In this document: positions 1 to 64,000 of the stretch, piece by piece
How the letters are laid out: each line of letters starts with the position of its first letter
How positions within the stretch are numbered: position 1 is the first letter of the stretch
Source: Porpolomopsis calyptriformis
Taxonomy: Eukaryota > Basidiomycota > Agaricomycetes > Agaricales > Hygrophoraceae
DNA length: 64,000 nt
Reading direction: 5' to 3'
NCBI GenBank assembly: GCA_951640195.1
Contig: OX621171.1
Coordinates: 124,001-188,000, forward strand
Notes under the pieces: model-generated
The model's database searches: none
What the model was told of the DNA's origin: nothing
The model's input: only the letters and a program-made list of their open reading frames with translations
Made by a program: the position numbers and the translations under genes

Positions 1-184
1 ATTCTTCCCTTTCCTTGAACTTGTATTATACTGCCCTGTCTCCCCTGGATTCAGACGACGGTCTTGACCAATATCTCGCAATCAAACCACGAATGTTTAA
101 TCATGTTCAAGTCAGGATCTTTCATTCCCCAGTTCTCGTTGCCAACTTTCTTGCCTCTTCCATCTGCGTTTTCTACCGTTGCAG

Positions 185-729
185 TGTAGAAGGCGTGAGG
201 GATCTTGGGGGAGATTCCTCTCATTCGTCCAAGGGGTATCGGAACACGTAGGAACTGATTCAGTAATCAGATGATGGTGTTTAGGGGTTTCAAGCTTATC
301 AAGGCTTGATATATTTGGTAGGAAGGGAAGGTATGTATTGGGGAAGGTGTGTGTCTGTCTTCTTTAGTGATTATCTACTTGATATATATAGAGGAGGTGA
401 ATAAAGGAACTTCTTTGTAGGTATGTGTTCAAAGGATAGTTCCTTTGTAAGAATATGTGAGTGGAAATTAGGTAGATAGGTGAAAGGAAGATAGGAAAAG
501 GTAGATAAGATAAGGAAAACAAAGAAAAGAGACTTTCCGATCGGTTTGAGGTGTTTCCGATGGAGTTCGTGGTTTCGGAAGTCCTCTGGTTAGAGGCAGA
601 CGTTATCAGAATGTTTATCGGAAGGTCGGAGGGGTTGGGCTTTTGGGATATGTGTATACGGATTTGGTGAGGTTGAGCTCGTGTGTGATGGAGAGGTTTT
701 CCGTTTGTAGGGAGAGTGGATCTCCTACA
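185..729 (-). repeat. Gypsy-A 3' LTR (left copy)
   Basis: 545 bp, nearly identical to 8194-8738. As the element reads leftward, this is its 3' LTR. It carries a row of CGG or CGG-derived triplets at 576, 587, 597, 607, 619 and 627; three are decayed here (TGG, CAG, CAG). The element promoter would lie in the equivalent part of the other copy. Confidence 0.92.
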
Positions 730-866
730 TATCCAGGGTAGTTAGATACCAGCCGTCCCTGGTTGGTGTGAGAATAGAGTCGAGTCATGTGATTTTGTTG
801 ACTGCATTTTACGTGTGATTGTATGTGACATGTCACCATTTTCTCTCTTGAATAACAACCTCGACG

Positions 867-2192
867 ATGTCCAACAACAACGAACAGACAGACTTCAAGA
901 GTCTGGTCATCAAGCTTCAAGACGCGTCGGTCCTCCGTCCTGGGGGGCCAGAGAGCTCCGGGTACGACACCTGGGTGCTAGAGAATGCGGATCGCGCAGT
1001 AAGTTTTTTGCCTGGTATGTCTGATGCTGGGCTGATCAGTGTGTACAGACAAATTTTCTAGTGAGACTTCCGGAGATGATAGAGGGTGGGGAGGAGATTC
1101 CCTGAGTGGTGGAGGATCTCGCGGAGGAGATAAGTGAGGCGTACGAGAAGCACGGGGAGGAGTGGAAGGTGGAAAGGAAGGCAATGGAGGAGAAGGAGAG
1201 GGCGATAGAGGAAGAGGCGCGGGCCGAGGCAATCGCGGAGGAGAGGTGGGAGGCCGAGGAGGTAGCAGAGAAGACGATGGAAAAGACGGAGGAGGAGAGG
1301 AGGATCGAGGAGGAGGAGAAGGAGAAGCGGGAGCGGGTTGAGTGAGCGAGGGCCCGCTGGGAGAAGATGCTGGGGGCCGGATCGAAGGCATCGGAGGAGC
1401 CTTCGGTCATAACGACAGAGAGGGGAGGAACAGCGACGGAGACGTCGGAGCGGGTCAGGAACGGTGAGGATGAGGTCGGGGCGGGGGAGGAATCGTCGAA
1501 GAAAGGCGGACGGGTCAAATCCACCGTGCAGGTAAGTATGTTTTTATTTCCATAGTGTGTATGATCTAATATACATGTTTTAGTGTCATGAGCCGGCATG
1601 CGACTGCTGCGCCAAGCGGCTGGTCCCATGCATCAAATATCTGGGAGGTGGGGCGTGTGGTCCGTGTGCGCGGGACCACGCGTCGTGTTCGAAGTCCAGC
1701 AGGTCGAAGCGGAAGGCGAGCGTGGAGGTGAAGCTGAGGCAGAAGCAGCCTCCGAAGGCGGTTCTGAGGCCGGTAAGGCGAGTCCAAGGGTCCGGGGAGA
1801 CAAAGGGGAACGTGAGGGAGGTGATGGTGGTGGATTCGGAGGGTGAGGAGGACTGGAGCGAAGACGAGGGTGAGAGCGAGGAGGAGATGGACACCCGTGT
1901 CCGGAAGAGGGCACGGCAGGTGAGTGTGGACAGCGGGATGGTGCGGGAAGGGCACCGGAGGCTCTCGGAGCTTCGGGAGATTGGGGGAAAGATGGAGAAG
2001 GCGGTAGAGGATTGGGCAGTGGGGTTGGAGGAGAAGCGGAACGCGGTCCAGAAGGCCATTATGAGGGAAGCCGAGGCGTTGGAGGGTTGGAGGAGAGCGC
2101 AGGCCAAGATGGACAAGCAGACGGATGGATTGATGGTATGGATGGAAAAGGGGTCAGAAAAGAAGGGGAAGGGAAAGAAATGGGCTATGTAA
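867..2192 (+). pseudogene. Antisense accessory gene of Gypsy-A: coiled-coil Zn2Cys6-like protein
   Basis: A three-exon gene opposite to gag-pol. Exon 1 is 867-998 (ATG; begins MSNNNEQTDFKS), intron 999-1048 (GTAAGT...CAG), exon 2 1049-1531, intron 1532-1583 (GTAAGT...TAG), exon 3 1584-2192. Both introns are phase 0 and about 50 nt, and the joined frame gives about 407 codons. Exon 2 encodes a long Glu/Arg/Lys/Ala-rich coiled coil. Exon 3 opens with a cysteine cluster of spacing C-x2-C-x6-C-x8-C-x2-C-x6-C, which fits fungal Zn2Cys6 DNA-binding domains, followed by basic and acidic stretches and a second helical region. Two in-frame TGA codons (about 1103 and 1342) sit where Arg would suit the coiled coil. 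Genes of like design lie in Gypsy-C and Gypsy-E. DNA binding is inferred from the cysteine spacing only. Confidence 0.75.
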
Positions 2193-2292
2193 TAGTCCTG
2201 TTTAGAATAGAAGAATGGTGAAGAAGTTGGATGAAAATGAGCAAGAGGGTGAGTGCTAAGTGAGACTAAGTAAGGACAAGTCCCGGTATGTG

Positions 2293-5200
2293 TCAGTCAG
2301 TTTCCAAGGATGAATTGGAGTCATCCGAGACATGTCCATCTGGCAAGGAGTTATTCTGTGGGATGATCCGTGTGATCGGGAGTGATGCATGCGAGCGGGG
2401 GAAGTACGGCAGAATGCGGAAGGCAGCAATCGGGAGTTTGGAAACTGCTCCATCAAGTTCCGAAATGATGTAGGCGCCACGGGAGGTTCGTTTCATGATC
2501 AGCATTGGTCCTAGATATCGCGGCTTCGATTTCCGATTGAGTTCCAGTTCGGTTGAAGAGTTGCGGATGAGGACAAGAGCTCTGGGTTTAAAGTTGTAGT
2601 CCCAGATTTACTTTCCGTGGCGTTTCTCGAAATCCCGAATTGATTTAAATCGTGAATCCAGTAATCGTTGCTTGATCTGGGCTAGGTCTTCCTCTCATTT
2701 TTGAAGCTGACAGGCTCGGATAGCCAGTAGATCAGCTGGGGACATCGGGGCATCCATCGGGGGAACTAGGAAGGTAGCCTGGGTGAGATCGAAGGGAAAG
2801 AGAGGATTGGTTCCATAGACTATCTGGTAAGGAGAGAATCCAGTGGATCTTTGAATAGATATGCGTTCTGCCCATAGGACGGAATGATGAACGTTGTACC
2901 ACTTGGATTCGACACCATTGGCAGCTTTCATGAGCGCTTCCCGGACGGATCTATGAGGTCTCTCGATGAGTCCGTTGGCTCGGGAGTTGTATGGGGAGAT
3001 TCGGATGTGATTGATTCTGTATTGCGCGGCGAGGTATTCAAGTGCTTTGATGAATGGGGCTCCATTGTCCGTGATTATCTCTTCAAGAGTACCCCATCGA
3101 CATAGAAGTTCTTTGAAAATGAAGGATCCGATAGCCCTAGCTGATTCCGTTCTCAGCGGGCGCCATTCCGGATAAGCGGAGAGGGAACAGCGGGCATGCA
3201 GAAGGAGTTTATAGCCGTTGGACTTGGGTAGGAACATGGTGTCGATGTGGGCGCGTCGGAATAGGTGAGCAGGTGTGGGAACCATCGGAGGGATGAAGAT
3301 CCATTTGGTTTGGCGGATCTGACATTGATGACAAGTTCGGATGAACCATCGGATGTCGTGATCAATGTAGGGCCACCAGAAGCAGTCAAGTAATCGGTTT
3401 CGGGTGATAAAGGGGCCTTTATGGCCTAGTCTGTCATGAGCCTGCTGGATGATATCCAGTCTGTGAGGTTCCGGGATGGTGAGCTGGTGTCTTCCGTTGG
3501 GTCATTTGCGCTAGAGATGGTTGTTGAATACAAAGAAGTCGGAGGCGGTGCGTAGGAGTTGTTTATATTGTTCGTCCGAGGTGTTGGGTGGGCGTCTTCA
3601 GGTGATAAGAAAGTCGTGAATGGTCTGAAGGTATGCATCTCGCGAAAGGGCTTTTTCCGATTGAGGAAGGGGTAGTGGGCTGTCTGTAGCAGTGAGGACA
3701 GAGAAGGTGGGAGGTTCCGAGAGGTTGTTTAGTGAAGATAGGTAAGGTGATGCAATGTGTGAACGGTTCAGGACGATTTTGAGTCGATTCCAGTTGATGA
3801 GCTCTACCACAAAGGCGTAGGATCGGTCGATCCATTCCTCATGATCATCGTCGGAGGGATCGTCTTCGGGAGTGGGAGGTCTTTGGGACAGTCCGTCAGG
3901 ACCAGAGTGCAAATGGGCAGGAATGTGGACAAGGTCGAAGTCGAATAGGAGGATTCCGGCTATCCATCGGTTGACGGCTGCATTGGGCTGAATGTCCGGA
4001 TTGTTGAGCATGCCTTTAATGTATTTGGCATTGACTTCTACTGTGAATTTCGGAAGACCAATGAGCCATATTCGATATGCCCGGAGGGCACGGAATAGTC
4101 CGTATAGTTCGAGCTTGGCTTGTGAGTATTGGGACTCACGTTTATTCCAGGTAATTGATCCGAATCGGGATGGGTAGCGCTTGCTATCTTCTCCTTGTTG
4201 TTGCAATATGAATCCGGCGGCATACACAGATGAGTCGACGGCTAGAATGACGGGTCATCCGGAGTGGTAATCGATAGGTTTGAGAGCGGGGGAGTTGATG
4301 ATGGCGTTTTTAAGGGTTTCCATGGATTGGATTTCTTCTTCTTCGAAGCGGAAGGGGATGTCCTTTTTGGTGAGATTTACAAGGGGTCGGGCGTGATGCG
4401 CGAAGTCTTTGATGAAGATTCGGAGGACTCCGCAGGTCCCTAAGAAAGATCGGATGTGGGTAAGCTCTTGGCAGATGGGCCAGTCTCGGATCTTCTGTAC
4501 TCGGGATTCGTCCGGAATTCTTCCTTCATAACAGCATATGTGTCCGACGACTACGACAGCGGGGGCACATACTGTGGTCTTCTTTCCATTGAAGGTTCCA
4601 CCGAGGATTTTCATCTGGTGAAGGACTCAGTTGAGGTTGTTGAGATGTTCCCATACGAACCTTCAGATGTGTGGGTTTTGTGGAATAGTCTCGAAGAGTC
4701 CTTCCGGGAGTTCGTAACGGGTTTCCAGGCCTTTAACAGGTACGTCATCTATGAAGGGGCTTGCAACATGAGGGATTTCTGCTTGGAGGATGTGGGTGAC
4801 ATCTCCGTGCATAATTTGTGTTGAGTTGGTATATCCCATAGGGATAGAGGTTAGATGTTTGGCTCCGAGTGGTGTTTGGAAGGTGGTGAGGTCTCGGGAT
4901 CGGAGGTCGAGGTCGCATTGGTCAAAGGATATGAATAGGTCAAGGGACCTGTAGCAGGCTCTTCTGGCGAAGGATTCTGCGAATTGTTCTGTGAGCGGAG
5001 GAACTGCGGAGTTGCGGATTGAGACTTTGTTAAGGGGCTTGAGATCGTGGACAAGTCGGAGAGATTTCCCATCTTTCTTGAGCACGCAGAACCATCGGGA
5101 GCGATAGGATGAGTTAGACTCTTCGTACACGCCAGCGGAAATCTTTTCGCGGATGACTTTAAGGACCGCGTCAAAGATTCCGGGTGGGATTGGAATGTTT

Positions 5201-5976
5201 TTAAGAACCCAAGGGACATGTTCTATAGTGGGGAGGAGGATTGGGTCGAAGAACTCTTCTAGAAAATGACCTTTCTCAGTCTCCTCCCAGGCGAATGCTT
5301 GTTCCTGGGTTTTGATTACGTGGTGTGCAAGGGTTTCTTCTTCGGGCCATAGGAATCCGTCAGGATTGATGTTGTGTTTATCTTTCCGTTCTTGGGTGTA
5401 GACGGAGCCTGGTGTAAATGGCGGTGGATGGAAGGGAAGTGTCGGAAGGTTAGCCAATGGATCGGGGTGTTGACGTCGGATGATGCGGAATTCTTCAGGT
5501 AGCGTTCCCTTGATAGGCAGGACACGGTCCGCTACTTTCTTATATTTCTTTCCAGCGTATGTGGCATGGGTGTAATCATATTCATTGATATCTGCGACAT
5601 AATCAGCTAAGGAAGATTCATGTACTGATACGGGAGTGAGAAGGGAGTCTGGGATGTCGGAGAGAGGGATGTCGAAGGTTGCTGCCTGTCCGCAGGGGTG
5701 ATCATCGTTTAGGTCGTCCTGAGATCGTTCCGATATGCGGGAGCGGATGATGTTGTTCGGGGGAGTCGGGGAAACAGAGGTCGTGTGTGGGGAAACAGAT
5801 ACGTTGTTGGGTGTGGAGGGCGTCGGTGGAATCAAAGTTTGGTAAGAGATGGGACCCGAGAGTACAGATGGAGAAGGTGTGGGAACTGGAACAGGGTTTT
5901 GGGTATAATCCATACTCTCAACATTTAAAAACCCGTGGGGATGAGTTTCTTGTTGGGCTTCCAGGCTCGTGGTCAT
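2293..5976 (-). pseudogene. pol: Gypsy-A pol (RT, RNase H, integrase), broken by stops
   Basis: One continuous minus-strand frame from the ATG at 5976. An N-terminal linker is followed by reverse transcriptase (residues about 150-430) with FIDD at the YxDD site, then RNase H, an integrase H2C2 zinc-binding segment and the DDE core (HIDTMF, ITDNGAP, ANGLIERPH). In-frame stops occur at 4663-4665, 4627-4629, 4255-4257, 3598-3600 and further along. The RNase H motif expected to read EVDAKYIKGM reads EVNAKYIKGM, a catalytic Asp to Asn change; the copy in Gypsy-C keeps Asp. The start codon overlaps the gag-pro stop as ATGA. No chromodomain follows the integrase. Present function is very unlikely. 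Confidence 0.88.
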
Positions 5977-7895
5977 GTAGATACTTTAATCCTCTTTCCG
6001 GTGTTCGGATCCATGATGTTGATATGTTGTGAGCCGTCCGGATCGATCTTGCTATCTAGGTTCATGAGGAGATAGAAAGGCTGTCCGAGAATCATGTCGC
6101 AAGGTAGTTTTTCTGCTACCTGCACCTGCATGTAGAAGGTACAGGGTCCGATGACAACCGGGAGGTTTTTAAGAACTCCTAGGGTGGGGGCGACGGTGGA
6201 GTGTGATGACTCCATGTGCATGATAAGATCGGATTGGATCGGGATACCAAGTCGTTCCCAGACATCTTTCCGAATGACAGTTATCGCGCTTCCGGTGTTG
6301 AGGAGTGCTTCCTCTTTCTGTCTTCCGTCTAGGAGGACGTCGATTACTCGGATGGCGGAAGCGTTGTTGGCTACAATAGTGTCTTTGTCGGGTGAGTTTG
6401 GCGTGGTATAGAAGCTAGAAACAGGGTCGTCTGAGTCATCCGATAGGTTGACGGGGATACGTTTGCTGGTGGTGTGATCTTTGATCCTTTTCCGGACATC
6501 CGAATGTGATGCCAGGAGGTGTCCGACCGTGGTGGTGACAGTGGCTCCAAGGACATTGTTGTAAAGTTGGTCCGTCAGGACTGGATCTTCGGCAGGAGAG
6601 TAGAACCGGAATTGGGGTTCTTTGGGTTGTGGGGTTGGAACGGATTTGATCAGGTTGTGTATGTTAGAAGGCGGGATTTCGATGATGGGTTTTGATGTTG
6701 GTCCAGGTTTGGGAGGAGGGGTTTTCCGGTTCTTGTTTCGTTCTGCCTTTTTGGCGATCTCGTTTCCAAGTATAGTATGGAGGACCGTGAGTGTGTTGTC
6801 GTCTTCAGATGAAGACAGGATATCTTCCGGGAAGAAGGGGAGTGGGGAGGTGGTTGTATCATATGTAGAATGTGGATCTGAGGGGGGAATCATCTCAATG
6901 ATGGCAGCAGTGACGACGGGGGCTGGTGAGGCGAGGTTTCCGGGATTGGCACCATGCCAATTGTTGAATTTCTCTGAGAGGGTGTTGCCAGTGATGTCCC
7001 GAGGGAGGTAGTTGCCGTTTGGGAGAACCATTTGTCTTCGATCATTCCGGATGCACTTCCCAGCTCTTATAAACTCTTCAGCTATAACACATGTCTGGAT
7101 CCAACAATTTGGAGATCTGCAAAAGATGCACGGGTTAGTCTGCTGTTGGGGGCGGGTTTCCGTCAGAGTCGGGTAATTCCGGGGTCGATCGGTTTGGTTT
7201 TTCATCATGGTGGTCATGAGATTTGCCATGGTGATGGTATCACTTGACTCTGTTTTGGGGGTTGTGCGGGATGTGGTGGGGGTGATGGGTGGCAGTGAAG
7301 TGATTGGGGAAGTGGAACAAAGGAGGAACTGGGCGGCATTGTTGATGTCTTTCATGGGATATGGCTCGTCGGGGTGATGATTCGGCATGGTGATGGATAG
7401 TCTGTGTTCGATCCGGCGCAGGGTAGATATTCCGAAGCCTTGGGCAAATAATCTGTCGACGGTCCATTGATCGATCCGGTTGGTCCGTAAAAGGTGGGAT
7501 GAGATCCGGGTGAACTCTCGGAAGTACTCTCCTAGATCGCCTCGGGTGTACACCCCTTTGGAGGTGGTTTCCTGAGTGAATCGTTCGAGGTCCGCAACAT
7601 TGTGCAGGGTGTCATTGGTGTTGGAACTGGGGTAGAGTGTTCAGATGTCGTCTCTGAAGGAGTTCCATGTCCAGGGGTTAGTTACTCCAGGGCAAAGCGT
7701 TTCCCAAAGGAGAGCAACGTCGTTGTCTAGGAAATACAGAGTGTGAGTGATTCGTTCTTCATCAGTAGGGTTCATCCCGAGGGTTGTGTACATCATGTCG
7801 ATGTCGGAGAAGTATCAGTTGAGGTGTGTGGGGTTTCCGTTGAAGACGGGGGCACCGGAAGAGTGTCGGAAAGGTATTCGAGCTGGGTTGGCCAT
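5973..7895 (-). pseudogene. gag: Gypsy-A gag-protease, broken by stops
   Basis: The frame runs from ATG 7895 (MANPARIPFRHSSG) to TGA 5973-5975, with TGA stops at 7815-7817 and 7641-7643; the frame is also open upstream towards the primer-binding site. The gag part has a zinc-knuckle-like C-x2-C-x4-C-x4-C (CIFCRSPNCWIQTC), where the usual His is Cys. The C-terminal quarter is a retroviral-type aspartic protease, but the active-site triad reads NTG (LLNTGSAITV) instead of D-T/S-G. The GAC to AAC change sits in a CpG context. The last base pair of the stop overlaps the pol start, so pol may be made by termination-reinitiation. Confidence 0.85.
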
Positions 7896-8171
7896 GGCGG
7901 GGAAAGATGTTGAGGGAGTGGGAATAGGTATGGTGTTGGGGAGTGTGGTGAGGGGTGTTTTGCTTGCAGGTGGAAGGTCTACGTTTCCTTCTGAAGGGGT
8001 GTTGAGAAGGGAAGCTGAGGTTGAGGGGTTGATAAGGGCTTCGATAATGAGCTCGTCCGAGGAGTCGGAGGTGGGTGTAGATGTTGGGAGGATGGGTAAG
8101 GATTGTGAAGAGCGGTTGAGGCGTGCGGAGCGGCGGAGTGGTAGAATACTGAAAAGCGGACGTGTTAGAAC

Positions 8172-8189
8172 CCCTCGCGGTGGGCTCCA
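8172..8189 (-). promoter_or_regulatory. Gypsy-A primer-binding site (tRNA type)
   Basis: On the minus strand, four bases after the 5' LTR end, the sequence reads TGGAGCCCACCGCGAGG. The plus strand thus looks like a tRNA acceptor end ending GGGCTCCA. This is the normal form of a tRNA-primed LTR element. The particular tRNA was not identified. Confidence 0.6.
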
Positions 8190-8193
8190 ATTA

Positions 8194-8738
8194 TGTAGAA
8201 GGCGTGAGGGATCTTGGGGGAGATTCCTCTCGTTCGTCCAAGGGGTATTGGAACACGTAGGAACTTATTCAGTAATCAGATGATGGGGTTTAGGGGTTTC
8301 AAGCTTATCAAGGCTTGATATATTTGGTAGGAAGGGAAGGTATGTATTGGGGAAGGTGTGTGTCTGTCTTCTTTAGTGATTATCTACTTGATATATATAG
8401 AGGAGGTGAATAAAGGAACTTCTTTGTAGGTATGTGTTCAAAGGATAGTTCCTTTGTAAGAATATGTGAGTGGAAATTAGGTAGATAGGTGAAAGGAAGA
8501 TAGGAAAAAGTAGATAAGATAAGGAAAACAAAGAAAAGAGACTTTCCGATCGGTTTGAGGTGTTTCCGAAGGAGTTTGTGGTTTCGGAAGTCCTCCGGTT
8601 AGAGGCGGACAGTATTGGAACGTTTATCGGAAGGTCGGAGGGGTCGAGCTTTTGGGATATGTGTATACAGATTTGGTGAGGTTGAGCTCGTGTGTGATGG
8701 AGAGGTTTGCCGTTCGTAGGGAGAGTGGATCTCCTACA
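8194..8738 (-). repeat. Gypsy-A 5' LTR (right copy)
   Basis: 545 bp, TGTA...TACA, pairing with 185-729. CGG triplets occur at 8585, 8596, 8606, 8628 and 8636, with TGG at 8616, so the array has a period near 10 bp. A T/A-rich stretch with TATATATA lies near 8392-8399. Confidence 0.92.
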
Positions 8739-8781
8739 GCGGATCCTCCAGTCACATTCAAGAGATCCATGTCCGAGATAA

Positions 8782-10149
8782 TCTGTCACCACACCTCCCT
8801 GTGCAGGTTCCCACCGACCAAGCTTCGGCCTCACAGACGACGAACTAGAGTTCCAGGACGCCGTCGACACTACTGAGATATTCTCACCCCTATCATCTCA
8901 GATTCTCGACCCCTCAACTCCTTCCGTCTACTCCATTCTTGGACCCACCACTCTCCCTGCTCCTTCTCCATGACCCACAGAAACTCCCCCACCTTTTGTG
9001 TTTGGACGTCCTCGTTTCCTTCAGACACCACCTCAACCTCTGTCTCGCTCGTCTTCTTCTCCTTCTCCCTCGAAGGCGACCACCTCTGCTACCCCGCAAT
9101 GACCACTTCCGGAAACCCCCTGGAAACCGAAAGACTCTCCTCCACTGAGAAGGTCTCCCTCCCCCAAACAGAATCCTTCCCCTCATTTCTCTCTAGCTCC
9201 TTCCCCTTCTTCGTCTCCCCCACCGCCTTCGAATCCGAACCCACTTCCCCCCACGCAACCAACAGCTCCCATGGCCTCCATATTGAAAACCATCAAGCTC
9301 GCTCAACCAGACGTCTTCAATGGTGATAAAAAACTTTACAAGAATTAGTTCCACCAAGTTATCATCTTCCTTCGCGGCAGCGAAGTCACCGACCCTGAGA
9401 AGATGATACTGGTAACCTTGTCATATATGAAAGAAGGCATTGCCGCCGAATGGGCTCAACAGTACGTGGATGCCTTCTTTGGTCGAACAGACCCCGTTAC
9501 TGGTAACCTCCTCCCCCTTGCCCTCTGGAAGGATTTCGTGGACGTCTTGGATGTTGTCTTCACCAACCATGCCACGGAGCAACGTGCCTGTGAAGAAGTG
9601 GAACATTTCTCACAAGGACGCTTAGGTATCGTGGATTGGTTTGTCAAGTTGGAACTCTTGTTCCGCCAAGCTGGCCTCGTCGGCCAGGATAAAGAATGCA
9701 TCCAGATCCTCGAAAAGAATGCTAACCAGAGCATCATTCGTCAAATGTATATGTCGCCTCCACTCCCCACCACCTACCCCAGATACCACGACAAGGTCAT
9801 GGCCATCGGCCAATTGTTGGAACGTTTCCACGATCAGGAACGTCGTCAATGCCCATCGGCCCCCCCTTCTTGCCCAGCCTTCCGCCCCTCTGCCCCATGC
9901 TTCCATCCCCCACCTCCCCAGGACAAGCAAGTGCCATCTGGCACCATCCATGGAGGACAGGGCCTACCCATGGACCTGAGCAAGACGCGCCAGACTAACA
10001 GGTGTTACAACTGTGGACAAGTAGGCCATTTCCGTCGGGAATGCCCACAGGAGCTCAAGAAGGTTAACATTCGTGCACTCCAACATGAACTAACCATCAA
10101 CGAGATCTCCGAGTTGATGAACTTCCTTTCCATAGAGGAACACAACTGA
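8782..10149 (+). pseudogene. gag: Gypsy-B gag
   Basis: The frame is open from 8782 and has an internal ATG at 9271 (MASILKTIKL). The N-terminal part is Pro/Ser-rich; the retrotransposon gag (capsid-like) region follows (about 9290-9850), then a CCHC zinc knuckle CYNCGQVGHFRREC (about 10012-10053). In-frame stops occur near 9346 and in the N-terminal part. The true start is unclear because the leader is disturbed by Gypsy-A. Protease and pol are one frame back (-1) downstream. Confidence 0.8.
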
Positions 10150-10259
10150 CCCAAGCCCACTCCCGACAACGATGAACAGGATTTTGGCGACGGTCGATAG
10201 AGATGCGCTCACTCTATTCGATGGAATCATGCCTACTCTAGCATTGTGAACAGACAGTA

Positions 10260-13200
10260 TTGGACACCCCCTTTGTTACCCCTTCTCCCCTTTCCATTCT
10301 TTGCGTCAGTACGACAGCATGTACAACACTAGACACCAACAAGCCCATCAATGAAAATTGTCCCCCACTGTCTATGCCAGATGTAAGCACTGAGTGCCCC
10401 GAATTCCCTGACTCTCCCATTCCCGAATCATTGTCTCTCCCTTCAGTCGATTTAATCGATGTCAACTCTCTTTCTTCCCCCTTGGAAATCATTAACGCTA
10501 TTAAGGAACAGGCTAATTACGCAATCCCCATTCTCTCAAAATGGTCTCACCCTGCCTGATCGTTGGAGATGACTCAAACCACGATCAATCAGATCAATGC
10601 CCTTTCAACGGAGAACGCCATCCAAGCCCTCAATGAACTCAAGGAACCTCATGTGTTTGTTTGTAGCTCAGGCTCCAGGAATCAATTAACCCTTAAGACT
10701 GTCATCACCACCTTGAATAATTGCGCTGAACATATCGCAACTGCTCTTGTTGATAGCGGCTGCGAAGGTTCGTGTATTGATATCAAGTATGTTCACAAGA
10801 ACGACCTCCATACAACCAAACTCGCTCGACCTATTCCGGTACACAATGCCGATGGACAACCCAATTCCGAGGGACCCATCTCCGAAATGGTCGCGCTTGA
10901 GCTTAAGGTCAGAACCCACATCAAACGGATCAACTTCAGTGTCATGAACCTCGGCAAGTCTCAGATTTTCCTTAGACACGATTGGCTAAAGGTCCATAAT
11001 CCCTCCATTGATTGGAAGGCCAATTCTCTTGTTCTCGATTGATGTCCCCCTGACTGTCATCCCTCTCCTCTCCCAGATTCTGTCGATGTCAATGAACTCA
11101 CCCTTGAGGATGGTGATCAACTACTCATGGTTGATTTCAATCCCACCATCCAGATTCGCTTGATGGGAACAAAGTCTCAGGATCTCGCGATTAAGGCTTG
11201 GGAAGCCCAGAAGAAAGACTGCAACTGGAAGGAAATCATACCCGAATATCTCCATGAATTCCAAGACGTCTTCACCAAGGAAGACTTCGATGAACTCCCC
11301 CCAAGCTGTCCCTGGGACCATGCAATCGAACTTCTCCCTGGAACTGAAGAGAAGCTTGATTGTAAGGTCTACCCACTCTCTGTGGATGAACGCGCTCAAT
11401 TGGATGAGTTCTTAGAAGAGAACCTCTGCACTGGACGAATTCGAAAATCAATCTCCCCCATTGCTTCCCCATTCTTCTTCATCAAGAAGAAAGATGGTCG
11501 ACTATGCCCTATTCAGGATTACCGAAAGCTAAATGATATGACTGTCAAGAACAGATACCCCCTCCCTTTGATCAACAAGTTGATTAACACCCTGCGGAAC
11601 GCCCGCTACTTCACCAAACTAGACATTCGATGGGGATACAACAACGTAAGGATCAAGGAAGGAGATAAACATAAGGCCGCATTCCAGACCAACCACGGCT
11701 TGTTCAAACCCCTTGTCATGTTCTTCGGTCTCACCAAACGCGCCCGCGACATTCCAAAACATGATGAACGACATCTTCCACATCCAAATCATTGAAGGAC
11801 ATGTCCTAGTCTACATAGACGACATCCTCATCTTCGACAAGGATCTCGAAATGCACCACCAACATGTTTACGAAGTTATGACCACACTTCGTGAACATAA
11901 ACTCTACCTCAAGCCAGAGAAGTGCGACTTCGACCAATGCCAAGTGGAATACCTCGGTGTCATTGTGTCAGAAGGCCACGTCAAGATGGACCCTGTCAAG
12001 GTCCAAGGAATCACCGATTGGCCAACCCCTGAATGTAAGCAAGATGTCCAAGCTTTTCTTGGGTTCTGCAACTTCTATCGTTGATTCATCCATCACTTCG
12101 CCGGGATTGCCTGACCTCTCAATACGTTAACTGGAAACACTCCTTTCGACTGGACCCCTGAATGTCAGGATGCCTTCGACACCCTGAAGACAATCATTAC
12201 GACCTCTCCCGTTCTCTCGATCGCTAACGATAACGATTTACTCTGTGTAGAAACTGATGCTTCAGACTATGCATTGGGTGCTATATTATCGCAAAAACAA
12301 GACAACATTTGGAAGCCCATCGCCTATGTCTCTAAGGCCTTTACCCCCACGGAATGAAATTACCAGATTTATGACCGCGAGTTACTCGCAATCATGACTG
12401 CACTCCAGGAATTCCGCAAATGGCTGTTGTCTGCTGAGTAAGTCTTTGAGGTTTGGACGGATCATGCCAATCTCCAATACTTCAAGCTACCCCAGAAGCT
12501 GAACAGGTGCCAAGCCAGGTGGCTCATGGAGCTTCAGGACTATCACTTCACTCTCCACCATGTCGCCGGCAGGGCCAACTCCAAGGCCGATATCCTGTTG
12601 AGACGACCAGGTTTTGAGAGGGGGGTGAACGACAACAATGACGTTATTTTACTGCTGACTAATCTCTTTCCTACCTCGGATCACCCTATTGTAGATCTCC
12701 GCCAGGTTCAACACAAGATTGAACCCACTAATTTCCATTCCCGGATTCGAAATTCATACCAAAACGAAGAAAAACAAGTCACACTCCTTCAGGAAAAACG
12801 TAAAACTGATTGGAAAACCCAAGACGATGGTATTAAAACCTTCCTGGACTGGACCTATGTCTCAAAGGATACCCCACTCTGCAGCGAAATCATTGCTCAA
12901 TACCACGACAATCCTCTCTCCGGACATTATGGCTCCTTCAAGACTTCTGAAGCTGTATGTTGCAACTACTGGTGGCCCACCATCAGGAGAGACGTTGAAA
13001 CCTATGTTTGTGGTTGTGAAACATGCCAATGCACAAAGGCATCCCGATTACCTGCGAAAACCCCCCTCCATCCCTTCGATCCTCCTCCTTGACCCTGGGA
13101 TATGATCACAGTTGATCTTGTTGGCCCCATACCCGAATGTCAGGGCTACAATGCGATTCTCACAATTGTTGATCACTTCTTGAAGGCTGTTAAATTCGAA

Positions 13201-14225
13201 GCCACCCACATCGAGTTGAACTCCGAAGGGTTCACGAAAATCATTCAGGACCGCGTCATCCGAGATCATGGTGTTCCCTGACGTATCATCAACGATCGCA
13301 ATCTGCGATTCATTTCCAAATTCATAACTGATCTCTTCCACCTTCTAGGCACCTCCCAGAATGTTTCCACAGCTTACCATCCCCAGACCGACAGCCAATC
13401 CAAACGAATGAACCAGACACTCGAACAGTACCTTCGTGTTTTCATCAATCATCGCCAGGACAATTGGAAGGAATGGCTCACGCTGGCTGAGTTCTCATAC
13501 AATAACTGGGTCCACACAGCCACACGACAAACCCCTTTCTACGTCAATTATGGCCAGAACCCCTGGAAGGGAAACGACACTGCAAGAGAAGTCCGAAATG
13601 AATCTGCGACCCAATTTGCTCATCAAATGAGAAACGTCTATCAAGAAGCTGAGGCCACCCTCAAGAGAGCAAATGAGACTATGAAGACTGCCCATGATAA
13701 ACATGTCCGAACCACACAGGAATACTTGCCAGGAGATAAAGTATGGTTGGCCGCCACCAACATCAAGACCAAACGACCAATGAAGAAGCTCGACAACAAA
13801 CGCTTCAGTCCCTTCAAGGTCATTGAGAAGGTTGGCCATTCTGCCTACAAACTCGATCTCCCCCATGAATGGCTGGGACTCCACCCGGTCTTCAATGAAT
13901 CCTACCTCTCCCCCTATCGCTCCCCTTTATTTCCCAATCAGAAAAAACCTGCCCCTCCTCCCCCAATCCAACTGGAAGGTGACTCTGAATATGTCGTCGA
14001 TGAAATCTTAGACTCCCATCTACGACGAGGAAAACTCCAATACTTGGTACACTGGAAAGGCTATACCAATGAAGAAAACACCTGGGAACCTGAGTCAAAC
14101 ATCAAGAACACCCAAGAATCGGTCGATGAGTTCCACGCTCTCCATTCCGATCAACCAGCCCCTCAGCTCCAACTTCGTGTAATCCGAATGGATGACTTCT
14201 TGAGAATCAACGAATGTCTATACGA
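10260..14225 (+). pseudogene. pol: Gypsy-B protease-pol through chromodomain
   Basis: Order: aspartic protease (LVDSGCEGS near 10746), RT with intact YIDD (about 11812), RNase H, H2C2 zinc segment, integrase and a C-terminal chromodomain (13984-14140, with YLVHWKGY). A one-base insertion near 11738 shifts the frame inside the RT. In-frame TGA codons sit where sister elements have Arg (12074, 12112, 13091, 13279). The third integrase catalytic residue appears as Lys: the segment reads DSQSKRMNQ where the family has DGQTERxNQ, a change explained by CpG transitions. The frame is then cut by the solo LTR at 14226 and continues at 15247. Confidence 0.85.
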
Positions 14226-15246
14226 TGTCATGATCCCAAACTGATTTGGTATCAAACTTAACCAAAGATCATGCATTCAGCAAGTAGCATCCATGGCTCA
14301 AATATCCTTCATCTTATCTTATCTTATCTTATCTTAGATAAGATATCACTGTCCCTCACATATTATCTTATCTCAGATAAGATACACTACTATCTTTACC
14401 TATGCTATCTTATCATGGACAATAGCATTCTTCCCTATTGTTCTCTGAGTCAGAATGACTCATATCCCATTTGTCTATTGTTCTGTCATCACTCCATTGT
14501 TCTCTGAGTCACTATGACTCATATTAATCTCCTCCATTGTTCTCCTCATTGTCTGACTCAGAGTGAGTCACAATTCAAACTCCTCATTGTTCTTTTATCC
14601 ATTGTTCTTATTTCCTATTGTTCTCATTGCCCATTGTTCTCAAACATATATAAAGGGCCCCCTTTTCACCAGTGAGGAGTTCAGTTCACTTCTAGTTCAC
14701 TTTTACCCCACTTTATCCCCCCTCCCCCTTGTCCCTTGAACTCACCCCTAGTACTCAGTACCTAGTACTACCCCTTATTGATACTACTTGTCTGTAGTCA
14801 ATACATCCAATCCAATCTAGTCTATTAAGCTTATACCCTGTGTGATTTCACCTAAGCCCTCTTACGTTGAGAACCAACTTAGGAATCACCCCTTGATGTA
14901 TTTCTGTAAGTTGAAGATAGCCACTAAGGACTATCTTATCTTACCTCAGCCCCTGCTTATTCATCACATTCTCTAAGTCTCAGTCCTTATTGGAGAGACC
15001 TCACTGTGATACATATTCTTCTAAGTCAGCCGTTGACTTCATTCTTGTTCTCCTAGTCAATACTATCCATTGAGTTTGGATAGCCTGTTCATCTGTACAT
15101 CCTAGCCAAGGATTACTCAAGCCCCATCAAAGGAGGAAGTGTCCATTACTCAATCAATTCACATCTCCCCCGAACAACTAGGACTTACTTGATTAACGTA
15201 CAACTCCAGTAGTTCTAGAAGTGAAGTATTTATATTTCACCTGATA
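14226..15246 (+). repeat. Solo LTR (1021 bp) inside Gypsy-B pol
   Basis: The ends are TGTCA and TGATA (a decayed TGACA), flanked on both sides by ACGA (14222-14225 and 15247-15250), a 4-bp target duplication. Removing the LTR and one ACGA restores one continuous reading frame from the chromodomain into the downstream domain. A TATATAAA box at 14647-14654 lies downstream of dense repeated motifs. No internal element sequence remains, so this is a recombined solo LTR of a family not otherwise present in the window. Confidence 0.85.
14437..14654 (+). promoter_or_regulatory. Solo-LTR U3 with paired bZIP-type sites, ATTGTTCT repeats and TATA box
   Basis: Three close pairs of TGASTCA (14446/14456, 14505/14515, 14554/14564) each have a 3-bp spacer. 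Eight copies of ATTGTTCT occur at 14437, 14477, 14496, 14536, 14586, 14601, 14617 and 14633. TATATAAA is at 14647. TGASTCA is the AP-1/Gcn4 consensus and (A/C)ATTGTT resembles HMG-box sites; binding is inferred. Confidence 0.6.
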
Positions 15247-15645
15247 ACGACCCAATCACGGACTCCACTGGCGAGGACTACAAATCGCCAAAGGTCAGTG
15301 ATAACATCGACGTTCTCATCCTGCTCCACCCAACAGAAGTCAACCAATTACTCGAACGCGATTTCGATGGTTCAGTCTTCCTCCCCCGCTTGCCTCCATC
15401 CACTCGTCGAGCATGGATCTACGAATCCAGTCCCGTCAATGCTGTAACTGCTGTCCTGCGACTGGATGACCAAGGTCAAATGCTCCGAATGTACCAACTA
15501 GTCTCTCCCTTGTCCACTCTAGGGATTCATCAACGGTACCAATACCACCTCCCAACCTCTCCCTGCTACGCACCTCGGTGGTTACTATGAGACTGCTCAA
15601 GGCATCTCCAATGCCTGTTCTAACGTTGCGCAGACGCGAATTTGA
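15247..15645 (+). pseudogene. Gypsy-B pol C-terminal extension: PUA/ASCH-like domain
   Basis: In frame with the Gypsy-B chromodomain once the solo LTR is removed. About 25 acidic linker residues are followed by a compact alpha/beta segment: DVLILLHPTEV, a basic RLPPSTRR stretch and WIYESSPVNAV. This resembles the ASCH/PUA-like fold (an N-terminal strand with a Pro, a middle Arg-rich strand, then hhYessPV). A one-base shift near 15520 moves the tail into another frame, which ends at TGA 15643-15645, right before the polypurine tract. ASCH/PUA-like domains are associated with RNA binding; the assignment here is by eye. It could instead be an unrelated linker, but the length and position argue for a real pol tail. 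Confidence 0.5.
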
Positions 15646-15656
15646 GGAGAGGGTGA

Positions 15657-16024
15657 TGTTACGGTCACTTCGTTTTGTTGCCCCACCAACTTTCCTTTTT
15701 CGTCTTATCTAATCTTATCTTATCTCTCCTTATCTAATCTTTTAGCTTATCTCCTCATAGATCAGAGGTGATAAAGCCATTGGCTAATGAAGACATGCTC
15801 CGCAGTAGCTGCGCAAGGCTGTGTAGTGCTGCGCATTAATCAGCTGTTCCATGGATCGTCATTGTGGTTATCACAATCACAGCCCAGGCCTGGGTAGATA
15901 TAAGTAGAGTACAGAACGCTTGTATCTCCCTTAGATTTGTCCTTTAACGTTGTCACCACCAGTTTATGCGCTGGTCTCTCTGTGATTTACATCAAGTGAC
16001 CTGAGTCCCTCTGCCAACATAACA
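15657..16024 (+). repeat. Gypsy-B 3' LTR
   Basis: 368 bp, TGTTA...TAACA, preceded by the purine-rich GGAGAGGGTGA (15646-15656), a good polypurine tract. A weak TATA (GATATAAG) lies near 15896. The matching 5' LTR lies outside the window or is lost. Confidence 0.7.
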
Positions 16025-18944
16025 CATGCTAACACTCAACCTGAACCCCCTGACATTTACTCCAACTGAAAGATATATGATCGAACAAATGGAGCTTTTC
16101 GATAAAGCTCACCCCAGAGATTTCCTTTGGCCTCAGGAAAGGGCTCTCCTTCATGATTTCATGAGAAAGCAAGATCTCGCCTTCACCTGGAATGACTCCG
16201 AATGAGGATGTTTCAGATCCGACTTTTTCCCTCCTGTCGATCTCCCAGTAGTACCACATATACCTTGGGTACAAAAGAATATCCCAATTCCCCCAGGTAT
16301 CTACCACAAAGTATGCAAAGTTATCTAGTGAAAAATTGACGCTGGTGTCTACGAACCCTTGAACACCTCCTACCAATCGTGATCACTGCGCGGAGACGCC
16401 AGATTATGGAAGTGGATTATTTGTTGAGAATATGTAAATAATTGTGAGAATATGATGAAAAAATGGAGAGATTATGGATTTTTCATGTTCTTTATAGAAT
16501 GATCAAGTTTTAGCAAGATTACACACATATTCCGGTAATCTTATGTAATCAGTACCGCTTGTTGCAATAGGACGTTTGACAAAAAAAAATGAAATTCACC
16601 CAATTATATTTATATTTGAATATAATTGGTAGCTATCACAGGTGTGTGGTGTATATATAATCTAGAAGTGGTTTTCCTTTTTTTCACATTGTGCTTAAAT
16701 TTACTTTTATCCTCATTCGAACTCACGACTTCTCAGGCTTAACTTAGTTTCACAATATAACCATTGAACTATTTGTGCTCATTATATTGGCCCAAATGTG
16801 CCCATTTGGGGCTTGTCATATTTCAAGTGAAACACTGGTCAGGCAGGGAATGTGTTTGGAATATGACCAGAATATGACCGGAATATATAGATTCCAACAA
16901 GAACATGAAAAATCCATAATCTTGTCATTTTTTCATCATATTCTCACAATTATTTACATATTCTCAACAAATAATCCACTTCCGTAATCTGGCGTCTCCG
17001 CGCAGTGGATGGTTCACCATTCTAAAGAAAGGAGGGAAAGAACTTAGAATCATTCACAGTCTCGAACCACTCAATCAAGTTACAATTCGACACTCAGGAG
17101 TCATGCCAATTCCCGAACACTTGGCCAAACAGTTTGGCAGTTGATCCTGCAGTGCTATGTTCGATCTTTACATCGGATATGACAAACAAGTGATTGCACC
17201 TTCATCTCACGATCTAACCACATTCCAAACACCCTATTGGGCTTATCAACTAGTTACCCTACCCATGGGATGGACCAACTCTGTGCCTGTTTTTCACGAC
17301 AACATCACCTATATCCTCTAACTAGAGATTCCTGAGTTTATGATCCCCTACATCGATGATATCCCTGTGAAGGGTCCCATGACTTGATATGTATTACCTG
17401 ATGGATCCTACAAAACGATTCCTGAGAACGATGGAATTCGACGATTCATGTGGGAACACTTCTGGAATCTCAATCGAATAGTCCAGCGAATGAAATATTG
17501 CGGCGGAACCATGTCAGGCTATAAATCATTCTTATGCACAGAAGAAACCACCATTCTTGGATATCAATGTACTCATTTAGGATGACTACCCAACAAATTG
17601 CGTGTCTCAGCAATCTGAAACTGGGGTCCTTGTAAAGACCTCTCCAAAGTTTGAGCCTTCCTTGGCACTATTGGCATCATTTGGATTTTCATTTGCAACT
17701 TTGCGCATCAAGCACACCACCTAGTCAAGCTCACTAGGAAGGATATGCCCTTTGAATTTGGTCCCGATCAGCTTGCTGCCCAAGAGGACCTAAAACAAGC
17801 CCTTCTAGAATCGCCTACTCTATGAGTTCTCAATTATACTTCTGATGCCCCTGTCATACTCACCGTTGACACCTCCTATATCACTGTTGGCTTTCATCTC
17901 TGCCAATGCAATCCTGACAACCCGAAGAAATGGTACTATAATCATTTCAGTTTGATCACATTGAACGATTGAGAAAGAAGGTTCTCTCAGCTGAAACTCG
18001 AAATCTATAGTCTCTATTGAGCCTTGCAATCGCTCTGACTATACCTTATCAGCATTCGGAACCTTATCATAGAAGTTGATGCTTGCTATATCAAAGGAAT
18101 GCTAGCGAACCCAGACATTGCACCCCAGGCTAGTATTAACAGATGGATTGTAGCGATCCTAATGTTCCATTTTACCTTGGTACATGTCGCTGGTTCAAAC
18201 CATGGTCCTGACAGTCTCTCTCGACATCCCTGACAGCCCGATGACTAAGATGATGAAGAACCGATCGATAAAGACTTCAATGATTGGATCGATCGCATTC
18301 ACAGATTAATGCACCATATCAATGATTCACCCGCACCCCAAACAAAAACCCTCCAATTGCCCACCTCTGTTTACTCACAGAGTAAACATTTCAGTAAGGA
18401 GGAGGAGGACCCTATCCATCCACGTATTGATTCCTACAACATCATTCCATGATCAGAAGCAGCTCAGCAAGATGATTGACAACTTATCCTCATTCAAAAA
18501 TGGCTCTCAGATCTCAAATGACCAAGCAACATGTCCAACAGCAACTACGCAAGTTTCATATGATACTGCGAAGAGTTCTATATCAACAACCATTGACTAT
18601 GGTGAAAAGATAGACAAGGTGCTCACAAATTAGTCATCGATCCGGATTGCCAATTAGTGATCATGACAGAACTTCACGATTGAACAGGTCACAAGGCTAT
18701 CTTTGCTACTTGATCAATCGTTTCTGAATGTTTCTAGTAGCCCCATATAGCCCCTAACATAGTCTGGTTCATTTGGATGTGTCATACCTGTCAGCTCCAT
18801 CAAACCACACAAGCCCTTGTCCCTCCGACTGTCTCCACGCCAGCTCCCCTGTTCACCAAAATCTACATCAACATGATGCATATGCCCCGATCCAGTCCAT
18901 TTCAATATATAGTCCAAGGGCGATGCTCCCTTACACACTATCCC
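16025..18944 (+). pseudogene. pol: Gypsy-C pol, part 1 (RT, RNase H, integrase N-terminus)
   Basis: Starts mid-RT (DFLWPQERALLHDF aligns with the Gypsy-A RT). After the MITE at 16384-17007 it continues through YIDD (about 17352), the RNase H segment IIEVDACYIKGML, and the integrase zinc segment (CHTCQLH near 18783). It stops at CSLTHY, where Gypsy-D is inserted. At least 15 in-frame TGA, TAG or TAA codons are present. Its retained EVDA motif shows what Gypsy-A lost. Confidence 0.82.
16384..17007. mobile_element. Non-autonomous CACTG-ended MITE (CACTA/CMC-like), 624 bp
   Basis: Near-perfect terminal inverted repeats of about 113 bp begin CACTGCGCGGAGACGCCAGA. The insertion is flanked by the 3-bp duplication GAT (16381-16383, 17008-17010). 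Excision rejoins the RT codons exactly as in Gypsy-A (YQS-stop-WFTILKKG against YRSRWFCVLKKDG). CACTG ends plus a 3-bp duplication fit the CMC superfamily. No transposase is encoded. Confidence 0.88.
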
Positions 18945-19356
18945 TGTCACAGATGTAAATTTTCATTTCCTCTCTATGATCAGTCATTACTGCTTAGTCA
19001 GACAGGTCTTATCTCTACTTGGGATTCCCCACAATTCTGTATCTTTTCATATACCCGAGATAGGACACATTTCATTTCCGACAATCATGTTTCGTCTCTT
19101 CACATGCTCCGAGTCCTTTATTATGTTTATCTTTACTCGTCACATGTAGTCCTCATGTACTCTTCATGTACTCCTCGTGTTTATACTGACTCATCCGCAG
19201 TAGCGTAGTTAGTATATAAACCCCTAGTTAGTCATACTCAGACTTTAAGTCTGATTCCTTGTTAGCAACCCAATAACTAGGACTTGAGACATTATCATCG
19301 TCTTGGGACAGAGCTCTCCGAAGTAAAACCATCTCATCGATAACCAGTTTATAACA
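18945..19356 (+). repeat. Gypsy-D 5' LTR
   Basis: 412 bp. It contains TGACTCA (19187-19193), TATATAAA (19213-19220) and, 34 nt after the TATA start, AAGTCTGATTC (19247-19257), the likely transcript 5' end that is complementary to the PBS. Confidence 0.93.
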
Positions 19357-19357
19357 A

Positions 19358-19368
19358 GAATCAGACTT
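19358..19368 (+). promoter_or_regulatory. Gypsy-D self-complementary primer-binding site
   Basis: GAATCAGACTT is one base from the LTR end and is the exact 11-nt reverse complement of AAGTCTGATTC at 19247-19257 in the LTR. This is the arrangement of the Tf1/sushi self-priming mechanism, not a tRNA site. Confidence 0.75.
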
Positions 19369-19413
19369 CCTTCTTGCTCTCTCCCCCTTATTTGATCCAC
19401 CCTTGCTTTAACA

Positions 19414-20916
19414 CTGGACGATGACAAAGACTTTTACGATCCCTCTGAGCAGGACAATCCTCTTTCTCAATCACTCTACTCACAGACTCGAATCTTCCCA
19501 GACCCAAACGAAGAAGCTAGTCAAGCTTCTCCTTTACCAAATATCACACAAGTTCTAGGAAGAACTCGAAGCGAAACAACTCGCTTACTCGCCGCCGCCC
19601 AGTCACAACGTCCCATCACTCCCCCTACTGTCAGGTACCTACCCTTCCCATTCCAACAACCGACTCAACCTTCTTCACCCTTAACAACACCTTCACCTTC
19701 ACCATCACCAGATCCAATGGGTTCTCGCGCTAACCCCCCTGTTCCTAACCTTAACGAAATCCTCGCAGTTATGAACGACTTACAGAGGGAGATGGCCACC
19801 CTTCAGGCCTCGAATGCGAACCAAGCGGCAGAGATCCAAGATCTCCACCAACAACTCACCGCTCAAGTTCAGCCCCCACCGGGACCTCAGCCTCAACCTC
19901 CTGCCACTCCCACCATCGAGATAAAGATGGCCAAGCCAGACGAGTTCACTGGTCGACAACAAGACGTCGACAAATTTATTAACAGCTGCGAATTATATTT
20001 CATGGGGAAACTATACCGCGATGAACACAAGATTCCCTTTGCCCTTTCCTTCATGAAGGGCATGATGGCTCAAACTTGGTCTGAAAAGGAGACTAACGAC
20101 ATGAGGACTGTCAACTGGACTGGCCCGACTGCTACCTGGGCCGCCTTTGTAACTCGATTCTGATCAACATTCGAAGGAATTGACAGACAGTCCCGCGCTC
20201 GTAACGACATCAAGAATCTCCGTCAAGGGAAGAGGAAAATAGAAGACTATAACCTGCGCTTCGGCGCTTTACAGGTCGATACCGGTTTCAACGACGCCGC
20301 CCTCATCGATCTCTACCAAGCTGGACTCGACTCCAAGTTCATTGAATACGTTTACTGACTCCCCGCCGTCCCTGCCACACTTCAAGAGTGGAAGGATGCC
20401 ACGACACGTTACCAACACCAGAAAGATATTCTCGCCTCACAGAAACAATCCTCCACATCCCGATCCCAATACTCTAATCCCTTTCCTACACGAGGATCGT
20501 ATGTGGCTGCAACGACGACCCGTCAAACGACAGCAGCCCCCACCATCAAGAGAGAGGAGCCTTCCTCTTCTGCCAATACGATCCCATATGGGAATTGTTA
20601 CTCCTGCGGCCAATCTGGCCACTTCACAAATACCTGCCCAAACCGCGTCGCCGGTGATGCGAAGAATTTACCCGATACCTCTTCCTCACGTCGAGGAGGA
20701 TACTTTCGAGGTAGAGGAGGTTACAGAGGATGAGGACGAGGACGAGGCAGAGACATACGTGTCGTTACCATTGAGCCCCACGTGGAGAATGTCAGCTCGC
20801 CCGCTACATTGGCAACGAGCGAGACTCCGTTGGACATGGCGAAATCTGGTATATGCAATTGGTCGGATGATCGGAAGAAGAGGTTGGCAGCGGACTTGAA
20901 GGCCCAGGGTTTTTGA
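19414..20916 (+). pseudogene. gag: Gypsy-D gag
   Basis: The frame is open from about 19414 (LDDDKDFYDPSEQ); the first ATG is 19717. A Pro-rich N-terminus is followed by a coiled coil (LQREMATLQASNANQAAEIQ), a capsid-like region (KPDEFTGRQQDVDKFINSCE...), a CCHC knuckle CYSCGQSGHFTNTC (about 20599) and an RGG-rich segment, ending LKAQGF-TGA. Stops at 20161 (TRF-stop-STFEG), 20356 and 20731 correspond to lost Arg codons. The final TGA overlaps the slippery site that leads to pol. Confidence 0.85.
20907..20916 (+). promoter_or_regulatory. -1 frameshift site GGGTTTT-TGA
   Basis: In the gag frame the codons are GGT TTT TGA, with the heptamer G-GGT-TTT directly before the stop. The pol frame is -1 and open from here. 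The same heptamer followed by a stop occurs in F (34466-34475) and H (61806-61815). Confidence 0.7.
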
Positions 20917-23900
20917 AAGGTTCGGACACTGCGCTCAACGTCGCGGACCATACGACTCGATGTACCATTACTCCATGCAATTTGTTTCAGACTGTTGGTA
21001 CGATCAAAAAGGGCGATTCAGGACTTACGATGGACGTTTGGATCAAAGCTTCAGACAGTGGCCGATGTGTCCCCGCCACGTGTCTAATTGATAGCGGAGC
21101 TTCTGGAAACTTTATGGACGAGAATTTCGCAACTCGTCACGAATTTACCCTTCAGGATTTGGAAACCCCAATCCCTGTACAGAATGCCGATGGGTCAGAG
21201 AACCGAGGAGGCCCGATCGTTTTTGACACAGATGTCTGGATAGAAGCTCCAGGTGGACACACTGAAAGGATCCATTTGGAAGTGACCGACCTCAGATCCA
21301 AGTTTGATATTATCCTCGGCTACCCATGGCTCAGAGCTCAAAACCCTAGTATCGACTGGGAGAGTTCAACACTGGCTCTCGGAGGCAAAGAGATTTCCCG
21401 TCGGTATTGTAGCGGTGAAGCAGAGCCCTCTGTGGTAGAATCGGTCTCGCTGGCGATAACAAGTATTTCAAAATCAGACGAGTCTAGAGCCAGCACGGTG
21501 GAGGAAGATATGCGAAAGTTTGTACCGAAGGTCTATTGGAAAGACTATGCTAGCATCTTTGCCAAGGAGTCCTTTGATTGCCTTCCACCTCATTCTGAAT
21601 TTGATCACGTCATTGATCTCAAAGATAGCTTCATACCTCAGAATGACAAGACTTATCCGATGTCCCCTCCAGAGATGGACTTCCTAGAGAAGTTTCTGGA
21701 AGAAAATGTGGCCACTGGACGAATATTCAAAGGTACCTCACCTCAAGCCGCTCCATTCTTCCTGAGCAAGAAAGCCGAAGAAGTCAACGCGAAAGGACAA
21801 GACGCTGGATATAGACCAATCGAAGACTACCGCTATCTGAACCACTTTACCGTTCCTGACCGATATCCTCTACCACTTCTCCATCAAATCGTTCAACAAC
21901 CCAAATTATGATCTGCTGCGCTATTCACAGTCGTGGATATCCGATGGGGATTTAACAACATTCGGATCAAAGAAGGCGACGAATGGAAAGCTGCTTTCAA
22001 CATGGTGATACGACTGGGCTGGGCCTGAGCCCTCCAGAAGTGCAAGTAGAGGGAATGTGGTGGTTGCATACAAAGGCTTCTTCTGTCGTTACATGTCACA
22101 TCTACTGTAACTAGTCACTATCAACATCAACACATACAAATCATGAATCGGAGTCCAAAGGACCAATGGGTCGTATCAACGGTCAAGGGACTCTATGTTC
22201 CAAGAGTGATGTTCTTTGGTCTACGGAATTCCCCAGCTACGTTCCAACGGATGATCGACACGCGATTTGCTGAAGTGTTAAAATCAGGTTGTGTTTTTAT
22301 CTATATCGATGACGTTCTCATCTGCGGAGATGATCTAGAAGAATTGCGTTACTGGACGTTCAAGACCCTTGATGTCATGAAGAAGAACAAACTCTCCTGC
22401 AAACCTGTCAAATGCCAATTCGAGAAAGAAGAGGTGATCTATCTAGGGATGACTTTGACGAAAGGTCATATTGGAACCAATCCCAAAAAGATCAAGGCCA
22501 TAGCTGAATGGCCTGAACCTCGAACCGTGAAACAACTCCAATCCTTTCTCGGAAGCGCGAATTTCTGGAGGAAATATATCAAGGACTTCTCAAAGATCGC
22601 CCAACCGCTCAACCAATTACTCCGCAAAGATACCGTATGGGAATGGACCCCCAGACGACAACACGCCTTTGACCAATTAAAACACTCCCTCACAAATGCC
22701 CCTGTCCTTGAAGTGCCGGACCAAGACCTGCCGTACTGCTTAGAGACTGACGCCTCTGGTTTTGCTTTAGGAGGAATACTGTCTCAACTGCATGAAAACA
22801 AATGGAAACCCGTAGGCTTTCATTCAAGATCTCTAACTCCCGCTGAAAAGAAATATCCGACTCACGACGCCGAGCTTCTAGCGATAATAGACTGTCTTAA
22901 AGCATGGCGACATCTTTTGGAAGGTTCGCGACACGACCTTCTGATTCATACCGATAGTCTTGCCCTCAAGTATTTCAGTACTGCTCGCGTATTATTTGGA
23001 CGACGTGCTCGTTGGTCAGAAATCCTATCAAGATACGAGTATAAAATTGAGTACATCCCAGGGAGGAAGAACAAGGCCAATGGGTTATCCAGGCGCCCGG
23101 ATTATTTCGACGAGGGTAAAGGCGAGGTGGAAGACGAGATTTTAATCGCAGATGAACATTGGATCAATTCGATCGTCAAACTTTCAGAACCGGACTTTTT
23201 CGCAAGATTACACTTCAAGCTACCAATACCGAACAAGATCTCACAGAAAATCGAGGATGCCTCACTGTTTTGGGACCAAGCCGATGGGTTGGTTCACGAT
23301 GTTGAAGGTCGAATTGTGGTGCCGGAGGAAGTATCTTTGTGCACAGACATAATACGACTGTCCCACGCCTACCCCCACGCTGGACACCCTGGCATTGAGA
23401 AGACGAAGGAGCTGGTGCTCCGAAACTTTGTTTGGGATGGCGTCTCTCAAGACGTTATCAACTACGTACGATCCTGTCCTGCTTGCCAACAAAACAAGAA
23501 TTATCCTTCGAAGCCGACAGGACTCCTACAACCTATACCCCCCGCTACCGAACCATGGACTGAGATAACCGTCGATCTCATTGTTCAACTACCTGACTCG
23601 CTTGGATACGACGCTGTGATGGTAGTCGTTGATCGTTTCACAAAACGAGCCCACTTTATTCCGACAACTTCCAATCTCTCATCAGAAGGCGCTGCCCGAC
23701 TTTTCCGTGATCATATCTGGAAACATCATGGATGGCCAAAGAAGATTATTTCTGATCGTGGAGTTCAGTTTGTATCAAAATTCACTGAAGCCCTCAATAA
23801 ACTCCTAGGAACCATTTCTGGACTATCTACTGCTTATCATCCTGAGACCGATGGTTAGACCGAACGAACGAATCAAGAACTCGAAGTCTACCTACGGTTC

Positions 23901-24626
23901 TATACCAATTTCATGCAAGACGACTGGTCCGAATGGCTGGCTTCTGCCGAATTCGCTTACAATAATCGACAACACTCCTCCACATCACAATCACCCTTCT
24001 ATTTAGAATATGGCCGTCACCCTCATTTACCGATCACAATCGAGTCCCCGAGTAATGTCCCCGCAGCAAACACCTTTCACGAACGTCTCACGCGTGCTCA
24101 GAAGAGTGCTGGTGAATCACTTTCACACGCCGCAGAATCAATGAAGAAATATGCCGACCGAAAATGGAAACTCTCTCCCTCCTTCAAAATCGGAGATTTG
24201 GTTTGGTTGGACACCAAGAACATCAAGACGACTCGACCTGCCAAGAAATTGGATAACCGAAGAACTGGACCATTCAAGATCCTGAAACAAATATCGGATC
24301 TTGCGTATCTTATCGATATCCCCGGAACCTGGAAACTCCACCCAGTTTTTCACGTATCACTCCTGAGACCAAATGTCGAAGATAAGTTGCTCCACCCTGA
24401 TATTACTGATACATCTTGACCTCCACCAGATCTGATCGAGAATGAAGAAGAATACGAAGTTGAATCTATTCTTCAACACTCCGGAGCTCAACGCCGACGA
24501 AAGTATTTGGTCAAATGGAAAGGTTATCCAATCGAAGAAGCTACTTGGGAAGAACGATCGAACGTCTTACGACACGCTAAAGAAATTGTGAAGACTTACG
24601 AAGACTCAATTCAAACGACGACTTGA
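20913..24626 (+). pseudogene. pol: Gypsy-D pol: protease, RT, RNase H, integrase, chromodomain
   Basis: Protease has an intact active site (LIDSGASGNF). RT has intact YIDD (FIYIDDVLICGDD), RNase H keeps ETDAS, and the integrase has H2C2 (CPACQQNK) and the D, D, E residues (ITVDLIV, ISDRGVQF, TERTNQELE). A GPF-type motif (RRTGPFKIL) is followed by a C-terminal chromodomain (YLVKWKGYPIEEATWEE). Defects: TGA at 21909, the 173-bp insertion at 22006, TAG at 23857 and TGA at 24418. F and H show the coding alternatives at these positions. Of the large pols here, this one needs the fewest changes from the family pattern. Confidence 0.9.
22006..22178. mobile_element. 173-bp LTR-like mini-insertion in Gypsy-D RT
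   Basis: The ends are the perfect inverted repeats TGATACGAC and GTCGTATCA. Flanks are ATGG (22002-22005) and ACGG (22179-22182), a 4-bp duplication with one CpG change. It has TG...CA ends but no coding capacity, so it is a small solo LTR or TRIM-like unit. Its terminus matches the first bases of the Gypsy-C LTR. Confidence 0.7.
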
Positions 24627-24795
24627 CTCATTTGTCATCATTTCAGCTGTCCATTTTTGAATTCTATTTTTAGGTCGAGTAGGCGTTTATAAACTCAGAA
24701 TCGTCGATACGATTCCATCCAGTCTTTCCCCACTTTTGACGAACCTACCCAATACCATTGTTCCTAACACTAACATCGCTGAATCATCGTTCATA

Positions 24796-25533
24796 ATGCC
24801 CGCCACTCGATCTCCCTCTCCTCAAGTTGCCATCAGACGCGCTGGACGAATCCCCTCGTCCGCCGCCATCCGTTCCCCTACCCCCGGTCCCTCCACCTCT
24901 TCCTCCTCCACTCGACAACTACGTCGACAAGCTCGCGCGCACGCAGAAGACTTCTTCAAGGAATACCCTACGGAGACTCCTCCTCCTGAAGATCCCGCCG
25001 TCACCATCTCGCGCCTCACGGTTCACAGTAATAGCGTCAGCAACTGGAACCGAGAACTTCGACAAGAGCGCGATGTCTTGAAAGCCAAGCTCAAAGCATC
25101 AGAGAGGAGTGCCCTATATTGGAAGAACCGCTGGGACGAAAGTGAGCTCAAAGTTTGGGAGCTCCAATGACAGAAGAAGCATACATGGGTCGATTGCTAC
25201 GACGTCACCACCCGCGCCATCATCGTCAAGCTCGTAGAGGAGAGTCGTCAAGCTGAACAACTCTCCCGAGAAGATTTTCTCCGAGCTCAGCAAGACCTTG
25301 CGACGACAGAGACCATAATCAATTACAGTGCGTCAGTCGAGTACCCCATCAACCTCGACTTAGAATACCCGGACGACGACGACGTCAAGACAATCCGAGC
25401 CCCTTCCCCCATCGAAGCGGCTTCGAAAGCTGTCCCCATCGCTTCCCTCTCAGTGGTCATCGAGGCCCCCACTGGTGAGGAAATCCAGACTCAGGCCTTA
25501 GAGGACGAAACGCCCGACACCGCCCAGATTTGA
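24796..25533 (+). pseudogene. Gypsy-D third ORF (sense strand), coiled-coil protein of unknown function
   Basis: ATG 24796 (MPATRSPSPQVAIRRAG) to TGA 25531-25533, with one internal TGA at 25168-25170. It lies between pol and the 3' LTR in the sense direction. The Ser/Pro/Thr-rich basic N-terminus is followed by a predicted coiled coil (WNRELRQERDVLKAKLKASE), a conserved core (CYDVTTRAIIVKLVEES) and an acidic tail with DLDLEYPDD. The Gypsy-F copy is closely similar at protein level and the same DNA length (738 bp). No known domain is recognised; it has no signal peptide or membrane segment, so it is not env-like. How it is translated after pol is unknown. Confidence 0.75.
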
Positions 25534-25567
25534 AATTCGGGTCGAATTTCCCGAAAAACGAGGTGTA

Positions 25568-25990
25568 TGTCACGGACGTAAATTTTCATTTCCTCTCTAT
25601 GATCAGTTATTACTGCTTAGTCGGACAGGTCTTATCTCTACTTGGGATTCCCCAGGGATTCCCCACAATTCCGTATCTTTTCATATACCCGAGATAGGAC
25701 ACATTTCATTTCCGACAATCATGTTTCGTCTCTTCACATGCTCCAAGTCCTTTATCATGTTTATCTTTACTCGTCGCATGTAGTCCTCATGTACTCTTCA
25801 TGTACTCCTCGTGTTTATACTGACTCATCCGCAGTAGCGTAGTTAGTATATAAACCCCTAGTTAGTCATACTCAGACTTTAAGTCTGATTCCTCGTTAGC
25901 AACCCAATAACTAGGACTTGAGACATTATCATCGTCTTGGGACAGAGCTCTCCGAAGTAAAACCATCTCATCGATAACCAGTTTATAACA
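25568..25990 (+). repeat. Gypsy-D 3' LTR
   Basis: 423 bp, preceded by GAAAAACGAGGTGTA (polypurine-like). It carries the same TGACTCA (25821-25827) and TATATAAA (25847-25854) as the 5' copy. Differences from the 5' LTR include CpG transitions near the start. Confidence 0.93.
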
Positions 25991-26882
25991 ATCCCAAATT
26001 TCAAATGCTTCATTTGGAAACAGCGAAATCGATTGGCAAATGGATCTTTGAGGATATAATCTGTCGCTGGGGCTCTCTTCGAGAAATCATCATGGACAAT
26101 GGAACAGCCTTCTTAGGAGCTGTAGATCACCTCGCCAAGCGCTATTGGATCAACCACATTTGCATCAGCAGATACAACTCTTGCGCAAATGGGATAGTCA
26201 AACAATCTCACTTCGACGTATGACAATTGCTATTCAAAGCTGTCGATGGCGATCAGAAGCAATGGTCAATCAGAGCCTACTCTGTATTTTGGGCTGAGCA
26301 TATCACTACCCAAAAGCGATTGGGATGCTCACCCTACTTCGCTATCACTGGATCTCAGCCATTGCTACCTTTAGATATTTCCAAAGTGACATATCTCCTT
26401 CCCGCTCCAGATTCGGTTCTCTCAATGACTGATCTAATTTCACAATGCACGATTGCTGTACAGAAATGAGATGCTGACTTAGAGCAACTTCAATCGAAGG
26501 TTCCACTGCTCACCTACAGTCCGCTGTTCGATTCGAGAAAAGACATGAGAAAACCATTTGCAACTACAACTTCAAAACTGGCAATCTCATACTCATTTGG
26601 AACACGAAAATCGAGAAGTCTCTCAATCGGAAGATGCATCCTCAATACCTAGGACCCCTAGTCATTATATCCCGAAACCTAGGAAAAGCTTATATCATCA
26701 CAGAACTTGACGGATCCATCTTACATCACCCAATTGCTGCATTTAGAGTCATCCCATACTTCGCCCAAAGATCGATCGCAATTCCCAAATGATTCCTTGA
26801 TATATTGACTTCACGACTTAGAGAGATGGAACATTCGCTAGCTAGCAAACCACTTGACAGTGTTGCGATTGAGGACTTGTAA
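25991..26882 (+). pseudogene. pol: Gypsy-C pol, part 2 (integrase core and tail)
   Basis: Resumes exactly where part 1 stops once Gypsy-D and one ATCCC are removed. It includes CRWGSLREIIMDNGTAF (second catalytic Asp) and CANGIVKQSHF, where Gypsy-A has ANGLIERPH, so the catalytic Glu reads Lys. The tail contains ELDGSILHHPIAAFRVIPYF, matching the Gypsy-A C-terminus. Stops at about 26221 and 26467 and a frameshift near 26500-26550 break it. Confidence 0.8.
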
Positions 26883-27010
26883 CCTGCCGTAATGAAACTC
26901 TATGCAATCTTTTTCATTTCAAGTCTTTCTTTCATTTTTTTAGAAACAAAAATACAATTTTTTAGAGGAGAAGACTAGAGGCTACAAAATTATACAAGAC
27001 AAAGTAAAAT

Positions 27011-28601
27011 CTACAATTGGTCTAAGACCATTTCCTCTTCCTTTTCTTCCAACCCCCTGTATATCTCTTTGAGAATGACAATCCGCGCCTTTACATGCGC
27101 TTTCTCCTCCATGATTGCCGCCAACACCTCTCGCGATTTCTCTTCATTGGCCGCCTTCACCTTCACCTTCCCTTTCTGACCCACAATCAGCCACATTGTT
27201 TCCTTCAAACTCTCGCCTGCTGTCTCCTCCTCGAAAGGTGGCATCTCATTGATATAGACTACCAGACCTATAGAGAGAGAAGATTAGAAAAGAAAAAGAA
27301 TTTACTTATGAGACACAGCCCTTGCCAATTTCCGAACCCCCTTCAATGATTCTCCCGCCATCGCTGATTTCTGAACCCCCTTCGATGATTCTCCTGCCAT
27401 CGCCGACTTGTTCGCACCCTTCAACTCTGCCTTGGGCTGCAGTTTGTACTTCTTCCCCAGATGAGTCTCCCCCTTCCATGCTTATCCATTACGCACTTGG
27501 CGCATAACGGATCGGCAGGGTCGATTTCACATTCTGCACTGACCTTTTTGCAAAAATCACACTGCAAAATAAAGAAGTCCATTAGTAAAACAAAAATAAA
27601 AAAATAGAAAAAGAGAAACTTACTTTGCCCTCAACCAGGCGCAAAGTTTCCTCTATCGCCTTTCTCTTGTAGTACTCCCACATCATCATCACCAGAAGGG
27701 AATGTCCCTTCTCCACTATCCTCTCCTGATACGCCACCTTCTACCTCTCGACCTCATCTTCTGCAGTTAGCAATTGCGCTACTGCCACCAACTCTTCTTC
27801 ACCATCCAGGGGCTAATGCCCATCCTCTGTTATCTCCGTCATCGCCCCCGTCATGTCTGGCATGTCTGCTGACACCTCCGCTGCCTTTGTTCCACCTTCA
27901 CCTGCTGCCTTTTCTGTCTCTCGACAGAACTCCTCCTTGTCGATCTTTCCATCCATAAGTAACTGGAGGAGCGTCTCATAGGCTTCCTCTACCTGCTTCT
28001 GGCCCTCCGCATCCTGTTCCTCCCATACCTCTCACTCCTGCTTCTCTCGCACCTCCTGTTCCACCCTCTCAACCCACTCATGCTCCTCTCGCTTCTCTCA
28101 TTCTTCGCGCTCTGCTCACTCTCATTCCTCTCATTCCTCGCGCTCGACCCTCTCTTGTTCCTCCCATGCAGAGGCCTCTGCCCTCTCCCTCGCCTCACGT
28201 TCTTCTTCTGCCCTTCATTCCCACTTGACCCTCTCCACCTCCGCTTTCTCCTTGACCTCTCGATGCACCACCTCTGCTAATCTTGGCATTAGCAGCTCCC
28301 CAGCCCACCCCAACCATTCCCATTCTTCAAAAACATTGAAAGTCTTGTGGGCCTCCTTTTGCCATGCGACGACTTTGTCGTCCATCAAGGTTTCTTGCAG
28401 GGCCTTCACAACCTGATTATACGCAATCTAAGAGATAGATTAGTGAAAGAAAATGATTAGAAAAACAAAAAAACTTACCAGCAATTTGCAAAATTGTTGC
28501 CCCCAGACTTTATAGTCTTCAGGTTCGGCAACTCCATCCAGGAGCGACCTCATCTGGTCACAAATCTTCTATTTCGCGATGGTTATCATGTTCTTTGACA
28601 T
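27011..28601 (-). pseudogene. Antisense accessory gene of Gypsy-C: coiled-coil Zn2Cys6-like protein
   Basis: Minus-strand spliced gene between pol and the 3' LTR. Exon 1 is 28601-28479 (ATG, MSKNMITIAK), intron 28428-28478; exon 2 is 28427-27624, intron 27562-27623; exon 3 starts at 27561; a last exon near 27270-27011 ends in a charged helix (LEEKEEEMVLDQL). Exon 2 is a Glu/Arg-rich coiled coil with clustered TGA codons replacing Arg. Exon 3 opens, at the same exon border and phase as in Gypsy-A, with C-x2-C-x6-C-x8-C-x2-C (CDFCKKVSAEC...CAKC); the sixth Cys is not at the expected place. A 33-bp tandem duplication lies near 27332-27400. The gene is inactive, but its architecture matches the Gypsy-A gene. 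Confidence 0.7.
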
Positions 28602-28767
28602 TTTTGAGTGACTTGATGCGGATTCTTGACATCGTGGTATACAATTTAAAGATGGTTGTATCTGAAGATGAATGTGACACACTTGTCACACTTATAAACA
28701 TGCCTCGGCAATTACCAGCAAATCACATGATTGACTGAGGACAGTCAACATTTCAGTGAGGAGGAGA

Positions 28768-29377
28768 TGATACGACCCCTCTATCCTCTGAGCACCATAT
28801 ATTCAACTATATGAATACTAGACACCTATCAAGTCCTTCAAATATGAACTCAAACCCTCCAAATGCCCCTGAAAGCTCCCAAACGTCCTGAATGAGTTCA
28901 AGATTCATTAAACTCTCTGAACGCAATCAAAGCTTTCCAAATGCGAATGAAAGTTTGTATATCAAAGGGAAGACACTATTCAAAGGTATCAGTTCTCTTC
29001 TATTTCTCCCTTTTCATTTGACTTCTTCATTCCCATTCACTACTTTCCCCTTAGATTATTAGAGAGGCTCCCCTTTTATCATACACATTCAAAGGGATCC
29101 TTGTACTAGAAGATATATATACTGTATGTTGTAGCTAGTGATCCAACAAGTTAGATATTTGCTTCTCTCTTGCTCTTAAGTCTAGACCCCCCCTAAGACT
29201 CCTCCTCGACTCCCCCTTCCACCCTTCCAATCCTTCCGATTCCCCAATTGATCACATTTGTGAATGATCAAAGACTTCCTTTCCATGATCATTGATCATA
29301 GACTGTGTCAAGACTCTTTATAGTCATCCTTGCACCTTGTTCTGTGTTCAGTTCTCATACATGAAGCAGACGTATCA
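28768..29377 (+). repeat. Gypsy-C 3' LTR
   Basis: 610 bp with the 7-bp inverted ends TGATACG and CGTATCA, preceded by the purine tract GAGGAGGAGA. It faces an inverted copy at 29703-30306. Confidence 0.8.
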
Positions 29378-29702
29378 TTGGGGACAATGTCTTTCCAATC
29401 GTGATCCTTCTTCTGAGTCTCAGTAGCTTTGATTGCAAGCTGTTGTGATTTGGTGGTCATCAACCTGATCTAGATGGTGGGAGCAAGATCAATCATGAGC
29501 AAATGATCATTGTCTTCCAGAGTAAGGTTGTTGATGTCAAAGGGGCTGACAGAAGGGTGACAATTGGATGGGCATCAATTGAAGTTGAGAGTACTGGCCT
29601 TCCAGTCTACAGAAGGGTTATGGGTCTTGAGCCAATTGTGTCTGAGGAAGATTTGTCCTTTGCCAAGGTTGGTGATGCTAAAATTGATCTATTCTATGTG
29701 AT
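29378..29702 (-). pseudogene. Gypsy protease/RT-linker fragment between two inverted LTRs
   Basis: The minus strand encodes a Gypsy-B-like protease C-terminus and RT leader (INFSITNLGKGQIFLRHNWL aligns with INFSVMNLGKSQIFLRHDWL of Gypsy-B), then KKDHDWKDIVPN. There are in-frame stops at both ends. It is a remnant of a third Gypsy-B-type copy into which both LTRs appear to have inserted. Confidence 0.7.
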
Positions 29703-30306
29703 TGATATGTCTGCTTCATGTATGAGAACTGAACACAGAACAAGGTGCAAGGATGACTATAAAGAGTCTCGACACAGTCTATGATTGATGATTGTGGAAA
29801 GGAAGTCTTTGATCATTCACGAACGTGATCAATTGGGGGATTGGAAGAATTGGAAGATCGAAAGAGGAAGTTGAGAGGAAGTCTTAGAAGATCTAGACTT
29901 GAGAGCAAGAGAGAAGTGAATATCTAACTTGTTGAATCACTAGCTACAACATACAGTATATATATCTTCTAGTACAAGGATCCCTTTGAATGTATATGAT
30001 AAAAGGGGAGCCTCTCTAATAATCTAAGGGGAAAGTAGTAAATGAAGAAGTCAAATGAAAAGGGAGAATTAGAAGAGAGATGATGCCTTTGAAAAGTGTC
30101 TTCCCTTTGATATACAAACTTTCATTTGTGTTTGGAAAGCTTTGATTGTGTTCGGAGAGTTTGATGATTCTTGAACTCATTCGGAACATTTGGGAGCTAT
30201 CGGGTGCATTTGAAGGGTTCATGTTCATTTTCGAAGGACTTGATAGGCATCTAGTATTTGTATAGTTGAATATACAGTGGTCAGGGGACAGAGGGGTCAT
30301 ATCAAT
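29703..30306 (-). repeat. Second copy of the Gypsy-C-type LTR, inverted
   Basis: 604 bp, TGATATG...CATATCA on the minus strand, similar over its full length to 28768-29377. No gag or PBS follows it inwards, so it is a solo LTR or the end of another element. Confidence 0.75.
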
Positions 30307-31298
30307 GTCCCACAAAGTTGAGTGCTGGCCATGGAGATGAAAGGGAAGAGAGTGATAATCAGTACAGCCTTGAGGTGTTCTTTATCAAATACCCATAGTC
30401 AAAAAATAAAATGCATTTTTTCAGTTACTTTACCAACTTGTCCTTATCACTGTCTAGACAAAATACCACCATCTATATTACTTCACACCTATCCTTGGAT
30501 TCCACTCCAACTCTCCAGTTCCTCAACCTTGCCCTCCACTCTCTGATTTGAATCAAACTATTCCATCAATAGTGCAACCCTTGCCACTCTCTCCACATGT
30601 GTATCATGCTCCCTCTTCACCTCCTCATACTTCTCCTATGGTCCATCTTTTTCTCCTACCTACTTCCACCCCACCAAGCTCAACTAGTCCATTGGTAATA
30701 CATTGTCGCGGTACTGGGGGCATGCTGTTGTACTGCTGAAGTGGGGAAAAGATATTGGAGCACTAGTTGGAGGAGCAGTGAGAGGTGGCTTGCTGTATCT
30801 GCTAGACAATGTATGTGATTGGACCTGCAATTTGTATTTTGAGAGAATGGCTGGCCAAGCTGTCTTCCCATGTTGACTGCTAGACTTGATAATCCTTTGA
30901 AGCAATTTTGATAATTTGCACCACCTTGAATTTCAGAGACTTGAGCTGAATGATTGGCAGATGGCAGTGGTATCAGACTGATACACAGTTTCTCTGTGGA
31001 AGCGAGTAGGAACTAAAGAGGAAGGTGATGAGCCAGTTTATTTACCTATGGCATTCGTCAAGGTCTACCCTTTGCAAAATGAGCTTTGTCAGGGCTAACC
31101 CATATGAAATCCATTTTATCCATTGCACAATCTTTCCTCTGCCATTCATTATACTGATAGTCCCTCCAGTCTCCACATTTTGCAGAATCAGTACAACATG
31201 GAGGTTATAACTATGGTGTCCATGATGGGTGGATATGTGGAAACACAGAGGACATCTACAAAGCTAAATTGGGGGTAGAAAGAGCAAGGTTTCATCAA
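30307..31298. other. Unassigned stretch, possible plus-strand exons
   Basis: No recognised domain. The plus strand has several open segments (for example GHAVVLLKWGKDIGALVGGA near 30718 and GGYNYGVHDGWICGNTED near 31203) that read like exons, but starts, splice sites and family could not be established. Confidence 0.3.
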
Positions 31299-31900
31299 TC
31301 ATCTGTTGGGCTCATCAGAAGTGTGAAGGTTGAGGAACAGTGACTGGGGTTGTGGTGAAAATTCAGGTATCTGCTCAACTAGCTCGTCAAGGGGAAATAG
31401 ATCTATCCAGTGAGCCATAGGCTCTGGTGGGACCTCTGGAATGAGACTGTTCATTGACTGGGAGCTGTGCAAATACAGTGTGGTCCTGTCATGAGACTGA
31501 GGAGAATTTTCAGGAGAGCACATATCAGGGGATGGTAGAGGAACATTGATTGATACAGTATTCACACCATGTGGTGTCACTGGCATTTTCTGTGATGCAG
31601 CTGGGGATACTGTCATTTTCAGCATAACAGGGGGGTGAAGGTCTAGAAACAGTGATTCCAGTTGCAGTGAATGCTCAGGTATTGGCCCCACTATCTCATT
31701 GAGGGGATATAGGCCTATCCAGTGAGCTATAGGCTCAGGTGGTACCTCTGGGATGAGACTGTTCATTGGCTGGGAACTGTCTAAATACAGTGTGGTCCTG
31801 TCATGAGACTAAGGGGCATTGTCAAGAGAGCAAACAGTGGGAGCTGGTGGAGGAGGAACATTGATTGATGTGGTATTTACTCCATGTGGTTCCACAGGTG
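31299..31900. repeat. 312-bp tandem repeat, two copies
   Basis: Landmarks recur exactly 312 bp apart (ATGAGACTGT at 31441 and 31753; CCTGTCATGAGACT at 31485 and about 31797). 312 is a multiple of three, so the coding tail is duplicated in frame. Confidence 0.8.
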
Positions 31901-32068
31901 TTTGCCATGGCATGGCTGGGGATATCATTGGTTGGGGTGTGTCAGGGGTGTGAAGGTCTTTGTCATGCCCATTGTCAGCTGCATATGAATGGGGTGTTCA
32001 ACCCTTCGAGTCTGCATGTATATCAGCCCAAGCATGCAGCAGTGTTACAACAGCATCATGCCTGTTCT

Positions 32069-32368
32069 TCATCAGCAAATTCACATCCTCTTTTTTGAGC
32101 CCTTTTCCCCCTTGTACAACAATGAAAAGGAGTAAAAAGGAGCAAAAAGGGTAAAACTTGAAAAGTAGATCCACCTTTTATAAGACCAGTCTACTTACTT
32201 ATAAAACTGTCCACCTACTTATAAAACTGATAGAAAAGTTAAAAATAAAAGTAAATATAAGTTCACTAAAGAAGCTGAAAACTTTGAAAAAAGGGTAGAA
32301 AAAGGCCAAGTTCATTTGAAAAAGGCCAAGTTCACTGAAAAAGGCCAAGTTCATGTGAATTTGCTGAT
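32069..32368. repeat. AT-rich insert with 17-bp inverted ends and two minisatellites
   Basis: CATCAGCAAATTCACAT (32069) and its reverse complement (about 32352) bound about 265 bp of non-ankyrin DNA. Inside are three copies of an ACTTATAAAACTG-like unit (about 32180-32230) and three of AAAAAGGCCAAGTTCA (about 32286-32350). Confidence 0.5.
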
Positions 32369-32495
32369 GCTTAGCTACATATGAAAGGGGTGTTTGACAA
32401 TCCTGGTCCTCCAAGTCCACTTGAATGTTATCCTGAGCAAGTAGCAGCTTCACAATGGCATTATGCCTGTTATTAGCTGCATATGAAAGGGGTGT

Positions 32496-32871
32496 TGTCA
32501 CAGTTGTAATTCTTCTTCTTTCCTTTATCTTATCTTGGGAATCCCCACATTCTTTCATTGGGATTCCCCATTGCCTTTCTCTGGGATTCCCCATTACTCT
32601 ATCCATATGCAGACACTTTTCATTTCCGTTATGTCTCAACCCCTTATGATTCATCATCAATCACGATGACTCATCCCTTATCTCTTACACATGTTATGTT
32701 GCACTGACTCACACAGATAAGTAGTCAGTATATAAAGGGTACCTTTGTACATATCAGACCTTAAGTCTGATTCCTCGTTAGCTACTCATAATAAGGACTT
32801 AGAACAATACCTTCATCTCTTGGGACAGAACACCTGAAGTAAAACACATTCTAAACAACCGGTTTATAACA
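32496..32871 (+). repeat. Gypsy-F 5' LTR
   Basis: TGTCA...TAACA. TGACTCA at 32705-32711, TATATAAA at 32729-32736 and AAGTCTGATTC at 32763-32773 (34 nt after the TATA start). Confidence 0.92.
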
Positions 32872-32872
32872 A

Positions 32873-32883
32873 GACTCAGACTT
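32873..32883 (+). promoter_or_regulatory. Gypsy-F self-complementary primer-binding site
   Basis: GACTCAGACTT pairs with AAGTCTGATTC in the LTR at 10 of 11 positions, the same layout as Gypsy-D. Confidence 0.68.
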
Positions 32884-32984
32884 CCTTCTGGTTCTCTCCC
32901 ACTTGCTTATCCAAACACTTTTTGTCACTGTAATCATCGACATCACTCCTCTTATCCTTACCCATTTCCATCCTGGCCACCACC

Positions 32985-34475
32985 GATAACTCAGACGCTG
33001 AACAATACGAAGACCCTCTTTCGAGATCAACTTTCTCAACTATCATCTGAGATCAAGAACCCTCCTTTTCCTCTGATCTTGAGGAAACACTAGCTGCTCC
33101 CACTCCTGCCCCTGCTCCTACTCCCCTAGGACTGCGAACCCAATCAAGAACAAGAGGACTCTTCTCTTCATCTTCAGCCCCAGTAACCAGACCAGTTCAT
33201 CAATGGACTGCTACCCCACCAGGACAATATGGTTCCCTTTACTCCCAACTTTCCTCTGTGACATCAACACCAACACCAACAGCTCCAACAACCCCACTAC
33301 CCATGACATCTACCAACATGTCAGGAACATCCACCAATGCCCCCACCAACCCCCCTGCCATTGATATCACGACCTTAATAGCTACCATTTGCCAACTCAA
33401 GCAAACCATTGCTCAACAAACTCAGCTGATCACTCAGCTTCAACAACAACAACAGCCTCAGCCTCCTCAACCCCCTCAACCACCCCAACAACCTCCTTTG
33501 CCTCAACAACCCACTCCTCCCCCCATCAAGATTGCAAAACCCGATAAATATGACAGGTCTGCAGCCAAATGTCTCAACTTCATCCAGGCTTGTCATCTAG
33601 TTCTTGACAACAGCCAGTGGTCTGACAGACAAAAGATTACCTACATCTTGTCATTTATAAAGATCAGTGTCACCCAATCATGGGCTCAACAGCAGACTCA
33701 AGATTTCAATTGCAACCAATGGATCGGAGCTGACTACAAGGATTTTATGGAGTTGATTGAGGAAAGCTTTGGAGATGTTGATGCCAAGGTGACAGTGCAG
33801 GTCAAGATTCAAAAGGTAACTTAAGGACTTTCAACTGTGGACAATTATAATGTATGATTTGGAGCTCTTGCGGACGAAACTGGATTCAACAACAATGTGC
33901 TCAAAGTTTTCTACCGAAATGGCCTCAATCCTAGGATCCTCGAAAAGATCTATGCCCTTGATCCCATCCCTGCCACCCTTAACACTTGGAAGAGAAAAGC
34001 TTCCATCTTCAACCAACAACATCTTGAACTCACACTTGAGCGTCGTGCTGCTCCCTGGAGTAACTACTATGCTCCCAGGGAGACTATGGCTCGACCAGCA
34101 ACCCAAACTCCCTCCTCTGCTCCTATCAAACAGGAGACAACTTCCTCTTCATCAATATCGCGCATTCCGTGAGGCAACTGCTATCGCTGCGGAGAACCAG
34201 GTCATTGGGTGAACAAGTGTCCAAATCCCCCTCTCGCCTCTTCTTTGTCACCGCACCCATCAAGTAGTGCCCCTGCCAGACGATGAGCAAGACCAAACAC
34301 AGGGTGAGGTCAAGGAAGAAACATATGAGGTATTGAGATGGAATGAGTTGACAAGATGGTTTCCCCAGCTACTACGGAGGAAACTATTCAAGTAGTGGAC
34401 AACTACGGGATTGATCACTGGCCGAAAGAGAGAAAAGCTCAGCTCATCAAGGAACTGAAAGAACAGGGTTTTTAG
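32985..34475 (+). pseudogene. gag: Gypsy-F gag
   Basis: The frame is open from about 32985 (DNSDAEQYEDPLSRS), with an ATG at 33258. A Pro/Thr-rich leader is followed by a Gln-rich segment (IAQQTQLITQLQQQQQ), a capsid-like region (IKIAKPDKYDRSAAKCLNFI), a CCHC knuckle CYRCGEPGHWVNKC (about 34180-34221) and the conserved end LIKELKEQGF-TAG. Stops near 33048, 33822 and 34171; the last replaces an Arg just before the knuckle. It ends on the slippery heptamer GGGTTTT. Confidence 0.82.
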
Positions 34476-37400
34476 AGAGTCTGAACATTTTGCCTGCCAT
34501 TATGGACATATCTACTCAAGAATGTATTATCACCCTATGCAATCTATTTCGAATTCTTGGTACTCTTGAAGAAGGCAATCTTGGACTCATCTTGGATGTT
34601 TGGATTGAAGCTACCGACACTGGTTGACGTGTTCCAGCCACTGCTCTGGTTGATAGCAGAGCCTCTGGAAATTTCATGGACGAATCCTTCGCAACTCGCC
34701 ACAATTTTACTTTAATACAATTGGAAACCCCAATCCCCGTATGGAATGCCGATGGATCTGAAAACTGAGGTGGACCCATTGAGAACAATATTGATATTTG
34801 GTTAGAGGCTCCTGGAGGACACAATAAATGGATCATATTGGAAGTGACCAATCTCAGATCTAAGATGGATATTATCCTCGGCTTCCTGTGGCTCAAAAAG
34901 CACAATCCCAACATCGATTGGAAAGAGGCAACACTGGCTCTAGATAGCAAAGAGATCCTCCATCGATGGATAGTCAGTGATGCAGAGTCACCGGGAATGG
35001 AATCGGTCATGCTGGCCATGAATCGACGTGTATCAAAGTTGGATGAATCCCGAGCCAGCACAGTGGAAGAAGATATGCAAAAGTTTGTACCGGAGGTATA
35101 CTAGAAAGACTATTCTAGCATCTTTGCCAAAGAATCCTTCGACCACCTTCCACCACATTTGGAATTCGACCATGCCATAGAACTGGATGAAACCTTCAAA
35201 CCAGTCAAAGGTGCGAAATACGCAATGTCCCCTCTTGAGATGGATCACTTATACAAGTTCATTGATGAAAACCTATCTACTGGACGAATACGAACTTCCA
35301 AGTTGAAACAAGTCTCTCCATTCTTCTTTGGAAAGAAAGCTGAAGAAGTGAATGCTAAAGGTAAAAGCGCTGGTTTACGCCCTATCGAGAACTATTGCTA
35401 CCTCAATGAACACATGGTTCCCGACCACTATCCCCTCCCCCTTCTTCACCAGATACTCCAATAACCAAAGCTTTTGACAGCATCTCTGTTTACGGTCATG
35501 GATATCCGATGGGGATTCAACAACATCAGGATCAAGGAAGGTGATAAATGGAAAGCCACTTTCATCACTGAAGCAGGCGCCTTCGAACCCACTGTAATGT
35601 TCTTTGGTTTGCGAAATTCTCCAGCCACCTTTCAATGGATAATTGACACAAGATTCAAAGAAGTCCTAGATTCTGGAAATGTTTTCATCTATATTGATGA
35701 TGTGCTTGTTTGTGGAGACGATCTACAAGAACTGCGATACTGGACCTTCAAAACTCTAGATATCATGAAGAGATACGGACTCTTGTGTAAACCTGTCAAG
35801 TGCTAGTTCGAGAAGGAAGAAGTTATTTATCTCGGAGTCATCCTGTCCAAGGGACAAATTACCACTAATCCGAAAAAGGTCAATGCTATCATGTCTTGGC
35901 CTATCCCTGAAACAGTGAAACAACTCCAATCATTCTTGGGCAGTGCGAACTTTTGGCAAAGATACATCAAGGGTTTTTCCAAAGTTGCTACCCCTCTCTA
36001 TGAACTCTTGCACAATGAAACTGTGTGGGAATGGACCCCTTGAAGATAAGAAGCTTTCAACAACATCAAATCCCTTTTGACGAATGCACCCGTCCTTCAT
36101 ATTCCTGATCGCAATCTCCCTTATTGTCTAGAAACTGATGCCTCCATCATCGGAATTGTAGGAATATTCTCCCAGCTTCACAACGGACACTGGAAACCTG
36201 TTGGCTACCACTCAAGATCTACCTCCCCTACTGAAAAGAACTACCCAACCCATGATCTAGAGCTCCTAGCGATCATTGACTCTTTCAAACAATGGCGCTA
36301 CCTCCTCGAAGGAGCAAGACATGATATCCTCATCAAAACAGACAGTCTGGCTTTACAATATTTCTCCAAGAATCTTTGCTTGTCGAATCGCCAGACTTGT
36401 TGGGCTGAATATCTGTCCAGGTTCGGGTTCAAAATTGAGTATGTTCCAGGAAGGAAGAACAAGGCTGATGGCCCGTCCAGACGCCCTGATTACTTACCCA
36501 GCGTCGAAGCCAATGTGGAGAATGAAGTTCTGATAGTCCGCAACTGATGGATTAATTCAATTGTCAAGTTGTTGAATCCAAGTTTTCTTTCTAGGTTACG
36601 CTTCAAAATCCCACTCCCACAGAAGATCCAAGATAAACTCGAGGATGCCTCACTCGCTTGGACCCAAGCAGATGGGCTTGTACACAATGTTGAAGGTCGA
36701 ATAGTAGTGCTGGAGGAAGTATCTTTGCACACAGACATTATATAACTGTCCTATGCCTACCCCCATGCTGGCCACCCTGGCATTGAGAAGACGAAGGAAC
36801 TCGTTCTTTGTAACTTTACCTGGGATGGTGCCCCACAAGACATCACCAACTACATTCGATCCTGTCCAGCTTGTCAACAAAACAAGAATTTCCCTTCAAA
36901 ACCATCAGGATTACTCCAACCCATACCCCCTTCTATGGAACCATGGAAAGAAATCACCATTGATCTTATTGTCGAACTCCCCAAGTCACAAGGCTATGAT
37001 GCTGTAATGGTCATTGTCAATTGCTTCACTAAACATGCTCACTTCATTCCAACAACTTCCAATCTCTCATCAGAAGGTGCTGTGAAACTTTTTCAGAATC
37101 ACATCTGGAAACATCATGGATGGCCCCAAAAGGTTATATCCGATCGTGGAGTGCAATTTGCGTCGAAATTCACAGAAGCCCTCAACAACTCTCTAGGAAT
37201 CATCTCCGGTCTCTCCACTGCATATTATCCCCAAACAGATGGCCAAACGGAACATACCAATCAAGAACTCGAAGTCTATCTACGTTTCTACACCAACTTC
37301 ATGCAGGATAACTGGTCAGAATGGCTCACTTCTGCGGAATTTGCCTACAACAATTGACAACATTCTGCAACTTCACAATCACCATTCTATATGGAATACG

Positions 37401-38014
37401 GATGTCACCCCCACCTCCCCACAACTATTCCAGATCAAAGCAATGTCCCAGCAGCCAACACCTTTCATGAATGCCTCACATGCGCACAGCAAAACACTGA
37501 ACAATCTCTATTGAAGACAACAGAATCGATGAAGAAATATGCCAATCGCAAATGGAAACTCTCACCCTCCTATGAAAAAGGAGACCTAGTCTGGTTGGAC
37601 ACCAAGAATATCAAGATGACACGACCCTCAAAGAAGCTTGACAATCGATGGACCAGACCATTCAAGGTCTTGAAAAAGATATTGGACCTTGCCTATCTGA
37701 TCGACATCCCTGGAACATGGAGACTACACCCAGTCTTTCACGTTTCACTCCTAAGACCCAATGTTGGAAATAAATCACTCCACCCTGATGTCATCAACAC
37801 ATCATGGCCTCCTCCTGATCTGATCGAAAATGAAGAAGAATACAAGGTCAAATCCATATTGCAACATTCCGGAGCTAAACAACGACGAAAATACCTAGTC
37901 AAATGGAAAGGTTATCCAATTAAAGAAGCCACTTGGGAAGATCGATCAAACATTTTACGACACACCAAGGAAATTGTGAAGATGTATGAAGACTCAATTC
38001 AAACGGCGACTTGA
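34466..38014 (+). pseudogene. pol: Gypsy-F pol: protease, RT, RNase H, integrase, chromodomain
   Basis: The -1 frame starts at the slippery site. Protease reads DSRASG where Gypsy-D has DSGASG, so the active-site Gly is lost. RT YIDD is intact (FIYIDDVLVCGDD). The integrase has CPACQQNK, D (TIDLIVELP), D (ISDRGVQF) and E (TEHTNQELE). The chromodomain (YLVKWKGYPIKEATWED) is complete. At least ten in-frame stops, e.g. 35102, 35462, 35806, 36042, 36545, 36745 and 37357; most align to Arg or Gln codons in Gypsy-D. Confidence 0.9.
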
Positions 38015-38175
38015 TTCTATTCATTCATTTGTCATCATACCATCTGCCAAGAATTGACCTCTATTTTTAGAATCACTCCTTATAAACTACAAGACGTCTC
38101 CACTTTCCTTCACGATTCAATAACTTTGTTGCAATGGTCAAGACCACTCAACTAAAACGTTGCAATAACTTCATC

Positions 38176-38913
38176 ATGCCTACTACACGATCCACACAAT
38201 CCCCCTCCCCTCAAGTTGCTATCTGATATGCAGGACAAATCTCTCCATCCCACCTCCGATCCCCCACTCCTGGTCCCTCCACCATTGTTTCTTCTCCTCG
38301 ACAACTGCATCGACAGGCTCACCCCCATGTGGAAGACTTCTTCAAAGGATAAACCCCTCCTCCTGAAGATCCCACTGTCACTATCTCCCATCTCACGGTT
38401 CACAGCAACAGTGTCAGCAACTGGAACCAAGAACTTTGTTAGGAGCGCAATGCCCTGCAAGCTGAGAACAAGTCATTATGAGAAAGAATCGCATACTGGA
38501 AGAACCATTGGGATGAAGGTGAACTCAAACTTTGGGAGCTCCAGCAACAGAAGAAGCAAATGTGGGTAGACTGTTACGATATCACCACCCGCGCCATCAT
38601 TGTCAAGCTCATGGAAGAGAGTTATCAAGCTGAACAGCTCACCAGGGAAGATTTCCTCTGGTCTCAGTGAGATCTCGCAATGAGAGAGACGCTGATTGAA
38701 TATGGAAAATCAGTCAAACACCCCATCGACCTTGATTTGGAATACCCGGATGACAACAATGACGTCACGACAGTCCGAGCCCCCTCCCCAGTCGAAGCAA
38801 CTTCAGAAGCCGAACTCATCGCTTCCCCCTCAGTGGCTGTCGAGGCCCCCGCCACTGAGGAAATCCTGACCCAGGCCTCAGAGAACGAAACAACCGACAC
38901 CGCCCAAGTTTGA
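38176..38913 (+). pseudogene. Gypsy-F third ORF, homologue of 24796-25533
   Basis: ATG 38176 (MPTTRSTQSPSPQVAI) to TGA 38911-38913. It shares the coiled-coil core, CYDITTRAIIVKLMEES and LDLEYPDD with the Gypsy-D copy. Stops lie near 38224, 38348, 38438, 38478 and 38668. Protein-level similarity is kept across both copies while the intervening DNA diverges, supporting a once-functional element gene. Function unknown. Confidence 0.72.
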
Positions 38914-38948
38914 AATTCAGGATGAATTTCCTTTGAAGCCGAGGTGTA

Positions 38949-39346
38949 TGTCATGGTTGTAATTTTTCTTCTTTCCTTTATCTTATCGTATGCAAACCTG
39001 TATCTTATCTTGGGAATCCCCACATTCTTTCATTGGGATTCCCCATTGCCTTTCTCCAGGATTCCCCATTACTCTATCCATATGCAGACACTTTTCATTT
39101 CTGTTATGTCTCAACCCCTTATGATTCGTCATTGATCACGATGACTCATCCCTTATCTCTTACATATGTTATGTCGCACTGACTCACGCAGATAAGTAGT
39201 CAGTATATAAAGGGTACCTTTGTATGTATCAGACCTTAAGTCTGATTCCTCGTTAGCTACTCATAACAAGGACTTAGAACAATACCTTCATCTCTTGGGA
39301 CAGAACACCTGAAGTAAAACGCATTCTAAACAACCGGTTTATAACA
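38949..39346 (+). repeat. Gypsy-F 3' LTR
   Basis: 398 bp with a 22-bp insertion (GTATGCAAACCTGTATCTTA...) relative to the 5' LTR. TGACTCA at 39180 and TATATAAA at 39204 are retained. Confidence 0.92.
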
Positions 39347-40985
39347 GCTGTCTGACAATTCAAGTCCTTTGAGTCCACGCAAACATCAACCCAAGCAAGC
39401 AGCAGCTTCACGATGGCATCATACCCATTTGAGGCTGCATATGAAAGGGGTGCTCAACCATCACTGTCAGCTTTGTCTGGATTGGCCCCACCATTAAGCT
39501 TGGTATGGACAACCTCATCTAATCCCCAGTAAGCAGCAATATGGACTCCTGAAAAATTCCTTGCAAAATCTTAACTGTCACCAGACACCAACATAACTTA
39601 GCTAGCACATGCAACTTTAGATTCATCTCCAAGGAAATCCATTGCCAAGTTTAAGATACTGTTTTGGTGTCGACATGCATGAAGGCCCCAGTTCCAGGCT
39701 GCATAACAAAGGAAAGGGTTGTCATGCAACAGGGACTTGAACTCCACATTACTATTGCAATAGCCACAGGCAAATACATCAAATGAAAGATAGGTGAGAC
39801 ATGTTGTTGCAATAGCAACCTTAGCATTTGGAAAGAGGAATTTACCCCAACCCTCAAAATATTGCTGAGTCATGTAGTCTGTACAGATTTATGCTCAATA
39901 TACCATCACATAAGTGGACATTCTACTCATGAGCAAGGCACACAATGTGCTGTTCCTCATCAATCACAACCAGACCAGCACACACAGAGGTTAGCTTCTG
40001 TTTGAAGATGAGAGCGAGACAATTTATCTTAGTCATCTTGGATGAAACAGCAAGAGCATGTTGAAGTTCCTCAACAGACAATGGTCAAGATGTGTATATA
40101 ATCCACAACAGAACCCGCATCACCAAGTCTCTTGTATTAGCTTGCTGTTTAATTTGTTCCATAGCTTCATTATAAATTTGATCTATCTCATCCAGAGGAT
40201 TATCCAGGGTACAAAGGACAGCTTTTTCATTGCCCTGTTCCAACAATGCATTTATATGCAAGTGCACTAGTAAAAACCTTGCTAGAAGTTAATACAAAAT
40301 GGTATAAAATGTTTTGGAGATGCTCACATGCCCCTGGCACTTTCAACAATTCTTTTCATAGCAATGTTTTGCAGCTTAGCAAGGGCTAGATAGTCAGCAA
40401 GCTGGCTTTGGACATATTTTGCTACATCTGCATCAGCTGCATGAATTTGGATCTGCTGTGTATTACAAAAGTATGGTTCAATGGAAGGGAGATTGTGAGA
40501 TGTCACTATCAAATTAATGGATCCAGAGAGAGACCAAAGAGTCTTTAACAGTTTTACTCAATCATCCTTGGAACATTCATCCAGGGCATCCACTACAATG
40601 AATACCTTGGTGTATGTCTTGAGTTCCAGCTCCAACACTTTGACAAGCTCATCAAGCATGGGTGAAGGGTTTCGAGCTTTGAAACAATAATAAAATGACT
40701 TGATGTTGTCAGATGCGGAAGGATAGTCTTGGACAAACTGCTTGAGTAGACTTGTCATAAGGTTTATAGCTATCTGTATCATCTGTTCTTTGTAATTGCA
40801 GTATATGCATGCTATCCCAACATTACTATCTTTGAAGAGTGTCTGGAGATTGTCAACAACAATTGATCTAAAGGGTCACAATTAGCCTTGAATAAACAAG
40901 TGATATGGGCAATGCTTTATGCAAGGATTGTTTTTCCCATGCCAGCTGGACAAAACAGAATCAATCAAGGTGGAGTCACAGAAGT
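39347..40985 (-). pseudogene. NACHT-ankyrin (NLR-like STAND) gene, part 1
   Basis: The minus strand reads a NACHT NTPase: Walker A PAGMGKTILA (about 40938), Walker B-like KVFIVVDALDECSKDD (about 40560), then VTSHNLPSIE, a winged-helix-like region (TCLTYLSFDVFACG, about 39760) and the first ankyrin units (HIAAYWGLDEVV, SYAASNGYDAIVKLLLA). This order is that of fungal NLR-like proteins in the HET-E/NACHT-ankyrin class, which act in non-self recognition. The N-terminal effector region is missing: Copia sequence starts at about 41025. Several stops and at least one intron-like gap are present. No function is expected now. Confidence 0.8.
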
Positions 40986-41024
40986 AGATAAAGCTTACTG
41001 GTTATGCTTAGGTAAACAATAAGT

Positions 41025-41489
41025 TTACATCCCACTCCTGCTTATACCAGATTGCCCTAATACATTGGTTCTATGCATATCCTGGTATTGAGCAAAGTGT
41101 GATAACTTAACCCCAACCCTTACATTGATGGAGATAGACCTTGTTATTCTGTCCCATTTGATTTTGAACCCTAGGAACCAGTGGATCTCACCCATGTCTA
41201 CAAGTTTGAAGTGGCCACTAAGGCCTTGCTTGAATTCGTTTACTGCCAGGGTGGATGATCCAGCTATGGCCATGTTGTCTGTGGCTACTGTAACAATAAC
41301 CTTGCTACTGAGTTCGCATTTGAAGAATACGGAGTAGTCAATGCTTGACTGGCAGTATCCCATCACATAGAATGCTGCAGCGAGGGTCTTATACTATTCA
41401 TGTCTGGCCTGCTTCAGCCTATACATGGCTTTGAGGAATCAACAAACTTCCCTTCTTCCCCAGGTTTCAAGACTCCTTTTGGCAGCTTC
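41025..41489 (-). pseudogene. Copia RT, C-terminal part
   Basis: Resumes after Gypsy-E with LPKGVLKPGEEGKFV and MYRLKQARHE, then DYSVFFK. The site normally reading YVDDLLIAG reads VATDNMAIAG, so the catalytic motif is lost. HFKLVDMGEIHWFLGFKI follows. Ends at TGA about 41025. Confidence 0.82.
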
Positions 41490-41745
41490 TGTTAGGTCTG
41501 AAGTTTTGGAGTTGATTTCAGAGATTGGAGTTAGATAAACGACAGGACTTAGTTGATATTCTGTTTACAGATACAGGGAAAAAATGCAGTACTTATATAC
41601 CTGCTAGATAATTATATCTGAGACATAGTGACGACAGAGGACGTCATAAGTAGGAAACATGTGAAAAGTACGGAGTGTTCGGAGTTGTTGGAGTAATCGG
41701 CGTTCATCGGAATTCATCGGAGTTTGCCGGAACTGGGATGTAATA
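41490..41745 (-). repeat. Gypsy-E 3' LTR
   Basis: 256 bp. CGG triplets at 41671, 41680, 41698, 41708, 41718 and 41728, and TGG at 41689: a regular 9-10-bp array at the U3 end. Confidence 0.94.
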
Positions 41746-41819
41746 GTATCTCCCTCTTAATGGGCGAGCCCTCAAGACCGCATATTGGACTTGACCATAT
41801 TTGGTAATGACTAAGAAAT

Positions 41820-41882
41820 CGGAGTTTCGGAATGTGGCAGATTTCGGAGAATCATCGGAGTTTGAAATCGGAACATATATAA
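41820..41882 (+). promoter_or_regulatory. Putative promoter of the Gypsy-E antisense gene
   Basis: CGG triplets at 41820, 41828, 41845, 41856 and 41869 lead into a TATATA box (about 41875-41882), 34-40 bp upstream of the ATG at 41916. CGG is the usual half-site of fungal Zn2Cys6 proteins, so autoregulation is a possible reading. Confidence 0.5.
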
Positions 41883-41915
41883 TGAGGTCCAGTGGATCAC
41901 TCTTCTTCATTAACA

Positions 41916-42590
41916 ATGCCCACTCACAATGAAATCCAAGCTCAACTCGCACAGCTCCAAGTCCTGCTCAAAAATGAAGAACAACGAGAACGCAAGGAAG
42001 CAGAGAAAGAAGCGGAGGAGGCCTGGAGGATGGAGGAAGAGCGCCAGTTGGCAGAGGAGCGATGGGCGGCTAGAAAGGCGGCCAAAGCTGCAAAAAGGGA
42101 GGCAGCAAGGAGGGCGAAGGAGGCGGCTCGAACAGCGGAGCAAGCGGAGATGATGGAGATGATGGCGGAGGAAAGATCAGGGTGGCAAGAGGCCTTGATC
42201 AGAAGGCCGTAAGTACTTTCTTTTTTATCCGCTTTATTCCGAAGTTGACCGGAATTCATTAGGAGGGCTCCGTGCGAGCCTTGCATCAGGAAAGGGAGCA
42301 CAGAAGAATGCATGTGGCTGACCGGACAGGGGAAGGCCCAGAGTTGTACCACCTGCCAACAGGTAAAGGCCAAATGCTGGGTTGGGGAAGAACTAGCAAA
42401 AAGGAAACGCATCCAGAGTACCACGGAGGAACCAGAACACGGAGGAAAGAGGCGACGAGGGAATGCGGAGTCATCAGAGAAGGCAAATTTGAGGGAGGAG
42501 TTGCAAGGGGTTCGGGGGGAGATGAGGAAGATGAGGATGGAGATGAAGAGAATGAGGGAGTCCATGGAGAGGACTGAGGAGCTGCTATAA
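41916..42590 (+). CDS. Antisense accessory gene of Gypsy-E: coiled-coil Zn2Cys6-like protein, intact
   Basis: Two exons: 41916-42208 and 42263-42590, joined across a 54-nt GTAAGT...TAG intron, giving 206 residues without any stop. Residues about 5-95 form a Glu/Arg/Ala-rich coiled coil (MPTHNEIQAQLAQLQVLLK...). The second exon begins with the cysteine cluster C-x2-C-x8-C-x11-C-x2-C-x6-C (CEPCIRKGSTEEC, then CTTCQQVKAKC), followed by basic KRKR and GGKRRRG (possible nuclear signals) and a C-terminal amphipathic helix rich in Met/Arg/Glu. The layout is that of a small sequence-specific regulator: DNA-binding cluster plus dimerising helices. The first ATG downstream of the TATA box is used. The host pol is broken while this frame is open. 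Binding to DNA is inferred, not shown. Confidence 0.72.
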
Positions 42591-42669
42591 GGGATGTAGA
42601 AATAGTCCCTTTAATGGAATAGATAATGTTTTTTGAATCGAAGGAAAGGATAAATAAGAGTGAAAGAAA

Positions 42670-45600
42670 TCAATAGTCAGGTCTGGGTTTCTCCAGATAA
42701 GCGGAGTGGAACTCCGAGACGAGTTCCGAAGCATGTCCTAGCTCAGTAGCGAGGATCCATGAAGTTTCTTCATCGGTACCTTCATAGCCTTCCCAATGAA
42801 CCAAATACAATAATTTGCATAAGCAATGCCTATTATCAATTTTCGAGTCTAGGATTTCGGAGATCTCAAACTCTGGTTCTCTGTCTATGATTACTGGAGG
42901 AGGCGGAGGTTGTACTCAGTTCGGAATCGTATTTGGTGAGGCTGGTTCCAACTGTGATACATGAAAGACAGGATGGATAGCTTTCATAGAACTAGGCAAA
43001 CGGAGAGTATAGGAATGGGTTCCAACTTGGGCAATAACCTCGAAAGGACCTAAGTTCTTCTCCAAGAGTTTCTTGGAGGGTCTGGTAGTTCGGAAAAACT
43101 TGGCTTTTATGAAGGCTTGAGTTCCTATTTCGAAATCAGGGGCTGGAATGCGCTTTAAGTCAGCATAGTGCTGATAATGCTTTTGAGCTTCGGAGATGGT
43201 ATTTCAGAGTTTGGAGTGGAGTTCATCCAAATCAACAGCTAGTTCTCTGGCTCAAATGGAAGTAAGATCACGCTCAGGGTGTACTGAAATATTTGGATGA
43301 TAACCCTTGTTGGCGAAAAAAGGGGATATCCCAGTAGTATCATTTGGAGCGTTGTTATATGCGAATTCCGCAATAGCCAGGAGATGGGACCAGTTGTCCT
43401 GTTGATAGTTACAATACATCTGTAGGTATTGCTCCAAGGTTTGATTAACTCATTCAGTTTGTCCGTCACCTTTGGGATAGTACCCGGAGGTAAAATGGAG
43501 ACACATGTCAAGGACTTTACCCAATGACTGGAAAAAGCGGGAGACGAATTCCGAACCTCGGTCACAGGTGACATGTGAGGGAACTCCATGTTTGGAGAAT
43601 ACATGGACAAGGAAAAGTTGAGCAAGCTGAGGAGCAGTGATAGTGTCGAAGGTTGGTATGAAAATAGCTTGTTTGGAGAATCGATCAACAACAACAAGAA
43701 TAGTGGAGAATTCATCAGAGTTAGGGAGTTGCTTGATGAAATCCATGGAAATGGAATTCCAAGGCTTCTCCGGAATCGGGAGTTGCTTGAGCAAACCATA
43801 AGGCCGATGGCGAGGGACTTTAGACCTAGCGCACATAGTACAGGAGTTACAGTAGTCCTTTACAAAGGTCTGGCGTTCCAGCCAAGTGTATTCTCATTGG
43901 ATCAATTCAAGCATTTTGTTTTGACCGAAATGACCAGCAATTGGATAATCATGTTTCATACGCAAAATTTGAAGTTGTAAGTCATCTACATCGGGCACAT
44001 AGATACGACCATCATGACAAAGGAAACCAGAGGTGTTGATAGTCCATCAGAGATCAGAGTTGGCATCGGAGTTGGCATTGGAGTTGGATTCCGCAACCTT
44101 TAGGTGCTCCATAGCCACTGGATCATCACAAAGTGAATTCTGAATTTTCGAGTGGAGGGAGTCTACATCCATAATGAATGCAGCCTTTAACACTGGATCC
44201 AATAAGGATAAAGCTCGTAGGGACAAAGCCAGTTGCTCTGAGGTAAAAACCGGTCAGAGGTTCTGAGGATTGATACTGGCGTAGTCGCTATCTCCCTCTT
44301 TAGGATTTATGTCATATCGACGAGTTAAGAAGTCTGGTTTTGCTCCGAGTTTTCTGGGGCGAAAACAAATGATGAGATTAAAGCCTGATAAAAATTCAGA
44401 CCAACAAGCCTGACGCCGTGACAGGAGTTTGGTCGTAGAAAAGTATACCAAATTCTTGTGATCAGTGACAACGTCGACTGGGTCAGAAGAGCCTTCAAGG
44501 TAATGACGCCAGTTGCGAAAACTATCATGAATGGCTAATAGCTCCTTGTCATGGATATCATAGTTCAACTCCAGCGGAGTTAAAGTCCGAGAGTAGAATG
44601 CGATGGGATGTAATGATTCATCCTCAGTGTAAGTTGATAAGATGCCCGCTATAGTGTAATCGGAGGTATCTGTTTCTACCACCAGACGTGATCCCGGAGT
44701 GAAATTGACAAGAACAGGAGCGGAAGTGAAGGCCTGCTCCAGAGATTCAAATGCGAATTTGCATTGAGTATCAAAATTCCACGGAACATTTTTCCGGGTC
44801 AGTCACATAAGCGGAGATACCAATCCCGAGTAGTTGTTGATAAAACGTCTATAGAAATTCCCAAAACCTAAGAACAACTGGACATCCTTGATTTTCCGTG
44901 GTTCCGGCCAATCCAGGATAATTTGAACTTTGGCAGGGTCCATGGTAATTCCACCAGGGGAAAGGATAAATCCAAGGTATTCAATTGTATCTTGATGGAA
45001 GAAACATTTCTCCAGTTTTCTGAAAAGACTGTTAAGTCGGAGTCTTCAGAGTACCTTGCGGACATGTCTCCGATAATCCGCAACATTATCTGAGTAGATA
45101 AGGATATCGTCAAGAGATACTACAACGGAGATATCAGAGAGGTCAGAGAAAATCTCGTTCATGAAATGTTGAAATGTTGATGGGGCATTGCATAGACCTA
45201 AGGGTATAACCAAGAATTCAAAAGGACCATACCTGGTATAGAAAGTGGTTTTCCATTCATCCCCTTCCGCGATTCGTACATTGAAGTATCCAATTCACAA
45301 ATCAATTTTGGTGTAGATATGACCTTTGCTGGCACAGTCCAAGAGATTGGAGATGAGCGGAAGTGGGTAACGATCTTTCTTGGTGATTTTATTGATGCCT
45401 CGATAGTCCACGCATAAATGTAAGGAACCATCTTTCTTGCGGATGAAAACGATTGGAGCACCACCCGGAGATCCAGAGGAACGTATCCAACCTTTTCTAA
45501 GGTGTTCATCCAAGAATATACAAAGGGCTTCTTGTTCTGCAACAGAAAGAGAATAGATGCATCCCAGTGGAGGTGTCGTACCCTCCTCCAGATCAATATG

Positions 45601-46380
45601 GTGATTGCTATAACGATGAGGAGGAAGATGTTTAGATTTCCCTTCACTGAAAACATCAGCATAGTCATGATATTCCGGAGGAACTTTTGCGTAAAACATA
45701 GGGTCCGGAGGAACATTGGAGATGTCGACAGAATGCGCTTTTGAAATATCAGCAGCTTGAAGAACAAAGGACTGAGATCCTTCTTGCTTGCTAGCATGTA
45801 CAAAGGCGGCTGCCGAAATAATGAACACTGGAGGAAGTGAAGTCGGAGTCAGAGTTGGAGTCGGAGCTGGAGGGTCAAGCGGAGTTGCCTCAGAGGGCAT
45901 AGGTGTCGACAACGAAAACGAATACATCGGTTTTGGTGTCCCAAATGAAATACTGCTTGTAACCCAGTCAATCAATGGATTGTAGTGGGTAAGCCAGTTG
46001 AATCCAAGAACAGCAGAACATGATGCATCCAATGGAGTGACCAAAAACCCAATATCTAGAGTTTCTCCAGACGGAAATCAGATGGGGAGCATAACTCCCA
46101 TATCAATGGTTCTCCCTTGAGATCCATCAAATAATCGGAGTTGCTTTGGAGGAAGCGGAGATGTTTTGAGCTTGTTTCGATGGACAAAGTCAAAGTCCAA
46201 GAAACAATGTGTGGATCCTGAATCGATAAGAGTTGGAATAGATAACGAATCGATAAATAAAGTGATCAAAAAGGAATCAGAGCAAGGAACGGAAGCATTG
46301 AGCTTTACAATAGAAGACACAGGAACGGTTTCAATGCAGTCCACATTCCACATCTCATGTGGACTGCCTCCTATTTTTCC
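42670..46380 (-). pseudogene. pol: Gypsy-E pol: protease, RT, RNase H, integrase, chromodomain
   Basis: Single minus frame. Protease LIDSGSTHCF (about 46226), RT with SLDD instead of YLDD (about 45110), RNase H (ETDTSDYTIAG), integrase (D in SMDFIKQLP, D in TCDRGSEF, E in DGQTE), and a terminal chromodomain (YLVHWEGY, about 42790) ending at TGA 42670. In-frame TGA at 46075, 45292, about 45052, about 44800 and after DGQTE near 43450. Several align with Arg in related pols. It is reached from gag by a -1 shift. Confidence 0.88.
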
Positions 46381-47597
46381 GGAGCGGCCGGAGGGGTGCT
46401 CAGAATAGGAGTAGGGGATTCCTGAGTGGGTGGTTCGGCGACAGTAGTGGCACGTCCAGAAGCCTTCTTTGAAGTAGAGGAACCAGACTTTGGACATTCC
46501 TTTGCCATATGACCTGGGGATCCACAAAACATACACAAGTTGTTATCCAAACGACGTTTTCATTCGGCAGGAGTAAGCTTTCCATCTTTTCCGAGCTTAT
46601 TGGAGAGGTCAGGATGCTTTGGAGTTGAGGTAGTCAGAGTGGATTTCATAGGAGTTTTCTTGAAAGTAGAAGGTGTTGTTGGAGTTGAAGGCAGTTTAGG
46701 AGCATTCATCAGAGGTGCAGGAGCACGACCGGAGTCCCACTTAAGCTCTCCTTTACGTTCCCAATACCTAGCATCAATCATTTGAGCTAACTCCTTCATA
46801 GTTACCAACGTGGCTGGTTTTCCAACTTGAGACATTTGATCCTTGATTCAATCTGGAAGACCATGGTAAAAGATATGCCGCAGTGCTCCAATGTCCCATT
46901 GGACTTGAACCACTAGCCTATTGAAGTGCACAATATATTTGGTGATCCGTTGATTATCGAACATCTTCAAGGATTCCAATTCCGCTTTGGCAGTTCCTAT
47001 TGGGTCCAAAGGTCCGAATTGGTCCTGTAACTCGGAGCAGAACTCCGAGAAGTCCGAGAGAAACAATGGAGGGTTAGGAATAGTCTCCAAAAGGTAAGGT
47101 TCAAATAAAGATAACGCCATTCCCTTCAGAAATGACATAGCGTAATTAACCTTAGCTTCATCAGAAGTAAACGCAGAAGGCCTATCCTTGAAATTCAATT
47201 GAAGTTGAACCAGGAAAGGTCGGAGTTTCATCGGATCAGAGCCGTCAAAAGGATCAGGCTCTTGGACTTTGGATTTTGCGGGTTTGGCTCCAGAACAAGC
47301 TTGAACGATGGTGGCAATATTTTGAAAAGCCATGATCAATCTCTCTTCAGCTGTCTCCTGTTCCGGAGCTTCTTGAGTTGGCTGGACTTGAGGTGTTTCT
47401 TCAACTGAAGTTGATGCTTGACCTTGAGTAGTCCGCGGAGTTATAGGTCATAATGGATTTTCTCGATCATGAAAAGCAGTAGGAAGCCTTTCAGATATAT
47501 GCGTAGTCGGAGACACAGGACTTGTTTCGGAGTTGGTCAGAGATAATCGACTTCTAGTTGAAAATCCCATAAAACCTTCAAGAGTGCGTTGTGTCAT
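46371..47597 (-). pseudogene. gag: Gypsy-E gag
   Basis: ATG 47597 (MTQRTLEGFMGFSTRS) to TAG 46371-46373. It has a Gln/Glu-rich N-terminus, a capsid-like region (DPFDGSDPMKLRPFLVQLQL...) and a CCHC knuckle CMFCGSPGHMAKEC (about 46528). Three in-frame TGA/TAA codons (about 47449, 46851, 46560) interrupt it. The final codons are GAA AAA TAG, and pol is open one base back, so a P-site slip on the A-run at the stop would give Gag-Pol. Confidence 0.85.
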
Positions 47598-47619
47598 CGT
47601 AAATAAAAACCCGAGCTAG

Positions 47620-47630
47620 AGACAGAATAT
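47620..47630 (-). promoter_or_regulatory. Gypsy-E self-complementary primer-binding site
   Basis: The minus strand reads ATATTCTGTCT two bases after the 5' LTR. It is the exact 11-nt complement of AGACAGAATAT in the LTR (47699-47709), which lies 33 nt after the TATATAAG box (47742-47735). Confidence 0.72.
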
Positions 47631-47632
47631 AC

Positions 47633-47888
47633 TGTTAGGTCTGAAGTTTCAGAGTTGATTTCAGAGATTGGAGTTGGATAAACGACGAGACTTAGTTGAT
47701 ATTCTGTCTACAGATACAGGGAAAAAATGCAGTACTTATATACCTGCTAGATAATTATATCTGAGACATAGTAATAACAGAGCACGTCATAAGTAGGAAA
47801 CATGTGAAAAGTACGGAGTGTTCGGAGTTGTTGGAGTAATCGGAGTTCATCAGAATTCATCGGAGTTTGCCGGAACTGGGATGTAACA
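47633..47888 (-). repeat. Gypsy-E 5' LTR
   Basis: 256 bp. CGG at 47814, 47823, 47841, 47861 and 47871, with TGG at 47832 and CAG at 47851, all in the same register as the other copy. TATA box on the minus strand at 47742-47735. Confidence 0.94.
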
Positions 47889-50800
47889 GCTTCATGTATA
47901 CTTCTTCCTTGAGGGGAGTATTGAGGTAAGCACTTTTGATATCAACCTGGTGGATCTCCCAGTCTAATTGGGCTGCTAGGGCAAGTATGACTTAGACGGA
48001 TAGCATTTTGGCAGTGGAGGAGAATGTTTCAGTGTAGTTGATGCCATATGTTTGATAGTGACTACCTACTATGATTCGTACATGGTGGGATTTAACAATG
48101 TCATCAGCATTTCATTTTTCTCTCAAGACTTCAGAGTGTGGGATTACTGGTTTTCCTGGTGGTAAGTCAACAATTTTCCAAGTGTGGAGTTTCTGTAGCT
48201 AGCCTATTTCATACATAAGTGTGTTATTCCATGCTTGACTATGAGGGCCTTCAAGAGCCTCAGTCATTGAGGATGGTTCAGTTCCCATGGATCCAGCAAT
48301 GGCATATAATGGGTCTAGGCATTCATCATTGGGTGTAAGTAGAACTACATCCTCCATCTTGTTCATTGAGGTCAAGGTCTATTTCACAGATGAATGCTTT
48401 GGCATACATTATAGCAGCTGGCTTATATATGCCTTTCTGCATGTTGCAATATAATCCAGGTGGTAGGCGTGCATGCATTCCTCATCCATATGTAGGTTCA
48501 GCATCAGGGATTCCATCAGCAGGTGGGGTAGTAGGCTTGGGGGGTTTCAGTGGTTTGTGCTCAGGCTTTTCATTATCGGTAGGTTCCTCAAGCTGGTTGG
48601 GAGGGGGTTGTAAGACCTTCTCCATCTCCTCGTCATCCAAGATATCACCAGGGATGACAAGATTTTCATCCCCAATGGTTCATGACTCTTCAGAATTGAA
48701 GACAATGTCTCTTTCCACACTGACAGATTATTTTCCAGGCCAGTAAATTCAGAAGCCTTTGCTTTCTGAGTTGTATCCAACAAAGCAGCCTTTTCATGCA
48801 TGTTCATCCAGTTTGCTAGCTTGCAGGTCCTTTACATAGGCTGCAGCACCAAACTCATGGATTCCACCCAGGAATAGCTTCTTATCCTACACTATTTCAT
48901 ATAGTGTCTTACTATTCAGTGCTCAGGTCTCTATTCTGTTTTCTAGCCAGATGCAGTAGTGTATGGCTTTGGCCCAGAGAAAATGAGGTAGTCCAGATGC
49001 AATAAGTAGGGCACAGGCATGCTCAGCATGAGTACACATACCCTGCTCAGAGACTCTATCTTGTTGAGGGGAATTATGAACAGTGAGTTCTCATTTTGTT
49101 CCTTTTATTCTAAGATGGTGATTGAATTTGCTACTTAGGAATTCTCCCCCTCAATCGCATCAGAGGAATTTGGTAAGTGCACCATCATATTGGGTATGAA
49201 TGGCAGCTTCATCCCTTTTGTAGGCCTCAAATGTTTCGCTTTTCTTCCCAAGGAAGTAAACCTTTGTTTCCTGGGAGTAGTCATCTTTGCAGAAGGCCGC
49301 ATAGTGTTTTCTGGCAAGGCTCTGCACTGATGCAGGGCCCCAGAGGTCCCAGTGGATGCATTCACCATATCATGTCACTCGGGTGAGTGACTCTTTTGGG
49401 AATGGTTTTTATGAGGCTTTTGCATTCACACATAGCTCACAAAACTCTTCCTTTGAGAGTGGGTCAATCTTGATTCCCAGTATTGTTCCATTGGTTACCA
49501 TGTGTTTGACTGCAGGTACTGTTACATGGCCAAGCTTCCAGTGAGCCTGCATGAGGGTCATTTTTATAACCATGGCATTTGCCTGATCACACTGGGTTTC
49601 CATCCCAGTCATGATCCTATACAAATCCTGGGAACACAGTATTCTGGCTATTATATGGCCAAGTGGGTGGGTAACAATGGCATAGTCTTTCTCAAAGACT
49701 ACAGATTTGGCAGCCTGCGCTAGGCAGCTAACTGAGATGAGGGTAAATGCTAGGTCAGGAGCATACACACAGTCCCTTAGTATGACTGATGAAGATGAAT
49801 CTCTGTTAGGCAGGTTAATTGTAACATCACCTATACTGATTGCTTTGAAGGTCCTCCCATCTGCAGTTTTGATTTCCTGGTTGATTAGTGAATACTTTTT
49901 GAACCTTTCTTTATTTGGACCCAAGTGATGATTCATGCCACTGCCAAGGATGACTTCAGATGCCAGGTGGGCCTTGGAGATGAAGGCTCTAAAGTCTGAT
50001 GTGCACATGAAGGCAAAAAGGGTGTGAGTCTCAGGTGCCTTGGCCACATTGGCTACCTCAGCCTTTTTCTTTGCTTTCAGTTAATGCAGGCCTTGCCCTT
50101 CCATCCTGCCTCTAGGTGCATAGCAAGTTGCCTTGAAATGGCTAGTCCTTTAGCAGTTATAGTATTTCTTAGTTGTCTGCTTCTCATTTCATTTAGAGCC
50201 TGAGGCCCCATCCCAACTCTGTGAAGCAAACATCGCAGCCTCAGCCATTTTCCTTTGGCTGCTAGCAACCAAGTGATGCTCCACTTCCTGGATAAATACA
50301 GATGCTAGATTATCTGGTTTGATTGACAATCCAGTGACCTTCATAGTAGTCTCAATGGTTTGGATTGTTGGCTGGTATATCTTGGGCATGGATGATATCA
50401 TGATGCTAATGTGTGTTGGCTCTAAGACAGGTGAGCTCGTCACTCTTAAGTATTCAACCCATTCAGTCATCATTGCAAGGTGGGCCTTGAGCTCCACAAG
50501 ATTGGTTTTTGGGTCAGGGGATGATGCACATTTCATACTTTGGAGTGCATTGAGAATGTCAATTTAATATAAGATGCTTGTCATGGTTGCATCAGCTTTA
50601 ACTGTATCCCACATCTCTTTTGTAGTGGTGAGCTGCATGATTTTCTGTGATAAGTGTGGGGATGTGGACAGCAAGATAAGATGCTGAGCAAGATACTCTT
50701 GCTGTTCAAAATCCATGATTCTCTTTTCTTTCGCTTCTATTTAGTCTTCTATTGTGGGTTTCCTAGCAGCATGGGGAACTCCTCCAGTTTCTGGGTAAGA

Positions 50801-50959
50801 GGTGGGCTTCTTAGCATAACCCTCTAAATGGGCTATGAGACCCTTTGAGCCTATTGCTTGTTTGGCTCATAGTTCATAATCAGCCCAGTTAGTTCCATCA
50901 TCTCAAAGTTTCAGGATGACAAGCAATTGAGAGTTGGAAGTGAGTAAAGAGTCTGACAT
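47889..50959 (-). pseudogene. Copia gag, protease, integrase and RT N-terminus
   Basis: ATG 50959 (MSDSLLTSNSQLLVI). The gag has a damaged zinc knuckle near 50145 (YYNC-stop-RTSHFKATC; first Cys is Tyr). Protease reads LGSG where LDSG is expected. The integrase GAG-pre region (HWKLGHV, CELCVNAK) and core follow (about 48800-49560). The RT begins TYGINYTETFS and runs to EEVYMK, where Gypsy-E interrupts it. More than 15 stops. Confidence 0.82.
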
Positions 50960-50983
50960 AACTACTAGGGCTTGATAACCTAT

Positions 50984-51085
50984 TGAGATAATCTTCTGGT
51001 AAAAGTCATGTTGGGATGAAATACTGAGATTACATAATACAGACAAGATGTAGATGTACCAATGAGTGATTGCCTATCCTCAACA
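50984..51085 (-). repeat. Possible Copia 5' LTR (short)
   Basis: The minus strand from 51085 begins TGTTGAGGATAG and may end ...ATTATCTCA, followed by GGTTATCAAGCCC, which resembles an initiator-Met-type primer site. No second copy is in the window, so the limits are tentative. Confidence 0.35.
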
Positions 51086-51356
51086 CCCCCATACCCCTAC
51101 ACTAGCTAACCCAGTGTGCCCTTCTGCTTAGTAGAATGCTAATCCAATACCTTGTCTGGCTTCTCTAATTCCTGGCCTCAGTGCATGCCTCTTGCTATTG
51201 TTCCACTTGTCTCAACAACCTCATTTTTTCTTATCACCCTTCTGTATTCAGCTTGTTATTGTTGCCTCATTGCTTTTTATTATCACTATTCCACTTGTTG
51301 TTGCCTCATTGATTTCATGTGGGACTAGGTTTTGTTGCAACAATAAATGCAATATA

Positions 51357-54238
51357 CAGTGTAATACACCTCCTTCGCACATGACTTTTAACTTGTGTCT
51401 CAACATCACCTCAGCCTCATTTTCTGTGAATATTTGTTGGTATTGCATGAAAGAGTGTCAGAACTATTTACCAACATGATTGATACATTTTTTAATAGTA
51501 GGTGGAAGTCCTGACAAAAGAAACATAGGATTCTTGAAGCTGTCACAATTAACATATCCTTTGCACAACTGTGACCATCTGTCACATGTTGCAATCGATA
51601 ACCACCGCATCCATATCAACACCCACTACAACCTCTCCTGCAGCTCCAGACAGGTCAGAAAGCTGCAGTTTCTTCTGCCAAGCTGGTTTCTTGGGCCACT
51701 CCCTCTTTGGAACACCCTCAGACCCCAACTGCTCACATTTGGCCTCCCATTCTTTTACCTGGATATCATAAACTCGTTTGATCTCTTCCCACTCAGCTGC
51801 AACTGCTGCTTTAGCATCCCGCTTTGTGGTCCTCTTGGCCACCTTCTGCTCCTTATTAGCTGCCTCATCCTGCTTTCGCTGTGCCATGGTCACTAATCAC
51901 TCATGAATTTCGTCAGAAGTGAGGCAGAGTCCCTTCCCATCAAAAAGCAAGGTGTGGTCATCTTTTTTTTGATTTTCTTCAGAGTTCAATGCTTCGTTGA
52001 GCTTGCTGAGTGTCAGATTTTGGACAACCAGTTGTGCTGTTAGACCCTCTTCGATGTGTTCGCAGGCTACAAGGTTTTGCTAAGCATATCGGAGACTTTG
52101 TGTCAAGTGAGTAATATGGTCATGTAGTGCAGCAAGGTCACTTGAAGAGGATGGGCTAGGCTTGTCCAAAAGTGTCCAATCAGGTTGGCAAAGGGCAGGG
52201 GGTGTCTCCAGTACAGGTGCCGGAATATTTGATAGTGAGTTCATTCTTGCTTTCAAGACAAGAAATGATCCTGATGAAGTTGATGCTAGAGAAATCTCTA
52301 TCATCCTCATGCATTTCAAAGGAGTAAATAGGGTGGGGTTGATCATAGCATCAAGTGTTTGGCGGCACATGGGAGTGATATTCGAGGGTAGTTGAGCCTG
52401 CTGGTGAGTCTCATTGTGTTTATCAAATGGTGTCGGAGGGTGAGTATGAAATGCTGCCATGATGCAGTGGACAGGACTTGTTTGAGGCAATGGAAAGGTA
52501 CCTCTTGTTGAGTGTGCAACACTTGGCTTGAGCTGTCGTTCAGATATGACACTCAGATTGAATGGATAGATACCAGTGGCACGAAAGGCTGCCTTGACAG
52601 TCTCTGGGTCAAATGCCTTGAGATATGCATAACCAAAGATGCCAGTAAAGTCCCCTTTTCCCACTTTCTGCCTATTCTTCTCTTCAAAATGATTAATCCC
52701 CTCCTTCCATTTCTCCTTCATCTTTGCAAAGCATACAACATCAAGCCCTTGGAGGGCATGGGTGCAATGAGGTGGGTATGCAAGCAATACAATATTGTTG
52801 GTCCGCACAAAGTCAACAACATCCAGTGTATAGTGGGAATTGTGGCCATCTAGTAATAGTATTCGTGGCTGCCCTGCAGCCTTCTCCTTTGTTTGTGCAT
52901 CAAAGACCTTTTTGATCCACTTGCGTGCATGGGCACCATTAGTCCAACCATTTTCCGATCGAGAGATACTGATGGATATAATGAGATATAAAGACAAGTA
53001 CAGGTAAGGTGAGTACTCACATAGCATTTGCAACATTGTCTTGACACCATTTGCTCATTATGTTTTGTCCTTTGTAGATAATCATAGGAGTAAGCGTCGT
53101 GCCATCTGCACAAATTGTAACAAGTGCTGTAACATTGTCACGATCCCCCCTGCCCTGCTTGTGTTGAGTCTTGGTTCCTCGTGAGCCAACAACTCATTGT
53201 GTTCCTTGATTGGCTAGTGGGAATCCACTCTCATCCATCCCATAGATACAATCAGGTGAGGTCTCCAGTTTAACGATAAACTTCTCCACCAACTCGTACC
53301 ATCCTCTCACAACCTCAGGGTTCAAGGACTTTGCATGGTTTACTCCAGTGAGTAGACAGTTCTTGATGGAAGCACCCTAGAAAATTAAACACCCATTGCT
53401 TCCCTACAGCTTTGAAGTTAATTTCACAAAAACTGGGTGATCCATCTTTGCGTGCTCAATGAGCCTGAAGGAGGGCATTAGCTTATGATTCGATCGTCTG
53501 ATGATTAGGAGGGAATCCCCAGTCCGCTAATTCTTTGATGAAGTCTACCAGTATACGTTCCTCATGTGGTTTGATTTTCTGCTTCTTTGAATTGAATGAC
53601 CTCATTGTATCGCATTCTTGACCCTTTTGAATAGAATTGATGTGGTCCATCATTGTTCTGTGAGGGACAGCAAATTCTTCAGCAATAGCACATCCACTTC
53701 TGCACCCACTACACTGCTTCTGCTCTATATATGCTGCCACAGCCTCCTGGAGTCTTTGGTCCTTCTTCTCAGCCTGAATAAGCTTCTTGACATGGTCAGA
53801 GATAGTATGCTTGACCATAGCAGAATATCAGGATCAAGGGAATAGTGTGGGAACTGAAAGCACATGTCACGCGCAGAGATGCTCAACAAAAACACATCTC
53901 CCTTCCTCAGTTTGTGCTTAGATTGTTACCATGTATAGGAAGCTTTTGTGGAGAAAAGGCTTAGCTTTATACTCAGACTTTTTCTAGATTTTTTAGCAAA
54001 GCCAATATTGCACAAATGAGCCTCAAAAAGTAACAAGGCACTATTTGTAGTATACAAACATATATTTATGGGCACATATCATGCAATATCCTATCAATTC
54101 AGACCAAATTTTTCCTCAAGATGTATCTTTCATGGACAAACATGTCACTAAATTATCCTGTCAGTAGGCAAAGAATTGTGGCCATGACAAAAGTTTGTAC
54201 AAATGAGGTGTCATGTGTGAAGGAGGTGTATTACACTG
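51357..54238 (-). mobile_element. Pogo/Tc1-mariner-type DNA transposon
   Basis: 29-bp terminal inverted repeats (CAGTGTAATACACCTCCTTC... at 51357 and its reverse complement ending at 54238) differ at one CpG-type site. TA lies immediately outside each end (51355-51356, 54239-54240), the TA target duplication of this superfamily. The element is 2882 bp and holds one spliced transposase gene on the minus strand. Confidence 0.93.
51582..53818 (-). pseudogene. Pogo-like transposase, spliced, disrupted
   Basis: ATG 53818 (MVKHTISDHVKKLIQ). The N-terminal helix-turn-helix/CENP-B-like region is followed by a DDE-type core with MDESGFPL (first Asp), LLLDGHNSH (second) and QGLDVVCF (third, Asp): a DDD set as in pogo/Tigger/jerky families. 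A 52-nt intron (52969-53020, GTGAGT...CAG) separates NVANA from SRSENGWTNG. A basic/acidic coiled tail ends with VPKREWPKKP. Stops near 53485, 53453 and 53197 and a frameshift near 53325 break the 5' half, while the 3' half (ORF 52080-53036) stays open. An internal stop at 52080 precedes the tail. Confidence 0.85.
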
Positions 54239-54649
54239 TACATCAGTAAAACCCAGTTAGCTATGTAGTAATATATAGCTTAGTCATATTTCCTCATAGT
54301 GCCATAGTAGGTTATAGCGACAAAGCTATGTCCCAATTTTATATCAATATATAGTTCCTTATGTCAATTCTATAGCACTACATACCTCACTGTGCCTATC
54401 TATAGTGCACTGTAGAGAATACACAACTATATATCATTGTGTAGCTCAGCTAAGAATCAGTTAGGCCCAGTATTTATTCTGCATTACTCACTCAATTAAA
54501 TTATGTTGGTTGCAAAAAAGAGAAATGTCATTGCAACAAGACAGCTAGTTACTAGCTACTATCCCAGTAAACCATTCAGTCGAGAACCAGATCCATGTTG
54601 AAATTGCTGTCATGCTTCTTCACTCCTGATCAGAGCCTGGGTCAAATCC
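54239..54649. other. AT-rich spacer, no gene seen
   Basis: About 410 bp right of the pogo element. Several short TATAG-rich repeats (ATAGCTTAG, CTATAGTGC) are present but no supported coding or structural signal. Confidence 0.5.
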
Positions 54650-57600
54650 ATTAGAAATGCATATCGAACTGAGATCAATGCACCTACCATGCATTTGCAG
54701 CCCATCCTTTGCGGGCAGTGCAGAGCTTTCCCGAATAATAATCATTGCCCTTCATTGCATCAACAAGCTTCCACAATGCATCATATATCACAGAGTAACT
54801 CTCAGTATTGAAGACATGCTTGTCATTCCAGGACCCAGATTGGTAGGCATCCAAGCAACACCAGATCTGTTATGGTTGATGTAAGTGTGCAAATTGGGAG
54901 GGATATTGAGTATACCACAGTTGCCACAAGAACAACGATGCCCACTGGGACTTTGTCTTCGAATTTATTAGGGAATTGCAATGCCAGTTTCAATGGGCTA
55001 TAGAATAGCAATTGGCAAAGCTCCGAAATAGCTTGATGCATAAAGTTATTGGTCTGACCCTACAAAAACATGGGAGAGTTGATTCTCTGCATCTTTGATG
55101 AATCATACCTGATCATCTTTCTTTTCATCCTAGAGGAACTTGCCATTTTTGAGAAGCTTCTTGATGTTGTCCTTGATAGTGGCCATGTATTCCCTCTGGC
55201 CCAAAATTATTTCTGTTAGTTCAATAGAATAGTGAGCATTGACAATGGCTTTTGCTTTTGACTTGAGGTCAGCATGGAATGTAGAGTGGTTGGTAAATAT
55301 CTGTAAGTGTGCAAGTTACATTAGATTATCGCACATTTGAACTATACGCACATAGGCAATCATTGACAACTGGTACTTAGGGTAATATCCTAATGTGAAG
55401 TCAGCATTAACATAGAAATATGATAATTGTACATACCATCTTCAACACAGCCCCCATTGTCTTGATATTCTGCCAAAGCATCTGTGAGGCACCAGGTTAC
55501 TATCTGGTGGTGCTCTTTCTTTGTTGGGATTGGGAATGCATACTCTGTGGCCATCCACAAATGAAACTTGAATTTTGCACTTTCTATAACCTGTTTCCAC
55601 TAGGGGGGGTAAAAGCCTAACCTCCTTGGGTCAATGGTATTGGCTGTATATACTTTACCAGAGTGTTATTTGGTTCTTAGAGGGCTGCGAAGTGACCCAC
55701 TGTCACTTTCAGAATCAGACTTGTACAACTTGTCATTGCTATTATCATACTGAAGCCTTGCAGGGTCAGGAACTTTTGGAGTGCAGTTCCTTCTGTGGTG
55801 GTTGGTAACAATGTCATATGAATTGTCCACTGTCTGAGAGAGACATTAGTCTGATACATCAAATATCTGAATGAATCACACAGCGCTCAGGTATTGGTCA
55901 TTGTGTTGTATCCAAGCATCTTCCACAATATCTGCAAGAATAGTCAGGCCAGCCATTAGCGGGGTGATCCATCTGAATAGAGATGGCCACAAACCCTTGT
56001 CACTTGCCAGTATCACTGTTTAAGATGGTTAAATATATATTATCCATTGCAAAACAGGAAATCTCACCTTTTCCCTTGGGCGTTTGGAGTGCCTGTAGAG
56101 TAATGCGCTCATCCTCAGATGGTGATCGATTAAATCCAGGTTCTGATTGAAGGTATGATTGTAGAAAAATGGGATATGTCGATGTTGAAAACTGACCTGA
56201 AAAGCAGGTCTGTATCATCGGAGCCATCATTATGGGCATATCTGTTATTAGAGGTCTAAGTCGTATGATCATAAATTTTGTTGGAGGTGCAATAAAGGTT
56301 GTATTCATCATCTTCACATATATCCTTGAGAGGTCCATGTAGCTCATTGTCATTATCATCAGAACCAGCAGCTTGGTGTTGTGATGTAGTGTCCAACTCA
56401 GAATCATGATCTGAGGATTCCTAATTCTCTGTGTGCACAGAGGGACTGTGTGGATTGGGTCTCTGGATCTTTTGGTGATTTACTATGCCTCACTCTAAGG
56501 GGCCTTTGGGTTGATGAACTAGCACTAGCCAAGTGGAATAGAAGATCAGTCAGTCAACAGAGGTTAACCAGTCTAAAAACTGTACCAGATGCATTCAAAA
56601 TATGAGGATCAAGCATGTCTACCTGGCTGTATCAGGTTGGCATCAAAATGGCAGAAAAAACGATAGTGAGGGGAAATCACTTGGCTAGTTCCCTCCTGAT
56701 ATGCATATTATAAGAGTCTGATTGCACCTGACAAGGCTGATTTGTGTCATGCGATTTAGGCTGATGTGGTGCAGATTGGAATCCAAAATGGTGATAATTG
56801 TGAGAGATGTTGGGCTCTGTTCCAGGGGGTACAAGGTGCATAACTATTTGAGCAGGGGTTGGAACTATAACAAAGGTGTCTTGCATTGGTTGCATAATAC
56901 CTCTCTTTGGAATAAAGTAGAGTGAGTTTACTAGAAGAATATACGTTAGATCACAGCACTCACATCTGCAGGACGAGACTTCCTGGGCTTAGGGGGTTGA
57001 GGGGCCATTGGGTTTTCTGCAGTTGACCCCAGGATATGGCGCACTTGCTGCTTCTTGAGCCCTCTAGCTCCGCTAGTGAAATCTACTACTACAGAAACAT
57101 CTAGAAGTTGTTTAAGGGCACCACCCATGCCTTTTGTAGAATGACCAGAGCAATGAAGAGATGGATTGTTTTCTATACGGCTGTCAATCTAGGATCACAA
57201 AATGTAATGTAGACATCTACCTTTATCCAATGCACCTTCCATTGATGGGGGCTTTGATACTATGTCATTTGTTCCCTTGGCAGTGTAGCCTTTCTTCCTT
57301 TGAGAGTCAAGTTGATTGCCACCTCCTTCAGATGCCCATTTTTGCACACCAGAACCCATCGCGGTAGTGTCCTGGCGGTTTACCTAGTAGAAAGCACATA
57401 AGAAACAAAGTTTAACTTAGAAAAAAAAAAAAATGCCTCATTTCCAGCTAGTGCATATTAGGAAACTGAAAGAACATTCCAGAATACTTGCATGCCTAAC
57501 TCGGTGCCTGAGTAGGTTTGGGTTAATCCAGAGATATTGAGTGTTTGGGAGGGTAGAAAGGGTACACATGAGGTCAGGTGCAATGGTGAAAAAAAAAGTA

Positions 57601-57690
57601 ATGTGCCAAACACATACCTTGCCTGCACCCTCCTCTGGTTGGGTTGCTCACAGTGGTAGAGATGGTGATTGCAGAAACTAGGTGCCATAG
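54650..57690 (-). CDS. Multi-exon gene with DUF6532-like domain (boundaries uncertain)
   Basis: The minus strand carries exons whose joined translation fits DUF6532, a domain common in Agaricomycete proteins: an upstream exon ADLKSKAKAIVNAHYSIEL with IKDNIKKLLKNGKFL (about 55290-55110), then LALQFPNKFEDKVPVGIVVL (about 54980), then after an intron ending ...ATAACAG an exon with SGSWNDKHVFNTESYSVIYD (about 54810). Further upstream are probable exons with SPSEDERITLQALQTPKGK (about 56120), QVRHILGSTAENPMAPQPP (about 57030) and GVQKWASEGGGNQLDSQRKK (about 57340). Most splice borders and the start were not fixed; stops near 55130 and 54787 may mean decay. The biological role of DUF6532 is unknown. 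Confidence 0.5.
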
Positions 57691-59090
57691 TTTTTGTGGG
57701 GGTTATGTGAGATGAAAAAATAAGTATGTGATAAAATACACACCTGAGATTGCGATCCCCCCCTCATCTGACAATGCTCTTAGCCTGTAAACCATGCAGG
57801 TAGGTAGTGCTATAAGCATGTAGTTGGTAATCTGTCAGCTGTTCTCCTGCACCAAGGCTTCATTGGTGTTTGGCACAGTAGTAACAGTGGTTGTGAGTGA
57901 TGCAGGTACCTGTGGATTTCAAGATGGAAGCTTACCCTGGGCTGAAAGCTGTCTGTCTTCTCTATGCTGTTGTATACAGCTTTGCTTTGGTGAACAACTA
58001 GAAGTTTGTCCAGAACCTAAAAACTTGCCCCAGGATACCTCTCACTCCTAAAGTTACTTCAGATTGAGGATGTAGCCCCATAAGCCGAATTCCAGATTGT
58101 AATTTTGAGTATTACTGTGAATGATAAATGAGCAAAAATATATACAAAACAAAACTTTACCTGAGGCCCTTACCCTCAGACACCCCTATGTTATTGCTAC
58201 ATTCACATGTAGATGCAGCCATAGCATGTGAATGAGATGGATGATGAGCATTGATAGCATGATATCAGACATGATAACTCACCTGAGACCCTAGTCCCAT
58301 GCCTGCGCCATTGTCATTGTTGTGTATAGTTGTGTCACATAAAGAATAAATGGAATGCATACCTGGAGACAAAAAGGTTTGTTGTCCTATCCTCCTATGT
58401 GACTACCACATCGTGGTATGTTCTGTGGTGCACTAGATGCAGTGGCAGTGGTGCACGTGCACAGGGATTTGTCTACACTAGCATACTATCTGTAAATTTA
58501 CAAAAAATCACTATCTTGTTAACTATTCATGATTGAATGTCTAGAGGAACTTTCCTACTTGTATTCAAATGTTAAATCATTCAACTAAGACAAAGAGACA
58601 CTCACTGCAGTGAATATTCAAGCAACTGATGTAGAAAGGGTCTTGCAATTCCTGAAAACCCAAAGTAGGAACCTTGGGAAAGTATTAGCAAATAATGAAA
58701 TAGGGCAGAATAACATACTGATAAGATAATTTAGAGACTATGAGTACTCCCCCTCCCAAAAACTTGTAAAAGGTAGTGGCAATGTCAACAAGATGACATA
58801 TGCAGCAGTGGTGGGTACAATCAAGATTGTTAATATCCCTCCCAGTGGACTAGAGAGTAGAGTCCCAGAAAATGATAAAGACAATGTGCAACATGGTGGT
58901 ATGAAACAAAGATGTAAGGCGTGAGAAACTGCTGTATCACTGCAACATAAAAAGGTGTGAGTGTGAGAATGCAATTTACCACAGCAAAACAAAAAGATTT
59001 GAGCCTGTGGTTGAGTCCAGCAGAGCAATGGGGCAAGCTTCAGGGGCACAGGATCACATATGGGCTTTGGGCTTCAAAGGGATTAATTAG
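57691..59090. other. Region of small minus-strand exon candidates
   Basis: No open frame above about 110 codons and no recognised domain. Several minus-strand donors follow very similar exon ends (CTCAG before GTGTGT near 57742, GTAAAG near 58160, GTGAGT near 58281), suggesting short exons of a gene running left, perhaps the 5' part of the DUF6532-like gene. Confidence 0.3.
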
Positions 59091-59096
59091 TACATT

Positions 59097-59784
59097 TTAC
59101 TGACTACAGCATACAGAGAGGATGTTAAAGCACAATTCAATCCAAACATATAGCAAGTGATCCACAGTGCATATCTGCAAAGTATAACACTGAAAGAAAC
59201 TGTCAATAAGACTTGCATAATCAATATGTTGCAGAAACTCACATTTATCTGACTTTATGACGATATGCTTCTGCAAAGGTGGTTGTACCAGGAGGTTTGT
59301 ATACCTGCCCTTCTTGATAGCCCAATGGATATGAGAGACATGGAGATCAGCAGCTTGTCTCTTCCATTCTGCATGCTTTGCCTTCATGTGACAGAGTTTA
59401 GTCTGCAGTATTGCCTCTTGCAAACAGGAAATTGCAAGTTCTGTTTGCAGCTGAGTGACCTCTTGTTTGGTAGCTGCAGCATCTAGTAACTAGACAGCAT
59501 CCTCCTGAGATTTGGGAATAGGAATAGTCTGATAGTAAGCATTAGGATAGTACACTGGAAGAGTGACTTGAAGATTTCACAGTTGTGGAGTTGAGTATGG
59601 ATGCAAATGATTTGGTGTCTGACTCCTCTGAAATATTCTCGAGGTGGCCAATATCTGCATTTATGGCATTTGGAATAATGGGAGTTGGGCTTCCTTCAGG
59701 GCTAGAAGTTGAATGCAAAGAGGCTAGGGGATCATCTGTGAATGGCATTGTTGATGGTTTGATTTGAAGACTAATTTGGATCAT
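59097..59784 (-). CDS. Hypothetical coiled-coil protein fragment
   Basis: Minus-strand open segments: 59784-59542 (DPLASLHSTSSPEGSPTPII, Ser/Pro-rich) and, in another frame, about 59570-59097 (KQEVTQLQTELAISCLQEAI...KAKHAEWKRQAADLH), a clear coiled coil. The frame change near 59560 may be an intron or a frameshift. Start and partner exons are unresolved. It may be the N-terminal part of the multi-exon gene to the left. No family recognised. Confidence 0.35.
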
Positions 59785-59793
59785 TTAACAACC

Positions 59794-59831
59794 ATGCCGC
59801 TTTGTCCACACTGTGGAAAGAAATTCACATC
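59794..59831 (+). pseudogene. Start of a C2H2 zinc-finger gene cut by Gypsy-H
   Basis: ATG 59794 encodes MPLCPHCGKKFTS and is then interrupted by the Gypsy-H LTR. The CPHCGKKF start is typical of C2H2-finger proteins of basidiomycetes, including transposase-like ones. The rest lies beyond the window, so identity is uncertain. Confidence 0.35.
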
Positions 59832-60198
59832 TGTCATGGATACTTTTTCCTTTTTCTTTTAGTCATACTTGATTAATCTTTATTCCATTTACCCTTCCGC
59901 TTTACCGCTTTATATATAGAGACTAGTCACATGTACCTTCTTTCCGACTCTTCACGAGTCACATTCCGTTTCCGTTATTCTTTTTGTGACTCTTCACTAG
60001 TCACATTCCATTTTCCGCTTTGTAATCGTCTATATGACTGACTCATGCTGACTCAGGTAGTTAGTATATAAAGCCTGACCTCTAGTCAGTAGGTTAAGTT
60101 CGATTCCTAGTTAGCTCCCTCACTCTTTAGTCGAATTCCATTTCCTCATCAGCCCCTCCAATGCGAGAAGTAAAGCCTTCGACTACCGAATCATAACA
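59832..60198 (+). repeat. Gypsy-H 5' LTR
   Basis: 367 bp, TGTCA...TAACA. TGACTCA twice (60039-60045, 60049-60055), TATATAAA at 60065-60072, and AAGTTCGATTC at 60096-60106, 31 nt after the TATA start. The 3' copy is outside the window, so limits rest on ends and PBS. Confidence 0.8.
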
Positions 60199-60199
60199 A

Positions 60200-60210
60200 G
60201 AATTGAACTT
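60200..60210 (+). promoter_or_regulatory. Gypsy-H self-complementary primer-binding site
   Basis: GAATTGAACTT pairs with AAGTTCGATTC of the LTR at 10 of 11 positions. The single mismatch is a CpG-to-TpG change in the PBS, so the ancestral match was probably perfect. Confidence 0.68.
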
Positions 60211-61815
60211 CCTTCTTGTGCAACAAATCACTCTCACTCTGGATCCCACTGAAGACTTAACAAGGTCAATCTTTTCATCTGCGGATTCAGATACTCCCTT
60301 TCAACCAATAGTATTCCAAACCCCTGCACAATCCATCATCCCTCTTTCCCCCTCATCATCATCACTAACCTCAATGTCTCAAACATCTCAACAAGAGTAT
60401 GAAGCTGAACAATCTGTTCCCGCACCTGGACCCAGCAACATTCCCCCCACTATTCAAGAAGAAGAAGAAGATGTTGTCCTATTCAACATGGAACAAGAGC
60501 TCAAAGATCTGAGAGCACAAATCGACCAGTTCCGTGGCTGGTACTATAACGAGGTTGACGTTAACGATGAACTTCAAAAAGAGCTGAAAGCCCTCAAAGA
60601 AGGTTGACAAGAAGAATCTGAACCAGCCACCCCTCCCATCACACGATGACAATCTATGCTTCGGGGACCTGGGCTTTCCCCATCAAACCCTTTCGTTTAC
60701 GCCCCAAGAAGAACTCAATCTGTCCAACCCCCTTTTCAACCATCTTTTCCTATCCAACCTCAACCTCAACCAACTACCCAGACGACTGCTCCCCCTGTAC
60801 TTCCTACCCCTTCCAAAATCAAAATTGCTGATCCAACCGAATACGATGGAACCCTGGAGAAGCTAGAGGACTTCATTCACCAATGTTGACTCAACTTTGT
60901 GGTCAAGGACTACAATGACAAACAGAAGATCATCTATATGCTCTCCTATCTTGGTGATGGCAACCCACAGGCTTGGGGATGACTGTTTACTGAAACGGTT
61001 GACAAATCGAGGAACTACGTATGGAATTATGCGACATTTTTGGATGACTTTCGAGAGGCTTTCGGAAGGATCAATCCAGCGGCGAAGGCGTGGATTGAGC
61101 TAGAGAAAGTAAAGATGACAGGAACGATAGAAGACTACAACCTTCGGTTCATGCAGCATGCAACAAGAACTGAGTACAACGAGGCCACCCTACTTTGGTT
61201 TTACAAAGCTGGACTCCCCCAGCCAATCCAAACACGGATTTACTCAATGGATAACATGCCATCAACTTTGCTGGACTGGATGGCGAAAGCGGCCCAATTC
61301 AAAGAACAGTATCAGGAACAATGAGCTGAACAAGCATTGTGGTCAAGTCGGGATCAAAAAGGAAAAAGTCTGAAGCCAAGTCAAATCCCCAAGGAAACCC
61401 TTCCCGCTCCACCACCACCACTTCATCCCTGATCAAACAAGAATCGAGAGAAGCTTCTCTCAAGACAGCAAAACAAGACAACTCCTCCATTACCTGCTAC
61501 AACTGTGGCAAAAAAGGACACTATGCCAACGAATGTCGAAGCCCACGCGCTGAAGACATTCTGGCACATCAAGAGACCTCAACTTCTACTCAAGGAAAAG
61601 GAGGAAATCGCGGTCAAGGCAAAGGATGAAATGTCCAAATGATCAATCAGGTCGATACAGAAGAATCGGAAGCGCGGATAGAGGAAGTACCGGAGGACAA
61701 CGAGAAAGAAAAAAGAACGGCAAAGGACAACTTGAAGGATATGGGAATCGCGAATTGGGACAAGGAGAGACAGGCTGCGCTAGCTCAAGCGTTAAAAGAG
61801 CAAAAGGGTTTTTAG
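60203..61815 (+). pseudogene. gag: Gypsy-H gag
   Basis: An acidic N-terminus with a coiled coil (EQELKDLRAQIDQFRGWYYN) is followed by a capsid-like region (IKIADPTEYDGTLEKLEDFI, then GRINPAAKAWIELEKVKMTG), a CCHC knuckle CYNCGKKGHYANEC (about 61498) and the conserved end LAQALKEQKGF-TAG. Stops at about 60605, 60646, 60887, 60979, 61322 and 61627, and a frameshift between about 61325 and 61420 (the frame changes from phase 2 to phase 1). Confidence 0.82.
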
Positions 61816-64000
61816 TCCGGCCAAGTGCTGAAAGCCCGAGCACTTTGGCTGTGTCCCATGTATGTGTACCATCATCTGTGAAAAGTTTTCATTTTCTTGG
61901 CACACTTGAACAGGGCAAAGGCGCTCTTGAATTTTATCTTTGGATTACGAGTGCCAACAATCTTCAACGAGTGGCTATCATAGCACTCATTGACTCTGGC
62001 GCCTCAGGGAATTTTATTGATGAAGCATTCGTTCATCAAATGGAGATATCGACCTATCCGTTGGATGAGGTTATACTGGTACAAAATGCTGATGGTTCCG
62101 AGAACTGAGGAGGTCCCATCACGCACGATACAGACCTGTTTATTGAGGCACCAGATTTATCTTTTCGAGAATGAATCCGGTTGGAGGTCACCAACTTAGG
62201 AAGAAAACAACAGGTCATCCTCAGCTTCCTATGGCTCTTACGACACAACCCCACCATCAACTGGACAAAAGGCACCTTAACTTTTGCATCTGGTGACACG
62301 CTGTTCAGTAGTATGCGAGTCAGAGTGTTGCCCCCACAGGAAGAACTCTACATCTTCAATTCGAGTCTGAAACATGACTCCTTTATTCACTTGGTTGGAG
62401 TCGACCACTCCCAACCAGTTTCCATCAAGGAGGATATTAAATCCTTCATTCCCAGTCGTTATCACAATTTCTGGCGTGTTTTCCATACCACAGAATTCGA
62501 CAAACTCCCTCCTCGATGTCCCTTTGATCATGCGATCAACCTCTACCCAAATACCAAATTTCAAGTCAGAAAACTCTATCCCCTTTCTCCCTATGAACAG
62601 GTGGAACTCAACAAGTTTATTGATGAAAATCTCCGAACAGGTTGGATACGTCCATTGAAATCACCTCAAGCTGCCCCTTTCTTCTTTGCAAAAAAGGCCG
62701 AAGAGATCAACGCTAAAGGTCTCAGTGCTGGTCTACGTCCCATCCAAGACTATCGCTACATCAACTCAAAGACTATTCCTGATCGCTACCCCCTTCCCCT
62801 TTTGTCAGAAATCCTCCAAGTACTGAAGCTTGCTACTGCTTCTCTTTTCACAGTTATCGACATCCGATGGGGATTTAATAACATATGACTCAAGGAAGGC
62901 GATGAATGGAAAGCAGCTTTCATCACCAATCGAGGACTCTTCGAACCGACTGTTATGTTCTTTGGACTACGGAATTCCCCAGCATCCTTTCAACGAATGA
63001 TAGATGTTCTCTTCAAACCCGTTTTGGACTCTGGCTGTGTTCACATCTACATCAACGACATTCTAATCATGGGCGACACCCCTGAAGAAATTCGCCACTG
63101 GACTGACGAAACCCTTGAACTCATGGAGAAGAATCAATTATCTGCCAAACCCGTCAAGTGTCAAATGGAGAAGACCTCTGTTACCTACCTTGGAACGATT
63201 ATCAGCAAAGGTCAACTCGCTATCAACCCAAAGAAGGTGGACGCCATCATCAATTGGCCAACACCTCAAAAGTTGCAAGATCTCCAATCATTCCTTGGCA
63301 CCACCAACTTTTGGCGCCACTATATCAAGAGTTTCTCCTCAGTGGTTCGTCCTCTCTGTGGCCTTTTACGGAAAGACCAACCTTGGGATTGGTCTCCCTT
63401 GTATCAAAAAGCCTTTGAACAGCTCAAACACCTCGTCACCACAGCCCCTGTCCTTCTTACTCCCCGACCAGACCTTTCTTATCTTTTGGAGACCAATGCC
63501 TCTGATTTCAGTATTGGCGCAGTCTTATCCCAGAAACACAACAATGGTTGGCACCCTGTCGGCTTTTTCTCAAAGTCCTTACTCCCTGCCGAGTATAACT
63601 ATCCTACCCACAATCTGGAGATGCTTGCAATTGTCACTTCCCTCAAGTACTGGTGCTATCTTTTAGAAGGCGCAAGGGATACTGTGTTGATAAAAACGGA
63701 CAATTTAGCGCTCAAGTATTTCATGCAGAACAGATCCCTCTCCAGACGACAAGCACGTTGGATGGAATTCTTAGGCAGATTCGATTTCAATATTAAGTAT
63801 TCCCCTGCAGCCAAAAACAAAGCTGATGGACTCTCTCACTGACCCAATCACCGCCGAACAGATAAAGAAGAACTAGAAGGTCAAGCCCTTCTTCCTCCCA
63901 AATGTTTCATCAATGCTATCATTTCCATGTCCGAACCCTCTTTCATGTCAAGATTTCATTTCCCCGACTTCAATCAAATCCCAGAGGACATTCGCATCAA
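61806..64000 (+). pseudogene. pol: Gypsy-H pol (protease, RT, RNase H), right end outside window
   Basis: The -1 frame enters at GGGTTTT (GFLVRPSAES). Protease LIDSGASGNF is intact (about 61989). RT reads YINDILIMGD where YIDD is expected (about 63049), and RNase H reads ETNASDFSIG where ETDAS is expected (about 63490); both are Asp to Asn at a CpG. Stops at 62106, 62174, 62886 and 63841. The integrase start is just beyond FINAIISMSEPSF at the window edge. Confidence 0.88.

Follow-up and report, generated by a model that had tools for sequence, protein, structure and literature searches.

Do the reading frames that run opposite to pol at the end of three Gypsy elements represent genes of use to these elements, and if so, what could their products do? 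The question arises from a window of 64,000 nt of Porpolomopsis calyptriformis (GCA_951640195.1, contig OX621171.1, positions 124,001-188,000, forward strand), the whole stretch of DNA that was analysed. The initial annotation had proposed that an antisense, spliced, Zn2Cys6-like gene of one design is present beside the 3' LTR in each of the elements A, C and E. The elements are arranged as follows:

185..735, minus strand, 3' LTR of element A (185-729 against 8194-8738, 96.5% identity)
2296..7640, minus strand, gag-pol pieces of element A, of the group common to A and C
16026..26879, plus strand, pol pieces of element C, with a palindromic insert (16384-17007) and Gypsy-B (18944-25991) within
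28768..29377, plus strand, 3' LTR of element C
41489..41752, minus strand, 3' LTR of element E (partner from 47632, 95.3%; 5-bp duplication GCTTC)
42673..47447, minus strand, gag-pol pieces of element E

Element A gives a Pfam aspartic protease match at 5973-7553, and its RT piece is 65.9% identical to that of C across 85 aa. Element C is nested, its pol beginning upstream at about 16026 and being split by Gypsy-B, and the gag-pol of E has what we take to be a chromodomain-like end. By these sequence comparisons A and C belong together in one group, and E is a separate Gypsy lineage; we are therefore dealing with two cases, not three. An inverted C-type LTR (88.6%) was also noticed at 29703-30304, after the 3' LTR of element C.

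All three genes are flanked by the end of pol on one side and the 3' LTR on the other, lie on the strand opposed to pol, and were modeled as follows:

736..866, plus strand, leader of gene A, which aligns with that of gene C
867..998, plus strand, exon 1 of gene A, from MSNNN to ENADRA
1049..1531, plus strand, exon 2 of gene A, coiled-coil-like, with two in-frame TGA (1103, 1343)
1584..2192, plus strand, exon 3 of gene A: Cys6 cluster, basic region, acidic stretch and C-terminal part
28602..28767, minus strand, leader of gene C, containing TTTATAAG
28479..28601, minus strand, exon 1 of gene C
27624..28427, minus strand, exon 2 of gene C, coiled coil, with stops in the window copy
27306..27561, minus strand, exon 3 of gene C, Cys cluster with the sixth Cys lost in the window copy; downstream end approximate, placed by eye
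27011..27267, minus strand, putative exon 4 of gene C; acceptor approximate, placed by eye
41916..42208, plus strand, exon 1 of gene E, charged coiled coil
42209..42262, plus strand, intron of gene E, 54 nt, GTAAGT...TAG, phase 2
42263..42590, plus strand, exon 2 of gene E, Cys cluster, basic patches and C-terminal helix

Splicing was read from conserved splice sites and reading frame. The introns of gene A measure 50 and 52 nt and those of gene C 51 and 62 nt. Intron 1 is found at the identical place in both (Y-x2-W-x8-intron, phase 0), and the intron directly ahead of the Cys exon is in phase 0 in A and C, as had been claimed, and in phase 2 in E. Local alignment of the A and C leaders scored 49, a value reached by 0 of 1000 shuffles. 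The A and C genes are homologous, whereas homology of the E gene to them is not demonstrable, so that a single common family holds for A and C and is unproven for E. The cysteine spacings given earlier were reproduced in the gene models, being C-x2-C-x6-C-x8-C-x2-C-x6-C in A, the same without the last Cys in C, and C-x2-C-x8-C-x11-C-x2-C-x6-C in exon 2 of E. Gene E is open over 206 aa in the window and is without the acidic C-terminal tail present in the seven other E copies listed. By its frameshift and many stops, the window gene C is a dead copy.

In the host genome the genes are multicopy, with about 78 loci of type E, 22 of type A and 78 of type C. The share of pol ends accompanied by a gene was counted for E and A: 58 of 66 E-type and 16 of 18 A-type pol ends have one within 2 kb. 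Among the fetched loci, some of them overlapping (E 30, A 26, C 30), gene and pol were on opposed strands wherever a pol end was found (29/29, 23/23 and 25/25 for E, A and C), and an LTR lay upstream of the gene in 30/30 E, 18/26 A and 25/30 C loci. As is characteristic of aORFs, the genes thus occupy the interval between pol and 3' LTR on the opposite strand (A, C, E) and occur in most copies of the family (E, A). In 30 copies the E intron has the donor GTAAGT (25) or ATAAGT (5) and always the acceptor TAG; introns are also kept in the A and C copies. Most gene copies are broken, an internal stop being absent in 8 of 30 E loci. Of 28 C-type Cys exons fetched, 20 have the sixth Cys; of the eight that lack it, four represent the window locus and its near-duplicate, each of them fetched twice. 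The absence of this Cys in the window, which had been listed for C, is on this comparison decay of that copy. The E cysteines are kept in 29, 29, 29, 29, 27 and 29 of 29 other copies, with a mean conservation of 0.989 in the Cys columns versus 0.911 across all columns. Among the findings named in the initial annotation as refuting it, two are thus not seen: the gene recurs in further element copies, and its cysteines are kept.

We compared substitution rates among copies, and purifying selection was found throughout. NG86 dN/dS was 0.272 for exon 1 and 0.176 for exon 2 of E, 0.202, 0.334 and 0.286 for the A exons (nine copies for exon 3) and 0.152 for the C Cys exon. In A dN was below dS in 66/66, 64/66 and 36/36 exon pairs, and in the C Cys exon in 189/189 pairs. 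A maximum-likelihood codon model of E exon 2 gave an omega of 0.399, finally 0.347, a weaker constraint than by NG86. The six-frame control, which covers E only, showed a dN/dS of 0.177 in the annotated frame of exon 2 versus 0.78-1.06 in four of the other frames, the opposite frame with common wobble positions giving 0.29 (25 copies). Indels in the E coiled coil keep the frame. Substitutions in E exon 2 are mostly C-to-T and G-to-A, more than half of them in CpG, and methylation is therefore plausibly a pressure on the copies. On the sense strand, an ORF of 207 aa that overlaps gene E was ruled out as a conserved gene, the sense frames being open in 0/25 copies.

Comparisons among copies thus show that two Gypsy lineages carry a heritable antisense coding gene, spliced by prediction, beside the 3' LTR, and that it is kept by purifying selection, which suggests that the elements use the gene themselves. 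The initial annotation had seen either a captured or a long-standing element-encoded regulator. Long-standing and element-encoded agree with this selection; capture is unsupported, no host homologue having been seen in the searches made, which were not designed for exclusion.

The Zn2Cys6 pattern (PF00172) is C-x2-C-x6-C-x(5-12)-C-x2-C-x(6-8)-C. A and the C relatives, which have the full six cysteines, fit this spacing exactly, whereas E departs from it with x8 instead of x6 in the first half. The Pfam Zn_clus profile matched 16 of 19 E exons weakly, all below cut-off (lowest E-value 0.28; 8.2 bits in the window copy, where the cut-off is 21), and gave 0/14 matches on C exons and none on exon 3 of the window gene A. 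A genome scan with the model returned 21 sites, none at the listed A, C or E gene places. Of the Zn2Cys6 claim the six-cysteine spacing therefore stands, exact in A and the C relatives, and the profile match does not; membership rests on the cysteine spacing and is unproven. The structure model of the C Cys domain was weak (mean pLDDT 52). That of E reached a mean pLDDT of 61, weak across the Cys cluster (47-58), with a C-terminal helix at residues 68-107 whose block from residue 71 has a pLDDT of 74-94 (single chain); Foldseek found no match to this model in the PDB. In Gal4 the domain order is zinc module, linker and coiled coil (PMC5559640), and in the E model a Cys and basic segment is likewise predicted to be followed by a helix.

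Pairs of CGG triplets are the typical target of those Zn2Cys6 proteins that have been studied well (PMC5559640). Around the start of gene E the following motifs were found:

41671..41730, plus strand, phased CGG array in the U3 of the E LTR (CGG at 41671, 41680, 41698, 41708, 41718, 41728)
41820..41871, plus strand, five more copies of TCGGA, within the leader of gene E
41876..41882, plus strand, TATATAA, 40 nt ahead of the antisense ATG, identical in 27/27 other E copies

Array position 41689 is TGG in the window copy and CGG in 7 of 27 other E copies. Over the 12 sites of the array, CGG or one of the triplets that arise from it by CpG decay, TGG and CAG, occupies 312 of 324 cells; CGG itself fills 188 of 324 (58%) versus 0.04-0.67 at other nearby CpGs, and is thus no better kept. 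TCGGA ranks 2 of 259 5-mers in the E LTR and leader, and in A CGGAA and TCGGA rank 2 and 4 of 316; in the tested C LTRs and leaders CGG motifs were not significantly enriched. CGGA is also in excess in the pol regions of A (116 vs 57 expected) and E (67 vs 28 expected), not in those of B and D, and mildly in the control LTR of B, which is without such a gene (6 vs 2.6; 7 of 300 shuffles reach this value). The motif is therefore neither promoter-specific nor wholly limited to gene-bearing elements. The case for the array beside gene E as a Zn2Cys6 target is circumstantial.

The best explanation as a whole, which we hold with moderate confidence, is an antisense regulator, encoded by the element, that works on the U3 and leader of the same element. 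Transcription would start from an antisense promoter between 3' LTR and gene ATG, for which TATATAA is the candidate in E. The product would be a small protein combining a coiled coil with a cluster of six cysteines and two zinc ions; imported into the nucleus, it would bind DNA in dimeric form and act on these two regions of its element. In E the phased CGG array would be the likely target, and its occupancy would tune both LTR sense transcription and the protein's own antisense promoter. The introns survive retrotransposition because they run antisense to the genomic RNA. A wider version is possible but doubtful: an intron-bearing antisense regulator of zinc-cluster type may have entered two distant fungal Gypsy lineages independently, or have passed between them, and would bind the CGG arrays of its own LTR. 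It would be a counterpart of HBZ or VANC through which the element controls its expression or escapes silencing, the arrays co-evolving with the protein.

The protein could instead remove or block DNA methylation or heterochromatin by binding short repeated motifs along its own element, in the manner of VANC rather than of a classical transcription factor. The targets of VANC are often tandem repeats that vary among related TEs (PMC5735166), and E has its phased direct array; CGGA enrichment along pol of A and E, which B and D do not show, and the CpG-biased substitutions with methylation as a plausible pressure, point the same way. The array sites are, however, no better kept than nearby CpGs, and we consider this role unlikely. 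A role in the retrotransposition cycle, as a particle component, nucleic-acid chaperone or nuclear-import accessory, is likewise unlikely. The charged coiled coil, Cys cluster and basic patches would also suit binding of RNA or cDNA, and for the antisense genes of plants a review considers nuclear transport and functions resembling those of retroviral accessory proteins (PMC7264820). Yet an antisense mRNA from its own promoter is an odd route to a particle component, and the gag of E already has a CCHC-like knuckle (read at 46374-46559).

That the antisense transcript matters, through dsRNA or transcription interference, with an incidental ORF, draws on the same review, where antisense RNAs and dsRNA silencing are discussed as possible retroelement regulation (PMC7264820). 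It is largely refuted already by selection on the coding frame (dN/dS of 0.15-0.33, frame-specific in E, with frame-keeping indels in its coiled coil); conserved introns and near-invariant cysteines also speak against it, and it is very improbable. Least credible of all are chance or decayed ORFs on biased sequence, or one-off capture of a host gene. The broken A and C copies of the window and the long sense-strand ORF overlapping gene E would fit; but the same splice sites and frame recur in tens of copies, dN is below dS in nearly all A and all C Cys-exon pairs, and for E, where the sense ORF is never open, chance is already refuted.

The proposed regulator may be compared with several known systems. 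To Zn2Cys6 factors it is alike in the A/C spacing, in the coiled coil predicted 3' of the cluster in E and in the CGG repeats by the E promoter, and unlike in the E spacing (x8/x11) and in having no Pfam match at cut-off. HBZ has a spliced form. It is a bZIP protein of a retrovirus, to which a sequence relation is not expected; by analogy of layout, both would be antisense, spliced, DNA-binding regulators made at the 3' LTR. HBZ of HTLV-1 arises from a 3' LTR antisense transcript and is a nuclear regulator of its own provirus (PMC11963269). VANC of Arabidopsis VANDAL, compared here by description, is likewise TE-encoded and associated with tandem short motifs in its element (PMC5735166). In plant Gypsy elements the aORFs (Grande gene23, RIRE2, Retand TRP28) are also antisense, between pol and 3' LTR and in most copies; the Grande protein is nuclear and TRP28 is predicted to bind DNA. 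They are of other protein families, the descriptions consulted mention no Zn2Cys6-like cluster, and the roles of antisense genes in Gypsy elements are stated to be unknown (PMC7264820, PMC11963269). Boty-like elements of Botrytis cinerea, which are also LTR elements of a fungus, carry a single additional gene, brtn, in antisense to gag-pol (Zhao et al. 2011, via PMC7264820, PMC8365987, PMC4227169); a review gives its location as between pol and the 3' LTR (PMC7264820). The host is an ascomycete, and the partial descriptions of brtn, used here in place of its protein, mention no introns, cysteine cluster or promoter array. VANDAL and Gypsy belong to different transposon classes. Antisense genes being known in plant Gypsy and fungal Boty elements, the present genes are a new variant, in which the antisense gene is joined with a metal-cluster pattern and a coiled coil, and in E also with a conserved TATA box by a phased half-site array. 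The regulator idea can therefore be tested directly, by means of a single purified domain and a single DNA probe, and antisense introns, unspliced from the sense RNA, offer a clean marker for such genes in other genomes.

The window contains Gypsy elements nested in one another. Self-comparison of the window gave the LTR pairs listed here, to which the 3' LTR of element C is added:

185-729 and 8194-8738, LTR pair of element A, 96.5% identical
18945-19357 and 25568-25991, LTR pair of element B
28768-29377, 3' LTR of element C
32522-32871 and 38997-39346, LTR pair of element D
41489-41743 and 47632-47886, LTR pair of element E, 95.3% identical

The pol of element C starts at about 16026, with a palindromic insert and Gypsy-B splitting it, and element E is flanked by a 5-bp duplication, GCTTC. 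The palindromic insert (16384-17007) lies in the RT of element C and has arms of 117 nt that are 94% complementary. Two C-type LTRs in inverted orientation occupy 28768-30304 (88.6% identical, 325 nt apart), and a direct repeat of about 227 nt is found at 31316-31854 (79% identical, spacing 312 nt). Elements B and D have a sense-strand coding region in common, located between the chromodomain-like pol end and the 3' LTR, which is open in B (24661-25530) and broken in D (38155-38990).

The initial annotation had placed a spliced Zn2Cys6-like gene, antisense to pol, between pol and the 3' LTR of elements A, C and E. Position and orientation were confirmed: all three genes lie opposite to the pol strand and adjoin the 3' LTR, with 132 nt (A), 167 nt (C) and 164 nt (E) from the ATG to the inner LTR edge. 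Gene A consists of three exons separated by introns of 50 and 52 nt, the introns of gene C measure 51 and 62 nt, a fourth exon being probable, and gene E has two exons and a single 54-nt intron. The window copy of gene A carries two in-frame TGA codons and that of gene C is heavily broken, while gene E is open and encodes 206 aa. The cysteine spacings originally described hold for all three genes, but the missing sixth cysteine of C is damage: relatives of C show C-x2-C-x6-C-x8-C-x2-C-x6-C, the same pattern as A, which rules out a fixed loss. By eye, no six-Cys pattern was seen in minus-strand ORFs of at least 60 aa in this region of elements B and D. In the E protein, a charged coiled coil is accompanied by the Cys cluster, by basic patches and by a C-terminal helix that is confident in the structure model; an acidic, serine-rich tail is found in the seven other E copies compared in full and is absent from the window copy. 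Hydrophobic-acidic stretches, VTVVDSEGEED in A relatives (gene A 1805-1880) and EEEMPIRDVEIVPL in the tail of E relatives such as locus L020, resemble SUMO-interaction motifs and are candidates for such sites.

Copies beyond the window, as proposed originally, exist in the host genome (33.5 Mb, 17 contigs). Gene E gave at least 161 exon matches at no fewer than 78 loci, gene A 26 matches at 22 loci, gene C exon 2 79 matches at 78 loci and the C Cys exon 94 rows at E up to 1, all counts including near-duplicates common to contigs C1 and C9, the latter being the contig of the window. Many element copies near the beginning of C9 have a near-identical, inverted counterpart towards the end of C1 (3.2-4.04 Mb), the paired positions adding up to about 4.10-4.11 Mb; this pattern suggests a haplotype left uncollapsed or a segmental duplication of large size. 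Among the fetched loci, some of which overlap, an LTR is located upstream of the gene in 30/30 (E), 18/26 (A) and 25/30 (C). Downstream, 29, 23 and 25 of these loci, respectively, show a pol end, which is always on the opposite strand to the gene. Conversely, gene E is situated within 2 kb of 58 of the 66 E-type pol ends (at least 75% identity) and gene A within 2 kb of 16 of the 18 A-type pol ends (at least 77%). The antisense gene is thus tied to its element. Some Gypsy elements of other lineages are 38-42% identical to E in the surveyed pol segment. A third A-related lineage, read at two near-identical loci, showed no six-Cys pattern there. Its pol ends lie in open frames of up to 1425 aa and are followed by sense ORFs, including ones of 194 and 239 aa (L088:484-1985, L089:469-1970).

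We also assessed selection on the copies, and dN/dS was below 1 in all three genes, in line with purifying selection. NG86 values for gene E were 0.272 in exon 1 and 0.176 in exon 2 (26 of 30 rows, leaving out L002, L005, L010 and L012). For gene A they were 0.202 and 0.334 in the first two exons (12 copies) and 0.286 in exon 3 (9 copies), since the rest of the 26 loci were incomplete or disrupted or repeated one and the same copy. The C Cys exon gave 0.152 (20 of 28 exons, without the duplicated or disrupted L057, L058, L059, L069, L072, L073, L079 and L080). Alignments A1 and A2 held stop-free rows only. A codon model for E exon 2 yielded 0.399 and finally 0.347 (27 rows), a weaker constraint that is still below 1. 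The six-frame control, which covers E exon 2 only (25 copies, L022 left out as well), gave 0.177 for the annotated frame, 0.78-1.06 for four frames and 0.29 for the opposite frame with common wobble positions. A sense-strand gene over gene E was rejected: no sense frame is open in any of 25 copies, and the antisense frame has the lowest dN/dS. Of the 29 other E copies, 29, 29, 29, 29, 27 and 29 retain cysteines one to six, respectively. The E intron has the donor GTAAGT in 25/30 and ATAAGT in 5/30 copies and the acceptor TAG in 30/30; the gene A intron before the Cys exon reads GTAAGT...TAG in all 17 aligned loci (18 tried). Introns 1 and 2 of gene C could be placed in the 21 copies modelled out of 25 tried, 17 of which keep the exon 2 frame. 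Introns would be expected to persist in this way if the gene is encoded opposite to the strand of the genomic RNA.

The claim of one design in all three elements stood in part. Elements A and C form one group, judged by 66% identity across an 85-aa stretch of RT and an alignable gag-protease. Genes A and C are best read as homologous: full-length hhalign aligned them on the Cys cluster (P 0.00035, at a probability of only 37%; P 0.063 for the Cys exons alone), the position of intron 1 coincides (Y-x2-W-x8-intron, phase 0), and none of 1000 shuffles equals the alignment of the two leaders. Element E falls in another lineage, nearer to B, D and the further Gypsy element F, and proven homology of its gene to A and C was rejected (full-length P 0.34 for A-E, 0.044 for C-E). 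Since gene E is without a convincing profile match, the genes would have at least two histories or go back to one old exchange.

Zn2Cys6 identity was not borne out by the profile: Pfam Zn_clus had no match at cut-off in A, C or E, so direct membership was dropped. Weak, sub-threshold matches occurred in 16/19 E exons (best E-value 0.28), with none in 14 C exons or gene A exon 3, and the structure models of the Cys domain were too poor for a claim about its fold. In protein database searches, none of 5101 candidates for gene E passed E 0.001 and none of 17 for the C Cys region passed E 10; such searches can miss a fast-evolving spliced gene and carry no information on distribution. As a control, the A RT gave 796 matches, and among the 120 listed the three with species names came from Leucocoprinus, Sparassis and Grifola, all agaricomycetes; fungi are therefore in the database. 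A scan of viral_contigs found no relative, and the PDB sequence search returned one coil match for E (E 5.3) and none for C. Agaricomycete gene sets probably contain numerous short, Cys-rich hypothetical proteins resembling these; if they do, the antisense gene family may be common and unnamed.

If the gene encodes a regulator of its own LTR, the reading that we favour, CGG motifs around the putative promoter are candidate sites. TATATAA lies 40 nt before the gene E ATG in 27/27 other copies. Upstream of it, a stretch of 52 nt contains five TCGGA sites, and the E U3 has seven sites at spacings of 9, 9, 9, 10, 10 and 10 nt; across these 12 sites in 27 copies, 312/324 cells show either CGG or one of the products of its CpG decay, TGG and CAG. 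The array was noticed by eye before it was counted, which makes 5-mer ranks the fairer test. In the E LTR and leader, only one of 259 5-mers is more enriched than TCGGA, and in element A two 5-mers that contain CGG take ranks 2 and 4 among 316. TCGGA ranks 32/247 in element B, where the LTR has a mild CGGA excess (7/300 shuffles reach the count), and is absent in D. An array common to all three elements was discarded, being not significant in C (ranks 21-118 in the copies tested, 180 in the window's C LTR). CGGA enrichment extends to the pol of A and E and not to that of B and D, which weakens a promoter-only reading and might also be seen with a VANC-like anti-silencing protein. The leaders of C (28602-28767) and A (736-866) both carry TCA(C/T)GTGATTT together with the palindrome TGTGACA...TGTCAC; the copies compared retain these motifs, possibly a second regulator site.

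In the open-access portions of the literature we found no zinc-cluster antisense gene of fungal retrotransposons, nor a zinc-cluster-like protein among described antisense retrotransposon genes. According to PMC5559640, paired CGG triplets are the typical recognition sites of well-studied Zn2Cys6 proteins, and Gal4 is ordered as zinc module, linker and coiled-coil helix, an order to which we liken that of the predicted E protein.
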